NCBI GenBank assembly: GCA_943736015.1 | Contig: OX031063.1 | Location: 36,920,172-36,984,171, forward strand | Direction: 5' to 3' | DNA from: Tridacna crocea | Lineage: Eukaryota > Mollusca > Bivalvia > Cardiida > Cardiidae | DNA length: 64,000 nucleotides | Shown: piece by piece, positions 1 to 64,000 of the stretch | Layout: the number at the start of each line of letters is the position of its first letter | Numbering within the stretch: the first letter of the stretch is position 1 | Program-made: the position numbers and the translations under genes | Notes under the pieces: generated by a model | Databases searched by the model: none | What the model saw: the letters and a program-made list of their open reading frames with translations, nothing else | What the model was told of the DNA's origin: nothing

Positions 1-342
1 TAAATATAAACTTTGTGAATACCTTGAAAAAGCATCCTAGAAGAAAACCAAAAATACCAAGGCCAGTAAAAAATTTCAGATGGCAATAAAAAGACATTTC
101 TAATAATTTGATCACTACTGCACAATCACCTGTTTCATTAATTATCCTTCAGCACAGCATTTACTTGAAGGAAGGAATCAATGCAGAAATATTGACAATC
201 AGTCTTTTTATTTGTGTCTATTCAAGACATAACTGACTCATAGTCTGAGAAAAAACTGTTTTATGCATCAGCAAAAAAAAATTCTTCAATTTTGAGAAGT
301 CATTATTGTAATTTTTTTGGTAAAAGGTAAACAAAGGTGTAC

Positions 343-537
343 CTTAAGGTGAGCTGCATCTCTGTATGGTGCCTCAGGGGCAAAAATCCTAAATACATCT
401 GCAATGCAGCAGGCTACAAGCAGCCTCACATCTTTGTTATTGTGCTCTAGAAAGAAATCTGATGCTAAATGCAGAGCTAAACCTGTATACTGTTCATAAT
501 CATCCTGGCCCATGTCCTGGAAAGCTCTTGCAATGAG
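343..537 (-). CDS. PDS5: PDS5 cohesin-associated factor, coding exon 2 (gene continues off the left edge)
   Basis: PDS5 binds the cohesin ring with WAPL and sororin-type partners and controls sister-chromatid cohesion in the nucleus. This exon encodes residues 38-102 (65 codons, phase 0 both ends) between an acceptor TTTCAG and a donor AAG|GTACAC. It contains the family block [19 protein letters not shown] followed by [20 protein letters not shown], nearly identical to vertebrate PDS5A/PDS5B in the N-terminal HEAT-repeat region. The next exon, expected to start near DIF.FITRQLKGLED in the family, is not in the first 342 bases, so the gene is cut by the window. Invertebrates usually have a single PDS5, so no A/B label is given. 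Confidence 0.95.
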
Positions 538-1564
538 CTGAAATAATAAATATTAAAAACTGAGGCTTAACTTCAAATATTTTTCCTTTGTTCATCAGTA
601 ATTGAAAATTGAAAGTATTTAAGTACAAAGTGAAAACTAAGCTTTACTTTCTGACAGACAAGATGAAAAGGACATATCATCTTTTGTAACTCTTTGATAT
701 GTCTGTACCTGTAATTGATGAGTACAAACCATGAGACTGCATGTCATTTTCTATGATAGCCCCGTGAAATGTCTAGTTTTCTATAGCTCAGCTTTGTTCA
801 AAGTCACAGTTACTGAGTTAGATGGCCTTTGGTAACAGAATATCAAACAATATTGAAATATATGATGTTTTTTCCAAATGATACATGTAACAATATGTAA
901 AATGGACCAGGTAAATGAGATAAACAGAAAAAGTATTTCTCACAAATAAATCCCCCTTCTCTCTTGCTCTCTATGAATTATGTCTTTAAAATGTAAAAGA
1001 TTGCACACAAATAAAATACAAATTATCAAACCAATTTAACAATTAACTCTTTGACCAACATTCATGCTTGCTGAATGTCTCCTTGAAATCCTCTTATTTG
1101 CATGACAATCATGACTTTACCTATGAGAGAATAAGCAGGTCTACTTGTCAATGCATACAGAATTCTTCTGAACAAGGTATAAATAATGTGACCACAACAT
1201 CCAGGGTTTTCCATGACACACAAATCCTGCGTCATTGATGCAATTTTAATTCAAATGACCCCCAAAATAAATGACAGTGCGTCATTGGTGACGCAACTTT
1301 CCAAAATTTGAATAATGTACCAAGTTGAATGAAGCGTCATAATTCCAAGTCTGTTCTTGCTTCAATGTCAGACGAACACCGTTCTTTTTTTAACTACAGG
1401 GTTTATTTAAGATAAAAGTGGTTTTCCGGTAATTTATTTATAGAATAAGACTGGTTTACGCATTATTGGCGAAATGTATATTGGACACGTGTTGTAAATA
1501 TGGGCCCAGTCAAAGTCGTGGTTAGGTTCTCTGCATATCATAGCATATTTTACACGACTTCCGG

Positions 1565-1574
1565 TATATAAAAG
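1565..1574 (+). promoter_or_regulatory. TATA box upstream of the element ORF
   Basis: TATATAAAAG lies about 37 bases before the ATG at 1611, a normal distance for a core promoter plus short leader. Its use is not shown. Confidence 0.4.
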
Positions 1575-1610
1575 TACACATTACCGGTCTGTGCTGTTAG
1601 CGGAAAAATA

Positions 1611-1874
1611 ATGTTAGACGTAGAAAACTGTAGCATTCTTCTATCGTCTGCTTCCTACAACTGCCGATCAAGCCACGTCAAGCAGCGATTCAGGCGAAAA
1701 TGTTTGGTTTGTCAAAAAGTGACATCGGCCTTTCCGTCAGAAATGATCGACCGACTTTTCAATCTTGGAAGTTGGCGTTTAAAAGGTAAAATGCATTATA
1801 AATCGTGTTTGAAGTTGATGACGAGGAAATCCATATTTTTGACCCCCAAAATTAATGAAATGACCCGCAACTAA
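1611..1874 (+). CDS. Short zinc-ribbon-like ORF inside the TIR element
   Basis: This 87-codon ORF starts 37 bases after a TATA box. It has a CLVC (CxxC) pair near residue 31 and an HYKSC (HxxxC) pair near residue 62, a spacing that could bind zinc and resembles N-terminal regions of some transposon-associated invertebrate proteins. A possible donor AAAAG|GTAAAA lies at about 1785, which would retain the CxxC but lose HxxxC. It may be the first exon of a gene carried or captured by the element. I do not recognise the family. Confidence 0.35.
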   Translation: MLDVENCSILLSSASYNCRSSHVKQRFRRKCLVCQKVTSAFPSEMIDRLFNLGSWRLKGKMHYKSCLKLMTRKSIFLTPKINEMTRN

Positions 1875-2016
1875 TGAGGAAGGGGGTCACAATGACCCCC
1901 AATTTTCAAAGCCGAGGGAAAACCCTGACATCAATTATCCACAAATATTCAAAATATCTCATAGTTATGAATGATAATTGTCAATAAAAGGGTATTTGAT
2001 ATGAAAAAAAAAAGTG

Positions 2017-2165
2017 TTTGGGAACTGTATTCAAATGTGTCGGCAAATTGTCTTCAAATTTGTCAGGGAACTGTCTCAAAAACTTTTGTGGGACAGTCTC
2101 CAAATTTGTTGGGTAACAGTCCCAAAAACTTGTGTCGGGAAACTGTCAAATTGGCGAACTTTTAT
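2017..2165 (+). repeat. Degenerate tandem repeat of GGGAACTGTC-like units
   Basis: Units resembling TTTGTCGGGGAACTGTCTCAAA recur five or more times with drift. A related stretch in reverse orientation lies at about 52790-52960, so this is a dispersed family. Confidence 0.55.
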
Positions 2166-2260
2166 ACCAATTTACTTGTACAAAGACAAGTGGGAAATTT
2201 CAGGATTGCCACAGCCCCGGCTATGTAACAAAGTTCAAACTCAGTAAACAACAATGATAC

Positions 2261-2371
2261 CTTAAGTCGCCTGACAAGTTCATCTTTACCGAGTTCTTCT
2301 GTTGCTTCTTTACATCCAACAGGATAGGTTACTGGTACAGATTTTGATGTCCCTCTAGCTATTACACTCAT
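2261..2371 (-). CDS. PDS5: PDS5 coding exon 1 (start codon)
   Basis: Encodes residues 1-37, ending KDELVRRLK, which aligns with the KEEMVRRLK segment of vertebrate PDS5; VTYPVGCKEATEELGK matches the conserved ITYPPGVKEIS region. The start is the ATG at 2371, agreeing in length with known orthologues. The donor AAG|GTATCA is in phase 0 with exon 2. Upstream the minus strand reads ATTTTAG|TAACATGAAAG before the ATG, so a 5' UTR exon is probably spliced on at about 2383. That short leader holds an out-of-frame ATG (2378) whose 7-codon ORF overlaps the true start. Confidence 0.92.
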
Positions 2372-2452
2372 CTTTCATGTTACTAAAATATTAATTAACA
2401 TTCTGTATAAGAGGATGGAAGGTTTACAACCCATCACAATGCATTTGGTTCC

Positions 2453-2681
2453 TTAACCCTTTCCCAAACAATCCCTGGTTTTTACCGGTCTAGAATAGTA
2501 GCCGTTTGAAAATATTGTGGGAAAAGGAGAAAATGCTGGTAACCAGCATTTTCTCCTTTTCCAACAATGTTTTCTACCCTATCATAGACAGAAATCATCT
2601 TTTCAGCGAGAGTTGAATTGTCGTCTGCAAGTGCTTTCAATTTGGTCTTGTCCAAAAGTTTGTCGTTTGGGAAAGGGTTAA
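2453..2681 (+). mobile_element. TTAA-hairpin MITE, subfamily II, complete
   Basis: Bounded by TTAA at both ends with TTAACCCTTTCCCAAAC at left and its inverse at right. The internal marker ATAGACAGAAATCATC defines subfamily II. The right TTAA is shared with the next copy. Confidence 0.85.
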
Positions 2682-2906
2682 CTCTTTACCACACGACAAA
2701 ATTTTAGACTGCTTCAAATTGAAAGCATTTGCAGACAATAAAATAATGGTGACTGAAAAACTGAAATTTGTTCTGGGAAAAGTAGACAACACTGTGGTAA
2801 AAGGAGAAAATGTTGGTGACCAGCATTTTCTCCTTTTCCCACAGTGTTTTCAAAAGGCTTCTTTCACAGGGGTGTCAAAAGTAGGGATTGTGTGGTAATG
2901 GGTTAA
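2678..2906 (-). mobile_element. TTAA-hairpin MITE, subfamily I, complete
   Basis: Head is TTAACTCTTTACCACACGA and tail GTGGTAATGGGTTAA. Its arms carry CACTGTGG / CCACAGTG and the central base is G. Confidence 0.85.
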
Positions 2907-4235
2907 TCCATCATCGCATGCCTTCATGAAATTTTACCAATCTCAATTCAAGCTGGCAAGTAAGAGTAGTCCCAACTGTATACATCCTACATACTAGCGA
3001 TAACACTGATATCGGGTTTTTCCCGTTTACCTTCTGACTTGCATGTATTTTGGTACAATTTCAATTACTCACAAAATCATCAATTTTAAACATTTTGGCC
3101 GAGAAACAGTCTTAGCACACAGAAAAAGTATATCGATATCGATATATGAAGAGAAAAAATTAGTATCGAGTGGATTTTATTGATTTTTTTCCGTTTTGAA
3201 ATGGCTCCTACCATCGTAGTGGGGGAAATAGAAAATTCTATTTTTAGAACATGACATCCGGGGTCGCTATCGAAATCTCGTTATTTCTCAATGGCAGTAT
3301 GGCTTTGTGGGTAAGATGACGTACCAAATTGAAGGTCATTCCCCAAGGAAGACGTAGATACCAAACAAACGCGGGTTTTTTCAAAATTAAGACAATTTAA
3401 ACAATTTACAAGTTTTTGAGAGCGAAGGATCATGAGGTTATTGTCCTCCGAAAGGATCCGAAAGGCATCTTGCTATTTTATGGAGTCTCTTCTTGCAGAA
3501 AACAGCGGTTTTGTCCCCAAATATGATAGCGCATCTTAGCGCAAAGCCAAAAAAGCACCCTACTATTTACCACTGCATGAACCGGAAGTTCCCAGTTGCC
3601 GTAATTTCGATCTTTACTAAAAACCGGATAGATCGCAGTATCAAATACATTTTTGAATTGCATGACGTAAACTCGCATTGGCCACTTTGAAATAGAATTT
3701 TGGACAATGTTTAGACCCATCACCAAGAATGTCGAGCGTTTTGTACATCGAGAAAGATTGTAGCAACATAAAAAAAAAATAGAGGGTATTGTGCAATAGC
3801 CAATACTCACGTATCGCCAATACTTTGTATAGGCACTTACATCAGTATTGTACCAAGTCATCAAAATGTTGAATATTAGTTTTTTTTTTTATTTTTCCAC
3901 TAGATCTTATTTTTTTTTTTTGTCCATTCTGGCTTAGATATAATTTTTTTAGCTTTAATATCTCATTTTTTCCCTGCAACATTGATTGAAAAGTAGAACT
4001 TAAGAAAATTGATTTTTTTTGCCATGAATGATTGTTTGGACTTGAGTCTTTAACTGTTATAGGCAGTATGCAGTTTTTCTGAAAAAGTTCTCAATAATCC
4101 ATATTGCTTTCTCTAATTTTCCTTTTCCCATTTTATTTACTGTCCTCATGTTTTGGCTCATTTCATTGTCTGCCACAACTTTCAAAACTCAGTCAGTCAA
4201 AAATTGTGTTGATGTCAACTGTTGAAGTAGAGTAC
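2907..4235. other. Intergenic stretch upstream of PDS5
   Basis: This should contain the PDS5 promoter and 5' UTR exon but none could be fixed. Minus-strand donor-like sites occur near 3031 (AAG|GTAAAC) and 3838 (GAT|GTAAGT). There is a palindromic TATCGATATCGATATA run at about 3130. Antisense ORFs of 65 and 128 codons (3478-3864) match nothing I know. 3870-4020 is a series of T-runs. Confidence 0.4.
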
Positions 4236-4466
4236 TTAAACCCATTACCACACAATCAAAATTTTTAACATCCATGTGAAAAATAGCTTTAGAAAACATT
4301 ACAGGAAAAGAAGAAAATGCCGATAACCAGCATTTTTTCCTTTTCCCCACAGTGTTCTCTTTCCATTTTGATTCAGATTCCATGGTTTAAGTGAAATCTA
4401 ATTTGTCATCCACAACAGCTTTCCATTTGAAACAGTATACAATTTTGTCATCTGGTAAAGGGTTAA
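4236..4466 (+). mobile_element. TTAA-hairpin MITE, diverged complete copy
   Basis: Both TTAA flanks and both termini are intact. The left arm has drifted (TTACAGGAAAAGAAG) while the right arm keeps the family sequence, so the hairpin is imperfect. Confidence 0.75.
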
Positions 4467-4619
4467 TACAATCTGATTTTTTTTTCAGTGTTTCTCTTTT
4501 TTCTTATGATGAGACCCAATCCCCAGCACAACCTATTTTAGACTGAACCTGGAAACTGTCACTATCAGGAGATCATTTCTCTCAGACTCAGTCACAACCT
4601 CCCTCCTACTCAGCTAGAG

Positions 4620-4811
4620 GTACTGAAGTAGAAGCCTTGGGAAAACATCGTGGAAAAAAGAAAATGCTGGTAACCAGCATTTTCTCCTTTTCCCACCATG
4701 TTTTCTACCCTATCATAGACTGAAATCATCTTTTCAGCAAAAGTTGAATTGTCTTATGCAAATGCTTTCAATTTAGTCAATTCCAAAAGTTAGTCATTTG
4801 GGAAAGGTTAA
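4620..4811 (+). mobile_element. TTAA-hairpin MITE, subfamily II, left end lost
   Basis: Starts inside the element at AGAAGCCTTGGGAAAAC and ends with GGGAAAGGTTAA. Core arms are intact and the ATAGACTGAAATCATC marker is present. Confidence 0.7.
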
Positions 4812-6365
4812 AGTAAACAAACGTGTAAACTTTAAAGAATCCCCGCAAATTCCAAAATTAAAAGCTGATTTGACAGAAGCTGTAACCCAGTAAAAAAAAG
4901 GCAATTGATCTTGCAACTGAGCTGCATACATCAAATCTTCATCTTCAAAAAGTGCAAGAAAAGTTTAATTTAATGAAAGGCTTACAGATATTATTTGAGT
5001 ACCACACCCCTTGAAAACATTGTTGGAATAGAATAAAGTACTGGTATCCAGCATTTTTTCCTTTTCCCACAATGTTTTATATTTTTTCTGAATCATATGT
5101 CTTTCTTTGAGCCATATCCAATTTGTTATCTGCAACAGCCCTGAATTTGGACCTGTCTAAAAATCAGTCTAAAATATTGTTGTCTAGTAAAACGAAGTGT
5201 CTGACAAATATGGTGAATTCATAGTTTCAGCACTCTTTTGCATAGATCTTTTTTGTATTAAGATATCAAATGCTTATTTCCATATCATTTTATTACAAAT
5301 TAAAAGGCAAAATGATGTATAACACTTCATAATACTTGATCTGTTTTTACATGTAAAAAGACACTCGTGTCGCAAATTAAATCAAATAAAAGATGTCAAA
5401 TTAATTGTCAGACAGATTTATGACGGTATCCTCACATTTTTGGTGATAACTTTTTTATTTTAAGTGATAAAAGCTTGATTTTTGCACCATTCTTTAGCAA
5501 ATTGAAAGACCTTTACAGTGATATACAACACTTTAGGATTTGTTGAAAATGTAAAAATAGGATGTTACTGCTATACATACAATATGTAAGTTAAGCTGGA
5601 TAACAATTCTATATTTACGTGATAGAATGATGGTGGAAACGTTATTTGGCGTAGAACTAGTAAACGAATTTTCCTACTTTTAGAGAAGAGAAGAAACTGG
5701 GGAGAAAACGGAAAAATTGACCGACATTTGATCGCCGAAGAACTCATGAACAAATATCACTTTTACTACACTTATAAGCCAGTTAGGATTCAGGGAATTG
5801 GCATACACATAGCCTACTTTATGTTCAGTGCATTGGCAAGCCAACAGGGTCTACGGCTTTGTTTTTCTCTTTCTTTTCTACTGAAGTCAACCCGCGCGAA
5901 TCGACATCGTCCGGCTACCCCGAGTGTATTTTGTTACATGAAGTCTGATTGGTCGTTGAAAACTTATTCGGCATTGTCAAATACAAGAATTATTGTGCCA
6001 TTATCGTCTTCTGTACTTTTTTTTTTTTTCAAAAGAACAGGACTGGTCTTGAAACCTCAAGAAATGCTGCAGTTTATAAAAAGAAATATCTATAAAATGC
6101 TGTACAAAGAGTCTTGTTTTCTTTCGTAGGAAACTAAGTAAAATTCATACAAAGAATTACACTGACTGCTTTGTATTAAAGGGTCAAGTTCATCTTGCAG
6201 TCATGTTTTATGGAGAAACATAACTTGATTCTATTTTGATATTATCTCTCTACAAAAAGTCAAATTTTTACACTTACCTAATCTGAAAAAAAAAAATGCA
6301 GCTGCCAAACTATCAGTTAAATCTTTACCAACATACATTCCCTGTTTGCGCTCAGAGTGGTAAAG
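4812..6365. other. Intergenic stretch with one decayed MITE and an unplaced ORF
   Basis: A decayed TTAA-hairpin copy covers about 4998-5195. A plus-strand ORF of 133 codons (5728-6129) contains a run of phenylalanines from a T-tract and no recognisable domain. I see no other features. Confidence 0.4.
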
Positions 6366-6741
6366 GGTAAAATCATTATACCAAATGACAAAATTTTAGG
6401 TTTGTCCAAATAGAAAGCATTTGCTGAGGATAAAAAATACAAGTCACTGAAAATTTGAAATTTGTTTTGTGAAGAGTAGAAAACATCGTGGGAAAAGGAG
6501 AAAATGCTGGTTACCAGAATTTTCTCCTTTTCCCACCTTGTTTTCTAAAGGCTTCTTTCTCAGGGTTGTCAAAAGTTAGGGATTGTGTGGTAAAGGGTTA
6601 AATGATAGGATTTGTCTTAGAAATGGTAGGAAACACTGTGGGAAAAGAGAAAAATTGTTACCAGCATTTTACCTTTTCCCATAAATGATTCATTAAGGCC
6701 TTCCCTCATCAGGGTCATAAAGATTTGGGATGGTCTGGTAG
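6366..6741 (-). mobile_element. TTAA-hairpin MITE, one full copy followed by a half copy
   Basis: The first copy (to TTAA at 6598-6601) is complete and minus-oriented. The second begins mid-element at GGATTTGTCTTAGAAATGG and ends at about 6741 without a terminal TTAA. Confidence 0.7.
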
Positions 6742-7095
6742 TCCTTACCAAGATGAAAGTCAAAGTAACTAGCACACCATTCAAAGGCAATGCAGGTTTC
6801 TTTTCTGGCACAGAATACATGCAAATAGATGAGTGTGTTCTTGGTCGTTTTCCTCCAAAACTGAAATAATCCAAAATCCATAGAAAGGCCGTAATATAGA
6901 ATTTAAAGTGCTACATAAGCAAGGCATTATCATCTTAGGTGTCTTTTGTTTTCCATGCAATAAGGCTTAAGCTTATAACAGCAACTGTCTTCAATGTTCA
7001 AACCTGCTACAAAAATTTCTTGTCCACCTCAAAAGAATTTACAAGTTCTGAAACCTGATCTCGACTTTGTCCATAAAACTGCAAACCAAATATTG

Positions 7096-7480
7096 TTAAC
7101 CCTTTCCCAAACAACAATATATTCGAAAGACTCCAGTTTGAAAGCACTTTCATATGACTTTAATATGGCACAAATGATGAAATTTGTATTAGATACTCTA
7201 GTAAATATTGTGGGAAAAGGAGAAAATTCTGCTTACCATCATTTTCACCTTTTCCCCAATTCATTTGCTGGGCCAAATAGCTTTTATCAGTAAGAGGACT
7301 AGCAATCCAGCAGCAAAGAGTTTAATCCTGACACAATCCTTAGTTTTAGCCACCCTTGAGAAAAAAATTCTTGAAAGGTTTGTGGGAAAAGGAGGAAATG
7401 CTGGTAACCTGCGTTTTTTTCTTCCCACAAAGATTTACCGGCATTTTCTAATTTTCCCACAATAATTTGCCCTTTCAAAT
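7096..7480 (+). mobile_element. Two decayed TTAA-hairpin MITE copies
   Basis: The first starts cleanly with TTAACCCTTTCCCAAAC at 7096. The cores at about 7208 and 7380 are degraded and the right ends cannot be placed. Confidence 0.5.
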
Positions 7481-8224
7481 AAAAAATTTCCTACATCATG
7501 CAAATATTGTCAATCTGACTTTTACAAATATTTATGCTTTCACAAGTTAGACCAGCCTAAAATTTTACCCTTAATCTGAGCTTGAAAGGTAAAACGTACA
7601 TCTATACAAAGAATAATATGATTTTGGAAAACGGCATTCAAGGTTTCCTTTTCCCACCATATTTCATCCTCTAAAAATGACAAGCCTTAGCACTTGATCC
7701 ACATAATGTGGTTGTCTATATTTTTTTTTTCAGTTTCAATCCTTTACCCCATAAGGCTATACTATGGTACCTCTAATTAACCCTAAATATCAGCAAGAAT
7801 GAAAAGATGAAGCTGAAAATGTCACAAGTAATTTCACCTTTTGCCACGATGTTTTCCAAAGGCTCCCACAAGCAAAGCATAGAAATGGGTATCTATACGG
7901 AGTAATGGGTTAACATGTCTGAAATTTTGTCATAATTTGAGGTTACTTTTTTGTCACTGTTAGATCAAGATCAGACTGCACAAAAACGTATTGCTCATAC
8001 ATTGTGGAAAAAAAAAACACTCTTGAATTTGCAAGTATCTTCATCTTTAGACTGAAAGTGTCCCTCAGGTTTTTTTAGGGTTTTAAGAGTAAAGGTTTTA
8101 TTGACACTCAATCTTTTTTAAGAGCTCCTAATACACTGAAATGTCCTTTTTGTAGGAATTGGTTGATTCGTCAATTGATTTGTCACTGTATACACCATTT
8201 CAACCATATTGCAACAAAAGGGTC
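7481..8224. other. Intergenic, no clear feature
   Basis: AT-rich sequence with MITE remnants at about 7640-7660 and 7835-7915 (CCACCATATTT, CCACGATGTTTTC). Nothing gene-like is seen. Confidence 0.4.
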
Positions 8225-8350
8225 TGGTCACATATATAATTCTGCATATCCTGGGTTTCATGGGTACTAGGCTAGGGCTCCAAAATGTTTTGCCCAGGGA
8301 CACTCCTGCAAAAATCCCAGCACTCCTAGTTGGGCTCAAAGTCAGTGCCT
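8225..8350 (-). repeat. SINE-like fragment
   Basis: Contains CCTGGGTTTCATGGGTACTAGGC followed by an ACACTCCTGCAAAAA motif. Related stretches lie at 30745-30805 and 48800-48860, suggesting a shared SINE body. Confidence 0.45.
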
Positions 8351-8504
8351 GTGCTTATAAAATTTGAGTCTATGCTCAGCTGAATTTGTGCTCAATCTTG
8401 AACTCTCATTGACGTTTATAGATGGTATAAAAATCTGTGAATACTCTAAATTAACTTTTTTCCCACATGAGCAAATTATAGATTTAACCAAATGGGTTAT
8501 TGGT

Positions 8505-8763
8505 TGTATTGGGGTTTAACGCCACTTTAACAGCTATAAGGTCATATCATGGTAGTAGGTGACATACATGTGTTTCCTGGCTTTCCCACACCAGTACTAA
8601 CACAACTTTCTTTCCAAAGCCACCGACTACTTTTCTCACATGCTTCAGCAGAGGTGAAAGGCGGAAATATGCCGGGAAGAAAGTTTGCCTCAACCGTGTA
8701 TCGAACTCACAACCATCAGGTCATGAGTCCGACACACTCACCACTGAGCCACCCGGGCAGGCT
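8505..8763 (-). repeat. tRNA-headed SINE
   Basis: Read on the minus strand it opens GCCTGCCCGGGTGGCTCAGT, a tRNA-like A box, then an anticodon-loop-like ACTCATGACC and a B box GAGTTCGATACAC. The far end, GGGTTTAACGCCACTTT on the plus strand, matches the tail style of V-like mollusc SINEs. The right edge abuts a MITE TTAA at 8763. Confidence 0.7.
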
Positions 8764-8956
8764 TAACCAAATTGGAAGCATTTGAAGACAACAAACCAAT
8801 ATTACTCTAAAGATGGAATAACTCTTCGATAGAGTAGAAAACATTGTGGAAAAAAGAGAAAATGCTGGTTATCAGCACTTTCTCCTTTTCCCACAATGTT
8901 TCCAAAGGCTGCTTTCTTAAGGTCATTCAAACTCGTCATTGTGTGGTAAAGGATTA
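8763..8956 (-). mobile_element. TTAA-hairpin MITE, shortened
   Basis: Starts at a TTAA touching the SINE and ends near GTAAAGGATTAG. Core arms carry GTGGAAAAAAGAG on the left and CTCCTTTTCCCAC on the right. Confidence 0.65.
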
Positions 8957-9596
8957 GTCGAACGAAACAAAGAAAAGCTCTTAGGTTCAGAACAATTTTT
9001 TTCACTAAGCCAGGCAGGACCTCTTTGTAGGAAATAAGAACGAAAAAAGTTAAACAGTGCAGAAATTTATTAGAAATATACAAAGAAATAAAATATGCAA
9101 CAAAAACTAGATTCAAGCTCCAGTCTTCAACATTGTTTAATTCTTAACAAAACAATCATGTTGCTTTAATGAGACTAGGAAAATAGCTTTGAAAACACTG
9201 TGGAAAAAAAGGAAGAAAGGGCATAAAGAGCATTTTCTTCTTTTCTCCTAGGATTTTCTTCTTTTTCCCCCCAATGTTTCCTACCCTGTCACATTCAAAT
9301 TACAGTATTTAAGCTAAGTTCTACATGTTGTCGGCATGCTTTTCATTTGCTAAAAGGCCAAATTTTTGCTTGTTACTGGCATTTTCTCCTTTCCCCACAA
9401 TGTTTTCAACAGTCTGCTTCATTAGGGTAGTTAAAACTCAGCAATGTATGGTCAAAGGTTAACTCTTACCACAAAACAAAACTGCAAACTTGTTCAAATT
9501 AAAAGCATTAGCAACTGCTAATTCAGATGGGTCTATTTCCACACAATTACATCATTGCTAAAATAATGTGCCATATATGGAGTGACCACATGATAT
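8957..9596. other. Intergenic with decayed MITE cores
   Basis: Degraded hairpin cores are seen at about 9190-9290 and 9370-9460. No coding potential is recognised. Confidence 0.4.
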
Positions 9597-9805
9597 TTAA
9601 CCCTTTTCCAGACAATCCATTGTTTTAACGATCCTCTGAAGGAAGGATTTTGCAATTATTACCATCATTTTATCCTTTTCCTTCAATGCTTTCTACACTG
9701 TCAAAAAGCTCAACTTCATTAATTTTGTTCCACTTTCAAAATTTGACATCTGCAGATGCTTTCAATTTGGAATGGTCTAAAATTTGTTGTATTGGAAAGG
9801 GTTAA
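9597..9805 (+). mobile_element. TTAA-hairpin MITE with a damaged core
   Basis: Both TTAA ends are present, but the left palindrome arm is missing, leaving only CATTTTATCCTTTTCC from the right arm. Confidence 0.65.
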
Positions 9806-10377
9806 TGAGCCTTTATTATCAGCATCTTTTCCAGTTCACACTTGACTATTGTTAAACAATGTCAAATATGGTAGAGTTTGACCAAGATTTCAAGGAAGTA
9901 ATGGCTAGACTCAACCTATGGAAATTTCCACTGATAGACTACAGCATTTATTTTTCTTGAAATTTCAACATATGGTCGATTTACTTCTAAACCCTTGTAA
10001 CTACAGCTTATTTCAAGTTGCAGGTGGTATGTTTAACAGGCAAACCAACCATATAGATTTATCAGTGTTTATAACATAATTTGTATTTGTGTTTTACAAC
10101 ATTTTTTCTGTCAACAGCATAAATACTTGGCATGTGCCAGATCTAATTTAAGTAAATGTTGAATATTTATGAAGGGGTAGGCTTTATATACGCATGCGCA
10201 GTAAAATCAGATAAACTCCTATGTTTGAATGGATAAATGATCAAAATAAACCTGCATTGAGTAGTTTATGGAAGATAGAAAATTTTCAAATATGAGCCTT
10301 CTGATTGGATAGAAAAGAAGGACAAAGACTAAGACCATTAATATCATCTTGAGCAATTTTTATTAATAAAGTCTTGA
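9806..10377. other. Intergenic, nothing recognised
   Basis: Unique-looking AT-rich sequence. A TTCTGATTGGATAGAA motif at about 10299 contains CCAAT-box-like sequence on the minus strand, but no transcript can be argued. Confidence 0.35.
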
Positions 10378-10625
10378 CTAATAGGCAAAGTAGTCTTTTC
10401 CAACTTGATAGCATTTGCAAATATCAAATTAAGTGAGTCCCACAAAATGATTTTTTTTAATAACACTTTAGAAAACACTGATGGAAAAGGAGAGAATACA
10501 CATGTAATGGTTACCTGCATTTTCTACTTTTCCAGCAATAATTTTGAGAGCCTTTAGCTACAATGTTTTCAAAAGACTTCTACCTTAGGGTAGTAAAAAC
10601 CAGGGATTGTTTGGTAAAGGGTTAA
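10378..10625 (-). mobile_element. TTAA-hairpin MITE, diverged
   Basis: The right end GGTAAAGGGTTAA is clear. The core is expanded by an insertion between the arms (TACACATGTAATGG). Confidence 0.6.
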
Positions 10626-10725
10626 CCAGCTTAATCATAAGGATGTTAATGCTACAAATAGGATAAAACATATACATTATGAATAAGTTGAACTATAACT
10701 TGTAAAAAAAGAACGATTATGCATT

Positions 10726-10904
10726 TTAACCCTTTCCCAAACAATCCCTGGTTTTTACGAAGCCTTTTGAAAGCATTTTCTCCTTTTCCCACAATGTTTT
10801 TTATCCTGCTGGAAATAAATTTCAATTTTTTAGTTATGTTTATTTTGTCTGCAAGTTCGTTTAATTTGGACCAGTCTAAAGCTCTGTTGTTTGGTAAAGA
10901 GTTA
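10726..10904 (+). mobile_element. TTAA-hairpin MITE, left arm deleted
   Basis: Starts TTAACCCTTTCCCAAAC. The left palindrome arm is cleanly absent (CCTTTTGAAAGCATTTTCTCC), a typical result of hairpin loss. Confidence 0.75.
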
Positions 10905-10963
10905 CTACATCTTTGTCCAATTCTATCTATTTCATAAATATCACAGAAAAAATAAGTATTTGC

Positions 10964-11192
10964 TTAACCCATTACCACACAATCCCAACTTTTGACGCCC
11001 CTGAGAAAGAAGCCCTTAGAAAACATTGTGGGAAAAGGAGAAAATGCTGGTAACCAGCATTTTCTCCTTTTCCCACAATGTTTTATACTATTCACTATAC
11101 AAATTTCAAAATTTCAGTCACTTTTATTTTATCGTCTGCAAGTGCTTTCAATTTGGACCAGTCTAAAATATTGTCGTGTGGTAATGAGTTAA
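10964..11192 (+). mobile_element. TTAA-hairpin MITE, subfamily I, near-perfect core
   Basis: Both TTAA flanks are present. The palindrome from GAAAACATTGTGGG to CCCACAATGTTTT pairs fully around a central A. Confidence 0.9.
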
Positions 11193-11936
11193 ACCATCCA
11201 CAACATACAAAGTTACTCTCAACTCAAACAAAAATGTATTCTCTCTCGCTGTCAGTCAGAATTCAATCTTACATGGTATCACAGCCTTATTGAAGAACAC
11301 CTTTCTAGTCTTCTTCCAAAATTCTTGTTCTCTTTTCTTTTTTTTCTGGTGGTGGGGGAGCTTAAAAGTATCTCATTTGAGATATCTGTGCAAAATTGTC
11401 ATGATATGTACATATGAATTGTTTAGAAAACATGGAAACAAAACAATCATCAAAATCCCCTGAACACAACAATTATCATTTTGAATCTTCACCAAATGAA
11501 AAATCTTCAGACATGACCAAATTTAAGACATAGACATACTTTATTACGTATACATATAAATGCAAGCTCTTTCACACAACAAGTCTGCATACTTCAAAAC
11601 ATCAGTCTTGTTTTTTCAAGTGGTAGAAAACATTCTGGTGAGAAGAGAAAAATGCTGGCTAAGCAGCATTTTCTCTGTTTTCTAAAATGTTTTCTAAAAA
11701 GTCAGGATGGAATGAAAACAGAAAGAGATGAAAATAAAGCAAATGGGAAAGGAATCTTAAATCAGTCAAAATAAATGGATGAAAAGCTACTGCAACTGAA
11801 AAAATTGCCTTTAGAAACAGATTGAATTTTAGTGAAAATTTTAAGGACAAAAAAAAGGACATAACTGTGTCAAAGGTATTAGATGTTTACCAGCCCCTAT
11901 TATATATGTTCCCTTTTTGATAAATAACAACTAGTC
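11193..11936. other. Intergenic with one decayed MITE core
   Basis: A core remnant at about 11625-11700 (GAAAACATTCTGGTGAG ... TAAAATGTTTTC). No other features seen. Confidence 0.4.
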
Positions 11937-12166
11937 TTAACCATTTCTAAAATAAAAACCTGTGTTTCTATGTGTCTTCAGTACAAGTCTTTGAGAAACA
12001 TTGTGGGAAAAGGAGAAATGGCCCATAAAAAGCAATTTCTCCTTTTCTCACCATGTTTCCTTTTCTATGGGAGAACTTCCTGCCATTTTTGTCAAATCTA
12101 ACAGTGTCATCTGCAAACTCTTTTTAGTTTAAAAGAGTCTAAAATTTGTTGTATGGGAAAGGGTTA
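11937..12166 (+). mobile_element. TTAA-hairpin MITE, subfamily III, diverged
   Basis: Subfamily III markers GTGTCTTCAGTACAAGTC and GAACTTCCTGCCATTTT are present. The loop is altered to GGCCCATAAAAAGC. Confidence 0.7.
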
Positions 12167-12483
12167 CAGCAAATACCTGCAGTAATAACAGAGATAGTAC
12201 ATGTATAAATTATCAAAGCTTTTGAACGACATTGATGCAGATAGAGACACAGTTATAACAGTGCCTTGTCATTTTATTTGAAAACAGGCAAATTAATAAC
12301 AAAACAGAGATCTTGCAGATGGATGCATGTGTGATATGTCTTCAAAATGATATGTCTCACAAAAAAAAAACCCCAAGAAACAAAGGAAAACCTGGGTTTC
12401 ATACACATACTATAAACAATGGAAAAGTACAACTTTCACTTATCATGCAAAAAAAAACTAGGGCAATATCACCCCAACTTATG

Positions 12484-12712
12484 TTAACCCTTTACCTGAC
12501 GACAAAATTTCAGCCTAGTCAAAAATGAAAGCATCTGCAGAAGACAATTTTAGTGTGGCTCAAAAAGTGAAACTTTTCTTTTACAGAGTAAAAAACATTG
12601 TTGGAAAAGGAGCAAATGCTGGTTACCAGCATTTTCTCCTTTTCCCACAATGTTTTCAAAAGGCCTAATTCTCATGGGTGTTAAAAGTTGTCATTGTGTG
12701 GTAAAGGGTTAA
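12484..12712 (-). mobile_element. TTAA-hairpin MITE, subfamily V, complete
   Basis: Both TTAA ends are intact. The flank GTGGCTCAAAAAGTG ahead of the core is the subfamily V marker. Confidence 0.85.
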
Positions 12713-13135
12713 TATTCTTTTCATACTAAATACTAAAACTAGCTGTCTGGTTCTTGGAAAACTAACTATTAGCCACTAATATGGCTAGCGTTGAAACTTT
12801 AAAGTAGAATCAAATTAGAATGATTGGTATATAAAGCTTCCTATCACTTTACTGACTAATTACATGTATAAGTTTATAACAAAGACTATTCTATTTCATT
12901 GTTTGAAGTTCTGTCCTCTGATTGGTTCAAATAGATTTTTTTTTCTCATCTCAGGAAATAAAACGACTACCCAGAAATTTAACCCAGAAATTTAAATTCA
13001 GTATCATTCAAGAATTCTGTGAAAAGTGCCCAGTACAAAACCTGACACTTGTTCAAGTTTAAATCATGACCTACACCAATTGTTACAGCTAACTGAGACA
13101 AAAATAGAATGAGTCATGCTCTCTACAAAGAAAGT
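12713..13135. other. Intergenic, nothing recognised
   Basis: Apart from a CTCTGATTGGTTCAAATAG stretch containing ATTGG at about 12915, I see no feature. Confidence 0.35.
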
Positions 13136-13359
13136 TTAACCCTTTACCAAACAATCCCTTGTTTTTACGACCCTGAAGTTGAAGCCTCTTGAAAATATTG
13201 TGGGAAAAGGAGAAAATGTTGGTTAGCATTTTCTCCTTTTCGCATAATTTTTTCTGTCCTTATGCAAACGAATTTGAATTTTTGAGTCCTGTTTTATTTG
13301 TCATCCGCATGTGCTTTCAATTTGGACCAGTTTAAGATTTTGTCATTTAGTAAAGTGCT
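13136..13359 (+). mobile_element. TTAA-hairpin MITE with shortened core
   Basis: The left TTAA is clear; the right end has decayed to AGTAAAGTGCTTA. The hairpin tip has lost about seven bases (ATGTTGGTTAGCATT). Confidence 0.7.
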
Positions 13360-13439
13360 TATGCATGTAGCAGAAAGTATTGATGATTGTCAGCCTGCAA
13401 AGTCCAAGCAAGTTGACATGGGTTTAAACATTTTGCTAT

Positions 13440-13570
13440 CTGTTAATTTCCTGCTTGTTTAAGGACATTCTGCCTCACAATACAGACAGCTGTTTGACAA
13501 AATGCATTTTATTGATCCATAATTATATGATTGCTTGCTTGGTATGATGCATCACAGAGTTTCACAAAAA
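13440..13570. repeat. Dispersed repeat segment
   Basis: The segment ending TATGATGCATCACAGAG recurs in related form at about 23300-23360 and, in part, 37730-37760. It is probably part of a larger repeat also carrying the GCAGGCTGACC motif. Confidence 0.45.
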
Positions 13571-13656
13571 CCCCTTTTTCCAGAAGACAGCCCAAATGAT
13601 AACCTCAATAAGCAATTTCAACTCTAGCAGCATTTTATTTAAAATATTAACTTCTT

Positions 13657-13884
13657 TTAACCCTTTCCCAAACAAGCCCTGGTTTTTACGTGTCTGCAGT
13701 AAAAGTCTTTTGAAAACACTGTGGGAAAAGGAGAAATTGCTCATAACGAGCAATTTCTCCTTTTCCCAGAGTGTTTTCTACCCTTTTTGAGAACTTTCTG
13801 CCATTTTCTCAAAATCTAAAATTGTTGTCTGCAAACTCTTTCACTTTGGAAGAGTCAAAAATTTGTTGTTTGGGAAAGGGTAAA
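13657..13884 (+). mobile_element. TTAA-hairpin MITE, subfamily III
   Basis: The core tip is TTGCTCATAACGAGCAA instead of TGCTGGTAACCAGCA. Markers ACAAGCCCTGG and GAACTTTCTGCC define the subfamily. Confidence 0.85.
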
Positions 13885-13896
13885 GTTAGATCTATA

Positions 13897-14162
13897 ATTA
13901 AGCCTTTATCACACAATCCCAAGTTTTAACAATCCAGAGAAAGAAAGCATTCAAATTTATATTAGAAAGGAAGAAAATGCAAGAAATGAACATATTCTTC
14001 TTCCTCCCACAATGCTTTCTACTCAATTAGAGGCAAGTTTCACCATTTGAGCCATTGTTGGTCTGTTGCTTGCAAATGATTTGCAAATGTTTTGAACCTA
14101 AGCCTGGAAAACAAAATCTACCTAAAACCAAGTCTAAAATTTTGTAGTGTGGCAATAGTTAA
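13897..14162 (+). mobile_element. TTAA-hairpin MITE, decayed core
   Basis: Ends are recognisable (CCTTTATCACACAATCC, GGCAATAGTTAA) but the hairpin tip is lost. Confidence 0.6.
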
Positions 14163-14267
14163 TCCTAAACAAATCATTCTTCACATTGTAAGGAGACAAG
14201 TGAGAGGAAGGAATAAGTTGAGGGTAGGGGTGACAAACACTCTTCTGTTCTGCCCCAAGCTCTAAAT

Positions 14268-14473
14268 TTTAACCATTTACTCCATACATACCCATTTTGA
14301 CATATCAACAACAGACAGCTTTTAAAAACATTGTGGGAAAAGGAGAAATTGCTCATAATGTTTTCCACACAATCAGATAATTGTATCCTCATTTGTCCAT
14401 ATTTCTGACATCATATTTTTACTTGCTGCTGAAATAGAAGAGCCTCAAATTGGCCTATCATGTAAAGGGTTAA
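14268..14473 (+). mobile_element. TTAA-hairpin MITE, right arm lost
   Basis: The left arm GTGGGAAAAGGAGAAATTG is intact, then the sequence jumps from TGCTCATAATG straight to TTTTCC. Confidence 0.6.
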
Positions 14474-14535
14474 GTAATTTCATTTTCTTCTACAAACAGA
14501 TTTTGTTCATGAAAACACAAAGAAAGCTATGTGTT

Positions 14536-14790
14536 ACCCATTCATGAAACAATCCTATGTTTCAAACACCCTGGGTAGAAAAGCTTTAAGTAAAACACAA
14601 AAACAAGAGACAAAAATGCTACTAAGCAGTGTTTTCTCTATTTCCAACATAGTTTTATACTCTTTGAATGACAAATCCTATATTTTGAGTGAAATTCACT
14701 CAATTATACAAATATTGTATCCTGAAAAGTCATTCTTCAAAATCCCCCAAATTTGGATCAGTCTTAATTTTTCCTTTCTAAGTAAAATAC
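14536..14790 (+). mobile_element. TTAA-hairpin MITE, heavily decayed
   Basis: Recognised from its TTACCCATTCATGAAACAATCC start and the order of internal segments only. Confidence 0.4.
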
Positions 14791-14918
14791 AAGTACCAGT
14801 AATATAGCGTTCTCAAAATTCTAAAAAGTAAAACAAAATAATAAATAATTAAATAAATGAATAAATATTCAATATGATTATCGCTATGTGAGCAAATAAA
14901 GAAAATAGTGTAATTAAT

Positions 14919-15155
14919 TCCTTACCAAATGACAAAACTTTGAACACAAGCAAATTGAAAGCATTTGCAGATGACAAAATGAACATAGCTCATTATAATG
15001 ATTTCTGTCTTTAATTAACAGGTATGAAAACATTTTGGGAATATGAGAAAATACTGGTTACCAGCATTTTCTCCTTCTCCCATAATTTTTTCATGTTTTA
15101 ATAAGCCTTCATTTTTAGAGTCTATACAACTAAGGAATGTGTGGTAAAGAGTTAA
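14919..15155 (-). mobile_element. TTAA-hairpin MITE
   Basis: Arms read TTGGGAATATGAG on the left and CTCCTTCTCCCATAA on the right, so both have drifted. The right end GTAAAGAGTTAA is intact. Confidence 0.75.
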
Positions 15156-15183
15156 AAACAATAAAATATGATTCCTTGAAAAA

Positions 15184-16597
15184 AAAAACAAATAAGAGGG
15201 CCAAGATGGCCCTGAATCGCTCACCTGAATTTTTGAGAGGACCATAGCCTTTTTTTTTGAAGGTATTGAAACACTGGAAACAAAATCATTATTTTGCCAA
15301 GCAATTTTTAAAAGGTCACCTGTAAAAGTCCTTTCAAAATCTGACCAGCAGTTTCAGAAAAGAAGAATTTTTAGGAGTTTCTTAATTTCTGTACAGTGCA
15401 ATTAGCCCCCATTCACCAGAGCCATGTTTCTTGACCTATCAAAATTTTGTGAGCAAATTTTGAAAAAGGTCATTCAAGGAATATTTCAGTGAAATAAATT
15501 TCAAATCTGACCAGCCGTTTCAGAGAAGAAGAATTTTTAAAAAATTCTTCATTTCCATATAGTGCAAGTAGCCCCCATTCACCAGAGCAATGTTTCTCGA
15601 CGAATCAAACTTTCATGAACAAATTTTGAAAAGGGTCATGCAAGGAATATCTCTGTGAAATTATTTCAAAATCTGACCAGCCGTTTCAGAGAAGAAGAAT
15701 TTTTAAGAATTTCCTCTTTGCCCTATAGTGCAAGTAGCTCCCATTTACCAGAGCCATGTTTCTTGACGGATCAAAATTTCACGAACGCTTTTTGAAAAGG
15801 GTTACCCACCAAACATCTCTGTGAAATTATTTCAAAATCTGACCAGGGGTTTCAGAGAAGAAGAATTTTTAAGAATTTCTTCATTTCCCTATAGCGCAAG
15901 TAGCCCCCATTCACCAGAGCCATGTTTCTTTACGGATCAAAATTTCACGAACAATTTTTGAAAAGGGTCACCCAAAGAACATCTCTGTGAAATTATTTTA
16001 AAATCTGACCAGCGGTTTCAGAGAAGAAGAATTTTAAAGAATTTCTTCATTTCTGTATAGTGCAAGAAGCTCCCATTCACCAGAGCCATGTTTCTTGACG
16101 GATCAAAATTTCACGAACAATTTTTGAAAAGGGTCACCCAGGAAACATCTCTGTGAAATTATTTTAAAATCTGGCCAGCGGTTTCAGAGAAGAAGAATTT
16201 TTAAGAATACTTTCATTTCTGTATAGTGTAAGAAGCCCCCATTCACCAGAGCCATGTTTCTTGACGGATCAAAATTATAAATTTTTGAAAAGGGTCACCC
16301 AGGAAACATCTCTGTGAAATTATTTTAAAATCTGGCCAGCGGTTTCAGAGAAGAAGATTTTTAAAGAATTTCCTAAAAAATTCCATTTCGTTGCCAGAGT
16401 TTTCGACAGAATCAAATTCTGTGAACAATTTTTAAAGAGGACCTCCCAAGGAACATTCCAGCCAAGTTTGGTACAAATTGGCCCAGCGGTTAAGGAGGAG
16501 TTGATGTTTAAAGAATTGTTGACGACGCACGACGGACACTGGGTGGTCCTAAAAGCTCCCCTTGAGCACGTTGTGCTCAGGCGAGCTAAAAATAGAG
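15184..16597. mobile_element. Mollusc-type repeat with internal tandem array
   Basis: It opens AGAGGGCCAAGATGGCCCTG followed by AATCGCTCACCTGA and closes GTTGTGCTCAGGCGAGCTA; ATCGCTCACCTGA and TCAGGCGAGCT form an inverted pair. This signature is common in mollusc genomes as I recall them. The middle is a tandem array (listed separately). No coding capacity is evident; long minus ORFs are translations of the array. Confidence 0.7.
15310..16390. repeat. Six tandem monomers of about 166 bp
   Basis: The motif CATGTTTCTTGACGGATCAA recurs near 15423, 15588, 15755, 15921, 16087 and 16252, a period of 165-167 bp. Each monomer also has GGTTTCAGAGAAGAAGAATT. Later monomers are closer to each other than to the first two. 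Confidence 0.85.
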
Positions 16598-16737
16598 GAC
16601 GGAAGATGTATATTAATATCTGCAAACAAATTTGAACCTAAGCCTGGAAAAAAAAATCTACCTACAATAAATTTACTGAAAACAGCTTTTTCTACCTTAA
16701 AGTTAAACCTTTACCAAAGACCCCCTTAAGTTAAAAG

Positions 16738-16965
16738 TTAAACCTTTACCACAGAATCCTGACTTCTAGCGACCCAGAGAAAGAAAGCCTTTGAAAACAT
16801 TGTAGAAAAAGGAGAAAATGCGGGTAACCTGCAGTTTCTCTTTTACCCAAAATGTTTTCTTCCCTTCCTTAAACAAATTTCAATCCCTTAATCACATTTA
16901 TTTTGTCGTCTGCAAACGCTTTTAATTTGGACCAGTCTAAAGTTTTGTTCCTTGGGAAGGAGTAA
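16738..16965 (+). mobile_element. TTAA-hairpin MITE downstream of WDR17
   Basis: Core arms GTAGAAAAAGGAG and CTCTTTTACCCAA are imperfect. On the minus strand it contains AATAAA (16897-16902), a possible poly(A) signal for WDR17 about 460 bases after its stop. Confidence 0.7.
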
Positions 16966-17113
16966 ATACACATTTACTTTGTCATCTGCAAGTGCTCTGG
17001 ATTTGAAATAGTCCATAATTTTGTTGTCTGGTAAGGTGTTAAAGGCTGTTGGTTGCAAGACATAAAATTTTTGTCTATGGAAAACAACAGATTAATAGAG
17101 ATTCTTATAGCAA

Positions 17114-17334
17114 ATAACCCTTTATCAAACCTAATTTTTGATGCCCCCTTCAGGAGGGTGCTTTTGAAAACATTGTGGGAAAAGGAGAAAATGCTGGTAA
17201 CCAGCATTTTATCTTTTTCCCATAATGTTTTTAATCCTTTCAAAGAAAAATCATATTATTTGAAAAACATTTATCATTTTCAAGTACTTTAAATTTTGGC
17301 TAGTCTTCACTTGTGTGGTTTGGTAAAGGGTTGA
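17114..17334 (+). mobile_element. TTAA-hairpin MITE in the WDR17 3' flank
   Basis: Lies 28 bases beyond the WDR17 stop codon, so it is probably in the 3' UTR. Core palindrome is almost intact; the right end reads GGTAAAGGGTTGA. Confidence 0.75.
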
Positions 17335-17361
17335 ATGAGAAAGAAGTCTGTAGAACACCAA

Positions 17362-17481
17362 TCAAAATGGGTTAATTCTATAGCCAGTTCCTAGAGGTGA
17401 AAAGGGGTTGACTTTGGCCCACATCAGTGCTTCATTCGGAGATATAGCTGACCTTCCATCTTCTAGGAAGTATGCTAGACC
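17362..17481 (-). CDS. WDR17: WDR17 exon 25 (stop codon)
   Basis: Residues 1243-1281 and TGA. Contains YFLEDGRSAISPNEALMWAK and the family-specific end. Acceptor CTGCAG. Confidence 0.95.
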   Translation of the reverse strand, partial: GLAYFLEDGRSAISPNEALMWAKVNPFSPLGTGYRINPF

Positions 17482-20400
17482 CTGCAGAAAGGACGATAAA
17501 GCCTTGGTAATAAAATCATGTAACTAAACACATAGAGGATATTTGTTGTTTTCGGTGAAAGATCGAAATTTATTTCATCAAGTGAACACCATCGGTAATG
17601 TATTCACGAGTGGCATGCAGCCACTCGTGAAAATATTACTGATGGTGTTCACTTGATGAAATACATTTCGATCTTTCATAAAAAAAAAAAAAAAAAAATA
17701 TTCTATTTATTTCATGCTTTTAACCCTTTCTGGGAGGAGCTTTATCAAAATCCAGAACAGTTCTTTTCCATTATTGCCTGTGGCGTATCCCCTCCGCATA
17801 GCAACAATATTACGTCAAGCACGAGAAGAAACATAAGGTAAATGACATCATATTTCTATCTGGTTGTGAGGCACGCTCAATTTACCTTGGCAACAAGAAC
17901 ACAAAAATTGGTATTTTCACTGGTCTTACCCATGTTATATCGAAAAATATTTTCACTGCCATTTCTCAATCTCCTACCGGAAAGCATGAAATAAACTTAG
18001 AATATTGTACTTCAAAGAGCTTTGATAATATACCTTAATTCATGCTGATAATCTTTATTTTACAAAGGTGCTGTAAGAGCCTTCTATCACAAGTTTTTTT
18101 TTTCTATAGAGATAACAAGATCATCAGAGAAGGATACCTGTATTCTCTCTCCAGTTAAACAAGATATTCGGACATCTGAATGCGAGGGAAGATGTGAGTT
18201 TGCCATACAGTCGGGTCCAAGATGAACAAGGTTTGTCTCTGCCCCTGCCCTGTCCACAAGCTTTATGTATGTGTCACGGTACTCTGGTGTTATAATATCT
18301 GTATTCACTGGTTCTCTGGAATTAATGAATGGATAGATTGACAGACTAATGAATAAACAAACAAATGAACAAATGAACCAACAAACAAACGAATGAACAA
18401 ACAAACTAACTAACAAATGAATGGACAGACAGACAAACAGACGAAGGGACAAACAAACAAACAAAAGATCAAATTAATAAGTAATTAGCCCTCAACTACT
18501 CAATGAATGGAGCTTTATTGTCAACATTATAACAATACAATTGAGCTGAACTCTGTCAGAAGGAGAGTTAGTATATCTTCCAAAAACTATTGACCAATAT
18601 CAGCCAGTGCAGCTATGCTGGCTGACCTAAGCCAAACAATTTAGCTATTTTTAGTTCTTTTGAAAATGAAAGGACCAGTGTACCTCTACATTTAGCCTAT
18701 CTTTAGGACAAATGGATCAATGTTGTACTATGACTTATTTGGTATAAAACATTAGTGAGATTATAATTAATATCCCCCCTTCCTTTAATTAGAGTGGCTT
18801 AATTATGTGAGTGAAAACCAGTCCTTACAATAACTAAATGGCTTAACTCTTTACCAAATGACAAAAGATTAGACAGGTCCAAATCGAAAGCACTTGCAGA
18901 AGACAAAATAACAGTAACTCAAAAATTGAAATTAGTCTCCAACAGGATAGAAAACATTGTGGGGAAAGGAGAAAATGCTTGTTACCAATGTTTTCAAAAG
19001 GCTTCCATCTCAGGGTCATAAAAACCAGGAACTGTTTGGTAAAGGGTTAACCCTTTTTCATGAGAAAAGGATTTTGACTAAGTCCATATTGAAAGCATTG
19101 ACAAATCAAAGGAGGTTAAAACAAAGGAATTTGTATTAAAACTTTGCACATACAAAGCTCATCATGTCTCTTGCAGATTACATTAAACATGTGGGTCACC
19201 ATACTCCTTTCTTGGAAATTTAAACAGGAAAATTACAGGAATACTACCTAAAGAAAAAGTTAAAAGATTTTTAACAACCCTAAAGAAGAAGCCTTTTGAA
19301 AGCATTGAGGGAAATGGAGAAAATACTGGTAGCCAGCATTCTCTATTTCCCATGATGTTTTATAACCTGTCAAAGAAATATTTCCTTTGATTTGTCATCA
19401 GCAACTGCTTTCAATTTGAACCAGTGTAGCTCTTTACCAAAGCAAAAAAAAAAAATTGGGATTCGACCAAACAGAAAGTATTTTCAGATGACAAAACATC
19501 TGAAATGTGCATGTTCATGTGCATGTTTATGTGCATGTACTGCTCTTGTTATCTGTCAATTTAGGCTGCAATACTTACTGTTGTTGTGTATTCAGTACAT
19601 AACTCCATGCTGTACATTCCTCATGTATTTGCGTCTCTGTCACACCAATATCAGTATAGCCGTCTCTTTGAAGGAGAGCACTGTTGAGGGAAATAATTCT
19701 AAATATACCAAAAACAACAACATTCTATTAAGAGGTATCAAAATCAGATTTGCTCCTTTTTCAAGGATATTTCCACAGATTTGACCATACTACATAAACA
19801 TTTGCCAGACAACAAAAATTCAGACTTGAACAAATTGAAAGCATTTGCAGAAGACAACTCTGCCAAAATGCCATTTTTAACCACTTTGGGGGAGAAAGCC
19901 TTTCAAAATACGGTGAGAAAGGAGAAAGTACTGGTTATCTGCATTTTTGCCTATCACCATAATGTTTTCTACCCTATCAAGGACAAATTTCATCATTTAG
20001 GCTACCTTTAATTTGTTGCCTAATGCTTTCAATTTGTATCAGCCTAAATTTCTTAAATATGGAGGAGAGTAAAAGGTTAGTAAAATGACAGGCTACAAAA
20101 AATTGCTGCTCATTTTCTCCTGTTTCAACAATGTCTTCAAAAGCTTTGTTTCTCCCAGTCACTGAAACCTGGGAATGTGCAATAAAGGGGGAGACAAATC
20201 TGCATCATATATTATTAAAAACATACGTAATAGGGACTCTAACCACCTTCTATCTTATTGCAATTCTAGAGATCTTGTACCTAAATATATATTACAATTT
20301 GTATATTACATAGTATGGTTTACCACAAGCAAAAAGGGGCATTCTGACATTGGCATAAAGTGTCATCTTGGATCAGCCTGCTAATCCAAGGCGGCACTTT

Positions 20401-23400
20401 ACTACTATGATAGATTTTGTTCTTGAGTAGACTTTCTCAAAACAGAAAATTACTTATAAATGGAAAGTGTTGTTTCAGATTAGCCTGCATAGACTCGGCT
20501 GATCAGAGACAGTACTTTATGGAAATGTATGAATGCCCCTTTTTGTGTGTTACAGGCCACATATGTATTGGGGACTCTTAAACAGCTTCCATCTTATTGT
20601 AATTCTAGAGATCTTATATTGAAATATATATCACAATTAGTGTTTCAGAAATTTTCTAATCAAACAAAGTTTTAACAAAGAAAACAAAATCGAGGTATCT
20701 TGTAGAAATTACTGTTTACCTGTATATCTCTCTATCATTTTTTCAGTTTCAATTGATTTAGTACAAAAGTACTGTGAGTAATGCAATATATAGCACAGCA
20801 AGCAGTTCACTTAACTCTTTACCACACGAGAAAATTTTAGACTGGTCCAAATTGAAAGCATTTGCAGACAACAAGATAAAGGTGACTGAAAAATTGAAAT
20901 TTGTCCTAGGAAGGATAGAAAACACTGTGGGAAAAGGAGAAAATGCTGGTTACCAGCATTTTCTCCTTTTCCCACAGTGTTTTCAAAAGGCTTCTTTCTC
21001 AGGGGCGTCAAAAGTAGGGATTGTGTGGTAATGGGTTATAATGCACTTGGCTTGAAACCAAAAAATTGCTGGTTTGATTCAATTGTTTGGCCAAAATCTT
21101 TCTGAGGGTTGATGATGGTCATTGTGACAGGATTAATTCCTGTCTCAGAGGAAAAAAATTCCTTGCTGATGGTAGTGTGGGAAAGCAGCCAATGTATTTA
21201 GAAGAAAAGCGTGCAAAGTACTGGTATAATGGAATAGAAACCCCAGGAAAGCATGAATAGGTGGGCTGGTGGCTGTGACTATATTCATAACTAAGCCAAT
21301 TCATTATACATTGTAGTTTACCGTGCATGCTGAAAAAGTGGATGTACTATACTGTTGTATCTCCTCCTTATTGCAATGAGTGCCCCAACATAGGCTGACA
21401 CAGCAAGCAAGGCTATTTTTTTTCTGAAAGAAATACAGATATAAGTTGTTTTTTAGCATTTTCAGGCAAAACATGTTTTATCTGTTACTATAAAGCCACA
21501 ATTCTTATATGAGGTAAAGACAATTTGGTAGAAACATTAGGTATTTCCTCTTCATTACCTTTTTTCATGTGGTATTAACCCATTACCACACAATCCCTAC
21601 TTTTGACACCCCTGAGAAAGAAGCCTTTTGAAAACACTATGGAAAAGGGAGAAAATGCTGTTAACCAGCATTTTCTCCTTTTCCCACAGTGTTTTCTACC
21701 CTTCCCAGAACAAATTTCTATTTTTTAGTCACCTTTATTTTGTCGTCTGCAAATGCTTTGAAATTGGACCAGTCTAAAATTTTCTCGTGTGGTAAAGAGT
21801 TAATCAACGACATTTTTTAAATTTGTCTTCAGTGTAGTGGTGCGGTGTAGTACTGCAAAGAAGTAATGATCTATAACAATTATTTTGCCATATTGGTAAC
21901 CAGCATTGTCTCAATACTGTCACAGACAAAACCAAAACACCACAACTGTTTTGCGCAGGTGAGACGCATATAATTCTGGCAACGTAGGACAGGCGAAATA
22001 CATTTGACAAAATGCAAGCTAAAAAACAAAAATAACATGTTCCCTGATCCAGCTGAACTTTAGATATGTTCACATGTATAAGATATTCATCCTCGGAATA
22101 CTGGCCGTCCACGAAAAACCCCTCTTTGAGAGGAAACATGTGTCCGTAACATGCATGATCCAAGACTGGTGATCGGTGTGAATCTCAGGCTATTCCTAGA
22201 ATATCAGGCGCACGGATCTTATGCCTTGTACAAAAAAAAGAAATCTATTCAAAGAAATATACTCTTTAATACGCAAAAATTGAATTTGAACAAAAAGACG
22301 ATGTTGCCAGTGTGGAGGTCTCGCTAGAAATGACCACGTATCCAATACTTGTCTATTATTAGAACCCACTGACCAAACCTTACATAACCGGTTTTGGTCA
22401 CTTCGATAGAGACAACAATTCTCCGCTAGAATAATATTTCTCCTTTCCCCACCATGTATTCCACCTTTTCACAGACAATTCCTGATTTTAGCCACATTGG
22501 AAAGAGTTTCCTGATTGGGCAAGTCTAAATTTTGTGCTCCAGTCAGGTTAAAGAGCAGTTACTCTTCTTTATGTGCTACCAGTTTGTTTGGCCATTGCGA
22601 CACAACGATCAAATTTCTCTTATTTCATTTCTTTATTCCCCATTTTTCATTATAGATTAGTATTTATCTGAAAAAGGTTTCACCATATCCTGTAAGAACA
22701 CACTTTTTCATGTCTTGCAAAGGTTACACCAATACTCAAATTGGGCTCTACATCCCTTTGACTAGGACCATAGAAAACCAGTGTCAAATGTGGAAATTTG
22801 CATAAATAAAAAAAAGTTGAAGCATCTACTAACAATTTTTCAGATCCATCCATCCCTATTTCAAACAAATAAGCTATAAATTCATTTTTGAAAAAGACAA
22901 AGATCAAAGCAATTTTGATGTACTAATTAACAATTTCTCAGATCCATATATCTCTAATTCAAACAACTATACTACAAACTTACTTTGGGAAAAGACAAGT
23001 TACCTATGAACAAGCAAGACTTCTGTTCGTATACATCCAAGTAGCTGCAAGATACTGAACACCTCCCCAACAGTCCAGTTACCACTTTTGATGGAGCCTA
23101 TGTAAAATATGTCAAATATGTAAGAGCCATGGCCTGTAAAAAGGGCATGTAATGCATGTGCATTAAGTATCCACCCATATCAGTCTGTGCAGTGTGCGCA
23201 GGCTGACCAAGGTGAAGTCAGTTTGCTACTAGTGAATTTTCAGCATGTCAAAGGACCATTCTTCTTCATGATTTAGTTGGTTGTTAGACAAGACAGATTT
23301 TATGGATCCATAAATATGAGATGATTTGCTTTGTATAAAGTATCACAGAGATGCATTCAAACTTCTATTGCCAGAGCAGAGCTCATAAACTTAACTTCTT

Positions 23401-26400
23401 TTGTTGGCTGGAAATACAATGAATAGAAACTACAAAAAATATTTTTATTTCTTTCTTTGTGTGCAGTATTTCAAAATACCATGAGAAAATGCTTGTAACC
23501 TGAAAATCATTTTTTCCCTTTCAATGACAAATTCCACCATGTAGGTCACATTTTACAATTTCATCTGAAAATCTTTCAATATGGCGAAGTCTTAAACTTC
23601 CTCATCTGTTCAAGATTGTAATTATTTACTAGAAGACAAAATGTAGGACTAGCTAAATATGAAAGAATGTGCAGACGACAAATTGAATGTGGTGACCCAA
23701 ATGATGCTTTCTGTCTTTGATAGGGCAGAAAACATTATTGGAAAAGGAGAAAATGTAGGTTACCAGCATTTTCTCCTTTTCACATAATGTTTTCAAACAT
23801 CTCCTTTTTCATGGTTGTTAAAAGTCAGGATTAATTGTGTGGTAGAGAAAAGATAATTTCTTACTAGTGACATCATCCAGACCTAGTTCCAATCCAATCT
23901 CTGGGGAAGCTGACAACAAATACCACATAACACACTCAAACGTGTTCACTTTCCTTTTTAACTTCTCACCTTCTACAAAACAGTCTTCAAGGGACGGTAA
24001 ATTAGCCTGGTTAAAAAGTAAAGACCCGTTTACACATTCACGATTTTTTCTACGATTCACCACGATTCACCCAGATTTCTCATGGTCAGAAAAATCGGGA
24101 TGGATCAGGATGAATCGTGGCGAAAAGTAGAAATATTCAGTGTCACTACGATTCCAGTAAGAATGTCCACGATATTAGTATGGTGTCTGTAAGGTATCGC
24201 TACCAATCAATGACGATTCATGACGACAACGCTACGGTCGATGAGGATTGACCACGGTGGCACAACGAATGCTCAACGTGCTTGTACGGTTTGATATGGT
24301 ACTAGTACGATTCATGGCGGTAGCGACACAAGCTCCCACGACTGACCATGATTTAAACCGTGGATGATTCGTAGGACAACCGTACACAATTCGTGGTGAA
24401 TCGTGAGAATTCGTGGTGTCAAAGATTCCACGACTGCCTACGATCTCTCACGAATAGCCGCGAATATAGCTACGGTGTCAGTATGAATAAGCACGATTCC
24501 GCTACGGTTGCGCTATGAATTAGGCCACGCCCAATAACCACCACGATTCGCCACAAATGTTTTAAACAGTTTAAAACTTCCGTAGCGCTACCGTGGAGTT
24601 TCCCGAATCATCACGATTCATCAAGATTCACCACGGTTCTACTACGAATCACCACGGTACACGACGATTTTACAAATCGTGGCGAATCATAGCGGCACCA
24701 TAGCCAAAAATCGTGAATGTGTAAACAGGCCTTAATGGAAGAGCTGATTTATTGTTTCTTTAGCATAACTCTTTACCAAACAACACAATTTTAGACTGGT
24801 CCAAATTGAAAGCTTTTGCTGACGAAAAAATAAATGCATCTCAAATATTGAAATTTGTTTCCAACAGGATAGAAAACAATGTGGGAAAAGGAGAAAATGC
24901 TGGTTACCAGCATTTTCTCCCTTTTCCACATTGTTTTCAGAAGCCCTCTATCTCAGGGTTGTAAAAACCAGGGATTGTTTGGTAAAGGGATACACAATGC
25001 AAAAAAAAAAACCCTACAAAAATGTATAAAAATTATTGTTTCTAGAACGTAAGCAGTACAGAAAACAGTGTCATAGTTGAATTACTGTTTCTATAATATA
25101 AACAGTACTGCATACAGGTGCAAATGTTTCGCTGTGGTTGCTCATAGAAATAGACTGATATTCAATTAAGATCTTAAGTTGAAAAGGGGGCATCAAAAAC
25201 ATTCTAATAGGTACCTGTTCCTGTTGCATGAGTTCTCCTTTAACCCTTTCCCAAACAAGCCCTGGTTTTTACGTGTCTGCAGTAAACGTCTTTTGAAAAC
25301 ACTGTGGGAAAAGGAGAAATTGCTCGTAATGAGCAATTTCTCCTTTTCCTACAGTGTAATCTACCCTTTTTGAGAACTTTCTGCCATTTTCTCCAAATTT
25401 GAAATTGTAGTCTGTAAACTCTTTTGGTAGAGATTGTGTAGTACAGGGTTAAGCGAGGTAACACATGACAAGAAAGGCCATACCTTTTGATGCATCATGT
25501 TTAGATCCTCCCTGATAGACCATCTTGAACAACATTTAGCCAGTAACAGCTGATTGTCTGGTATCAATTTAAGAAGGTCAATAGCCAGTCTCCTGTTTGT
25601 AAAAAATAAACTAGAACTATTGTAGAGGCCAACCTTTATCCCCCCCTCCCTATTCTAGTATCATTGTCTTTCAATGAAAATGACAAATGTCCAAATTTGG
25701 AGTGCATTACACACAAAGAAGTCCTATTTCAAGGGAAGGTAATTCTTTAAAGGGAGCTATTCAATTTTATTCTTGTGAATTAAAATCCTTCCACCATTAC
25801 TGATGAATACCAAAGAAATTAACTTATCTCTGAAAACTTTAAAAAAAAAAAATGCTGAAAAAAAAAAAGTTTGTGAATTTTATAAATTCATGAAATTGCA
25901 AACATTTCCGCATGACATAAAACATCCACTTATACGGTATCAAATAAACAAAAAAAATTCTGGTTAAAATTCGTATCATGTTTGAGCTTATCCAAAACAA
26001 ATTGAAGACATTGTAAAATTCAAAACATATGCAGATAACCAGTTAAAAACTGGTACACATGAGATAAAATTCTCTAATAGAGCAGCAAAGAAATAAAAAT
26101 GCTTGTTTTCCAGCATTTTCTCCTATTCACTCAATATATTAAAAAGCCTTCTTCACCAGGGTCTAAAACCCAGGATAGCTTGATAAAGAGTGAAATAGAA
26201 CAATAGCACAACTGAAAGGGGAATTTCCCAACACAAATGTATTGCTGTATCTAATCAGGAACAATTTCACCACCTTAATGCATTACCACACAATCCCAAG
26301 TTTGAATGACTGAAAATAAAGTGGGAAAAGGAGAAAATCCTTCTTCTCTTGCAAAGGCAAACTTCAGTTTTTGAGTCATGTTTGAATTGTTGTCTGCAAA

Positions 26401-29400
26401 TGCTCTCAATTTGGACCAGATTTAATTTTTATTATTTGGTAAAAAGTTAAACATATTCATTACATAATGGCTTGCCACAAGGCTGCCTAGGCAAAGAAAG
26501 TCTATTTTGAAGTCAATGTTTTAATGGAATAAAGATAAAAAATATAAAAGGTACCAGTTTCCATGGCGCTCACATCTTCGTGAAAGATATTCCAGTGCCA
26601 CATATGTATAATCTTGTAGATTTTCAAGTACCATCCCCATAGACACTGCTAGTTCCAGTTCATTACCCCTGATCAACCTTGACATTGCTCCCTGGGAAAA
26701 AAATTAACTGCTTCATGGTGCCAATGCATGTAAGTTGAAAAAAGGACATAATTGAGTCTAAGATTTCTCATGGTTATCTTCTGTTCTGGTTAGAGTTCCC
26801 TTTTTTGATAGTTTACAAAAAGGCTATCTTTGAAATAAATATCTTTACTAAAGACAAAGATAGCACGAAATGAAGGTTTTAGAAAAATATTGATACAGAT
26901 ACGGGGTATGAAAATACCTCTATTGTTTTTTTCAAAGACAGTCAACCTATTAGCTATGTACCAAACAAAACAAATGCACTTTTTAAAATTGAAAGCATTT
27001 GCAGATGACAAAATTGGAAAGCAAGGAAAATTGATCAAAGCTCTTTGATAGAATAGAAAACATAGTGGGTAAAGTAGAAAATGCTGGTCCTTCAGGATCA
27101 TTAAAACTCATGGACTATGCAGAAAGTGGTTAAGATATGAAATGATATGCACAAAAAATGATAAATAGATTTACATGAAGTGTAATTAAAATATATAGAG
27201 GATATTTGGTTTTTTCGGTGAAAGATCGAAATTTATTTCATCGAGTGGACACCATTGGTAATATTTTCACGAGTGGCACAGCCATCAGTGAAAATATTAC
27301 CGATGGTGTTCACGAGATGAAATAAATTTCGATCTTTCACCGAAAAAATCAAATATTCTATTTATTTCATGCTTTTAACCCTTTCTGGGAGGAGCTTTAT
27401 CAAAATCCAGTACAGTTCTTTTCCATTACTCCCCGTGGTGTACCCCTCCCGCATAGCAACATATTACAATCTTACGTCAAGCTCGAGAAATGTAAGGTAT
27501 ATGGCGTCATATTTCCCATCTGGTTGTCAGGCATGCGCAATTTACCTAGGCAACAAGAACACGAAAATTGGCATTTTCACTGGTGGTACCAGTGTAAGAT
27601 CGAAAAATATTTTCACTGCTATTTCTCGATATCCTACCGGAAAGCACGAAATAAACCTATAAATGTATAGATATATCTGTGAGAGCAGTCCTTGCATTTC
27701 ACGTTTTAATGCTTTTGCCCTATAATATTTCAGAAGCTAATTGTTAGAGAAGAAGAAAAATTATAGCAATGTAAAAAAGTTTAGCTGTCAGCAATGGTTA
27801 CCGGTAAATGAAATTTTCTGAAATTTTACTTTTTCCATAATTTTTCTCAATGTTTTTATGTTCAATCAATTATTTACAATGTGTTCTATGATAATAACTT
27901 ATCATCTGCAAATGAAATAAAATTTACATACCTGTGTATCATCCATAGCTAAATAACAGCAAGCTGATAGCACTGGGGAACCATTCATAAAATGCCATTC
28001 TGCGTATGAGCCTACAGTCTGTTGTAATAGCCTATAGTGAAAAAAAAGAAATGTTTCATTACAAATTTTACCACACAATCCAGTGTTTAACCCTTTCCCA
28101 AATGATAAATTTTAGACTCTTCCAAACTCAAAGAGTTTGCAGATGACAATTTCAAATTTGATAAAAATGGCAGACAGTTCTTTAAATGGGTAAAATAACA
28201 CTGTGGGAAATGAAGAAATTGCTCGCTACGAGCAATTTTTCCTTTTCCCATAGTGTTTTCAAAAGACTTGTACTGCAGACACATAAAAAAAGGGTTTGTT
28301 TGGGAAAGGGTTAAACAACTTTGAGGAGAAAGATAGTGAACCAGCATATATGCCTTCTTTCCAACATGTTTTCTACCCTTTCCGAAATGAAATCCAACAT
28401 TTAAGCTACATGGAACCTGCTATCTAAAAGTGCTTTTAACTTATTCAACACTTTTGTTGTTCTGTAGGAGTAAGAATCTCGTAGATAACTTCTTGAAGGC
28501 TTTTTACATATACTGTTATTTTACACTCTTGGATACAACAGAAGAGAATGCGGATGAGAAAGGTTACCTACAAAGCTGTAACAATTTATTATGTATTGAT
28601 CCATATAACAGCAAAAAGCACATACTTTTCATCTTTAGCTGAGGGTTCACCAACACCATTGCACAATCCCTGATCTATAGAATTAGGTACAGCCTTCTTG
28701 CTTGGGAAAGCCCCCTCACATGCTGCCTGAGCAATAAGGATAGCATCACTAAGCTGACCTCGTGACTGCAAGAAATTGTTGAGTGTACCGACTTCTCCAA
28801 TTGCTGCACAGTAAACTGTAGCCATGTCTTTGTCTTCCTTAATGAGATATTTGGCATACCTAAAATATAGATATGTTCAACCGTTTACCACACAATGATG
28901 ACTTTTAATGCGGATGAGAAAGTAACCTTTTGAAAACATTGTGGGAAAAGAAGAAAATGCTGGTAACCAGCATTTTCTCCTTTTCCCACAAAGTTTTCTA
29001 TCCTATCAAAGCAATATTGTACCATTTTAGCTGCTTTGAGATTATTGTCTGCAAAAACTTTCAATTTGGATAGGTCTCAAAGATTGCTGTGTTGTAATGG
29101 GTTAACCTGTTATCTCTTGATCTATAGCACAAGAACCAGATCCTTTTCGTATATACCTTTTTCTTAATATTTACTTCTAATTTGAAAAACAATTCTTAAC
29201 CCTTAGGCTGCCTAGTGCGACTCGATGATCTTTTGCAGACAGTGTAAAGCAAGATCAGACTGTAGAGAACATGCAGTCAGATCTTCAATCTACACTGTGC
29301 GATAAGGAGATATCATTCCGCAAAACGTATCTTTGATATAGCAGTATTTGGGTTTTGACCATTGAATTAATTTTTTTTCCTACTCATTTAGAAGGGTAGG

Positions 29401-32400
29401 GGTTATATTCTTAAAAGAAAAATTTTACCTTTAACTCTTTACCAAACGACAAAGTACAAGATTGGTCCAAATTCAAGCATTTGCAGATGACAAAATAAAT
29501 GTGACTAAAGAATTGAAATTTGTTTTAGGAAGGGAAGAAAACATTGTGGGAAATAGAGAAATGTTTTCCACCCTTACCAAATCAATTTTTGATTCACATT
29601 TATTTTGTTCTCTGCAAATGTTTTCAAATTGGACAAGTCCAAAATTTTGTCATTTGGTAAAGAATTAATATCCATGAAAAAAAAAGTTAAGGGGTAAAAG
29701 GAGAGTAAATTTTGCCATGATCATCATCAATCCTTTGACACAAAAAATGGAAGAGCTGGGGAATCTCACCAGCCAAACCCTGTTTTTCAGTCTAGTACAT
29801 AATGAACTGATCGGAGGTATCATGAAAATTACAACAAAAATAAAATAAGCCTTGCTCTGGCAAAAGGGAGCTTCAGGTATCTTCATTGTGCATGATACCA
29901 ATCAAGCCATCATATGATTATGGTTTCATAAAAGCCACTTTTTTCAATCAACTGACTTAATCATAAGGTAGACTGATCCTTGGACATACAGGAAATAGAC
30001 CAATAGCCAAAGGTTTTGGCCGGGTCGACCTGTGCTGACTGCGCAGGCTGACCTGGATCGAAACTTTTCGTAGATGCATAAGCCCCCTTTTAACTCATTA
30101 CCAAATGACAATGTTTTAGGCTTGTCCAAATTGAAAGCATTTGCAGACAACAAAATTAAAGTGACTGAAAATTTGAAATTTGTTTTGTGTAGATTCGAAA
30201 ACATTGTGGGAAAAGGAGAAAATGCTGGTTACCAGCATTTTCTCCTTTTCCCACAATGTTTTCTAAAGTTTTTTTTTTCTCAAGGGCGTCAAAAGTATAG
30301 ATTGTGTGATAATGGGTTAACAGTTCATGAGTTTAATTTATTTTTACCTTTTGGTTAAATTTCTCCAGTATTGCATTGAGACACCTGGGGCAACAGCAAG
30401 AGCCCGCTCCCACTCGCCCAGTTCCACCATCAACTCACAAAACCTTTGAATGTTCCCTTGTTTTATGTACAAGTTAGCTGCCTCCCTGAGTCGTTCTTCT
30501 TTTGAAGCACCCCGGGCTCCAACACCAAACCTGGACACCTTAGACATTTCTAGCTCTTGAGCCTGTGACTGAAATTAAGTCTTGAAAAGGTTAACTTAGG
30601 AGTACTGATGACGGTAATTGTTACCAATAACGAATGGAGGTTGGTTGGTTAGTTTTATTGACTGATTAATTGATTGACTTGTGCTTTAAGCAGCTTTCAA
30701 CGTTATTTCAGTCATGTCACGGCAACAGCTCACATACATTTCCTGGGTTTCGCCAGTACTAGACTCGGACTTTGAAGTGTCTTTACAAGGACACTCCCCT
30801 GAAAAAGCCAGTGGGTCCTGTGAAGCTGGAACATGAGACTTCCAGGTCAAGAGCCTTACAACTTACCACTGAGCCACATAGGACCATTAATAAAATTTGA
30901 TAATAAAAGAATGGATATTAATAAAACCTTTTGCACATATTGGCTTAGATTTCTGGGATTTCAAAGCGGAAGAATTTATCAATCACTGACTATTGTAAGA
31001 CATCACAAAAGTTTCCAAAAGACCTGGTCCCCAATTTATAAAGGTAGCTGCGAACAAAATTTGCCTAAATATTACGAAACTATAGTATAATAGCATTAAT
31101 CTGCTACTAGATACATGATAACTTTCATTGTGATTTTAACAGATTAATGCCACTATACTATAGTTACGTAAAACTTACACACATTTTGTTCGTAACTACT
31201 TCGGTGAAACAGGGCCCTTGTGTACCTGGTACATGTACCTGGTCACAGTTGTAGAGTTTCAGCCGGCATGTAAAAGTTTTGCTGCTAAGAAAAACTACCT
31301 AAAGAAAATCTGAACTTTTTGATGATTCATAGTACTTACAGCTGAGAATTTTAATAAGTGTTTCACATGAATAATTCCCTTACTGTAATGTTCTGACAGT
31401 AAGGTGTCATCTAAACCTTGAATCACAGACACTAATTCCCACAAATTGTCTGTCCCTGTTGGTGGCTGAAGAAGAAAGACAGAAAGAAAAGAAACAATAT
31501 AAAACATCTGACAAATAGAGTACAACTACAGGTACTTTTACAGAGTCTTGATCTATACACACAAAGCAAGAAACAATAGCCTCTCAGACACAGGAATCTC
31601 AATAGCCATGTTCCTCAAGAAACAAACTGACCTAAACAAAACATTATTGCTCTGCTAGATAGCACAAAATGCTGGCAACAGAATTTAAAAATTTGATTGC
31701 AGGACGAGGGTCGCCAAAAGAAAATTTCTTCTCTACCACAATTTCATTACTAACCTCAGACCAAGATAGAAAATGATTATTAACACTACCTTTGTGATCA
31801 AATTTTTTCTATGCTTCATCAATACTAGCCTGAGGTTTGGCAGTGTCCTATCTATGATTGACTAATTGCTTGTATAATGTTAAGAGTGATTATCAACAAT
31901 ATTTCAGCTATATCCTGCAGTGAGAATACCTATCCATGCATTTCAGGAATTTTTCTTATCTGTTCTCCATAAAATTTTCTGTCCAAGCCTTTGGATGCTT
32001 TCCTAAATAACCATCATCAAAACAACAGTCAGTGGTGGGACAGAAATGTATTCTGTTGCATTGACTACCATCAATCCTCAAAAAAGAATTGGCTGAGCAA
32101 GGGACTGAACCCACAACCCCAACTTCTCAAGTCCTGATTGCTACCAAGTGAGCTGACTGGGTTCAACTATCATCCAATCAAAGGACACTGGAAGATAACT
32201 TGCCTTACCAGAGATGACTGAACCAAGGATTTCCTAAACATATCACTCTAACAGGATAATAACCTGGCAAAGTCTCCTGTGATTCATTGCTTGGAATAAC
32301 TGAGATGAAAACAATTATAAAAATAACAACTCATCCCTAATCAAAAACTTAACTCTCTGTTTCAATTACATGCATCCCATACTATGTCAGAAAATACCAA

Positions 32401-35400
32401 CATCTTGCAACTATCTTCGTCGAGTAAGATATAACTGTTATCATGCAACTTGAATCATATACAAGCCCCAGGAAAGCTACCACAGTATAGAATTTTGATA
32501 TATGTTGATATCATGTTTAAACAATCAATATTTTATGGATGAACTTACCATAAAGAATTTGGAATATGCCCTCAACAAATTTTTTCTGACATTATTTGGA
32601 TATTCTTCTGCTTCAAGCTTGATATTCTTTGATACTTTTCCAGCAAGGAGAGGACTCTCGTTACTCATTGCATCCTCTGTAACAGTGAAAAAATTAACTC
32701 CTTCGCACAGATACTCTCATTGTTTTAATAGCACAGAGAAAAAGAGCTTTGAAAACATCATGGAAAAAGGAGAAAATGATGTTTACCAGCATTTTCCACT
32801 TTCCCACAATGTTTTCTGCCCTATGAAAGACAAGTTCATTATTTGAGCCAACTGCTTATTTTTATCTATTTTCAAAATGGACAAGTCCAGAGTTTTATTC
32901 TTTGAAACAGAGTAATAACATTCTTTAAAAATTTCAGTCTGTTCATTTTTATTTCAGTTTTAATCATTCTGTTCTCAACATTCATTTCCATACCAAAGTC
33001 ATCTTGTTGCATTTTGCAGTTTTGTTTCTTGAGCTACACATTCATGCTTACCTCTGTTTATAGATATATCCAATTTCATCTATCTTTATGTGGCAATCAT
33101 CTTCAAAATTAAGAAAATTTCCATGTCAGAACTGAGAGAACCACATCTACAGACTTACTACAATTTGTAAGATATTCATATCAACTTAACAAACATCCAC
33201 CACTGACTGTGGCATGTAAAGTCTGAAATAAGGCCATACCCACAGTCCCTAGTATTTGTCCCCAGGGCTGACTGGACAGTATGTTCATCTCCAGGGGCTG
33301 GACCAGAGTGGTTAGTGTCCAAAGTCTGACGGTAGAATCTCTTGAACTGGATGCAAGGATAAAAGGTCTTTTCGGATGACATGTTAAACCTGCAAAAAAG
33401 TGGATTAATGCTTTTCTGTACATCCCATCAAAAATTAATCAGACAGAGGACAAATAAGATACAATGCCTTTTAAATAAATAATTGAATAATTGAATTACA
33501 CTTTTTCAGTCATTACAAAAGATGTAGATACTGACATTTCAAAGCTGCCTTGGTCAAAATATTTGGCACAGAAGTGGGCAGTGTGGGTCTAAAGTCATAC
33601 TACATGTTAGGTGAGTTCTGGTCATGATCAACATCATCCACATCTATGATCATAGGTTCAGTACTTTTGGGTTCACCCTGTACTACACAGGGCCAAGTCT
33701 TAAAGACCCTGAGGAAAAAAAAGCTTTAGAAACATTGTGGAAAAAGGAGCATATTCTGGTTACCAGCAATTTCTCCTTTTTCCACAATATTTTCCATCAT
33801 TTTAAATACAAATCCTGCTATTTCAGACATATCTAAATTGTTGTCTGCAAATACATTCAACTTTACACATCTACGATATTAATATTTGGTACAGAATCAA
33901 TATTAAATATTTACCAATTGACTCTTTACAAGATAAGAAAAATCTGATTTGTCTAAATTAAAAGCATTTGCAGTCAACAAATTATATGAAAAGGCCAAGT
34001 TTGAGGTAAATATCTGTTGTGATAGAAAAAAAGATACTAGGTGGCATAAAAATGATCATAAAACTAAAACCAACAAGGCTATAACATTAACTTTTTACAT
34101 AACAATAAAATTTCAGACCTGTCTACATGAATTTCCTTTGAAGACATCAAATCAAATGTAGATCAATGGACAGCAATTGTCTTCCAAAGGATAGAAACAA
34201 TTGTTGGAAAAAGAGAAAATGCTGGGTATCAGCATTTTCTCTTTTTCCTACAATGTTTCCCAAAACCCCCTTTTTCAGGATCGTTTAACTCTTTACCACA
34301 CAATCCCTAATTTTGTCGCCCCTGAGAAATAATCCTTTTGAAAACACTGTAGGAAAAGGAGAAAATGCTGGTGACCAGCATTTTCTCCTTTTCCCACAGT
34401 GTTTTCTACCCTTCCCAGAACTAATTGCAATTTTTCAGTCACCTTTATTTTGTCGTCTGCAAATGCTTTCAATTTGGACCAGTCTGAAATTTTTTCGTGT
34501 GGTAAAAAGTTAACCTTTTGACAACAATGACAACTTTTGACGACCCTAAAGTAGAAGCCTTTTGAAAACATTGTGGGAAAAGGAGAAAATGCTGATAACC
34601 AGCATTTTCTCCTTTTCCCACAATCTTTTCTAACCTTCCCAAATCAAATTTTGATTTCTCAGTCACATTTATTATGTTGTCTGCAAACGCTTTCAATTTG
34701 GACCAGTCTACAGATTTGTAGTTTGGTAAAAGAGTTAACTCTTTACCACACGAGAAAATTTTGGACTGGTCCAAATTGAAAGTATTTGCAGACGACAAAA
34801 TAAAGGTGACTGAAAAATAGAAATTTGTTCTGGGAAGGGTAGAAAACACTGTGGGAAAAGGAGAAAATGCTGGTTTCCAGCATTTTCTCCTTTTCCCACA
34901 GTGTTTTAAAAAGACATCTTTCTCAGGGGCGTCAAAAGTAGGGATTGTGTGGTAATGGGTTAAACACAGGATAGTTAGGTGAAGATTTAAATAAAACAGT
35001 TTACCATACACATCTGCACCATGGTCTTTGATGGTATCTAAACAGGCTCCTTTTCTAAGATCCCAAACTTTTAAAGTTGAATCCCAGCTTCCAGAAATGA
35101 CCAAGTATGGAACTTCAGTATTCCATAAGAGACCCCTAACTGGACCTTTGTGACCAGTTAATGTAATGATACAGGCATCCTGGGAGTAGTCCCATACTTT
35201 AATGGTGCTAAAACATAACATTATATAACAAGTCACATTTTTATACTATTTTGTACTTACCAAAGTCTACATGTTTACCAACTACAAAATGACAAATACT
35301 AGAAAACAAGATTTATGTTGGATCTTACTGAGACTTTATCAAACAACAAAATTTTAGAGTTGTCCTTCTTGAAAACAATAGCAGACAACAGTGTCAGTGT

Positions 35401-38400
35401 TGCTCAAATAGCGCAAAGTTTCTTTGGTAGAAAAAATTGTGGGAAAAGGAGAAAATGCTGGTAACCACAATGTCTTCAGAAGGCTTCTTTCCCATGGTCA
35501 TTTTAAGTCGACATTGTGTGGTAATGGGTTAACCAACTATGTAGAAAAACATGGCATCTTCCTATAAAATAAATACAGGGAAATGAAAAGGATCTCACCA
35601 TAATCTTAATCTTTGATATATTGACTTCAAAATCAACATGAACCATCTGAACTTCATGGCAAACTTTTGTATTAAGTTTAACTCATTACCAAACGACAAT
35701 ATTTTAGGCTTGTCCAAATCGAAAGCATTTGCAGACGACAAAATAAAAGTGACTGAAAATTTGAAATTTGTTTTGTGAAGGGTAGAAAACATTGTGGGAA
35801 AAGGAGAAAATGCTGGTTACCAGCATTTTCTCCTTTTCCCGCAATGTTTTCTTAAGGCTTCTTTCTCAGGGGCGTCAAAAGTAGGGATTGTGTGATAATG
35901 GGTTAAAAGACATTAGTAACATCAGCATATAAATATCTGTACTAAGTTTAGTAAGTTGGAGGAAAATGAAGCAAAGCAAGAGGCCCAATCTTTTTCAATG
36001 GAGGGCATATTATACAGAAAGCATGGTAGACTATCTTTTTTAAAAGTGTAATTACTATTGTTGACTACCTGTCATGTAAGTCTTCAGTTATTGATTTAGC
36101 TTTTTACCACATGATCCTAAATTTTAACAACCTTAACCCGTTCCCAAACAATCCCTGGTTTTTACGGGTCTCAAATAGTAGCCTTTTGAAAACATCATGG
36201 GAAAAGGAGAAAATGCTGGTAACCAGCATTTTCTCCTTTTCCCACAATGTTTTCTACCCTATCATGGACAGAAACCATCTTTTCAGCAAGAGTTGAATTA
36301 TCCTCTGCAAATGCTTTCAATTTTGTCTAGTCCAAAAGTTTGTCGTTTGGGAAAAAAACGGGAAAAAATGGAAAGCCTTTTGAAAACATGGTAGGGAAAG
36401 AAGAAAATGCTGGTAAACAGCATTTTCTTCTTTTCCCACAATGTTTTCTACCTTTCTCAAATGTTTTAACTTTTAAGTCATATTTATCTTGTCTGCAAGT
36501 GCTTTCAATTTGGTATAGCCTAAAACTTTGTCATTTGGTAAAGACTTACTAAAATTTGACTTTTTCTTGAGCTCTAAATAGTTTTCCATGTAGTCAATTG
36601 ATATTTTGGTCACATCTTAGCATCATGTGGTAGACTGTGTGTGTCCAAGGTCAGGTAGTGAAAGAAGTAAATACATACACATTATCCATGGTGTTATTAT
36701 ATCATCACTAGTACTCACCAATCATCTGATCCACTGCATAACAAGTTCTCTTTCAAAGGAGACCATTTCACATGGAACACTTTAGCTGTATGTCCTGCAA
36801 TAGAAATATTGCTTATGTAGTATTGTTTCCTTAACACATTACCAAACGACAATATTTTAGGCTTGCCCAAATTGAAAGCATTTGCAGATGACAAAATAAA
36901 AGTGAAAATTTGAAATTTGTTTTGTGAAGGGTAGAAAACATTGTGGGAAAAGGAGAAAATGCTGGTTACCAGCATTTTCTCCTTTTCCCACAGTGTTTTC
37001 AAAAGCCTTCTTTCTCAGGGGCGTCAAAAGTAGGGATTGTGTGGTAATAGGTTAATCTGTTGTTTTATTTGTATTATTTACTGAGCAAAAAAGTAAGGAT
37101 AGGAATGAAGATAAATCATTTCTAGATTATTTATATCAAATTAACCCATTACCAGATGACAAAATTTTAGCCTTGTCCAAATTGAAAACATTTGCAGATG
37201 ACAATTTCATTGTGGCTCAAATGGTGAAATTCTTCTTTGATAGAGAAGAAAACATTGTGGGAAAATGTGAAAATGCTGGCTTCCAGCATTTTCTTCTTTT
37301 CCTACAATGTTTTCAAAAGGCTTATTTCCCAGCAGTCAGCATTGTGTGATAAAGGGTTCAGGATATAGAACGGAATAAATGCATCATTGTAATCGTAAGC
37401 CATTTCTTTTTCTAAATTAACAATTAGCAATTTTAATCCTTTCCCAAACAATCCCTGGTTTTTATGGGACTGGAATAGTAGCCTTTTGAAAACATTGAGG
37501 GAAAAGGAGAAAATGCTGGTAGCCAGCATTTTCTCCTTTTCCCAAAATGTTTTCTGCCCTATCATACACAGAAATCATCTTTTCAGCAAGAGTTGAATTG
37601 TCGTCTGCAAATGCTTTCAATTTGGTCTAGTCCAAAAGTTTATCGTTTGGGAATGGGGTTAATGTTGTGAATTCCATGATTGATCCACACTGGATCTTGC
37701 CTGATCTTGCAATAGGGGGCTTAATGCATCTCTGTGATGCATCATACCAAGCAAGACATCACCTAATTATAGATCCAAATTGGCAATTTTGTCATAAAAC
37801 AAATTGGATCACAGGGTAGGATCATCCACTGAAATGCAGAATTTTGAAGATAGTGAAAAGTTTCGGCCAATGTCAGCTGGCGGGGAATGCAACAGGCTGA
37901 CGTGAGTAGATACTTTTCCCAAATGCATTAACTCTTTACCACACGAGAAAATTTTACATTTGTCCAAATTGAAAAATGACAAAATAAAGGTGACTGAAAA
38001 ATTAAAATTTGGTTTAAGAAGGGTAGAAAACATTGTGGGAAAAGGAGAAAATGCTGGTGACCAGCATTTTCTCCTTTTCCCACAGTGTTTTCAGGAGGCT
38101 TCTTTCTCAGGGTCATTAAAAGTCGGGATTGTGTGGTAAAGAATTAAGCCCCCTTTTCTCCAAGCATGCATCATTTCATTTCATAAGTCAACTTCATTCA
38201 TTTCCATCTTATCTATCAAACAATAGGTCAATATGCCAAATCCGATAGTCTCAATTTGTACCTGAAAATACTTTCAGTGGATGATCAGAGCTTGTGGCTG
38301 TGTAATACACTCGAACATTCTTGTCTTCACATCCAGTTGCTAACATATCCCTGGAAAGCAAAGAGTCTTAGTATTCCTGTATCCCTTTGCAGAGACGGTG

Positions 38401-41400
38401 GAACTTTCGATGTGTCAATATTGAAAGCGACTGCTCATAATACATTAACTCTTTACCACACAATCCCTAATTTTGACCACCCTGAGAAAGAAGCTTTTTG
38501 AAAACACTGTGGTAAAAGGAGAAAATGCTGGTAACTAGCATTTTCTCCTTTTCCCACAGTGTATTCTACCCTTCCCAGAGCAAATTTCAATTTTTCAGTC
38601 ACGTTTATTTTGTCGTCTGCAAATGCTTTCAATTTGGACCAGTCTAAAATGTTCTCATGTGGTAAAGAGTTAAGTGATGCAATTTTTCTCTAAAAAACCC
38701 ACAAAATTTTAAAGAAAAAAGGAGAATACACATTTCTGCTTTGGCCATGGTATTTTTAAAAGCTCTTTTTGTAAAGGTTGTAAAAACAGAGGATTGTTTT
38801 GGTACAGGGCTAAATTGATCATTTGGTTCCACCCACCAAGATTCCACTTGAAATTAAATTGTAAACATTTGAAATTTACATTTCACTGTATCTATTGACG
38901 GCATATTTTGTTTACTTTTAAAAACAATTTTAAAAAATTGTCTCTGGATGTAGTAGATCACAGAAAATCAGCCATTTTGACATTTTCAAAGCTTTCCTAA
39001 CAATGTGACTAACACGATAGTAGAAATAGCCCCGCATTTACTTACAAAACATGAAATAATGAGCCTCAAGCTGCCAACTATGGAGATCTAGCCATTTTGA
39101 ATTTTCCTTTTGTTACAGTGTTTCCTAATCATGGTTAACTTGAAGAAAAAGAATTTTGTTGGCATGACGACATGAATTACAAACTAATTCAAAACAGCAA
39201 GTAATCAAAAACAGAAAATTCTAAGCAAAATAATAGCATCTTACTTATTATGTGGACACCAATCACAACCAAACACAGGTGCAGGATGTTTGTACTTTTG
39301 CAAAATTTCTCCATCCACTTGCCGTATTATGCTTTGATAAAAAGAAACATAAAGATTTGAAAGAATGTATAAATTTCTTTAAAAAGATAAGGAGACAAAG
39401 TTCAACCTTTAACTAAACAATCTTGTACTTCCATGGCCCTTAGGAAAGGATCCTTACAAAACAATGCAAGAAAAGGAGAAAACACCTGTAACCAGTATTT
39501 TCTCCTTTTCCCACATTTCCTACTACAAGAAAGACAAAGTCCATGATTTAACCCGTATTTCATTTATCGTCTGCAAATGCTTTTCAATTTAGTAAGAAGT
39601 ATTTTCTCCTTCTCCCACAATTTCCTACCACAGGAAATACAAACATTTCAGCTGCCTTTCACTTGTCTTTTGCAGGCAATTTCAAATTAGTCTAGAATTT
39701 TGTTGTTTGTTAGAGAGTTTAAGTTTAAGATCATTGTCACAATGTTTACTTGAAACACACGATTTCACCATCCAATTATATATTAATTCTTTACCACACA
39801 ATCCTGACTTTTAACAACCCTGAGAAAGAAGCCATAGAAAACATTGGTCACTGGTTAAAAGCTCTTTCAAGTTAAAACTAGTTACCAGCATTTTCTCCTT
39901 TTCCCGCATTTTTTTTTATCCAAGCCAGAAATCATCATATTAAAAAGTCTTTATTTATTGACTGGAGATGGGTAGAATTTGATTCAGTCTAAAAATTTGT
40001 CATCTGGTAAAGACTTAACCCATTACCACACAATCCCTACTTTTGACGACTCTGAGAAAGAAGCCTTTAGAAAACATTGTGGGAAAAGGAGAAAATGCTG
40101 GTAACCAGCATTTTCTCCTTTTCCCACAATGTTTTCTACCCTTCACAAAACAAATTTCAGATTTTCAGTCACTTTTACTTTGTTGTCTGCAAATGCTTTC
40201 GATTTGGGCCAACCTGAAATTTTGTCGTTTGGTAAAGAGTTAAACATTTTTGAAACAACCTATAGTATAGTATCCCCTTACTTTTCAAATTGAAGGGTAA
40301 ACTAAATTATGACAGTTTAGAAGGTACTCAAAGACCTACCAAAATTTGTCAGCTCCACAAGACATAATCTTTCTAGAATCCTTGTGGCTCCAGCTTACTG
40401 TGTAAACTGAAGATCTGCCATGCTGGAAAATATAAAGAAATGAAAAGCATCAAAGCAAACAAACAAAACATTTCATGCTACTTTTATCAATCCTTTTCCA
40501 TTTCTGATTTTCTTATCATGTACATGTGAAGACAGTATTTCCTTTCTTCCAAATGTAAAATGTGGGTTGTTTTACTCTTTACTAAACAGCAAAATTTTAG
40601 ACTAAACTGAAGTAAATTGTGGACGTCAAGATAGATAGTGCACAAATGATAAAATGTTTTTTAAACCTTTATTCTTCAGAACTGTTAAAAAAAAAGATTT
40701 GTAAGGTAAAGGACTAAATTTCTACAAACATTGTGGTCAGAGCTTATGATTTGTGCAAAATATGCATGAAGCTTTCAGACAAAAAACCTAGTATTGTGAT
40801 GCTCTCACAAACTTTTCATTTATGACATCAGAATTCCCCAATTCTAAACATAATCCTTTTAACGCACCATAGATCTATCACAATCCTAGTATATCCTTGA
40901 AGAATGTTCTCTGAAATATCTCATTTCCTAATAAGCAGTAGTACGACAGACATGTAGCGTCAAATACTCTTGACTGTATTCACAAAACATTTAATTCTTT
41001 AACAGTCAACAAAATTCAAAACTTGTCTAAACTGAAAGCATTTATAGATGACAATGTGGCTTAGTTCTTTACACCCACACTGTCCCGACTTTTAATGACC
41101 CTTAGATAGGAAACATTTGCAAGCATTATGGGAAAAGGAGAAAATGCTTGTATCCAGCATTTTCTTCTTTTCAGACCATGTTTTGTACCCTTCACAAAAC
41201 AAATTTCAAATTTTCAGTAACTTTTATTTGGTCATCAGCAAATGCTTTCAATTTGGACAAACCTAAAATTTTGTTGTTTGCTAAGGAGTTAAATGACCTA
41301 GGTGTGTCTTTGACAGGATAGAGAACATCATGGGAAAAGGAGAAAGTGTTGATTGACAACATTTCCTCCTTTTTCCACATAGAATACATTCTTACTAACT

Positions 41401-44400
41401 TTCATTAACACTAAGTATTGTATTGTAAAAGGTTAATATTGTTTAAATACTAAATTTTAAGACTAGCTATCTGACTGAGACGGAAGGTTAAACAATTTCT
41501 CTTTCATCTCTACCTACCTCTTGAAATCTCTTGGTTACCCTTCCTCTTTTGATGTCCCATATAAATAGACCTGTTTTACTGGTACCAGCCACTATACAGT
41601 TGAGGTCAGCTGGTGCCCAGCTTATTGAGTATATAATCCCTTCATTACCAGGGGAAGTATTGACCTGTAATCACATGTCATTTTTTATTGTTCATTTGTA
41701 AGATAGTTCTTCACTTAAAAAAAGCTTGCGTTTACACCACTTTGATTAAAGAGGCCTTTATAAAAAATTGTGTGAGACGAAGAAAATGCTGGTGACTAGT
41801 ATTTCCTCCTTTTCCAACAATGTTTTCTACCCATTCACAGGCAAAGCTTGTCGTTTGAGTCATATCTGATTTATCATCTGCAAATGGTTTCCAATTGGAT
41901 GAGCCTAAAATTTCATCTTTTGGAATAGGGTTGAACTCACTGAATCCAAAATACATGTACAAAGAAAAAAAAATCCTAAGGAATTCAGTACTTAAAGTGC
42001 TTTTTTACCCCTTTACCACGCAGCAAAATTTTAGACCTATCCAAACTGAAAGCATTTGCAGAGGACAATTTCAAAGTCGCCAAAATAGTGCAATTTTTCT
42101 TTGATGGGGTAACAAACATTGCAGGAAAAGGAGAAAATGCTGGTTACCAGCATTTTCTCCTTTTCCCACAATATTTTCAAAAGGTTTCTCTTCCAGGGAT
42201 ATTAAAAGTCATCATTGTGAGGTATAGGGTTAAATACAATGCCTGTCATTCATCGAGCAAAAGAATTCTTAATTTGCAGTTATGGTTTGGATAAGGCATC
42301 ATCAAACCTTTACCAAACAATCACAAATTTAAACAACAATGAAGTAAAATAATTGGAACACAGTCTGGAAAAGGAGAAAATGCTGTTGACCAACATTTTC
42401 TCCTTTTCCCACAATGTTTTCTACCAAATGAATGACAGAACTCATTCTTAACTCTTTACCACATGATGAGAATTTAGACTTGACTAAATTGAAAGCATTT
42501 GCAGACAACAATTCAAATGTGTCTCAATTAACAGTATTTGTCTTTGATAGGTAAGAAAACATTAAGGGAAAAGGAGAAAATGCTGGTTACCAGCATTTTC
42601 TCCTTTTCCCTTAATGTTTTCAAAAGGCTTTTTCCTCAGGGGTCGTTAAAACTCGGGATTGTGTGGTAAAGAGTTAACTCTTTATCACACAATCCCATCT
42701 TTTAATGACCCTGAGAAAGAAGTCTTTTGAAAACACTGTGTGAAAAGGAGAAAATGCTGGTAACCAGCATTTCTTCCTTTTCCCACAGTGTTTTCTACCC
42801 TTCCCAAACCAAATTTTTATTTTTCAGTCACCTTTATTATGTCATCAGCAAATGATTTCAATTTGGACCAGTCTAAATTTTTCTCTTGTGGTAAAGAGTA
42901 AAGCTTCACTGAATTTTTTGTCTACAAATGCTTTCAACCTGACATATCTAACATTCTGTCAATTAGTAAAGTAAATACTAACACCTCAGCTTTGACCTCC
43001 ATAGCTGAGACTGTTCTAGGAATACCAAAAAAGCTATACATGTACATGTATACATACACAAGTGAAAGACCGGGTATCCCAGAGTTTAATGGTTCCATCA
43101 AAACTTCCAGTTGCCAACATATTGCAGTCCTGCGGTGAGTATTTGCAGTCAAAAATGGTTTCTACATGACCCTGCACATATAAGAGAACATAAAACACTA
43201 CACACTTTCTGTCATGACAAAACCTCATTGTGCTATTTTTCTTGGCCATTTTGGCCTAGATGCCTATAAACAAAAACAAAAAAAAAAAGAATGAGTCACA
43301 AAAATTGGTCAGTGTAGATAAAACAAAAATAAAAATGTATCTTTAATTCTATTCCATATTTATATGCATCTGCAGCTCAGCTATTGTATTACAAAAAAAT
43401 AAAAATGCAACAAACAGAACAAAATTTTATCTATGGAGACAAAAATTTCTGGATATGTTCATACTTAAGCACATGGGGACAACATCATGAAAAATGCGGC
43501 TGTAATGATGAAATGCCTTTGTAAAGGTTGAAACACTGTGAGAAAAGGTGAAAAGTGCTGGCTACTGGCATTTTCTCCTTATTCCTGTATTTTTTTCTGT
43601 AACTTTGTTGTTAAATAAATTCTCTAAAACTTTTGAAGCAAAAGAGCATAGCATGCGGGTTCTAACACGTGCCTGCAGTTGCTTTTAGTAAAAAATTTTA
43701 AGTTGGAAAAAGAGGCATGACTATGATAAAGATATTGCCCCTAACTGCAATTTTAGTTTCTCATTATTGAGATTACCTGCCCCTGTTGTATTTGTTGTCC
43801 TTTTGATAGTTAACCCTTTACCACACAATCCCTACTTTTGACGACCCTGAGAAAGAAGCCTTTAGAAAACATTGTGAGAAAAGAAGAAAATGCTGGTAAC
43901 CAGCATTTTCTTCTTTTCACACAATGTTTTCTACCCTTCCCAAACAAAATATCAGTTTTTGAGTTACATTTATTTTGTCGTCTGCAAATGCTTTCAATTT
44001 GGATCAGTCTATACTTTTGTCGTATGGTAAAGAGTTAACAAATGGTTCAAGTTTGAAGTAAATATCTTCTGATATGACACTGATATTTAAAATCTCAAAT
44101 TTTCCAAAAATTCTAATTTGAATAATAGGCATAACCATATCAAATATAATTGGTTCCCCTTTTGATATTTAACCCATAACCACACAATCCCTACTTTTGA
44201 TAACCCTGAGAAAACAGCCTTAAGAAAGCTTTGTGGGAAAAGGAGAAAATGCTGGTAACCAGCATTTTCTCCTTTTCCCACAATATTTTCTACCCTTCAC
44301 AAAACAAATTTCAATTTTTCATTCACTTTTACTTTGTCATCTACAAATGCTTTCAATTTGGACCACTCTAAAATTTTGTTGTTTGGTAAAGAGATAATAA

Positions 44401-47400
44401 TAAGTCTGTGTTTGAAGTACACATATTCAAAACTGACAAAGATATTACAAAAGTCAAGGTTTTGTACCATGAAGACCATGCACATGACATAGACAAGGAC
44501 CACACCAGAGTAATGATTATACCTCCATGTTTTCCTTGAAAATAGCTGAGCTAACAATATTCAAAAGCATAAATTTCAATTAACCCTTTACCACACAATC
44601 CCGATTTTTGACAACCCTGAAGAAGAAAGCTTTTGAAGACATTGTGGGAAAAGAAGAAAATGCTGGTTACCAGCATTTTCTTCTTTTCCCACAATGTTTT
44701 CTACTATTCAAAAAAAAATTCAATTCTTGAATCAAATTTATTTTGTCATCTGCAAATGCTTTTAAAATGGACTGGTCTAAAATTTTGTCATTTGGTTAAG
44801 AGGTAAAGTAGTAGAACATGAAAAATGGGGACTGACGTTACCTGATCCCTTAGAAAGTCCCACTTTCTCCTCCCTAGGTCATAAAGACCTATCCCTCCAT
44901 CATGAAACGCACACACAAGGCGTGCCTGTGGAAGCGCAAACTGTGCTTGGTTAACCATACTAGGTGCCTGTGCTAAACTTGTGGAAGAGACATCGTTAAC
45001 AGTGTCAGATTCAGAGTATTGAGCTTGAGATCTTTGCATCTGACTATCACAGACTACTTGTAGTGCATGAAATCCTGTCTTTTTCACACTGATGTTTTCT
45101 AGAGGAGTGGATTTTGACACATTCCAAACACGTAATATGCCACTGAGAGTATCTGAATAAATAGAAAATGAATAAAAAAACTCATTATCCCTTTACTAAA
45201 TAATCCAAGCTTTAGCTACCCAGAGGGAGAAGGCTACTGAAAACAGTAAGGAAAAAGGAAAAAAAACGCTGGTAACCAGCATTTTCTCCTTTTCCAAGAG
45301 TGTTTTCAAGTCTTTAAGACAAACTTATTCAACCATGTTTGATATGTCATAATGCAAGTGCCTTGGGTTCGATGGGTCGAAAATTTTTGTCATAAAGTAA
45401 AACCTTAATGAAATATGTTTCTATAAGTAGCAACTCAAAAAAAAGGTCCTTTTAAATATAGATAAATGACATTGAATGCCATGGGTCTTTACAATTTACT
45501 TTTGCAAAAAGGACAAACTGCTTGTTACCACACATTTTCAAAGCACTTCCAGACAACACATTAAATGTAGTTAAAACAATGGGACTTGTCTTTGAAAAGA
45601 GAAGAAAGCAATGTGGAAAAGGGAGAATATATTGGATATCACAATTTTCTCCTTTTCTCACTATGATTTCTACTACTGGAATAAAACCAATTTTAAAAGC
45701 TACAGTGACTCTGTGACCTGCAAATGCTTTAAAATTTTGCTGTCCAGTAAAGAGCTAACTATCCCAAAAATGTTTTTACAATTATTTGCTAAGAATGTGT
45801 TTCAAAGTTAACCCTTTACCACACAATCCCAAGTTTTAATGACCATGAAAAAGTACCCTTTTGAGCACATTGTGGAAAAAGGAGAAAATGCTAGTTACCA
45901 TCATTTTCTCCTTTACCCACAATGTTTTCTACCATACCATAGACAAATTCCATCATTTGAGCCACATTTGAGTTGTTGTCCGTTATGGCTTTCAATTTTG
46001 TCCAGTCTAAAAATTTACTGTTTTGTAAACGATGAAATAAGACAATATACCTCCTGTTATGAATGTTCCTGGGGCACTTGGAACCCAAGACAGGGTCTTT
46101 ACTTTGGCTGCAACACTTGGTAACTGGAAAACCATAATAACACTAACAGAAGACGAGTCCACCAGCTGAACACCAGACAAATTATTAGATACAAGAAGAT
46201 AGTCCGACGACAGTGGATCCCACTCTAAACCTGTCACAGGATTTTCATCTTCATCATCTTCCTCATCAAGTTCTGGTTTGAAAGCATGTTTTTGAACTTT
46301 TGCTCCTGCAATCATATATATTTAAACAAATTCAAACCATCAAGACATTTTCTTCAGGGCGTTTTCTTTTTTTTTTTATAATAAAAAAAAAAGAATGACT
46401 TGGCAACTTTTCACCTATTTATAAAACTCTCTTTTCTGTCCATGTACTAACACTAGGACCAAAAATGCAACAACAGAATGTCATCTTCACAATAATTTCC
46501 ATACTTTAAATGGTAAGATTTAAATCTAAGTGGATTTTCACATCCAGATTGTTTACTTTTTGTGGCCACTGGGCATTTAACCATTGCAACACCATTGATA
46601 TAGTTTGTATTTAGAAGGATAAAAAATATAGTAGGAAAAGGAGAAAATTTCTCCTTTTCCCAAAATGTTTTCAAAAGCATTCCTCCTTTGGCTTGTAAAA
46701 ACATGAGACTGTCTGGTTTACAGTCAACCCAAACAGAGCTTAAGTAATGAAATAGGAAACAAATGGAATATTGATGTTTTATAAAAAAAAAAATAGGAAT
46801 GCTTAGTCAAGAAATTCTAAAATCCGTCTGTTCTTTCTTTATCAATAGTCCTACAGCAATACCGAAAAACAAGATCTTACCAACAGTACAAAATGAAACA
46901 CTTCCATCTTTGTGGCCGATGGCTACTTTCTCCAATTTTTTGCCATGCCAGCGAAAGCATGTAACATCTGACACAAAGTTCCCTGTATCCTTGATTGTAC
47001 TGATTCCTGAGGTAGAACTAGGTAAATGGTAAGACCAAAGAGTCAATGGTCCCTTGCCACTTATGTAAGAAACCATATCCCCATTTAACTGACACCATCC
47101 GATGGTAACTGCTGTACCTTTTGTGTTCTCAAAAACTGAGAGTGCTTTCTGCTTTGAAATATCCCATACAATGATCTTACTTTCAAAGCTAGCACTTGCA
47201 AAGATGTTCTGGTTTTTGGGATGCCAAGCGATTGCTGAGACAGTCTTCTTATGTTCTGCCATGATGGAGATAAGCTTGAATTGGTTAAATTTTCTGTCAA
47301 GCTGCAAAAGAAAAGAAAAAAGAGGTCTTTTTCTGTGTCACAGAATGTACAATATGAATCAAACACTACTTTTTCAACATTTTGAAAATATTTCATCAAG

Positions 47401-49362
47401 AAAGTAAAACATAACTCAACTGAACTATAAATTTATATCAGTTGCCATCATGCCATGCTTTTTCTGTAGTAACTGGTAACCAGCATGTTCTCTTCTGTTG
47501 TCTACCCCATAGAAGTGGAATTCTGTAATTTGAGCTGTATTTAACCCTTAGGCTGCTATTCACGACTCACTATCCGTTTGCAGACAGCGTAGTTCAAGAT
47601 CAGACTGCACAGAACATGCAGTCTGATCTTAGATATTCACTGTCCAATATGAAGGTAGCTTTACCCAAAACATGACTTTGAAATAGCAATATTTGGGCTC
47701 TGACCATCGACTTGAAAATTTCATTTTAGTTATTTAGCAGGATAAGGAATAACAGTCTTATTATGTTGTTTGACAATGTTTCTCAAATGGTAAGTCGAAC
47801 ATTCTATTGTCTGAAAAGCAGTTAACTGTTTGCCCTAGACAGTTTAAGCCTCACAACTTGAAACTTGAAAGAATGTCAGACAACATAATTATCAGATATG
47901 GCTCAAATAAGTGGATTTTGTCTATGAAAGGTAAAGTACATTTTGGGAACAGGAGAATATGGTTGTAACCAGTATCTATTCATTTCACATAATGTTTTCA
48001 AGTGATTGCTCTTTTCCGGTTCTAATTGTGTGGTAGAGGGCTAAGTCATGGCATGAATACCTGTGGAAAACCTCCATTTCTGTTATTTTTAAGAATTTGA
48101 TAACACTTGTATAACAACCTGAAATAGCCCTTTACTACACAAAAAAAAACATTGGATTTTTCTGATTTGAGAACATTAACTGGGACTGGAATGTTGGAAA
48201 TTGTCTGTAAAAGGGTATAAAAAAATGAGGGAAAAGGAGAAAATGCTAGTTACCAGCTTTACATGTTTATGTCCTTTTCTCACAATTTTTTCAAAAAGCT
48301 ATCTTGCACAGAAATTGTTTGTAAAGGGGTAACCAAGTCACATTTGTAAGTTTATCTTTCCGTTATTGATGCTAATAGACAGATTATCACTATACACATG
48401 ATTGAAAAGGGAAAAAAAAATCATGTTCATTACAATGGTTAGCAGTGATCTATCTTTAAATGTATTGATGATGTATTGATATATTGATTGATTGATCGGC
48501 TAATTAATTCATTAAGCCTTTCCCAAACAAGCCCTGGTTTTTATGTGTCTGCAGTAAAAGTCTTTTGAAAACATTGTGGGAAAAGGAGTAATTTCTTGTA
48601 ACAAGCAATTACTCCTTTTCCCACAGGATTTTTTACTCATTTTGAGAACTTTCTGGCATTTTCTCCAAATCTAAAATTGTCGTCTGCAAACTCTTTTAGT
48701 TTGGAAGAGTCCAAAAATTGTCGTTTGGGAATGGGTTAAATGATTGGTGTTTTACATTACTTTCAACATAATTTAAATCAAGGCCACAGCTAACAATATC
48801 CAGGGTTTCACAGGTCAAGCACTAGGCAAGAGATCTGAAGTGTCATGCTAAAAAACACTCCTATAAAGAAATTTATGAGAGCACAATAAATAAGCAAACG
48901 ATACTTTTGGAACAAAAAGTGATGAATATTGCTGCTCTATTTCTATTCATTAATTCAACTTCTAATTTTGTTATTCTGACTCTTTACCAAACTACAAAAT
49001 TTCAACTGGTCCAAATTGAAAGTACTTGCAGATGACAATGTGAATCTAACTCAAAAGCGGAAATTCGTTTCCAGCAGGGTAGAAAAAATTGTGGGAAAAG
49101 AAGAAAATGCTGGTTACCAGCATTTTCTCTTTTTCCCACAATGTTTTCAAAAGGCTTCTCTCTCAGGGTCGTAAAAACCAGGGGTTGTTTGGTAAAGGCT
49201 TAAGTTTCATCAAAACTACATTGAAAGGAAAAAATTAGAACCTACCTCATAAACATATATGGCCAAAGTTGCACTATAAGCAAATCGGTCCCCACTGGCT
49301 GCACAGACATCATTGTTCCAGGGTTGACAACCGGCTGGTAAAAGTGCAACCTGGTTGACCAT
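17362..49362 (-). CDS. WDR17: WDR17, WD repeat-containing protein 17, complete gene of 25 coding exons
   Basis: Conserved animal WD40 scaffold of uncertain role. The 25 exons listed below join without a phase conflict to 3,846 coding bases (1,281 residues), close to the human protein of about 1,300. Residues 1-700 carry WD40 repeats, with clear signatures such as GSFDGTIKLWD (about 392), ISGSWDSTLKVWD (about 605) and ASSSRDSTVRLW (about 645). Residues 700-1281 are a helical repeat region resembling the C-terminal halves of IFT/coatomer-type proteins, with the conserved block RFCELMVELGEWERALAVAP and the terminus WAKVNPFSPLGTGYRINPF. All introns are GT-AG as read. The start ATG is at 49362, with an in-frame stop seven codons upstream. 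Nearly every intron is loaded with TTAA-hairpin MITEs, but no exon is interrupted. Confidence 0.97.
17528..18002 (+). mobile_element. Foldback element, copy 1 (WDR17 intron 24)
   Basis: Begins GAGGATATTTGTTG. A long inverted repeat runs from CGGTGAAAGATCGAAA to TTTCGATCTTTCAT with arms of about 65 bases around GGCATGCAGCC. After a T/A run it continues through CATGCTTTTAACCCTTTCTG to ACCGGAAAGCATGAAATAAA. A second copy lies at 27195-27661. Confidence 0.75.
18138..18315 (-). CDS. WDR17: WDR17 exon 24
   Basis: Residues 1183-1242. Contains SHLPSHSDVRISCLTGERIQ, nearly identical to the vertebrate NLPSHSDIHISCLTG block. Acceptor TTCCAG, donor CAG|GTATCC. Confidence 0.95.
18340..18475 (+). repeat. 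Imperfect ACAAACAAATGA microsatellite
   Basis: Degenerate 4-mer and 12-mer repeats of AAAC/AATG. On the minus strand it is a T/G-rich run just upstream of the exon 24 acceptor. Confidence 0.8.
18843..19125 (-). mobile_element. TTAA-hairpin MITE, subfamily IV, plus adjoining fragment
   Basis: The first copy ends at TTAA 19047-19050 and has lost the right arm. Its marker is GTCTCCAACAGGATAG. A second, decayed copy starts from the same TTAA. Confidence 0.7.
19579..19680 (-). CDS. WDR17: WDR17 exon 23
   Basis: Residues 1149-1183 (ALLQRDGYTDIGVTETQIHE then ECTAWSYVL). Aligns with the VPLKIEQLSEELDAWRAC region of the family. Acceptor CAACAG, donor CA|GTAAGT. Confidence 0.9.
20216..20650. repeat. 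Direct duplication flanking a dispersed repeat
   Basis: A segment of about 85 bases containing CTTATTGCAATTCTAGAGATC (20248) recurs as CTTATTGTAATTCTAGAGATC (20595). Between them is a repeat with GGATCAGCCTGC and GATTAGCCTGCATAGACTCG, a motif style shared with 30010-30060. Confidence 0.6.
20811..21039 (-). mobile_element. TTAA-hairpin MITE, subfamily I, near-perfect core
   Basis: Arms carry CACTGTGGG and CCCACAGTG and pair fully around a central T. The right end has drifted to GGGTTATA. Confidence 0.85.
21050..21315. repeat. SINE-like repeat next to WDR17 exon 22
   Basis: Contains TGATGGTAGTGTGGGAAAGC and CCCAGGAAAGCATGAATAGG, shared with 60665-60800 and 62240-62310. It ends within about ten bases of the exon 22 donor. 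Confidence 0.6.
21322..21423 (-). CDS. WDR17: WDR17 exon 22
   Basis: Residues 1115-1149, including YVGALIAIRRRYNSIVHPLF, matching vertebrate GYIGALLAIRRQYQSIVPAL. Acceptor CTTTCAG, donor CG|GTAAAC. Confidence 0.95.
21575..21803 (+). mobile_element. TTAA-hairpin MITE, subfamily I
   Basis: TTAA on both sides. The left arm has CACTATGGAAAAGGGAG against a consensus right arm. Confidence 0.85.
22025..22175 (-). other. Protein-like segment of unknown origin in WDR17 intron 21
   Basis: Minus strand reads LDHACYGHMFPLKEGFFVDG then QYSEDEYLIHVNISKVQLDQ, with balanced composition unlike the MITE translations. It is not part of WDR17 by homology. It could be a retained fragment of another gene or transposon protein. 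I do not recognise it. Confidence 0.3.
22420..22560 (+). mobile_element. TTAA-hairpin MITE fragment
   Basis: Only the right half remains (TTTCTCCTTTCCCCACCATG onward). Confidence 0.5.
23004..23097 (-). CDS. WDR17: WDR17 exon 21
   Basis: Residues 1084-1115, SIKSGNWTVGEVFSILQLLG then CIRTEVLLVH, matching SDWTLDTIYPVLDLLSYIRTEKLLLH in vertebrates. Acceptor ACATAG, donor AG|GTAACT. Confidence 0.95.
23130..23390. repeat. Dispersed repeat with GCGCAGGCTGACC motif
   Basis: Shares TGCGCAGGCTGACC with 30040 and the TATGGATCCATAAATATGA/ATCACAGAGATGCAT portion with 13500 and 37730. Confidence 0.5.
23625..23855 (-). mobile_element. TTAA-hairpin MITE abutting exon 20 donor
   Basis: Core arms TTATTGGAAAAGGAG and CTCCTTTTCACATAA surround GTAGGTTACCAGC. 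The right end (TGTGTGGTAGAG) stops about ten bases from the donor GTAAGA of WDR17 exon 20. Confidence 0.7.
23865..24006 (-). CDS. WDR17: WDR17 exon 20
   Basis: Residues 1037-1084, ANLPSLEDCFVEGEKLKRKV then NTFECVMWYLLSASPEIGLE. Matches the CKLPTVEECMQLAE...IFETVKYYLLSQEPEKAL region. Acceptor AACCAG, donor A|GTAAGA. Confidence 0.95.
24022..24732. mobile_element. 711-bp PIF/Harbinger-like non-autonomous element
   Basis: TIRs AGRCCYGTTTACACATTCAC plus GATTTTT match over 27 bases with two differences. A 3-bp duplication TAA flanks it (24019-24021 and 24733-24735), the TWA target typical of PIF/Harbinger. The interior is packed with degenerate CACGATTC/GAATCGTG octamers in both orientations. No transposase ORF is visible. 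Its left end is 14 bases from the exon 20 acceptor. Confidence 0.75.
24765..24990 (-). mobile_element. TTAA-hairpin MITE, subfamily IV
   Basis: Marker TTTGTTTCCAACAGGATAG precedes the core. Arms AATGTGGGAAAAGG and CCCTTTTCCACATT remain pairable. Confidence 0.75.
25240..25452 (+). mobile_element. TTAA-hairpin MITE, subfamily III
   Basis: Core tip TTGCTCGTAATGAGCAA. TTAA on both sides; the tail segment is shortened. Confidence 0.85.
25484..25592 (-). CDS. WDR17: WDR17 exon 19
   Basis: Residues 1000-1036, including RLAIDLLKLIPDNQLLLAKC, close to AADLLLMIPDNELHLIKLC in vertebrates. Acceptor AAACAG, donor AAG|GTATGG. Confidence 0.95.
26275..26452 (+). mobile_element. TTAA-hairpin MITE, core deleted
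   Basis: CATTACCACACAATCCCAAG leads into a left arm that ends GAGAAAATCC; the right arm is absent. Tail ends GGTAAAAAGTTAA. Confidence 0.6.
26555..26691 (-). CDS. WDR17: WDR17 exon 18
   Basis: Residues 955-1000, GAMSRLIRGNELELAVSMGM, matching AMAYLIRGNELELAVCVGTV. Acceptor CCCAG, donor TG|GTACCT. Confidence 0.95.
26960..27135 (-). mobile_element. TTAA-hairpin MITE, right arm deleted
   Basis: AAATTGAAAGCATTTGCAGATGAC and a left arm ending GTAGAAAATGCTGG are followed directly by the post-core segment. Confidence 0.55.
27195..27661 (+). mobile_element. Foldback element, copy 2 (WDR17 intron 17)
   Basis: Same layout as 17528-18002, but its inverted arms are better kept (TCGGTGAAAGATCGAAATTT / AAATTTCGATCTTTCACCGA). 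Ends ACCGGAAAGCACGAAATAAA. Confidence 0.8.
27932..28031 (-). CDS. WDR17: WDR17 exon 17
   Basis: Residues 921-954, including EWHFMNGSPVLSACCYLAMD, matching EWYFQDGRAVLAACCHLAID. Acceptor CTATAG, donor CAG|GTATGT. Confidence 0.95.
28087..28314 (-). mobile_element. TTAA-hairpin MITE, subfamily III, minus
   Basis: Core tip TTGCTCGCTACGAGCAA. Both TTAA flanks present; the left arm carries GAAATGAAG. Confidence 0.85.
28626..28859 (-). CDS. WDR17: WDR17 exon 16
   Basis: Residues 843-921, with YCAAIGEVGTLNNFLQSRGQ and LIAQAACEG matching YCIAIGDVKKLVHFFMSRGQ...VAQAACEG. Acceptor ATTTTAG, donor AA|GTATGT. Confidence 0.95.
28879..29105 (+). mobile_element. TTAA-hairpin MITE close to exon 16 acceptor
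   Basis: Starts about 19 bases upstream (transcript sense) of the exon 16 acceptor. Arms TTGTGGGAAAAGAAG and CTCCTTTTCCCACAA are nearly complete. Confidence 0.75.
29196..29385. mobile_element. Second TTAA-hairpin family, copy 1
   Basis: Starts TTAACCCTTAGGCTGC. The inner hairpin AAGATCAGACTG ... CAGTCAGATCTT is slightly imperfect. Related copies at 47541 and 53690. Confidence 0.65.
29431..29668 (-). mobile_element. TTAA-hairpin MITE, composite with core deleted
   Basis: Left half is minus-type (GATTGGTCCAAATTCAAGC) and right half plus-type (GGACAAGTCCAAAATTTTG), so both ends are the same terminus in inverted orientation. The core is reduced to one arm start. Confidence 0.65.
29990..30089. 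repeat. Dispersed repeat ending ATGCATAAGCCCCC
   Basis: CGCAGGCTGACC and TAGATGCATAAGCCCCCTTT match the element split by a MITE at 37860-38160. Confidence 0.55.
30090..30320 (-). mobile_element. TTAA-hairpin MITE, subfamily I, near-perfect core
   Basis: Arms with CATTGTGGG and CCCACAATG pair around a central T. Its right TTAA is 28 bases from the exon 15 donor. Confidence 0.85.
30348..30568 (-). CDS. WDR17: WDR17 exon 15
   Basis: Residues 770-843. Contains KEERLREAANLYIKQGNIQR and FCELMVELGEWERALAVAP, among the best conserved parts of the family. Acceptor AATTTCAG, donor AG|GTAAAA. Confidence 0.97.
30640..30885 (-). repeat. tRNA-headed SINE, diverged
   Basis: Minus strand opens CCTATGTGGCTCAGTGGTAA, an A-box-like start. 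The body has TTTCCTGGGTTTCGCCAGTACTAG. Confidence 0.6.
31026..31217. mobile_element. Small foldback MITE
   Basis: Inverted arms of about 75 bases: ...GCGAACAAAATTTG...ACTATAGTATAATAGCATTAATCTG against CAGATTAATGCCACTATACTATAGT...ATTTTGTTCGTAACTAC. Right end AGGGCCC is typical of marine-invertebrate MITE termini. Confidence 0.7.
31340..31465 (-). CDS. WDR17: WDR17 exon 14
   Basis: Residues 728-769, PPTGTDNLWELVSVIQGLDD then HYSKGIIHVKHLLKF, matching PPGGSDNLWNLVAVIKGQDD...KGIMHLKHLIKF. Acceptor TTCTTCAG, donor GCT|GTAAGT. Confidence 0.97.
31466..32548 (-). other. WDR17 intron 13
   Basis: This is one of the few introns without a clear hairpin MITE. A tRNA-like SINE head lies at about 32085-32160 on the minus strand (CAGCTCACTTGGTAGCA, then TTGTGGGTTCAGTCCCT). 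Nothing else seen. Confidence 0.6.
32549..32676 (-). CDS. WDR17: WDR17 exon 13
   Basis: Residues 685-727, EDAMSNESPLLAGKVSKNIK. Links the last WD40 blade to the helical half; matches GTPPLLCGKVSRDIRQEIEKL. Acceptor GTTACAG, donor ATG|GTAAGT. Confidence 0.93.
32692..32913 (+). mobile_element. TTAA-hairpin MITE, decayed, near exon 13 acceptor
   Basis: Core arms CATGGAAAAAGGAG and CCACTTTCCCAC. Starts about 16 bases upstream of the exon 13 acceptor in transcript sense. Confidence 0.6.
33240..33389 (-). CDS. WDR17: WDR17 exon 12
   Basis: Residues 635-685, LTCHPKRPFILASSSRDSTV then RLWTLTTLV, a full WD40 blade. Acceptor TTGCAG, donor G|GTATGG. Confidence 0.97.
33690..34284 (+). mobile_element. 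Three decayed TTAA-hairpin MITE remnants
   Basis: Cores at about 33735 (GTGGAAAAAGGAG / CTCCTTTTTCCAC, matched change in both arms) and 34205 (GGAAAAAGAGAAAA / TTTTCTCTTTTTCC, matched). The middle one (33915-34100) keeps only a half. Confidence 0.65.
34285..34513 (+). mobile_element. TTAA-hairpin MITE, first of a tandem triplet
   Basis: Subfamily I, arms with CACTGTAGG / CCCACAGTG, central base G. Right TTAA is shared with the next copy. Confidence 0.88.
34510..34738 (+). mobile_element. TTAA-hairpin MITE, second of a tandem triplet
   Basis: Same orientation as the first but with a CATTGTGGG-type core (tip GCTGATAACCAGC), so it is not a simple duplicate. Confidence 0.88.
34735..34963 (-). 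mobile_element. TTAA-hairpin MITE, third of a tandem triplet
   Basis: Inverted relative to the first two. Arms CACTGTGGG / CCCACAGTG; tip GCTGGTTTCCAGC. Confidence 0.88.
35005..35207 (-). CDS. WDR17: WDR17 exon 11
   Basis: Residues 567-635. Two WD40 signatures, TIKVWDYSQDACI and ISGSWDSTLKVWD, and the block GPVRGLLWNTEVPYLVISGS. Acceptor TTTTAG, donor G|GTAAAC. Confidence 0.98.
35330..35532 (-). mobile_element. TTAA-hairpin MITE, subfamily V, right arm deleted
   Basis: Left arm runs to GCTGGTAACC and then jumps to ACAATGTCTTCAG. Confidence 0.7.
35678..35906 (-). mobile_element. TTAA-hairpin MITE, subfamily I
   Basis: Complete, with one arm mismatch (CCCGCAATG on the right). Central base T. 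Confidence 0.87.
36133..36355 (+). mobile_element. TTAA-hairpin MITE, subfamily II, fused to the next
   Basis: Starts TTAACCCGTTCCCAAAC. Right end reads GTTTGGGAAAA and runs directly into another element without a TTAA. Confidence 0.8.
36356..36550 (+). mobile_element. TTAA-hairpin MITE, left end lost at fusion point
   Basis: Arms carry GAAAGAAGAAAATG and CATTTTCTTCTTTTC, a matched GGAG to GAAG change on both sides. Confidence 0.75.
36719..36794 (-). CDS. WDR17: WDR17 exon 10
   Basis: Residues 542-567, GHTAKVFHVKWSPLKENLLC, matching GHTAKVFHVKWSPLREGILC. Acceptor TTGCAG, donor TG|GTGAGT. Confidence 0.97.
36831..37055 (-). mobile_element. TTAA-hairpin MITE near exon 10 acceptor
   Basis: Begins 36 bases upstream of the acceptor in transcript sense. 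Mixed core: CATTGTGGG left, CCCACAGTG right. Confidence 0.85.
37141..37350 (-). mobile_element. TTAA-hairpin MITE, subfamily V
   Basis: Marker GTGGCTCAAATGGTG. Arms TGTGGGAAAATGTG and CTTCTTTTCCTACA have diverged independently. Confidence 0.75.
37433..37662 (+). mobile_element. TTAA-hairpin MITE, subfamily II
   Basis: Complete with both TTAA. Tip is GCTGGTAGCCAGC, so the central base is G. Confidence 0.85.
37675..38165. repeat. Dispersed repeat split by a MITE
   Basis: The left part ends AAATGCA at 37927 and the right part resumes GCCCCCTTTTCTCC at 38148. Joined at one TTAA it gives the common repeat end AAATGCATTAAGCCCCCTTT. Confidence 0.7.
37928..38147 (-). mobile_element. TTAA-hairpin MITE inserted in another repeat
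   Basis: TTAA 37928-37931 and 38144-38147 are the target duplication. The inner segment has an 18-base deletion after AAATTGAAAAATGAC. Confidence 0.9.
38262..38350 (-). CDS. WDR17: WDR17 exon 9
   Basis: Residues 512-542, DMLATGCEDKNVRVYYTATS, matching DMIATGCEDTNVRVYYVATS. Acceptor TTTCCAG, donor G|GTACAA. Confidence 0.97.
38445..38673 (+). mobile_element. TTAA-hairpin MITE, subfamily I
   Basis: Both TTAA present. Arms CACTGTGGTAAAAGG and CCTTTTCCCACAGTG; tip GCTGGTAACTAGC. Confidence 0.87.
39245..39331 (-). CDS. WDR17: WDR17 exon 8
   Basis: Residues 483-512, IIRQVDGEILQKYKHPAPVF then GCDWCPHN, matching IIRTIDGKVLHKYKHPAAVFGCDW. Acceptor ATCAAAG, donor AA|GTAAGA. Confidence 0.96.
39410..39725 (+). 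mobile_element. Decayed TTAA-hairpin MITE copies
   Basis: A core at about 39465-39515 and an extra right half at 39600-39720 indicate one copy partly duplicated. Confidence 0.5.
39783..40018 (+). mobile_element. TTAA-hairpin MITE, first of a tandem pair
   Basis: Left arm replaced by CACTGGTTAAAAGCTC; right arm CATTTTCTCCTTTTCCCGC intact. Shares TTAA 40015-40018. Confidence 0.75.
40015..40243 (+). mobile_element. TTAA-hairpin MITE, second of a tandem pair
   Basis: Subfamily I with a fully paired core around a central A. Confidence 0.9.
40340..40422 (-). CDS. WDR17: WDR17 exon 7
   Basis: Residues 456-483, HGRSSVYTVSWSHKDSRKIM, matching HGTNGIFCIAWSHKDSKRIA. Acceptor TTTCCAG, donor TG|GTAGGT. 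Confidence 0.96.
41061..41292 (+). mobile_element. TTAA-hairpin MITE
   Basis: Right terminus AAGGAGTTAA is clear; the left is TTCTTTACACCCACACTG without TTAA. Tip has drifted to GCTTGTATCCAGC. Fragments of further copies lie at 40990-41060 and 41300-41435. Confidence 0.7.
41518..41664 (-). CDS. WDR17: WDR17 exon 6
   Basis: Residues 407-455, VNTSPGNEGIIYSISWAPAD then GLFIWDIKRG, matching YTSPGNEGVIYSLSWAPGG...FIWNVQKG. Acceptor TTACAG, donor GAG|GTAGGT. Confidence 0.97.
41735..41935 (+). mobile_element. TTAA-hairpin MITE, diverged
   Basis: Core GTGAGACGAAGAAAATG ... ATTTCCTCCTTTTCC. Tail GGAATAGGGTTGA. Confidence 0.6.
42006..42233 (-). mobile_element. TTAA-hairpin MITE, subfamily V
   Basis: Right TTAA at 42230. 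Arms TTGCAGGAAAAGGAG and CTCCTTTTCCCACAA; central base T. Confidence 0.82.
42304..42446 (+). mobile_element. TTAA-hairpin MITE, right third missing
   Basis: Starts ACCTTTACCAAACAATC; the sequence breaks off after TTCTACCAAATGAATGACAG where the next copy begins. Confidence 0.65.
42448..42677 (-). mobile_element. TTAA-hairpin MITE with a perfectly matched variant core
   Basis: Both arms read TTAAGGGAAAAGG / CCTTTTCCCTTAA where the family has TTGTGGG / CCCACAA. Shares TTAA 42674-42677 with the next copy. Confidence 0.9.
42674..42902 (+). mobile_element. TTAA-hairpin MITE, tandem partner
   Basis: Arms CACTGTGTGAAAAGG / CCTTTTCCCACAGTG. Right end drifted to GTAAAGAGTAAAG. Confidence 0.82.
43058..43171 (-). 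CDS. WDR17: WDR17 exon 5
   Basis: Residues 369-406, GHVETIFDCKYSPQDCNMLA then TGSFDGTIKLWD, a textbook WD40 blade matching vertebrate WDR17. Acceptor GTGCAG, donor TGT|GTATGT. Confidence 0.98.
43810..44038 (+). mobile_element. TTAA-hairpin MITE, GAAG-type core
   Basis: Arms AAAAGAAGAAAATG / CATTTTCTTCTTTT match each other but differ from the usual GGAG/CTCC. Confidence 0.88.
44169..44396 (+). mobile_element. TTAA-hairpin MITE, subfamily I
   Basis: Left TTAA at 44169; right end GGTAAAGAGATAA. Core fully paired except at its base (AAGCTTTG / CAATATTTT). Confidence 0.82.
44580..44804 (+). mobile_element. TTAA-hairpin MITE, GAAG-type core, inverted tip
   Basis: Arms match as AAAAGAAG / CTTCTTTT. 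The central base is T although the flanks are plus-oriented, the reverse of the usual rule. Ends 37 bases from the exon 4 donor. Confidence 0.82.
44842..45152 (-). CDS. WDR17: WDR17 exon 4
   Basis: Residues 265-368, with TLSGILRVWNVSKSTPLENI, KKTGFHALQVV and LVCAFHDGGIGLYDLGRRKW. The middle (about 300-335) is a low-conservation linker, as in vertebrates. Acceptor TATTCAG, donor CAG|GTAACG. Confidence 0.96.
45185..45770 (+). mobile_element. Decayed TTAA-hairpin MITE copies
   Basis: Cores at about 45245-45305 (AAGGAAAAAGG ... CTCCTTTTCCAAGAG) and 45610-45670 are recognisable; the ends are not. Confidence 0.5.
45808..46032 (+). mobile_element. TTAA-hairpin MITE near exon 3 donor
   Basis: Left TTAA 45808. 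Tip GCTAGTTACCATC, central T in plus flanks. Ends 19 bases from the exon 3 donor. Confidence 0.78.
46051..46305 (-). CDS. WDR17: WDR17 exon 3
   Basis: Residues 180-265, with an acidic ELDEEDDEDENPV run, TGLEWDPLSSDYLLVSNN and LSWVPSAPGTFITG, all matching vertebrate blocks. Acceptor TTGCAG, donor G|GTATAT. Confidence 0.97.
46590..46730 (-). mobile_element. TTAA-hairpin MITE fragment, tip deleted
   Basis: Left and right arms meet directly (GGAGAAAATTTCTCCTTTTCC), removing the GCTGG tip. Confidence 0.6.
46881..47301 (-). CDS. WDR17: WDR17 exon 2
   Basis: Residues 40-180, largest exon. Contains MAEHKKTVSAIAWHPKNQNI (first full WD40 blade), ASASFESKIIVWD and GHKDGSVSFC. Acceptor TTTTGCAG, donor G|GTAAGA. 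Confidence 0.97.
47541..47740. mobile_element. Second TTAA-hairpin family, copy 2
   Basis: Starts TTAACCCTTAGGCTGC. Contains a perfect 13-bp hairpin AAGATCAGACTGC ... GCAGTCTGATCTT around ACAGAACAT. Confidence 0.7.
47760..48335 (-). mobile_element. Decayed TTAA-hairpin MITE copies
   Basis: Two old copies, with remnants of the core at about 47935-47990 and 48225-48290 (GAGGGAAAAGGAG with a widened tip). Confidence 0.45.
48512..48739 (+). mobile_element. TTAA-hairpin MITE, subfamily III with matched arm change
   Basis: Arms GGAGTAATT / AATTACTCC differ from GGAGAAATT / AATTTCTCC on both sides. TTAA flanks are intact. Confidence 0.88.
48975..49203 (-). mobile_element. TTAA-hairpin MITE, subfamily IV, near exon 1 donor
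   Basis: Marker GTTTCCAGCAGGGTAG. Core nearly perfect, tip GCTGGTTACCAGC. Lies 42 bases from the exon 1 donor. Confidence 0.82.
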
Positions 49363-49435
49363 TTCTACTGAAGAATTGCTGCTCTACTATTTACATCTCC
49401 AAACATCTGAACACATACTGTAGCCTCCTGACATC
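49246..49435 (-). CDS. WDR17: WDR17 exon 1 (first coding exon; coding 49246-49362)
   Basis: Coding part encodes residues 1-39, MVNQVALLPAGCQPWNNDVC then AASGDRFAYSATLAIYVYE, nearly identical to vertebrate WDR17. The ATG (49362) is preceded in frame by TAG seven codons upstream, fixing the start. An acceptor CTCTCCACAG ends at 49436, so 49363-49435 is 5' UTR joined to upstream exons. That leader contains a 15-codon uORF (ATG at 49434). Donor GAG|GTAGGT. Confidence 0.96.
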
Positions 49436-49674
49436 CTGTGGAGAGATAGATATGAAATAGGTTATTTTTTTTCAAGCAACACAGGACTGGTAATGGGAAT
49501 TATATGTTCGCAAATTCTCCTTTTTCCAGAATGTTTTTTACCCTCGAAGTCTTTACCAAGCGATAAAATCTTGGACTAGGACTACAGCAATAAAATTTTC
49601 CAAGCAAACATTAATTACATTAAAAGAAGAAGTGAGCGGTTTGCTTGCCAAAATCAATAACCTTTCATTTCAGA

Positions 49675-49802
49675 TTACCCTTTGCCAAACATCCCAGATT
49701 TGAATGATCCTGAAATACATTGTGTGTATAGAAGATGCTGGTAACCAGCAATTTCTCCTTTTCCTCCAATTAAATACAAATTCCATCATAAAAGCCACAT
49801 TT
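49675..49802 (+). mobile_element. TTAA-hairpin MITE fragment
   Basis: Recognised from ACCCTTTGCCAAACATCCC and a reduced core GCTGGTAACCAGCAATTTCTCC. Confidence 0.5.
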
Positions 49803-50165
49803 TTAACCCCTTACCACACAATGACAACTTTTAAGGCCTCTCAGGAAGAAGCCTTTTGAAAACATTGTGGGAAAAGGAGAAAATGCTGGTAACCAGCATT
49901 TTCTCTTTTTCCCACAAAGTTTTCAAAGGCCCTTTTTCCCTAGGTCATTTAACACAAAATTTTAGACTGGTCCAAATTAAAAGCATTAATTTTGCAGACA
50001 ACAAAATAAATGTGACTGAAAACTGGAAATTTGTTTTGGGAAGTTAACATTGTGGGAAAAGGAGAAAAATGCTGGTTACAAGCATTTTCTCCTTTTCCCA
50101 CAATGTTTTCTGAAGGCTTCTCTCTCAGAGTCAATAAAAGTCGAGATTGTGTCGTAAAGAGTTAA
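49803..50165. mobile_element. Two TTAA-hairpin MITEs meeting mid-element
   Basis: The left (plus) copy starts TTAACCCCTTACCACAC and loses its right third at about 49950. The right (minus) copy lacks its first bases but ends GTAAAGAGTTAA at 50165. Confidence 0.72.
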
Positions 50166-50372
50166 AAAAGGATGCTTTAGTCAAGGATTAGAAGATTAAT
50201 CTGATTGCAAAATCTCGGTCTGTGGAAGAAAAGAATCAATATTGACAAACCAATATTTACTTATCCTGTAACAAAGCATGCTGGAATCTGGAGAAGAGTT
50301 GATGATTTTTTTAAGATATTCTCAATCATATGGTAGTTCTAAAAAAGAAATTGTTTCAGCTTTTACTTGCTT

Positions 50373-50603
50373 TTAACTCTTCTCCACAAAATCCTGACTT
50401 TTAACAACCTTGATAAAGAAATCCATTAAAAAGAAAATGTGGGAAAAGGAGAAAATGCTGCTAAACATCATTTTCTCTTATTCATTCCCACGATAGTTTC
50501 TACTCAAAGTAAACTTTCGAAGTTTTAGAAACATTAATTTTGATGTCTTCAACTACTTTAGATTTGGACAACCTTAAAATTTTGAGGTGTTGCAAAGAGT
50601 TAA
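50373..50603 (+). mobile_element. TTAA-hairpin MITE, first of a tandem triplet
   Basis: Shares TTAA 50600-50603. Core partly decayed (GCTGCTAAACATC). Confidence 0.78.
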
Positions 50604-50831
50604 CTCTTTACCACACAATCCCTACATTCCACCACCTTGACTTGAAAAAGAAGCCTAAGACAACATTGTAGGAAAAGGAGAAAATGCTGGTAACCAGTCT
50701 TTTCTCCTTTTTCCACAATATTTTCTACCCTCCACAAAACAAATTCAAATTTTCAGTCACATTTATTCTGTCATTTGCAAATGCTTTCAATTTGGACAAG
50801 TCCAAAATTTTGTCCTTTGGTAAAAACTTAA
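50600..50831 (+). mobile_element. TTAA-hairpin MITE, second of a tandem triplet
   Basis: Shares TTAA with both neighbours. Arms TTGTAGGAAAAGG / CCTTTTTCCACAA. Confidence 0.8.
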
Positions 50832-51020
50832 CTCTTTACAAGATGACTAAATTTTAGACTGATCCAAAAGCGGAAGCATTTGCAAATAACAAAATCAGTG
50901 TGTCTAACAGGATGAAATTTTCCTCTAAAAGAATTACCAACATTTTCTCCCTTTCACACATCTTATACAAAAGTCTTCTTCCATGTGTTTGTTAAAACTC
51001 TGAATTATGTGGAACAGTAT
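50828..51020 (-). mobile_element. TTAA-hairpin MITE, third of a tandem triplet, left arm lost
   Basis: Head TTAACTCTTTACAAGATGAC; the core keeps only CATTTTCTCCCTTTCACAC. Confidence 0.65.
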
Positions 51021-51058
51021 GGTTACCTGCCCTTCTGTATAGGTTCCCCTTTTGATAG

Positions 51059-51304
51059 TTAATCCTTTACCACACAATGACTACTTTTCTACTTTTAACA
51101 CCCCCTGAAAAAGAAGGCTTTTGAAAACACTGTAAGAAAAGGAGAAAATGCTGGTAACCAGCATTTTCTCCTTTTCTCACATTGTTTTCTACCCTATCAA
51201 AGAAAAATCATTTCATATTAGCCATGTTAAAACTGATATCTACAAAATTAATGTGTTTGCTTTTGATTTTGACAGGTCTAAATTTTTGATGTGTGGTAAA
51301 GGGT
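51059..51304 (+). mobile_element. TTAA-hairpin MITE with a short internal duplication
   Basis: CTACTTTT is repeated near the left end (ACTACTTTTCTACTTTTAAC), making the copy longer than usual. Confidence 0.78.
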
Positions 51305-51321
51305 AAACAACTTGTTTCAGT

Positions 51322-51545
51322 TTAACTCTTTACCAAATGACAAAATTTTGGACTGGTCCAAATTGAAAGCACTTGCAGACAACAAAGTAAACGTAACTCA
51401 AAAACTGAAATTTGTTTTGAGCTCGATAGAAAACACTCTGGAAAAAGGGGAAAATGCTGGTTACCAGCATTTTCTCCTTTTTCCACAATGTTTTCAAATG
51501 TCTTCTATCTCAGGGTTGTTAAAAGTTGGGACTGTTTTATTTTAA
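51322..51545 (-). mobile_element. TTAA-hairpin MITE, subfamily IV
   Basis: Arms GGAAAAAGG / CCTTTTTCC carry a matched change. Right end degraded at GACTGTTTTA. Confidence 0.75.
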
Positions 51546-51559
51546 ATTAACTTAGAAAC

Positions 51560-51835
51560 AGGTTCTGGCAACATATACTAATCGCTCTCAAGTCTGCTTC
51601 CTGGAAATTTCACCAGTATCTGCGCTGAATATGTGTCGTGTCCGTGGTCGTGAGGTAGAGCGTCGGCTTCATAACCTAAAGGTCCCGAGTTCGATACTCG
51701 GGAGCGGATATCAACTTTGGGATTTTTCACTGGCCCAGGAATTCGGCTCGAGTACTGGTGTAGTTCCCAGGAAGCAGAATCGAGAGAGAGTATAAGTTGT
51801 AAGAACTTGTTTCTCAATCCATGTAAACTGAATAT
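51560..51835 (+). repeat. tRNA-headed SINE with inverted flanks
   Basis: A tRNA-like head at about 51640-51712 has acceptor-like arms GTGTCCG/CGGATAT, anticodon loop TTCATAA (CAT) and a good T arm CCGAG/CTCGG with TTCGATA. The anticodon stem is mispaired, so it is not a functional tRNA. Outer parts form an inverted pair (CTGCTTCCTGG / CCAGGAAGCAG). Confidence 0.7.
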
Positions 51836-51844
51836 GTAAGCCAA

Positions 51845-51925
51845 TGAAAGGTCCCAAAGTTGACATCAGATCCCAGAAATTGAACTCAGGATCCTTGGTT
51901 ACCAGGATGACACTCTACCTTACAG
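51845..51925 (-). repeat. tRNA-like SINE head fragment
   Basis: Minus strand reads GTAAGGTAGAGTGTCATCCTG then a B-box-like GATCCTGAGTTCAAT. Confidence 0.5.
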
Positions 51926-52172
51926 ATACCAAAGTGTTTCAGTTTGAATTGAATATCTTCAGTAACGACAGAGATTCCTGTAATTGCTTTGAAATACTAT
52001 TTCCTACTGTAACATATGTTTAGGTTAGAGTTTATGTAGTAAAGATAAAAACCAAAAGAAATAAACAGGATTGTAAATTATACTCGACCTAACATAGTGC
52101 TTTAAGATTTATCTTCAAACACTAATACAGCATCTTGACCCAAGATAATCCATAAATTCATACCATGTTACT

Positions 52173-52385
52173 GATAACCCCTTTGCCATAGAAACTCGAG
52201 TTTTCATGATCCTAAGGAAGAAGCCTTTCGAAAACATTATGGGAAAAGGAGAAAATGCTGGTAACCAGCATTTTCTCCTTTTCCCACCATGTTTTCTACC
52301 CTTCCCAAAACAAATTTCAGTTTTCAAGTGACCTTAATTTTGTAGTCTGCAAATTCTTCCACTTTGATCCAGTCTAAAATTATGG
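52173..52385 (+). mobile_element. TTAA-hairpin MITE, both termini worn
   Basis: ACCCCTTTGCCATAGAAAC start and no right TTAA. Core intact with CATTATGGG / CCCACCATG. Confidence 0.7.
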
Positions 52386-53900
52386 GTTATTCCATCAAGT
52401 ATGATTTTTTAAGTACAGTATATGATGATATTCTTATAACAGTGAGCTTTGTGGCAATTTCCATGATAGAAGACTTTGGGTAAGGATAGTGATCAAATTT
52501 TTCCTAGAAAGAGCTTATAGATGTGTAAGATACAATATATTCCAGATGGAAAATTGATAAGCACAGAGGAATATAGTTCATGAATCATATTACCTGCCTG
52601 TGCAACCAACAAATGCATTATAGCTTATCCTTTTTGATTAGTTTATAAAGTAGTACAAGCATCACAGATAGCAGGTAACATAAATCAATAATGATGCATC
52701 CTTTACGGATTTGTAATTTGATAAAATTTAGGTTCTCTTTATTGAAACTGAAAGCTACATGATAAGTGGCTTACCAAATTTGAAAAAAGGCTTCTTATCA
52801 CAGTCCTTGACATGTCTCTCGACAATTTATAAAGAACTTTGATATTAATAAAGTAGGTATCAAGACAGTTCCCCGACAAGACAGTTCCCCGACACAAGTT
52901 TTCGAAACACTTCCCAGACATATTTGAAGACGGTTCACCGACACTTTTGTTTCATGAAAAAATGACACAGATAACTGTCCCCAAAGGCCATGTTACTTTT
53001 TGACTGGTCACCTTTTGGTACTGAGACGATCAAGACAAAACCAGTTGAAAGTTCCGCTCAGATTTTGTACTCTCATAATTTCTCAAACCGAGCACAAAAC
53101 TAGGATTTAAACATACCTGTTGCTTGTGTATTTAATAATCCATCGTTTGAAATACAAATATTTTCAATTTAAATGCTAAACATAAAAGAAAACAGTGCAT
53201 TTCATATGTTACTTGAGTTATTTACAATCCCAAAAACACTCAAAATGGTCCTTACACACGATAAATCTTGTCAGTGTTTTTTCCAAGATTTACGTGTTAT
53301 AAACGACTTCTACAAGCTTTTTAGGTAATACAAGGTTTAATCATTTGTCTTTGGTCATGTTAGTTACTTCATTTTAATTACATTTCTCTGCAATACAGAT
53401 TAAACTGATGACACACTAAGGCAGTATAGCGCTTTATCTTTGCTATTGGAAAATCTATGATGGACTTGGGACCGTACAGTGCACAATAAATGTCCAAATA
53501 TGAAAAAAAAATCACCGTAGCATTTCATTATTAAGACTAATGACCTTTTATTCTCTAGAATGTACACAACTATGATTGATAATCACGAGAAATTAGAAAT
53601 ATTATAATTCCCATGCACCCTTATAATTTTACATCAAATAGACATTTTACAACCTTAAAGTTAAACTAGTTAAAGATACAAAGTTCGAATCAATGTCCTT
53701 TTGCCAACTGTGTAGATCAAGATCAGACGCAAAAAAAAACGTGCAATCTGATTTTTGGTCTACAATGCCCGATTAATTGGGGACGATTTCATCCGGGGTT
53801 GTGGGGAGAATTTTCCCGCAGCCTTTAAAATTGATTTTCAGAAGACGGAATTATAGAGCTTATAAGACTCTTAACATAATCAATTTTGAGAATTAACTTA
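52386..53900. other. Upstream/5' intron of WDR17
   Basis: Mostly unique AT-rich sequence. About 52790-52960 is a degenerate tandem of GACAGTTCCCCGACA units, the reverse of the 2017-2165 repeat. A fragment of the second TTAA-hairpin family lies at about 53690-53850 (AGATCAAGATCAGACGC ... GCAATCTGATTT). No coding exon was found. Confidence 0.5.
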
Positions 53901-53901
53901 C

Positions 53902-53920
53902 CTACTGCTTTCGTGACTTT
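53902..53920 (-). other. WDR17: Candidate 19-nt WDR17 5' UTR microexon
   Basis: Minus strand reads TTTTTTACAG, then 19 bases from AAAGTCACG to GCAGTAG, then GTAAGTTAAT. Both splice sites are strong. It would sit between the first exon and 49435. Prediction only. Confidence 0.4.
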
Positions 53921-53963
53921 CTGTAAAAAAAAAATACGGTCTACAGAACAAATAAATACCTAC

Positions 53964-54005
53964 CTTCATTAAAGACGACATCTGAGATACACTTGTTTAC
54001 ATCGT
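53964..54005 (-). other. WDR17: Candidate WDR17 first exon (non-coding)
   Basis: A strong donor AATGAAG|GTAGGTATT on the minus strand. The 5' end is not defined; about 54005 is a guess from the E-box just upstream. Confidence 0.4.
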
Positions 54006-54012
54006 ACAATTA

Positions 54013-54020
54013 TCACGTGA
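54013..54020. promoter_or_regulatory. E-box TCACGTGA
   Basis: Palindromic USF/MITF/bHLH-type site about 50 bases upstream of the candidate WDR17 first donor. Plausible promoter element. Confidence 0.35.
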
Positions 54021-54520
54021 CCAAACATTTCGGTACCTCGACACCGTTCAGGCTCGTTTGTTTCCAATAAAAAGAACTCTTTTAATCAAAGAACTGAAAG
54101 TACAGAAAGCGGTCCCTTTCATTTGTTAAATTTAAGTGAGGTTTGTGTCGCTGGGTTTCCTTATCATTTGTATTTTTGAAGGTGCATTATTTTAGATGTG
54201 TTTTTTTTCCTGGGACTTATTGTATCTATAATTGAACTGATTATAATTTGGCGAAATATCAATTTTATTTTGTCCACAGAAAAATATAATCGAAAAAAGA
54301 AGATCGTGAGGATTGCAATTTGAAAATCATCATGAATAAATAGCATTGCAAGATAATGCCATTTTCTATACCATATCCAAAAGCATATATAGTTTTAAGC
54401 GAATGGCAACAGAAACACTTTTGTGCCAGTTCTACTTTTCTGTCATTTCAAAAACAGTACTTAATCTAGAAGATCATGTCATACTTTCCTGTTGAATGAC
54501 ATTATTTCTGAAGTCAGGAG

Positions 54521-56054
54521 GGGTCCTACTAAATACCACAAAGACACCCTAAATACCACAAAGACACACAAAGACGCACAAAGACACACAAAGACACCAC
54601 AAAGACGCACAAAGCACCACAAAGACACACAAAGACACCACAAAGACGTTAAAGCATGAAAAAAAAAAAAAAGAGTTCGTTTTTTTTTTTTAGTTGTTTG
54701 CATTATGCTCGGATGGAAAAAAATATAAATCATGCAAATCACACCTAGGTGGGTTAGGGCATCCGCAGGGTCAGGCGGATCCATATTTTTCTTGTTCTGC
54801 TGTTTCTTATACGTGTATACCAAATATTTTCTCTAGTTAAACACCATGATGAATGATTGATGATGATTATGATGATGAGCTTGAAAACCTTCTATAAAGT
54901 TCAATTTTGCATATTCAAAGGCAAAGTTGACAATTTATCATTGGCCGTTTTCTTTTCGTCTTATTCTGCACTGCAAAATTGTAAGGCTATTTACAAAACG
55001 ACAAAATTATCAGACTTCTACAGACTCAAAGTTGGAGACGACCAATCAAGTATTGCTGAAATCATGAAATTAGTATGTGAATGATAGAGAACATTGTGAA
55101 GAAAGGAGAAAATGCTGGTAACCAGAATTTTCTATTTTTTTTCCATATTGTTTTCAAAGGCTGTCTTTGTCAAAGGATCGTTTAAACCCTGAATTGTGTG
55201 GTAAAGGGTTAAAAGTACCGAACGTTCCTTTGGTTACTGTATTTTTCTTGAACATTTCTCCATTCGTGTTATTTGTAAACGGGAGTAATAAAAAATTAAG
55301 ATGAGAAAATGAAGGCAGTTGTCGGTTACTCGTGAAAAATGTGCACTGAATATTGAAGGGCGTCTTAGTCTGTATAGGAAAGGGTTGTTCATAGAATGTA
55401 TTCCTTTATCAGAAATTGGATCTATCACGAATATATAAATAATACAAAACAAGAATTAAACATGTTACTCGTCTTCAATGTTTACTTTTTACAGATTCCC
55501 ACTAAACGTTCCATTATATACCAACATGCCTCTCTTTCATTGAGACTCAATAAATGTAAAATTTAATTTTGTATTATTCTCTTTCATCTTGAACCTTACA
55601 AATCAGTCATTATATTACAATAAATTGTCAAACTGTTAGCCATACGAAATGAGACTGTCCCGTGTCCAGTTAATTATGGTCAAAGAACAAACTATGTCAT
55701 TAACTACAATTTACTAATAAAAATTTTTTTTTACGGTGCCGACTTCATAAAGGGCATCAAAAGACAAGGCTTTTAAATTACCAGAGATTAAATGAATAAC
55801 AGGAAAATAAGTTGCAGGAAATGATCCGGCGGATGCTCGGACCTACATGTCTGTCTGCGCTAGTTTGTCATTTGTTTAACCTAGCATAATGCAAACAGCT
55901 CAAAAACTATATTTTTAGTGTTATTATATCTTTTGGTGTCTTTGTGTGTCTTTGTGCGTCTTTGTGGTGTCTTTGTGCGTCTTTGTGTGTCTTTGTGGTG
56001 TCTTTGTGTGTCTTTGTGGTGTTTAGGGTGTCTTTGTGGTACTTAGTAGGACCG
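54521..56054. mobile_element. 1,534-bp TIR element with tandem-repeat termini
   Basis: An 8-bp target duplication GTCAGGAG flanks it (54513-54520, 56055-56062). TIRs start GGGTCCTACTAAATACC / CGGTCCTACTAAGTACC and continue as tandem CACAAAGACAC units for about 120 bases each (54540-54655 and 55930-56045). The interior has an ATG-rich microsatellite (54846-54880) and one hairpin MITE. 8-bp duplication suggests hAT or a P-like group. No transposase ORF is seen. Confidence 0.8.
54983..55212 (-). mobile_element. TTAA-hairpin MITE nested in the 1.5-kb element
   Basis: Right end GGTAAAGGGTTAA is clear. Tip GCTGGTAACCAGA has central A in minus flanks. Nesting shows it inserted after the larger element. 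Confidence 0.7.
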
Positions 56055-56062
56055 GTCAGGAG

Positions 56063-56714
56063 TTTAATCCGTGACGTCATGATTATATCTTTAGATATAT
56101 TGCGACGTTGCATCGAAATATTTAATCAAAATTGAAATGTCTGTTCTTTAAAGAAAGAGCCTTTTCTTGCGGAATTTATTTTTATAAATATATAAATCTA
56201 CTTGTAACTGATAGGGTGCAGAAAGATGCCCAAATTTTGATTTTGATCATTCAGTAACAGTGTAGCACTTAACATGGAAACAGAATCGATATCAGAAGCT
56301 AACAATCAAATAATCGATCTATATGCTGTTTTCAGAAGAAGATATATTTTCATTCGTTTGTGTGATTTTTAAGCAAATTTTCGTCATAACTTGAGTTATA
56401 TTGTGGTGGAAAGTACACAGACCTATCCATGCTTCCCTTGAATGTCTATTAGATCTACCATTACTTCGCAGAGCAGTTTTTCCAAGCAACTGGCTTCTTT
56501 TCAAAGTAAATATGAGCAAAACGATGTCCAGTAGCGATTGAGTCCTGTTGTACTAGATTCTCTAGCGGGGGGGGGGGGGGGGGGGGGGGCTGGCCAAAAT
56601 TTGGAATCGATTTAGCAATCCCCTGATTTGAACGCCTGTTGACCACCAGTATTACTGACTGTTTGAGCAAAATACTGAGCTGGCCAGATAACGTTTATAG
56701 AATTAATATAGTAT
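56063..56714. other. Intergenic with a 23-base G run
   Basis: No gene seen. 56567-56589 is an uninterrupted run of 23 G, preceded by TCTAGC and followed by CTGGCC. Confidence 0.5.
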
Positions 56715-56990
56715 TTAACCCTTCACCAAACAATCCCGAGAATTACCGACCTTGGAAAAAAAGCCTTCTTGGAAAAAAAAATATAAACTATATGACCCTT
56801 GGCAAAGGAGCCTTTGAAAACATTGTGCGAAAAGAAGAAAATGGTGGCAAGTAGCACCTTCTCCTTTTCCCACAATTTTTTCTACTCTATCAAAAACAAA
56901 TTCCGCCATTTAGGTCACCTTTATTTTGTTGCCTGCAAATGCTTGGAACAGAGACATAGAAAAAAATGTGACTTTTGGCTTCTGGTAGAG
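56715..56990 (+). mobile_element. TTAA-hairpin MITE with an inserted segment
   Basis: Starts TTAACCCTTCACCAAAC. The segment after CCTTGG is partly repeated (56749-56805), giving a longer copy. Arms GTGCGAAAAGAAG / CTCCTTTTCCCAC. Confidence 0.65.
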
Positions 56991-57009
56991 AGATATGAAT
57001 AAATACGTT

Positions 57010-57105
57010 TAAAAATAGGAGGGCAGCCTTAGGAATTGAACCTACATCCTCACCCATGAGCAGTGTCATAAGACTTGTTGATTTTAAGTTTCATGCTCTA
57101 GAACC
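57010..57105 (-). repeat. tRNA-like SINE head fragment
   Basis: Minus strand has GGATGTAGGTTCAATTCCTA, a B-box, ahead of GGCTGCCC. It runs up to the MITE at 57108. Confidence 0.45.
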
Positions 57106-57107
57106 GC

Positions 57108-57335
57108 TTAACGCATTACCAGACAACATTATTTTAGACTTGTCCAAATCAAAAGCATTTGCAGACGACAAAATAAAAGTGACTGAAATTTTAAAATTTG
57201 TTTTGTGAAGGGTAGAAAACATTGTGGGAAAAGGAGAAAATGCTGGTTACCAGCATTTTCTCCTTTCCTACCATGTTTTTAAAAGGCTTCTTTTCCAGGA
57301 GCGTCAAAAGTAGGGATAATGTGGTAATGGGTTAA
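57108..57335 (-). mobile_element. TTAA-hairpin MITE, subfamily I
   Basis: Complete with TTAA on both sides. Right arm has lost two bases (CTCCTTTCCTACCATG). Confidence 0.85.
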
Positions 57336-57965
57336 TTAGTTAAAATCCCGTATCTACCTCACCACATGGCAGCGTAATTTATTCGATTAGATTCCTAGAA
57401 ATTCGAATCAAACGCTGCTCTGATTGAAACATACAAACGTAAGGTGAGCTGACTAAAATTTCCAAGAAATTCAAAATAATGTTTCACAAAAAAGAGAACA
57501 AATGGCTGGATATATGTTTGATCATATCGAAACATTATACACGCTATTTTGCTAGTTAACGCTCTCTTTATAGAATTGTATACGAGGTTAACCACCCATA
57601 CAATTTAAAATGTTTTTTCGTACCTATGTCTGTTCGTACACAAAGTTGTGACGGTCGGTAGTTTTCGAAGAGGAGTAGCAGATTGTTTCACTTTCTTTCA
57701 AAATTTTTACACACCTTTTATACTTTATTCAATTAGCTCTTTACAGGAAATATTTTATACTGGAATACACTGCAGGAACTAGCAAAACAATTGATTTTAC
57801 GACAATATACATGTAGCATTGTGGTGAAAACCAATTGTGTAAAGAGAAAATATAGGTTATCGGCATTGGTTTGTTCTCCCATAATGGTAACCAATATTAT
57901 AATGTCACAGAATCTCCTCCTGGGTAGAACACTGTTAAAAGGTAGCACATCTTTTTGTTTTCAGA
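57336..57965 (+). other. GEMIN8 upstream region / 5' intron
   Basis: A plus-strand donor AAG|GTGAGCT at 57443/57444 could end a non-coding first exon joining the acceptor at 57965. A decayed hairpin MITE remnant covers about 57735-57900. Nothing else seen. Confidence 0.4.
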
Positions 57966-58875
57966 CTAAAAATGGCAGAGAATGGTGATCTTGAGGCTAT
58001 GACCTCATCTGATCTTGACCTTACATCACAGACGGAGACAGAGGATACAGACACAGGTGACCTAGAGGAGTCTGGCACTACATTCAGCAGTTCTGATGGG
58101 AGTGATTCAACTTTCAGTACAATGTCCAGCTCAAGTACCTCAAAGATGCCCAAAGACAGTCACCCTCCTAACATGAACAGTGTGAGTAGTGCTGATGGGT
58201 CAACATCCACAGGAAATGATGAACCCCCAGACATCGGTAAATCAGATCAAGTCTTCAAGTATCCATCATTGCCTAAAGCTAGTTATGACTTAACTGAGGT
58301 TTCAGAGCTCAGTGATTTTGACTTCTCCTCTGTGTGCTATCAGAACTCTCATTCTAAATCACTGCATGGGGAGGAAAATGTTGGTGTTAGAAATAGAAAG
58401 AGGTTTCAGTTTCCTGATTTTGCAACTATGAAAGGTACTTGGTTTAGACATCCATGTTTCAAAAGATACTGGGATCATTATGGTAGTGTCATGACTTGGT
58501 GCAAGAGACATTATAGTGCATATAATTCCGTTACTAAGAAAAATAACCCTCAAAGTTATGATAGACAATCTCGGCATTCCAATCAGATTTCTGATATGTT
58601 GTCATGGCAACAGCATTACTTAAATTCTTACTGCTTTGGTACAAATCAATTTGCCTGGAAAGGGAACTTTAATAGGAGCAATAGCACTTGCCAGAAGGCT
58701 AAGGCTTCTAAGAAAAAACGGAGGAGGAGGAGGAAAGCAAAGTCAAGGTCATTAGGTCATAGCCAAGGGGATAGTATAGAGGAAGATGCTGATTCAGGGG
58801 AGACATTTGAGATGGAAATAACTGATGAGATGATGGAGTTTTTTAAACAGTCTGAAGAGCACAGACGAATGCGAG
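57966..58875 (+). CDS. GEMIN8: GEMIN8 coding exon 1 (coding from 57972)
   Basis: Residues 1-301 plus one base. Acceptor TTTTGTTTTCAG precedes six UTR bases, so at least one upstream non-coding exon exists. Donor CGA G|GTACTT. The uninterrupted frame and the matched signature support the call. Confidence 0.93.
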
Positions 58876-61635
58876 GTACTTGTGTAATTTAACTCTCTAC
58901 GGAAGGACAGAATTTAGGAATTAGGATGCATCCAAGCTAAAAGCATTTTTAGACCGCAAATAAAATGTGACATAAATGATTGAATTTGCTTTCAAGATTG
59001 TAGAAAACTTTGTGGAAAACAGGGGAAATACTAGCTACTAGTTTGTAATGTTTTCAAAGGCCTTTTGCCTTTAGTCATAAAAAAATTCATAAGCTTTTTG
59101 TGGAATAGGTAAACTCTGGTCCAGGACAACAGAATAATTTTTTTTTTAACTGTGGCTTTTTCTTTAACTATGCAGCAGAAGACAAAATTCTGGACTTGTC
59201 CTAATTTTTAGCATTTGCAGAAGAAAGATTATGGCATTTAAAATAGGATTTGTCTTTTTAGACTAAGGAATAATGTAGGAAAAGATGAAAATATTAGTAA
59301 AATGTTTCGAAAACAGAAGTCAGTTGTAAGGGTTTTATCAGTCCTGCTGTTCGCTGTTTTAAAAATCTTACTGCTAAGTCAGGAAAATCTGATTATACTT
59401 ATAGTCATGTACTCCATTTTCCAGTGTGTCATCAGAGGTAAATGTATGAGTCTTTGTTTAAACCCATTACCAAACGACAATATTTTAGACTGATCCAAAT
59501 TGAAAGCATTTGCAGACGACATAATAAAAGTGACAAAAAATTTGAAATTTGTTTTGTGTAGGGTAGAAAACATTGTGGGAAAAGGAGAAAATGCTGTTTA
59601 CCAGCATTTTCTCCTTTTCCCACAATTTTTTCTAAAAGCTTCTTTCTCAGGGGCATCAAAAGTAGGGATTGTGTAGTAATGGGTTAAACCTTTACCGCAT
59701 GGCCACAAAATTTTAGACCTATCCAAATTCAAAGCATTTGCAGACAACAATTTCAAAGTTGCTCAAATGGTGCAAAGTTTCTTTGATATAGTAGAAAACT
59801 GTGTGGAAAAAGGAGAAAATGCTGGTCACCAGCATTTTCTTCTTTTCCCTTAATGTTTTCAAAAGCCTTTTCTTCAGGGTTGGCAAGAGTCATTGTGTGG
59901 TAAAGGGTTAAGCCGAAATTAAATGCACGGTCGGTGTACTACATTGGTTTCTCCAGAATTACCACAGATCACTTCAAAGTTTCAACAGGATGTAATAAAA
60001 AAAAAAATTGTAAAGAGTATGATTTATTTACAGATGAGAAAAGAACAGCCGAAAAAGATTCAGCACAGCAAGAAGAGGAACATGTGAATATAGAAGATGG
60101 TAAATTGTTATCAGAAAAATTTTCTTTCTGTTGAAAATGAAAGGTGTAAACACCTATCAAATGAGAGAAATTCACAATGCTTTGTTGTCTATCTGGTTCC
60201 AAAAACGGATTTATGGCCCAAGAAATTTTGACTGCTAATTGTTTTCCACTAAGACACAAGTAAAACTAGATTACTTTAAGGAACAAAAAAACAGTACTTG
60301 TTATAACATTTTTTATTAATGTATTAAATGGAATTTGTGTTTATTTCAATGTCAGTACAAAATCATTATCAAATTATATTTCATACTAAATCTTTGCCAA
60401 AAGACCCATTTTTAGACTTTTCAAAACTGAAAGCGTTGTATTTTCAAACAATGGCATACATAATTATGGATCTTATGACAATTTTGGCTGTGAAAAAGGT
60501 GAAAACTTTGTGAGAAGAGGAGAACCAGTACTTTCTCCCTTTACCACAATGTGTGAAAAAATGATGCCCCCTGGGTCTCTCAAACTCAGAATGGTGTAGT
60601 AAAAGGTTAAGATTAGAAATTATTTTTGGATGGCTTTTTATATTTGGGAGTATTATTGTGGTATGCTTTTGACAATAGTGAGATGGTCATTGTTTCAATG
60701 ATAGGTATTTGGGAAAGCAGGTAGTAGCTTGGAAAGAAAGTTGTGCTAAGTACTGGTAAAAGAAACTCCAGGAAAATATGGATAGGTGCTCTGGTTGCTG
60801 CAATATAACTGAAATAATAATGAAAAAAATATTTAATACCATTGACAGGCATATAATAAGCAAACATATTTCTGAATAATTATGCTCTTTGCTTTGCCCT
60901 GTTCCAAATGAAAAAATTTCCAACACACTTGTGTTGAAAACATTTGTAGACAACAATTCAAAGGTCTCACACTTGATTGATTTTCCTATAAAAGGGTTTG
61001 ACATTGTGGGAAAAGAAGAAAATGCTAGTTTCCAGTGTTCTCCCTCACAGAATGCTAAAAACCTGGATCAGTCATAAAAATTTTAATGACTTCTACATCT
61101 AGTTTGTAACAGGGACAAATGCACTCAGGAAGTACTGCCACTGTTCTTCTTCTGTATATGCTTAACTTGTAACATAAAATAGACAATTTTTGCATCCTGT
61201 AGCAGATCACATTTGAAACATTGTGGCAAAAGGAGAAATGTCCTGATTGAAATGATTTCTTTCTCTGTTTGCCACAGTTCTTATGGCACTGGATATTACA
61301 CCTGGAATCTATGGTGAATAGTTCCTTTTCAGATATATACAAGGATGTGATCAATGGATCAAGGTAATCAGGCTTCAAATTTTTTGGCACCTAATACAGA
61401 TATCTTCTTATCTATCATTTCAGTGAAAGTGTCTGCCCACAAGGGACCCACAACTGAAGCTCCCAAAGAAAGACCTGGCGCAAAGAGGACCTCAGAAATG
61501 AAGCTGTTGTATGGAAAAGGAGCCCCAATGATACATGGGATGGAGACTGCATTACAGATGACATTTGACAGAAACCTTGATGTAAAACAGCCCAAGATAT
61601 GGCCTAACATGCCACTAAAACTTGTTTTTGGATGA
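57972..61635 (+). CDS. GEMIN8: GEMIN8, SMN-complex component Gemin8, complete gene of three coding exons
   Basis: Gemin8 links SMN to the Gemin6/Gemin7/unrip module of the cytoplasmic and nuclear complex that loads Sm proteins on snRNAs. Exons 57972-58875, 60034-60099 and 61424-61635 join in phase 1 throughout to 393 residues. Residues 1-155 are an acidic, Ser/Thr-rich extension. Residues 156-180 hold the Gemin8 signature FRHPCFKRYWDHYGSVMTWC, matching [20 protein letters not shown] in human. A basic KKKRRRRRKAK stretch follows (about 250), then the acidic MEITDEMMEFFKQSEEHRR block. The C-terminus ERPGAKRTSEMKLLYG ... VKQPKIWPNMPLKLVFG matches the human end. It is longer than human Gemin8 (about 242 residues), mostly at the N-terminus. 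Confidence 0.95.
58885..59110 (-). mobile_element. Decayed TTAA-hairpin MITE after GEMIN8 exon 1 donor
   Basis: AGCTAAAAGCATTTTTAGACCGC and a degraded core GTGGAAAACAGGGGAAAT. Begins about ten bases after the donor. A further remnant lies at 59160-59290. Confidence 0.5.
59458..59687 (-). mobile_element. TTAA-hairpin MITE, first of a tandem pair
   Basis: Subfamily I, arms fully paired apart from tip GCTGTTTACCAGC. Shares TTAA 59684-59687. Confidence 0.87.
59684..59911 (-). mobile_element. TTAA-hairpin MITE, subfamily V, second of a tandem pair
   Basis: Marker GTTGCTCAAATGGTGC. Tip GCTGGTCACCAGC, so the central base is C. Confidence 0.87.
60034..60099 (+). CDS. GEMIN8: GEMIN8 coding exon 2
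   Basis: Residues 302-324, DEKRTAEKDSAQQEEEHVNI, a charged helix corresponding to the ERHREERRRQQQLDAE segment of vertebrates. Acceptor TTTACAG, donor G|GTAAAT. Confidence 0.85.
60385..60610 (-). mobile_element. Decayed TTAA-hairpin MITE
   Basis: ATCTTTGCCAAAAGACCC start and GTAAAAGGTTAA end. The core has lost most of its tip (GAGGAGAACCAGTACTTTCTCC). Confidence 0.55.
60650..60815. repeat. SINE-like repeat
   Basis: GGGAAAGCAGGTAGTAGC and CTCCAGGAAAATATGGATAG match the 21160-21260 repeat. Confidence 0.55.
60890..61423 (+). other. GEMIN8 intron 2, 3' part
   Basis: Two MITE remnants, at 60905-61075 and 61190-61290 (core GTGGCAAAAGGAG with tip altered to GTCCTGATTGAAATG). No other feature. Confidence 0.45.
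61424..61635 (+). CDS. GEMIN8: GEMIN8 coding exon 3 (stop codon)
   Basis: Residues 324-393 and TGA. APKERPGAKRTSEMKLLYGK and DRNLDVKQPKIWPNMPLKL are the best conserved part of the protein. Acceptor TATCATTTCAG. Confidence 0.96.
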
Positions 61636-61689
61636 ATTTAGGAATCTTGAATGGTTTCATACATAAACAAGGTTCTAAGAAAAGCTGGT

Positions 61690-61917
61690 TTAACCCTTTA
61701 CCACACAAGAAAATTTTAGACTGGTCTAACCTCAAAGCATTTGCAGACGACAAAATAAGTTGACTAAAAAATAGAAATTTGTTCTGGGAAGGGTAGAAAA
61801 CACTGTGGGAAAAGGAGAAAATGCTGTTTACCAGCATTTTCTCCTTTTCCCATAGTGTTTTTAAAAGGCTTCTTTCTCAAGGGCGTCAAAAGTAGGGATT
61901 GTGTGGTAATGGGTTAA
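61690..61917 (-). mobile_element. TTAA-hairpin MITE 55 bases after GEMIN8 stop
   Basis: Complete, subfamily I; arms CACTGTGGG / CCCATAGTG. Probably within the GEMIN8 3' UTR or just beyond it. Confidence 0.86.
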
Positions 61918-61934
61918 TACATCTGTTCAAAGTA

Positions 61935-62140
61935 TTAACTCATTACCAAACCACAATATTTTAGACTGGCTCAAATTGAAAGTACATGAACTTGCAGACG
62001 ACAAATTAAACCCAACTCAAAAATGAAAAGTTGTTTCCAGCAGGGTCCAGATAACCAGCATTTTCTGCTTTGCCCACAATGCTTTCTGAAAGCTTCTATC
62101 TCAGGTCGTAAAAAACAGGGATTGTTTTGGAAAGGGTTAA
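61935..62140 (-). mobile_element. TTAA-hairpin MITE, subfamily IV, left arm lost
   Basis: GTTTCCAGCAGGGTCC leads straight into the right half CCAGATAACCAGCATTTTC. TTAA on both sides. Confidence 0.75.
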
Positions 62141-62214
62141 CCAGGCTGATATTGGCCAGAACTCTTTGCTAATTAGTAAATTTTTTGAAATATGAAACCA
62201 GTTATTTTTCAACT

Positions 62215-62400
62215 CTTACCTCTGAGGCATGTGAGAAAAGTAGTCAGTGGCTTTGGAAAGAAACTTGTGTCAATACTGGTGTTAGAAACCCAGGAAAAAC
62301 ATGAGTGCATCACTGACCGCCATAATATGACCCAAGCTGTTAAAATGGCGTTAAACTTCAATCCAAACCAAACCATTAAACCACTTTTTCAGACAAAATT
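62215..62400. repeat. SINE-like repeat with GGCGTTAAACTTCAATCC tail
   Basis: Matches the body seen at 21160 and 60665 and the inverse of the GGGTTTAACGCC tail at 8513. Confidence 0.6.
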
Positions 62401-62824
62401 GGTTACAACTCTTTTTAGTATGGTGCGTGATAAAGAAGAATTCATCAAATAAGACACCATATATGATTATATGCATGCACAAACAACTCGAAAAGAAACA
62501 TTTTGACAAACAATTTTGATTGTAAAAATATAGAACCTAAGAAAATACTGTAAAAATTGATAAATTGATCGTTTTGGGTAATTTCTTTCTTTGTAACAAT
62601 GTTTGAAAACAAAAGTCACACCCTTAGATGCACACAGATAATAGAAAGAACAAATAAATTTTTGCAAGAGAAAGTTACTGCTATGCTGAAATAAAAAATT
62701 CTACTTAACACGCAAATTTGCAAATGAAGAATCATGCTGAGTATTAAACGTTAGCACTGCAATGCAAATTACTTTAACAATGGCCATTCATTCAGAGTGA
62801 CCAAACACCTTTATAACTAAACTT
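62401..62824. other. Intergenic, nothing recognised
   Basis: AT-rich. An AATAAA at 62653-62658 is a possible distant poly(A) signal for GEMIN8, about 1 kb after the stop. Confidence 0.3.
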
Positions 62825-63035
62825 GACCCTTTCTCATACTGTTCTGAATTTTAATGACCCCGAGAGATATAGCCTTTGAAATATGGGAAAAATGCAAGTA
62901 ACCAACATTCTCTCTTTTTCCCAAAGTGTTCCACCGTTTCAAAGACAAATACAACCATCTGAGCCACAGTGATTTTGTCGCCTGCAAATACCTACAATTT
63001 TGAAGTCTACATTTTCTTCATCTGGTAAAGGATGT
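62825..63035 (+). mobile_element. Decayed TTAA-hairpin MITE
   Basis: ACCCTTTCTCATACTGTTC start; left arm reduced to TGGGAAAAATGC. Confidence 0.5.
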
Positions 63036-63061
63036 ATGACTACGCAATTGTTGTTTTTCTT

Positions 63062-63287
63062 TTAACTCTTTACCAAACAATCCCTGGTTTTTACGACCCT
63101 GAAATAGAAGCCTTTTGAAAACATTGTGGGAAAAGGAGAAAATGCTGGTAACCAGCATTTTCTCCTTTTCCCACAATGTTTTCTACCCTGCTGGAGAGAA
63201 ACTTCAAATTTTGACCTACGTTTATTTTGTCTGCAAGTGCTTTCATTTTGGACCAGTCTATAATTTTGTCGTGTGGTAGAGGGTTAA
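63062..63287 (+). mobile_element. TTAA-hairpin MITE, fully paired core
   Basis: Left end TTAACTCTTTACCAAAC with GGTTTTTACGACCC; right end GTGTGGTAGAGGGTTAA. The palindrome pairs without mismatch. Confidence 0.9.
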
Positions 63288-63500
63288 TAGATGATGAAAA
63301 TCCAAGGTCAGACTATACATTCTGTGCAGCCTTATCTTGATCAGCTACCCAGCCAAAAGACTGCAATCGTAATTGTAAGAGTAAATGAATCCGTTAAATT
63401 GCGATCATAGTCTGTCATATTTTACAATACTGCATATTGTATACCATCCTCAATGACCCAGGTGTAAAACATGCTAAACTTCATTCATGATGAATGTAGT

Positions 63501-63728
63501 TTAACCCATTACCACACAAGAAAAATTTAGACTGGTCCAAATTGAAAGCATTTGCAGACGACAAAATAAAGTTGACTGAAAAATTGAAATTTGTTCTGGG
63601 AAGGGTAGAAAACACTGTGGGAAAAGGAGAAAATGCTGGTAACCAGCATTTTCTCCTTTTCCCACAGTGTTTTCAAAAAGCTTCTTTCTCAGGGGCGTCA
63701 AAAGTAGGGATTGTGTGGTAATGGGTTA
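63501..63728 (-). mobile_element. TTAA-hairpin MITE, fully paired core, inverted tip
   Basis: Arms CACTGTGGG / CCCACAGTG pair without mismatch. Central base A although flanks are minus-oriented. Shares TTAA 63725-63728 with the next copy. Confidence 0.9.
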
Positions 63729-63905
63729 ATGCATTACAACGCAATCCTTGGTTATAACGACCTCTCGAGGAAGCCTTTTGAAAACATCGTGGGAAAAGGA
63801 GAAAATGCATTTTTTTCTACTCTTTCACAGAAAATTCATTATTCTAGCCACATTTGTCTGCAAATGCTTGTCATTGGACAGTGTGAAAAAACTCACGTTG
63901 TAAGG
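63725..63905 (+). mobile_element. TTAA-hairpin MITE, right arm lost
   Basis: Left arm GTGGGAAAAGGAGAAAATGC runs directly into TTTTTTCTACTC. Confidence 0.68.
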
Positions 63906-64000
63906 ATCGAATCACTAATGGAGTGAAGTGCACCAAGGTTAATGAGGATAATTGTATACATGATGAATTATTTAATAAATTCATGATACAGTTTGAACTT

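Follow-up and report, generated by a model that had tools for sequence, protein, structure and literature searches.

Matched changes in the palindrome arms of an abundant MITE: subfamily founders and probable slow coupling between the arms

The data support some coupling between the 33-bp arms of the palindrome at the center of this MITE, and this coupling is most likely slow. After insertion, single-arm mutations accumulate and most of them remain unmatched. Further matched changes arose in separate copies, in numbers exceeding a cross-site control. Our preferred explanation, which we hold tentatively, is slow copying from arm to arm in hairpins by template switching, combined with amplification of well-paired founders. 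The original prediction that one arm is repaired from the other, or that pairing is under selection, is therefore borne out in part. Matched pairs arising about once per copy and a 4- to 7-fold excess over the control at two arm pairs support some arm coupling, but pairing is not maintained in most copies.

The element and its copies in the window

The MITE is 229 bp long with TTAA ends and contains a 67-bp central palindrome, made up of two 33-bp arms and a single unpaired center base (model column 88 in the consensus). Arm pairs (k) are numbered outwards from this center. TTAA was present on both sides in 85 of the 95 copies matching model positions 1-227, on one side in nine, and on neither side in one. 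The consensus ends are (T)TAACCCTTTACCACAC and, reverse-complemented, (T)TAACTCTTTACCAAAC, beginning CCC/CTC. The element is too short to encode a transposase. A TTAA target and CCC ends are features of piggyBac-type MITEs, and Kolobok-type MITEs use TTAA as well. The MITE is probably mobilized by piggyBac. The genome contains 118 matches to PF13843, and TTAA-CCC ends with 13 of 16 bases paired flank six of the 10 piggyBac-like loci that were read. None of these 10 loci had the MITE's ends as its own, six having different ends and four having none in their 1.5-kb flanks. MITE ends did lie close to five of the 10. At one of the piggyBac-like loci (L037) they stand just beyond the termini of the element itself, 222 bp in total, and this element looks as if it had been inserted into a MITE copy. 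No Rfam family reached its gathering score in the window, the whole 64-kb stretch of DNA that was analyzed. By a scaled estimate, the 1.05-Gb genome holds ∼0.9 million copies or fragments of the MITE.

A reference-like full copy at 40016..40242 (plus strand, nhmmer model 1-227) has the consensus at 33 of 33 arm pairs, its arm string being unchanged. In its sequence the palindrome occupies 40070..40136, with 33-bp arms and one unpaired center base. The matched arm pairs quoted in the original prediction were all located in individual copies of the window. TTAAGGG/CCCTTAA, with both k 23 and k 24 matched, lies in the minus-strand copy at 42449..42676. Matched GAAG/CTTC (k 14) occurs in three plus-strand copies, two with one unpaired position each (43811..44037 and 44581..44804) and one with four (36372..36548). 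AAGAG/CTCTT (k 15) is matched in a minus-strand copy with six unpaired positions (34088..34288). A matched G>A change at k 20 (GTGGAAAAAGG/CCTTTTTCCAC) is found at 33675..33895 (plus strand, five unpaired positions) and again at 51323..51537 (minus strand, three unpaired positions). The plus-strand copy at 48513..48738 belongs to the k 3/k 8 subfamily and has five unpaired positions. It carries GGAGTAATT/AATTACTCC, which combines k 8 and k 11, plus a change at k 3. Its matched k 3 (T) and k 11 (T) are its own, its three closest spacer relatives (distances 0.078-0.105) having CC at k 3 and AA at k 11. CACTG/CAGTG (k 26) is present at 34286..34512 (plus), 34736..34962 (minus), 38446..38672 (plus), and 42675..42899 (plus), and is fully matched in four of 42 regional copies (33.6-51.5 kb). 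This pair, described beforehand as a coupled change in many copies, is real but behaves as a founder marker on the spacer tree.

The expectation that copies keep pairing fails as a general rule. Among the 42 palindrome-spanning copies overlapping 33.6-51.5 kb, 39 have at least one unpaired position and 17 at least one matched change, and perfect pairing over at least 30 pairs is seen in two. The 92 palindrome-spanning copies of the window together hold 426 unpaired cells versus 45 matched-change cells. Across five age bins the unpaired fraction was 5-14% below the independent expectation. Strong upkeep of pairing in place is rejected, as mismatch climbs with age nearly as fast as independence predicts.

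Copies spanning model columns 45-130 were retained (287 of 372). Single-arm changes accumulate freely in the local sample (1187 cells). At five subfamily pairs, with every alternative base at those pairs included, matched changes numbered 20, 22, 5, 13, and 33 versus 2.4, 3.1, 0.4, 3.3, and 10.0 expected. In the local sample with founder variants removed, 69 matched cells remained against 50.7 expected. This is a slight excess (ratio 1.36; median of 60 bootstraps 1.39, range 1.05-1.78).

Genome-wide counts, the spacer tree, and duplicated insertions

Genome-wide counts were made with sequence patterns. The consensus 33-bp core occurs 180,061 times, core counts being exact matches that favor copies with all remaining core bases intact. 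At k 14, G>A was found in one arm in 13,290 cases and in both arms in 2,314, where independence predicts 245. The corresponding figures at k 15 were 9,066, 655, and 114. The cross-site control, k 14 in one arm with k 15 in the other and thus a single pair of sites, gave 452 against 335 expected, a heterogeneity of 1.35. The control reduces the matched excess from 9.4 to 7.0-fold at k 14 and from 5.7 to 4.2-fold at k 15. For the rare transversion A>C at k 10, there were 911 single and 242 matched changes versus ∼1 by independence. At k 11, 38 of the 50 doubles listed were matched versus 29.8 by permutation. The genome-wide excess over chance is therefore strong at k 14, k 15, and k 10 and weak at k 11. 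A single uniform correction rate does not fit, as sites differ widely. Small founder lineages may contribute to the excess, at k 10 above all.

A tree was built from the spacers alone (154 columns, 275 of 307 rows); it is one of old repeats and is weakly resolved. On this tree, five founder pairs were present in 37, 21, 15, seven, and five copies with seven, five, three, one, and one changes, respectively. The pairs k 3, k 8, k 13, k 20 (G>C), and k 26 are thus subfamily markers of amplified lineages with few origins. By comparison, the matched changes at k 14 (six copies, six changes), at k 20 G>A (eight copies, eight changes), and at k 15 (18 copies, of which 17 were fetched rows and one a window copy, with 16 changes) seem to have arisen about once per copy, i.e. 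recurrently. The outcome that the original prediction had set against itself, matched pairs tracing to old founders while single-arm changes accumulate freely, was found for the five founder-like pairs and for the single-arm changes but not for k 14, k 15, and k 20 G>A.

The k 15 flanks came from the first 20 of the 655 matched copies, all on one contig (C1); two had too little spacer and one (L076) aligned as unmatched. Four matched k 15 copies (L062, L063, L073, and L074) are at distances of 0.05-0.11 to members of the spacer cluster with the lowest divergence, which has 76 copies and no match at k 15 in any of them, and of 0.08-0.14 to their closest matched k 15 relative. One of them, L063, retains mismatches two and three pairs off. 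Matched k 15 copies are old; they exceed one-change copies in age (p 0.008) and show no clear difference in age from two-change copies (p 0.065). Two independent hits would give the same old age. The matched copies look scattered relative to random sets unmatched for age (mean nearest-neighbor distance 0.237 versus 0.124) and slightly closer together than age-matched sets (0.236 versus 0.259, with 2.2% of 500 sets as low). The pair L069/L070, which is probably a further duplication (93.7% over 301 bp), adds to this closeness; both members were chosen as matched at k 15 and so provide no test of the change.

A scan for duplicated insertions returned eight pairs. The true duplications were the two L013/L014 pairs, the other six aligning at 71-75%, so that one duplicated insertion is informative. 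L013 and L014 belong to a segmental duplication of 845 bp at 99.05% identity with flanks common to both, and one copy is altered at both k 14 partners. Their palindromes differ at k 33 left, k 14 left, and k 14 right, all within 48 bp. One conversion tract from another MITE could account for all three differences. A comparison of nearest sisters, too small at 13 disjoint pairs, yielded 31 single, two matched, and one other difference.

Clusters defined from spacers only carried 43-91 founder variants over the 154 spacer columns and just 3-5 distinct ones in the arms. The arm variants were matched in two of three, two of three, three of three, three of five, and three of four cases at K 8, 10, 12, 14, and 16, respectively. 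One-armed founder variants were seen at K 8 and K 10 (k 3), K 14 (k 26 and k 33), and K 16 (k 26), and also at single sites of small clusters. The clustering is unstable across K.

Explanations for the matched changes

Under slow arm-to-arm copying, a base mutated in one arm would later be copied into the other at the same locus, by template switching or by repair of a hairpin or cruciform in a quasipalindrome-type event. Such copying would reach a small minority of mutations only. Lineages still transposing would derive from well-paired copies, or mobility would need the palindrome; we propose that for one of these reasons founders' arms differ at few places, mostly matched, and their spacers at dozens. 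Possibly, though we lean against it, cruciform or template-switch correction in the germ line acts on hundreds of thousands of MITE hairpins at rates depending strongly on site and change.

Selection could produce similar pairs if mobility depends on a palindrome bound by dimers or on a hairpin at the DNA or RNA level. A change in one arm would then reduce mobility and a second would bring it back, leaving founder changes paired. The scarcity and mostly matched state of founder variants in the arms, against dozens in the spacers, fit this, as do the palindromes bound by transposase dimers in piggyBac-family ends that are described in PMC11707139. The closest spacer relative of the 42449..42676 copy, L042_1706 (distance 0.13), has both left-arm changes and one of the two right-arm changes and so resembles a one-arm-first intermediate; reversion would look identical. 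Two observations bear on whether neighboring mismatches are fixed together in one event: the matched k 23 and k 24 with this half-changed relative, and the mismatches that L063 retains near k 15. Compensatory selection nevertheless predicts an amplified clade for each matched change, whereas the changes at k 14, k 15, and k 20 G>A have about as many origins as copies. Moreover, in four of the five founder pairs the change swaps G with C or A with T, through an intermediate that is a mismatch and not a G-U wobble. We consider this explanation rather unlikely. Ectopic gene conversion, which would place already matched palindromes on other spacer backgrounds so that few founders mimic many origins, appears unlikely as well. 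It would have nearly a million similar copies (scaled) to draw on, and the 48-bp span of the L013/L014 differences is as expected of one tract. However, when the copies are split by age, the younger half still shows linkage between left and right spacer markers (e.g. r 0.73, -58 versus +43), and young subfamilies are therefore not scrambled by exchange. Single-arm variants would also spread in this way, and the first matched change would be left unexplained.

That all matched pairs are old subfamily markers, with recurrence only apparent because a weak tree scatters old copies, is improbable. It holds for k 3, k 8, k 13, k 20 (G>C), and k 26 and agrees with the 1187 freely accumulating single-arm cells. 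The 242 copies with A>C at k 10 may be one small lineage, and the k 15 copies that were fetched lie a little nearer to each other than age-matched random copies. Against it stand the near one-to-one origins at k 14, k 15, and k 20 G>A, the four k 15 copies near a cluster with no matched member among 76, and the L013/L014 copies, which share an insertion site yet differ at a matched pair. At k 14, k 15, and k 20 G>A the spacer tree makes it unlikely in our judgment, and we retain it for the five pairs. Chance, as independent mutation of both arms in old copies or faster change at all sites in some copies, is very improbable as the overall explanation. In the local sample it covers 50.7 of the 69 private matched changes, hence most of them, and it also covers some of the doubles at k 11; matched k 15 copies are old. 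Yet a heterogeneity of only 1.35 compares with uncorrected excesses of 9.4 and 5.7 and does not yield 242 versus 1 at k 10. Chance does not suffice by itself at k 10, k 14, and k 15 and stands as part of the whole.

Significance and comparison with known systems

Compensatory pairs are commonly taken as proof of a selected structure. Many matched pairs in separate, dispersed, and apparently unamplified copies imply that mutation may make them directly, and subfamily founders can imitate covariation, which calls for caution. One genome offers ∼180,000 intact cores, from which the pace of copying between arms could be measured per base change once orthologous insertions are available for comparison. 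If germ-line correction does operate, one mobile-element family would serve as a naturally occurring test, across the genome, of DNA copying between arms.

The MITE resembles piggyBac-type MITEs in having TTAA on both sides (85 of 95 full copies), CCC/CTC starts, and a non-coding length, and differs in its internal, near-perfect palindrome of 67 bp. In Caenorhabditis, long inverted repeats are, according to PMC1803023, actively maintained. They likewise have an inverted-repeat structure that outlives its sequence, being far more conserved than it, but those repeats are long and include gene pairs and intergenic sequence, whereas the MITE arms measure 33 bp and their pairing decays with age. 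The mechanism of arm-to-arm copying is already known, and the MITE setting is a useful one. Template-switch or quasipalindrome mutations make the arms of inverted repeats alike, as reported in PMC8794818, PMC8604942, and PMC3820800; one event copies an arm difference across, restores pairing, and can recur in parallel. The cases reported there concern RNA genes and yeast, whereas the process suggested here would act in the palindrome of a MITE present in very many copies, where most single-arm changes stay uncorrected.

The element and its abundance

The window, 64 kb long, is part of contig C8, one of 31 in a 1.05-Gb genome. Its repeats are one putatively piggyBac-mobilised MITE of 227 model columns, or 229 bp with both TTAA complete, and TTAA was present at both sides in 85 of 95 end-to-end model matches. 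The consensus ends, with TTAA completed, are TTAACCCTTTACCACAC and TTAACTCTTTACCAAAC. The centre is a palindrome with 33-bp arms and one unpaired base between them, located at 40070-40136 in a reference-like copy (40016-40242). A 26-base anchor outside the palindrome, with at most 3 mismatches allowed, gave 162,557 and 161,988 genome matches, and its reversed control gave 0. Coverage of the window is 35%. Twelve 10-kb stretches at round coordinates, picked beforehand, held 100 copies or fragments, with a coverage of 0-35% (mean about 15%). Scaling from these stretches gives roughly 0.9 million copies or fragments genome-wide, a figure that is rough because MITE density is so uneven.

Adjoining copies at 34514-34736/34736-34962 and 63502-63728/63728-63879 apparently have one TTAA in common, as if insertion had occurred at the TTAA flanking another copy. 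At the fetched locus L037, a piggyBac-like element (775-3762) with its own CCCTTTATATAC ends has MITE ends on both sides, the outer parts totalling about 222 bp, a layout that would result from its insertion into a MITE copy. A putative exon of a WD-repeat protein gene was recognized by eye on the minus strand at about 35020-35210, and MITEs would lie in the introns of that gene. The window also contains a tandem array at 15332-16372 (166-bp unit, 6.3 copies, 88% matches). Two simple arrays with CACAAAGACA and TTTGTGTGTC units (54531-54648 and 55929-56040), about 1.3 kb apart and mutual reverse complements, are on their sequence an inverted satellite pair.

Pairing between the palindrome arms

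Every matched arm pair quoted in the original prediction, that is, both partners changed and still paired, was found in window copies. Its general claim that copies keep pairing did not hold: 39 of the 42 copies overlapping 33.6-51.5 kb had one or more arm positions unpaired, and just 2 of the 42 showed perfect pairing across 30 pairs or more. Over the 92 palindrome-spanning copies of the whole window, 426 cells were unpaired versus 45 with matched changes. With five founder variants (described below) set aside, 287 copies, taken both from the window and from fetched loci, had single-arm changes in 1187 cells. When 227 copies were sorted into five age bins, unpaired fractions were 0.049, 0.076, 0.107, 0.187, and 0.275, where independent mutation of the arms predicts 0.053, 0.088, 0.123, 0.198, and 0.290.

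Matched changes nevertheless exceeded the independent expectation in genome-wide counts of exact 33-bp core matches, in which the consensus core occurs at 180,061 places. Numbering arm pairs (k) outwards from the centre, G>A at k 14 was single at 13,290 places and matched at 2,314 (245 expected under independence), and G>A at k 15 was single at 9,066 and matched at 655 (114 expected). A cross-site control, with G>A at k 14 on one arm and k 15 on the other, gave 452 places versus 335 expected, a heterogeneity of 1.35; correction for this left a matched excess of 7.0 at k 14 and 4.2 at k 15. A>C at k 10 was single at 911 places and matched at 242, with about 1 expected; the matched copies may be a founder lineage. 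The k 10 singles are uneven between strands genome-wide, with 571 forward and 340 reverse, a bias not expected from random insertion, and six same-strand places are grouped at 23.3-24.3 Mb on contig C2, perhaps as a local array. Arm coupling is weak at k 11, where both arms were changed at 205 genome places: among the 50 of these doubles listed, 38 were matched, where permutation gave 29.8 (p 0.0005). Once founder variants are removed, the local sample has 69 matched cells versus 50.7 expected after a similar heterogeneity correction, a ratio of 1.36 (bootstrap median 1.39, range 1.05-1.78).

Origins of the matched changes

Mixture clustering was performed on the spacer columns alone, with the palindrome excluded. 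The arm consensuses of the spacer clusters differ by matched pairs at k 3 (G>C), k 8 (A>T), k 13 (A>T), k 20 (G>C), and k 26 (T>C, the CACTG/CAGTG variant); k 26 correlates with spacer markers (r 0.59-0.78 in 127 less diverged copies). Founder variants number 43-91 in the 154 spacer columns versus 3-5 distinct ones in the 66 arm columns. With 8, 10, 12, 14, and 16 clusters, respectively, 2/3, 2/3, 3/3, 3/5, and 3/4 of the arm founder variants were matched. The unmatched ones were k 3, changed in a single arm (8 and 10 clusters), k 26, likewise one-armed, in a mixed cluster (14 and 16), and k 33 in an eight-copy cluster (14). Two small spacer clusters have one unmatched site each, at k 20 and k 21. 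Four of the five founder changes (k 3, k 8, k 13, and k 20) are G/C or A/T swaps between arms; private arm changes, unlike most founder pairs, are chiefly transitions such as G>A.

If every matched pair were an old subfamily marker, each should trace to few origins. On a FastTree spacer tree of 275 rows, a check of the kind proposed in the original prediction, this was so for the five founder pairs: k 26 CC (37 copies, 7 changes), k 8 TT (21, 5), k 3 CC (15, 3), k 20 CC (7, 1), and k 13 TT (5, 1). It was not so for k 14 (6 copies, 6 changes), k 20 G>A (8, 8), and k 15 (18, 16), with nearly one origin per copy, and the rarer recurrent changes gave 3 and 3 at k 24, 3 and 3 at k 28, 2 and 2 at k 6, and 3 and 2 at k 23. 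Single-arm variants are equally scattered, for example k 14 AG, which needs 25 changes for its 27 copies. The 18 rows for k 15 comprise 17 copies deliberately fetched from among the first 20 of the genome list and a single copy from the window. The mean nearest-neighbour distance of 18 fetched k 15 matched copies was 0.237 versus 0.124 for random consensus-core sets, which are younger; against age-matched random sets, 17 copies were slightly closer (0.236 versus 0.259; 2.2% of 500 sets as low), so the scatter argument is slightly weaker. One pair, L069/L070, with a spacer distance of 0.032 and 93.7% identity over 301 bp, is likely a duplication. From the tree and both sets of distances, the k 15 matched copies represent many lineages with some local relatedness, and a founder-only origin of all matched pairs appears improbable.

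Evidence for change in place came from one case among duplicated insertions. Loci L013 and L014, 16 kb apart, have 845 bp in common at 99.05% and, because this identity extends through the flanks, are a single insertion that was duplicated afterwards. Two of their 8 differing bases are the k 14 partners, one per arm, and a third is k 33 in the left arm; judged against the family consensus, L013 is the changed copy. A second MITE inside the duplication has no arm change. The difference could also be due to one tract of conversion from a different MITE. The closest relative of the copy with TTAAGGG/CCCTTAA, L042_1706, carries both changes in its left arm and just one of the two in its right arm, a state that fits a one-arm-first path; reversion would look identical.

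Proposed arm-to-arm copying and known systems

Our overall explanation, judged about as likely as not, is slow arm-to-arm copying in place combined with amplification of well-paired founders. Mutations after insertion would land on either arm, and an extruded hairpin, or a polymerase that switches from one arm to the other, would now and then transfer the mutated base, giving a private matched pair; transfer in the opposite direction would regain the old pair without trace. Lineages still transposing seem to need, or come from, well-paired palindromes. Copying events are most likely rare, because matched doubles minus chance are a small share of singles: about 15% at k 14 and 5.5% at k 15 for cores intact elsewhere, and 1-2% for the local sample. 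One uniform rate does not fit the differences between sites, which may reflect small lineages, repair bias, or both. Median spacer divergence was 0.257 for k 15 matched copies, 0.143 for one-change copies, and 0.176 for two-change copies; the age of the matched copies fits a two-step post-insertion process and also independent double hits.

Among the papers listed in searches on MITEs and inverted repeats, none concerned arm-to-arm copying in a MITE family, judging by titles and opening lines of abstracts. Published accounts describe related processes elsewhere: stems restored or created by template switching in RNA genes (PMC8794818) and at yeast inverted repeats (PMC8604942; PMC3820800), and active maintenance of long inverted repeats in Caenorhabditis (PMC1803023).
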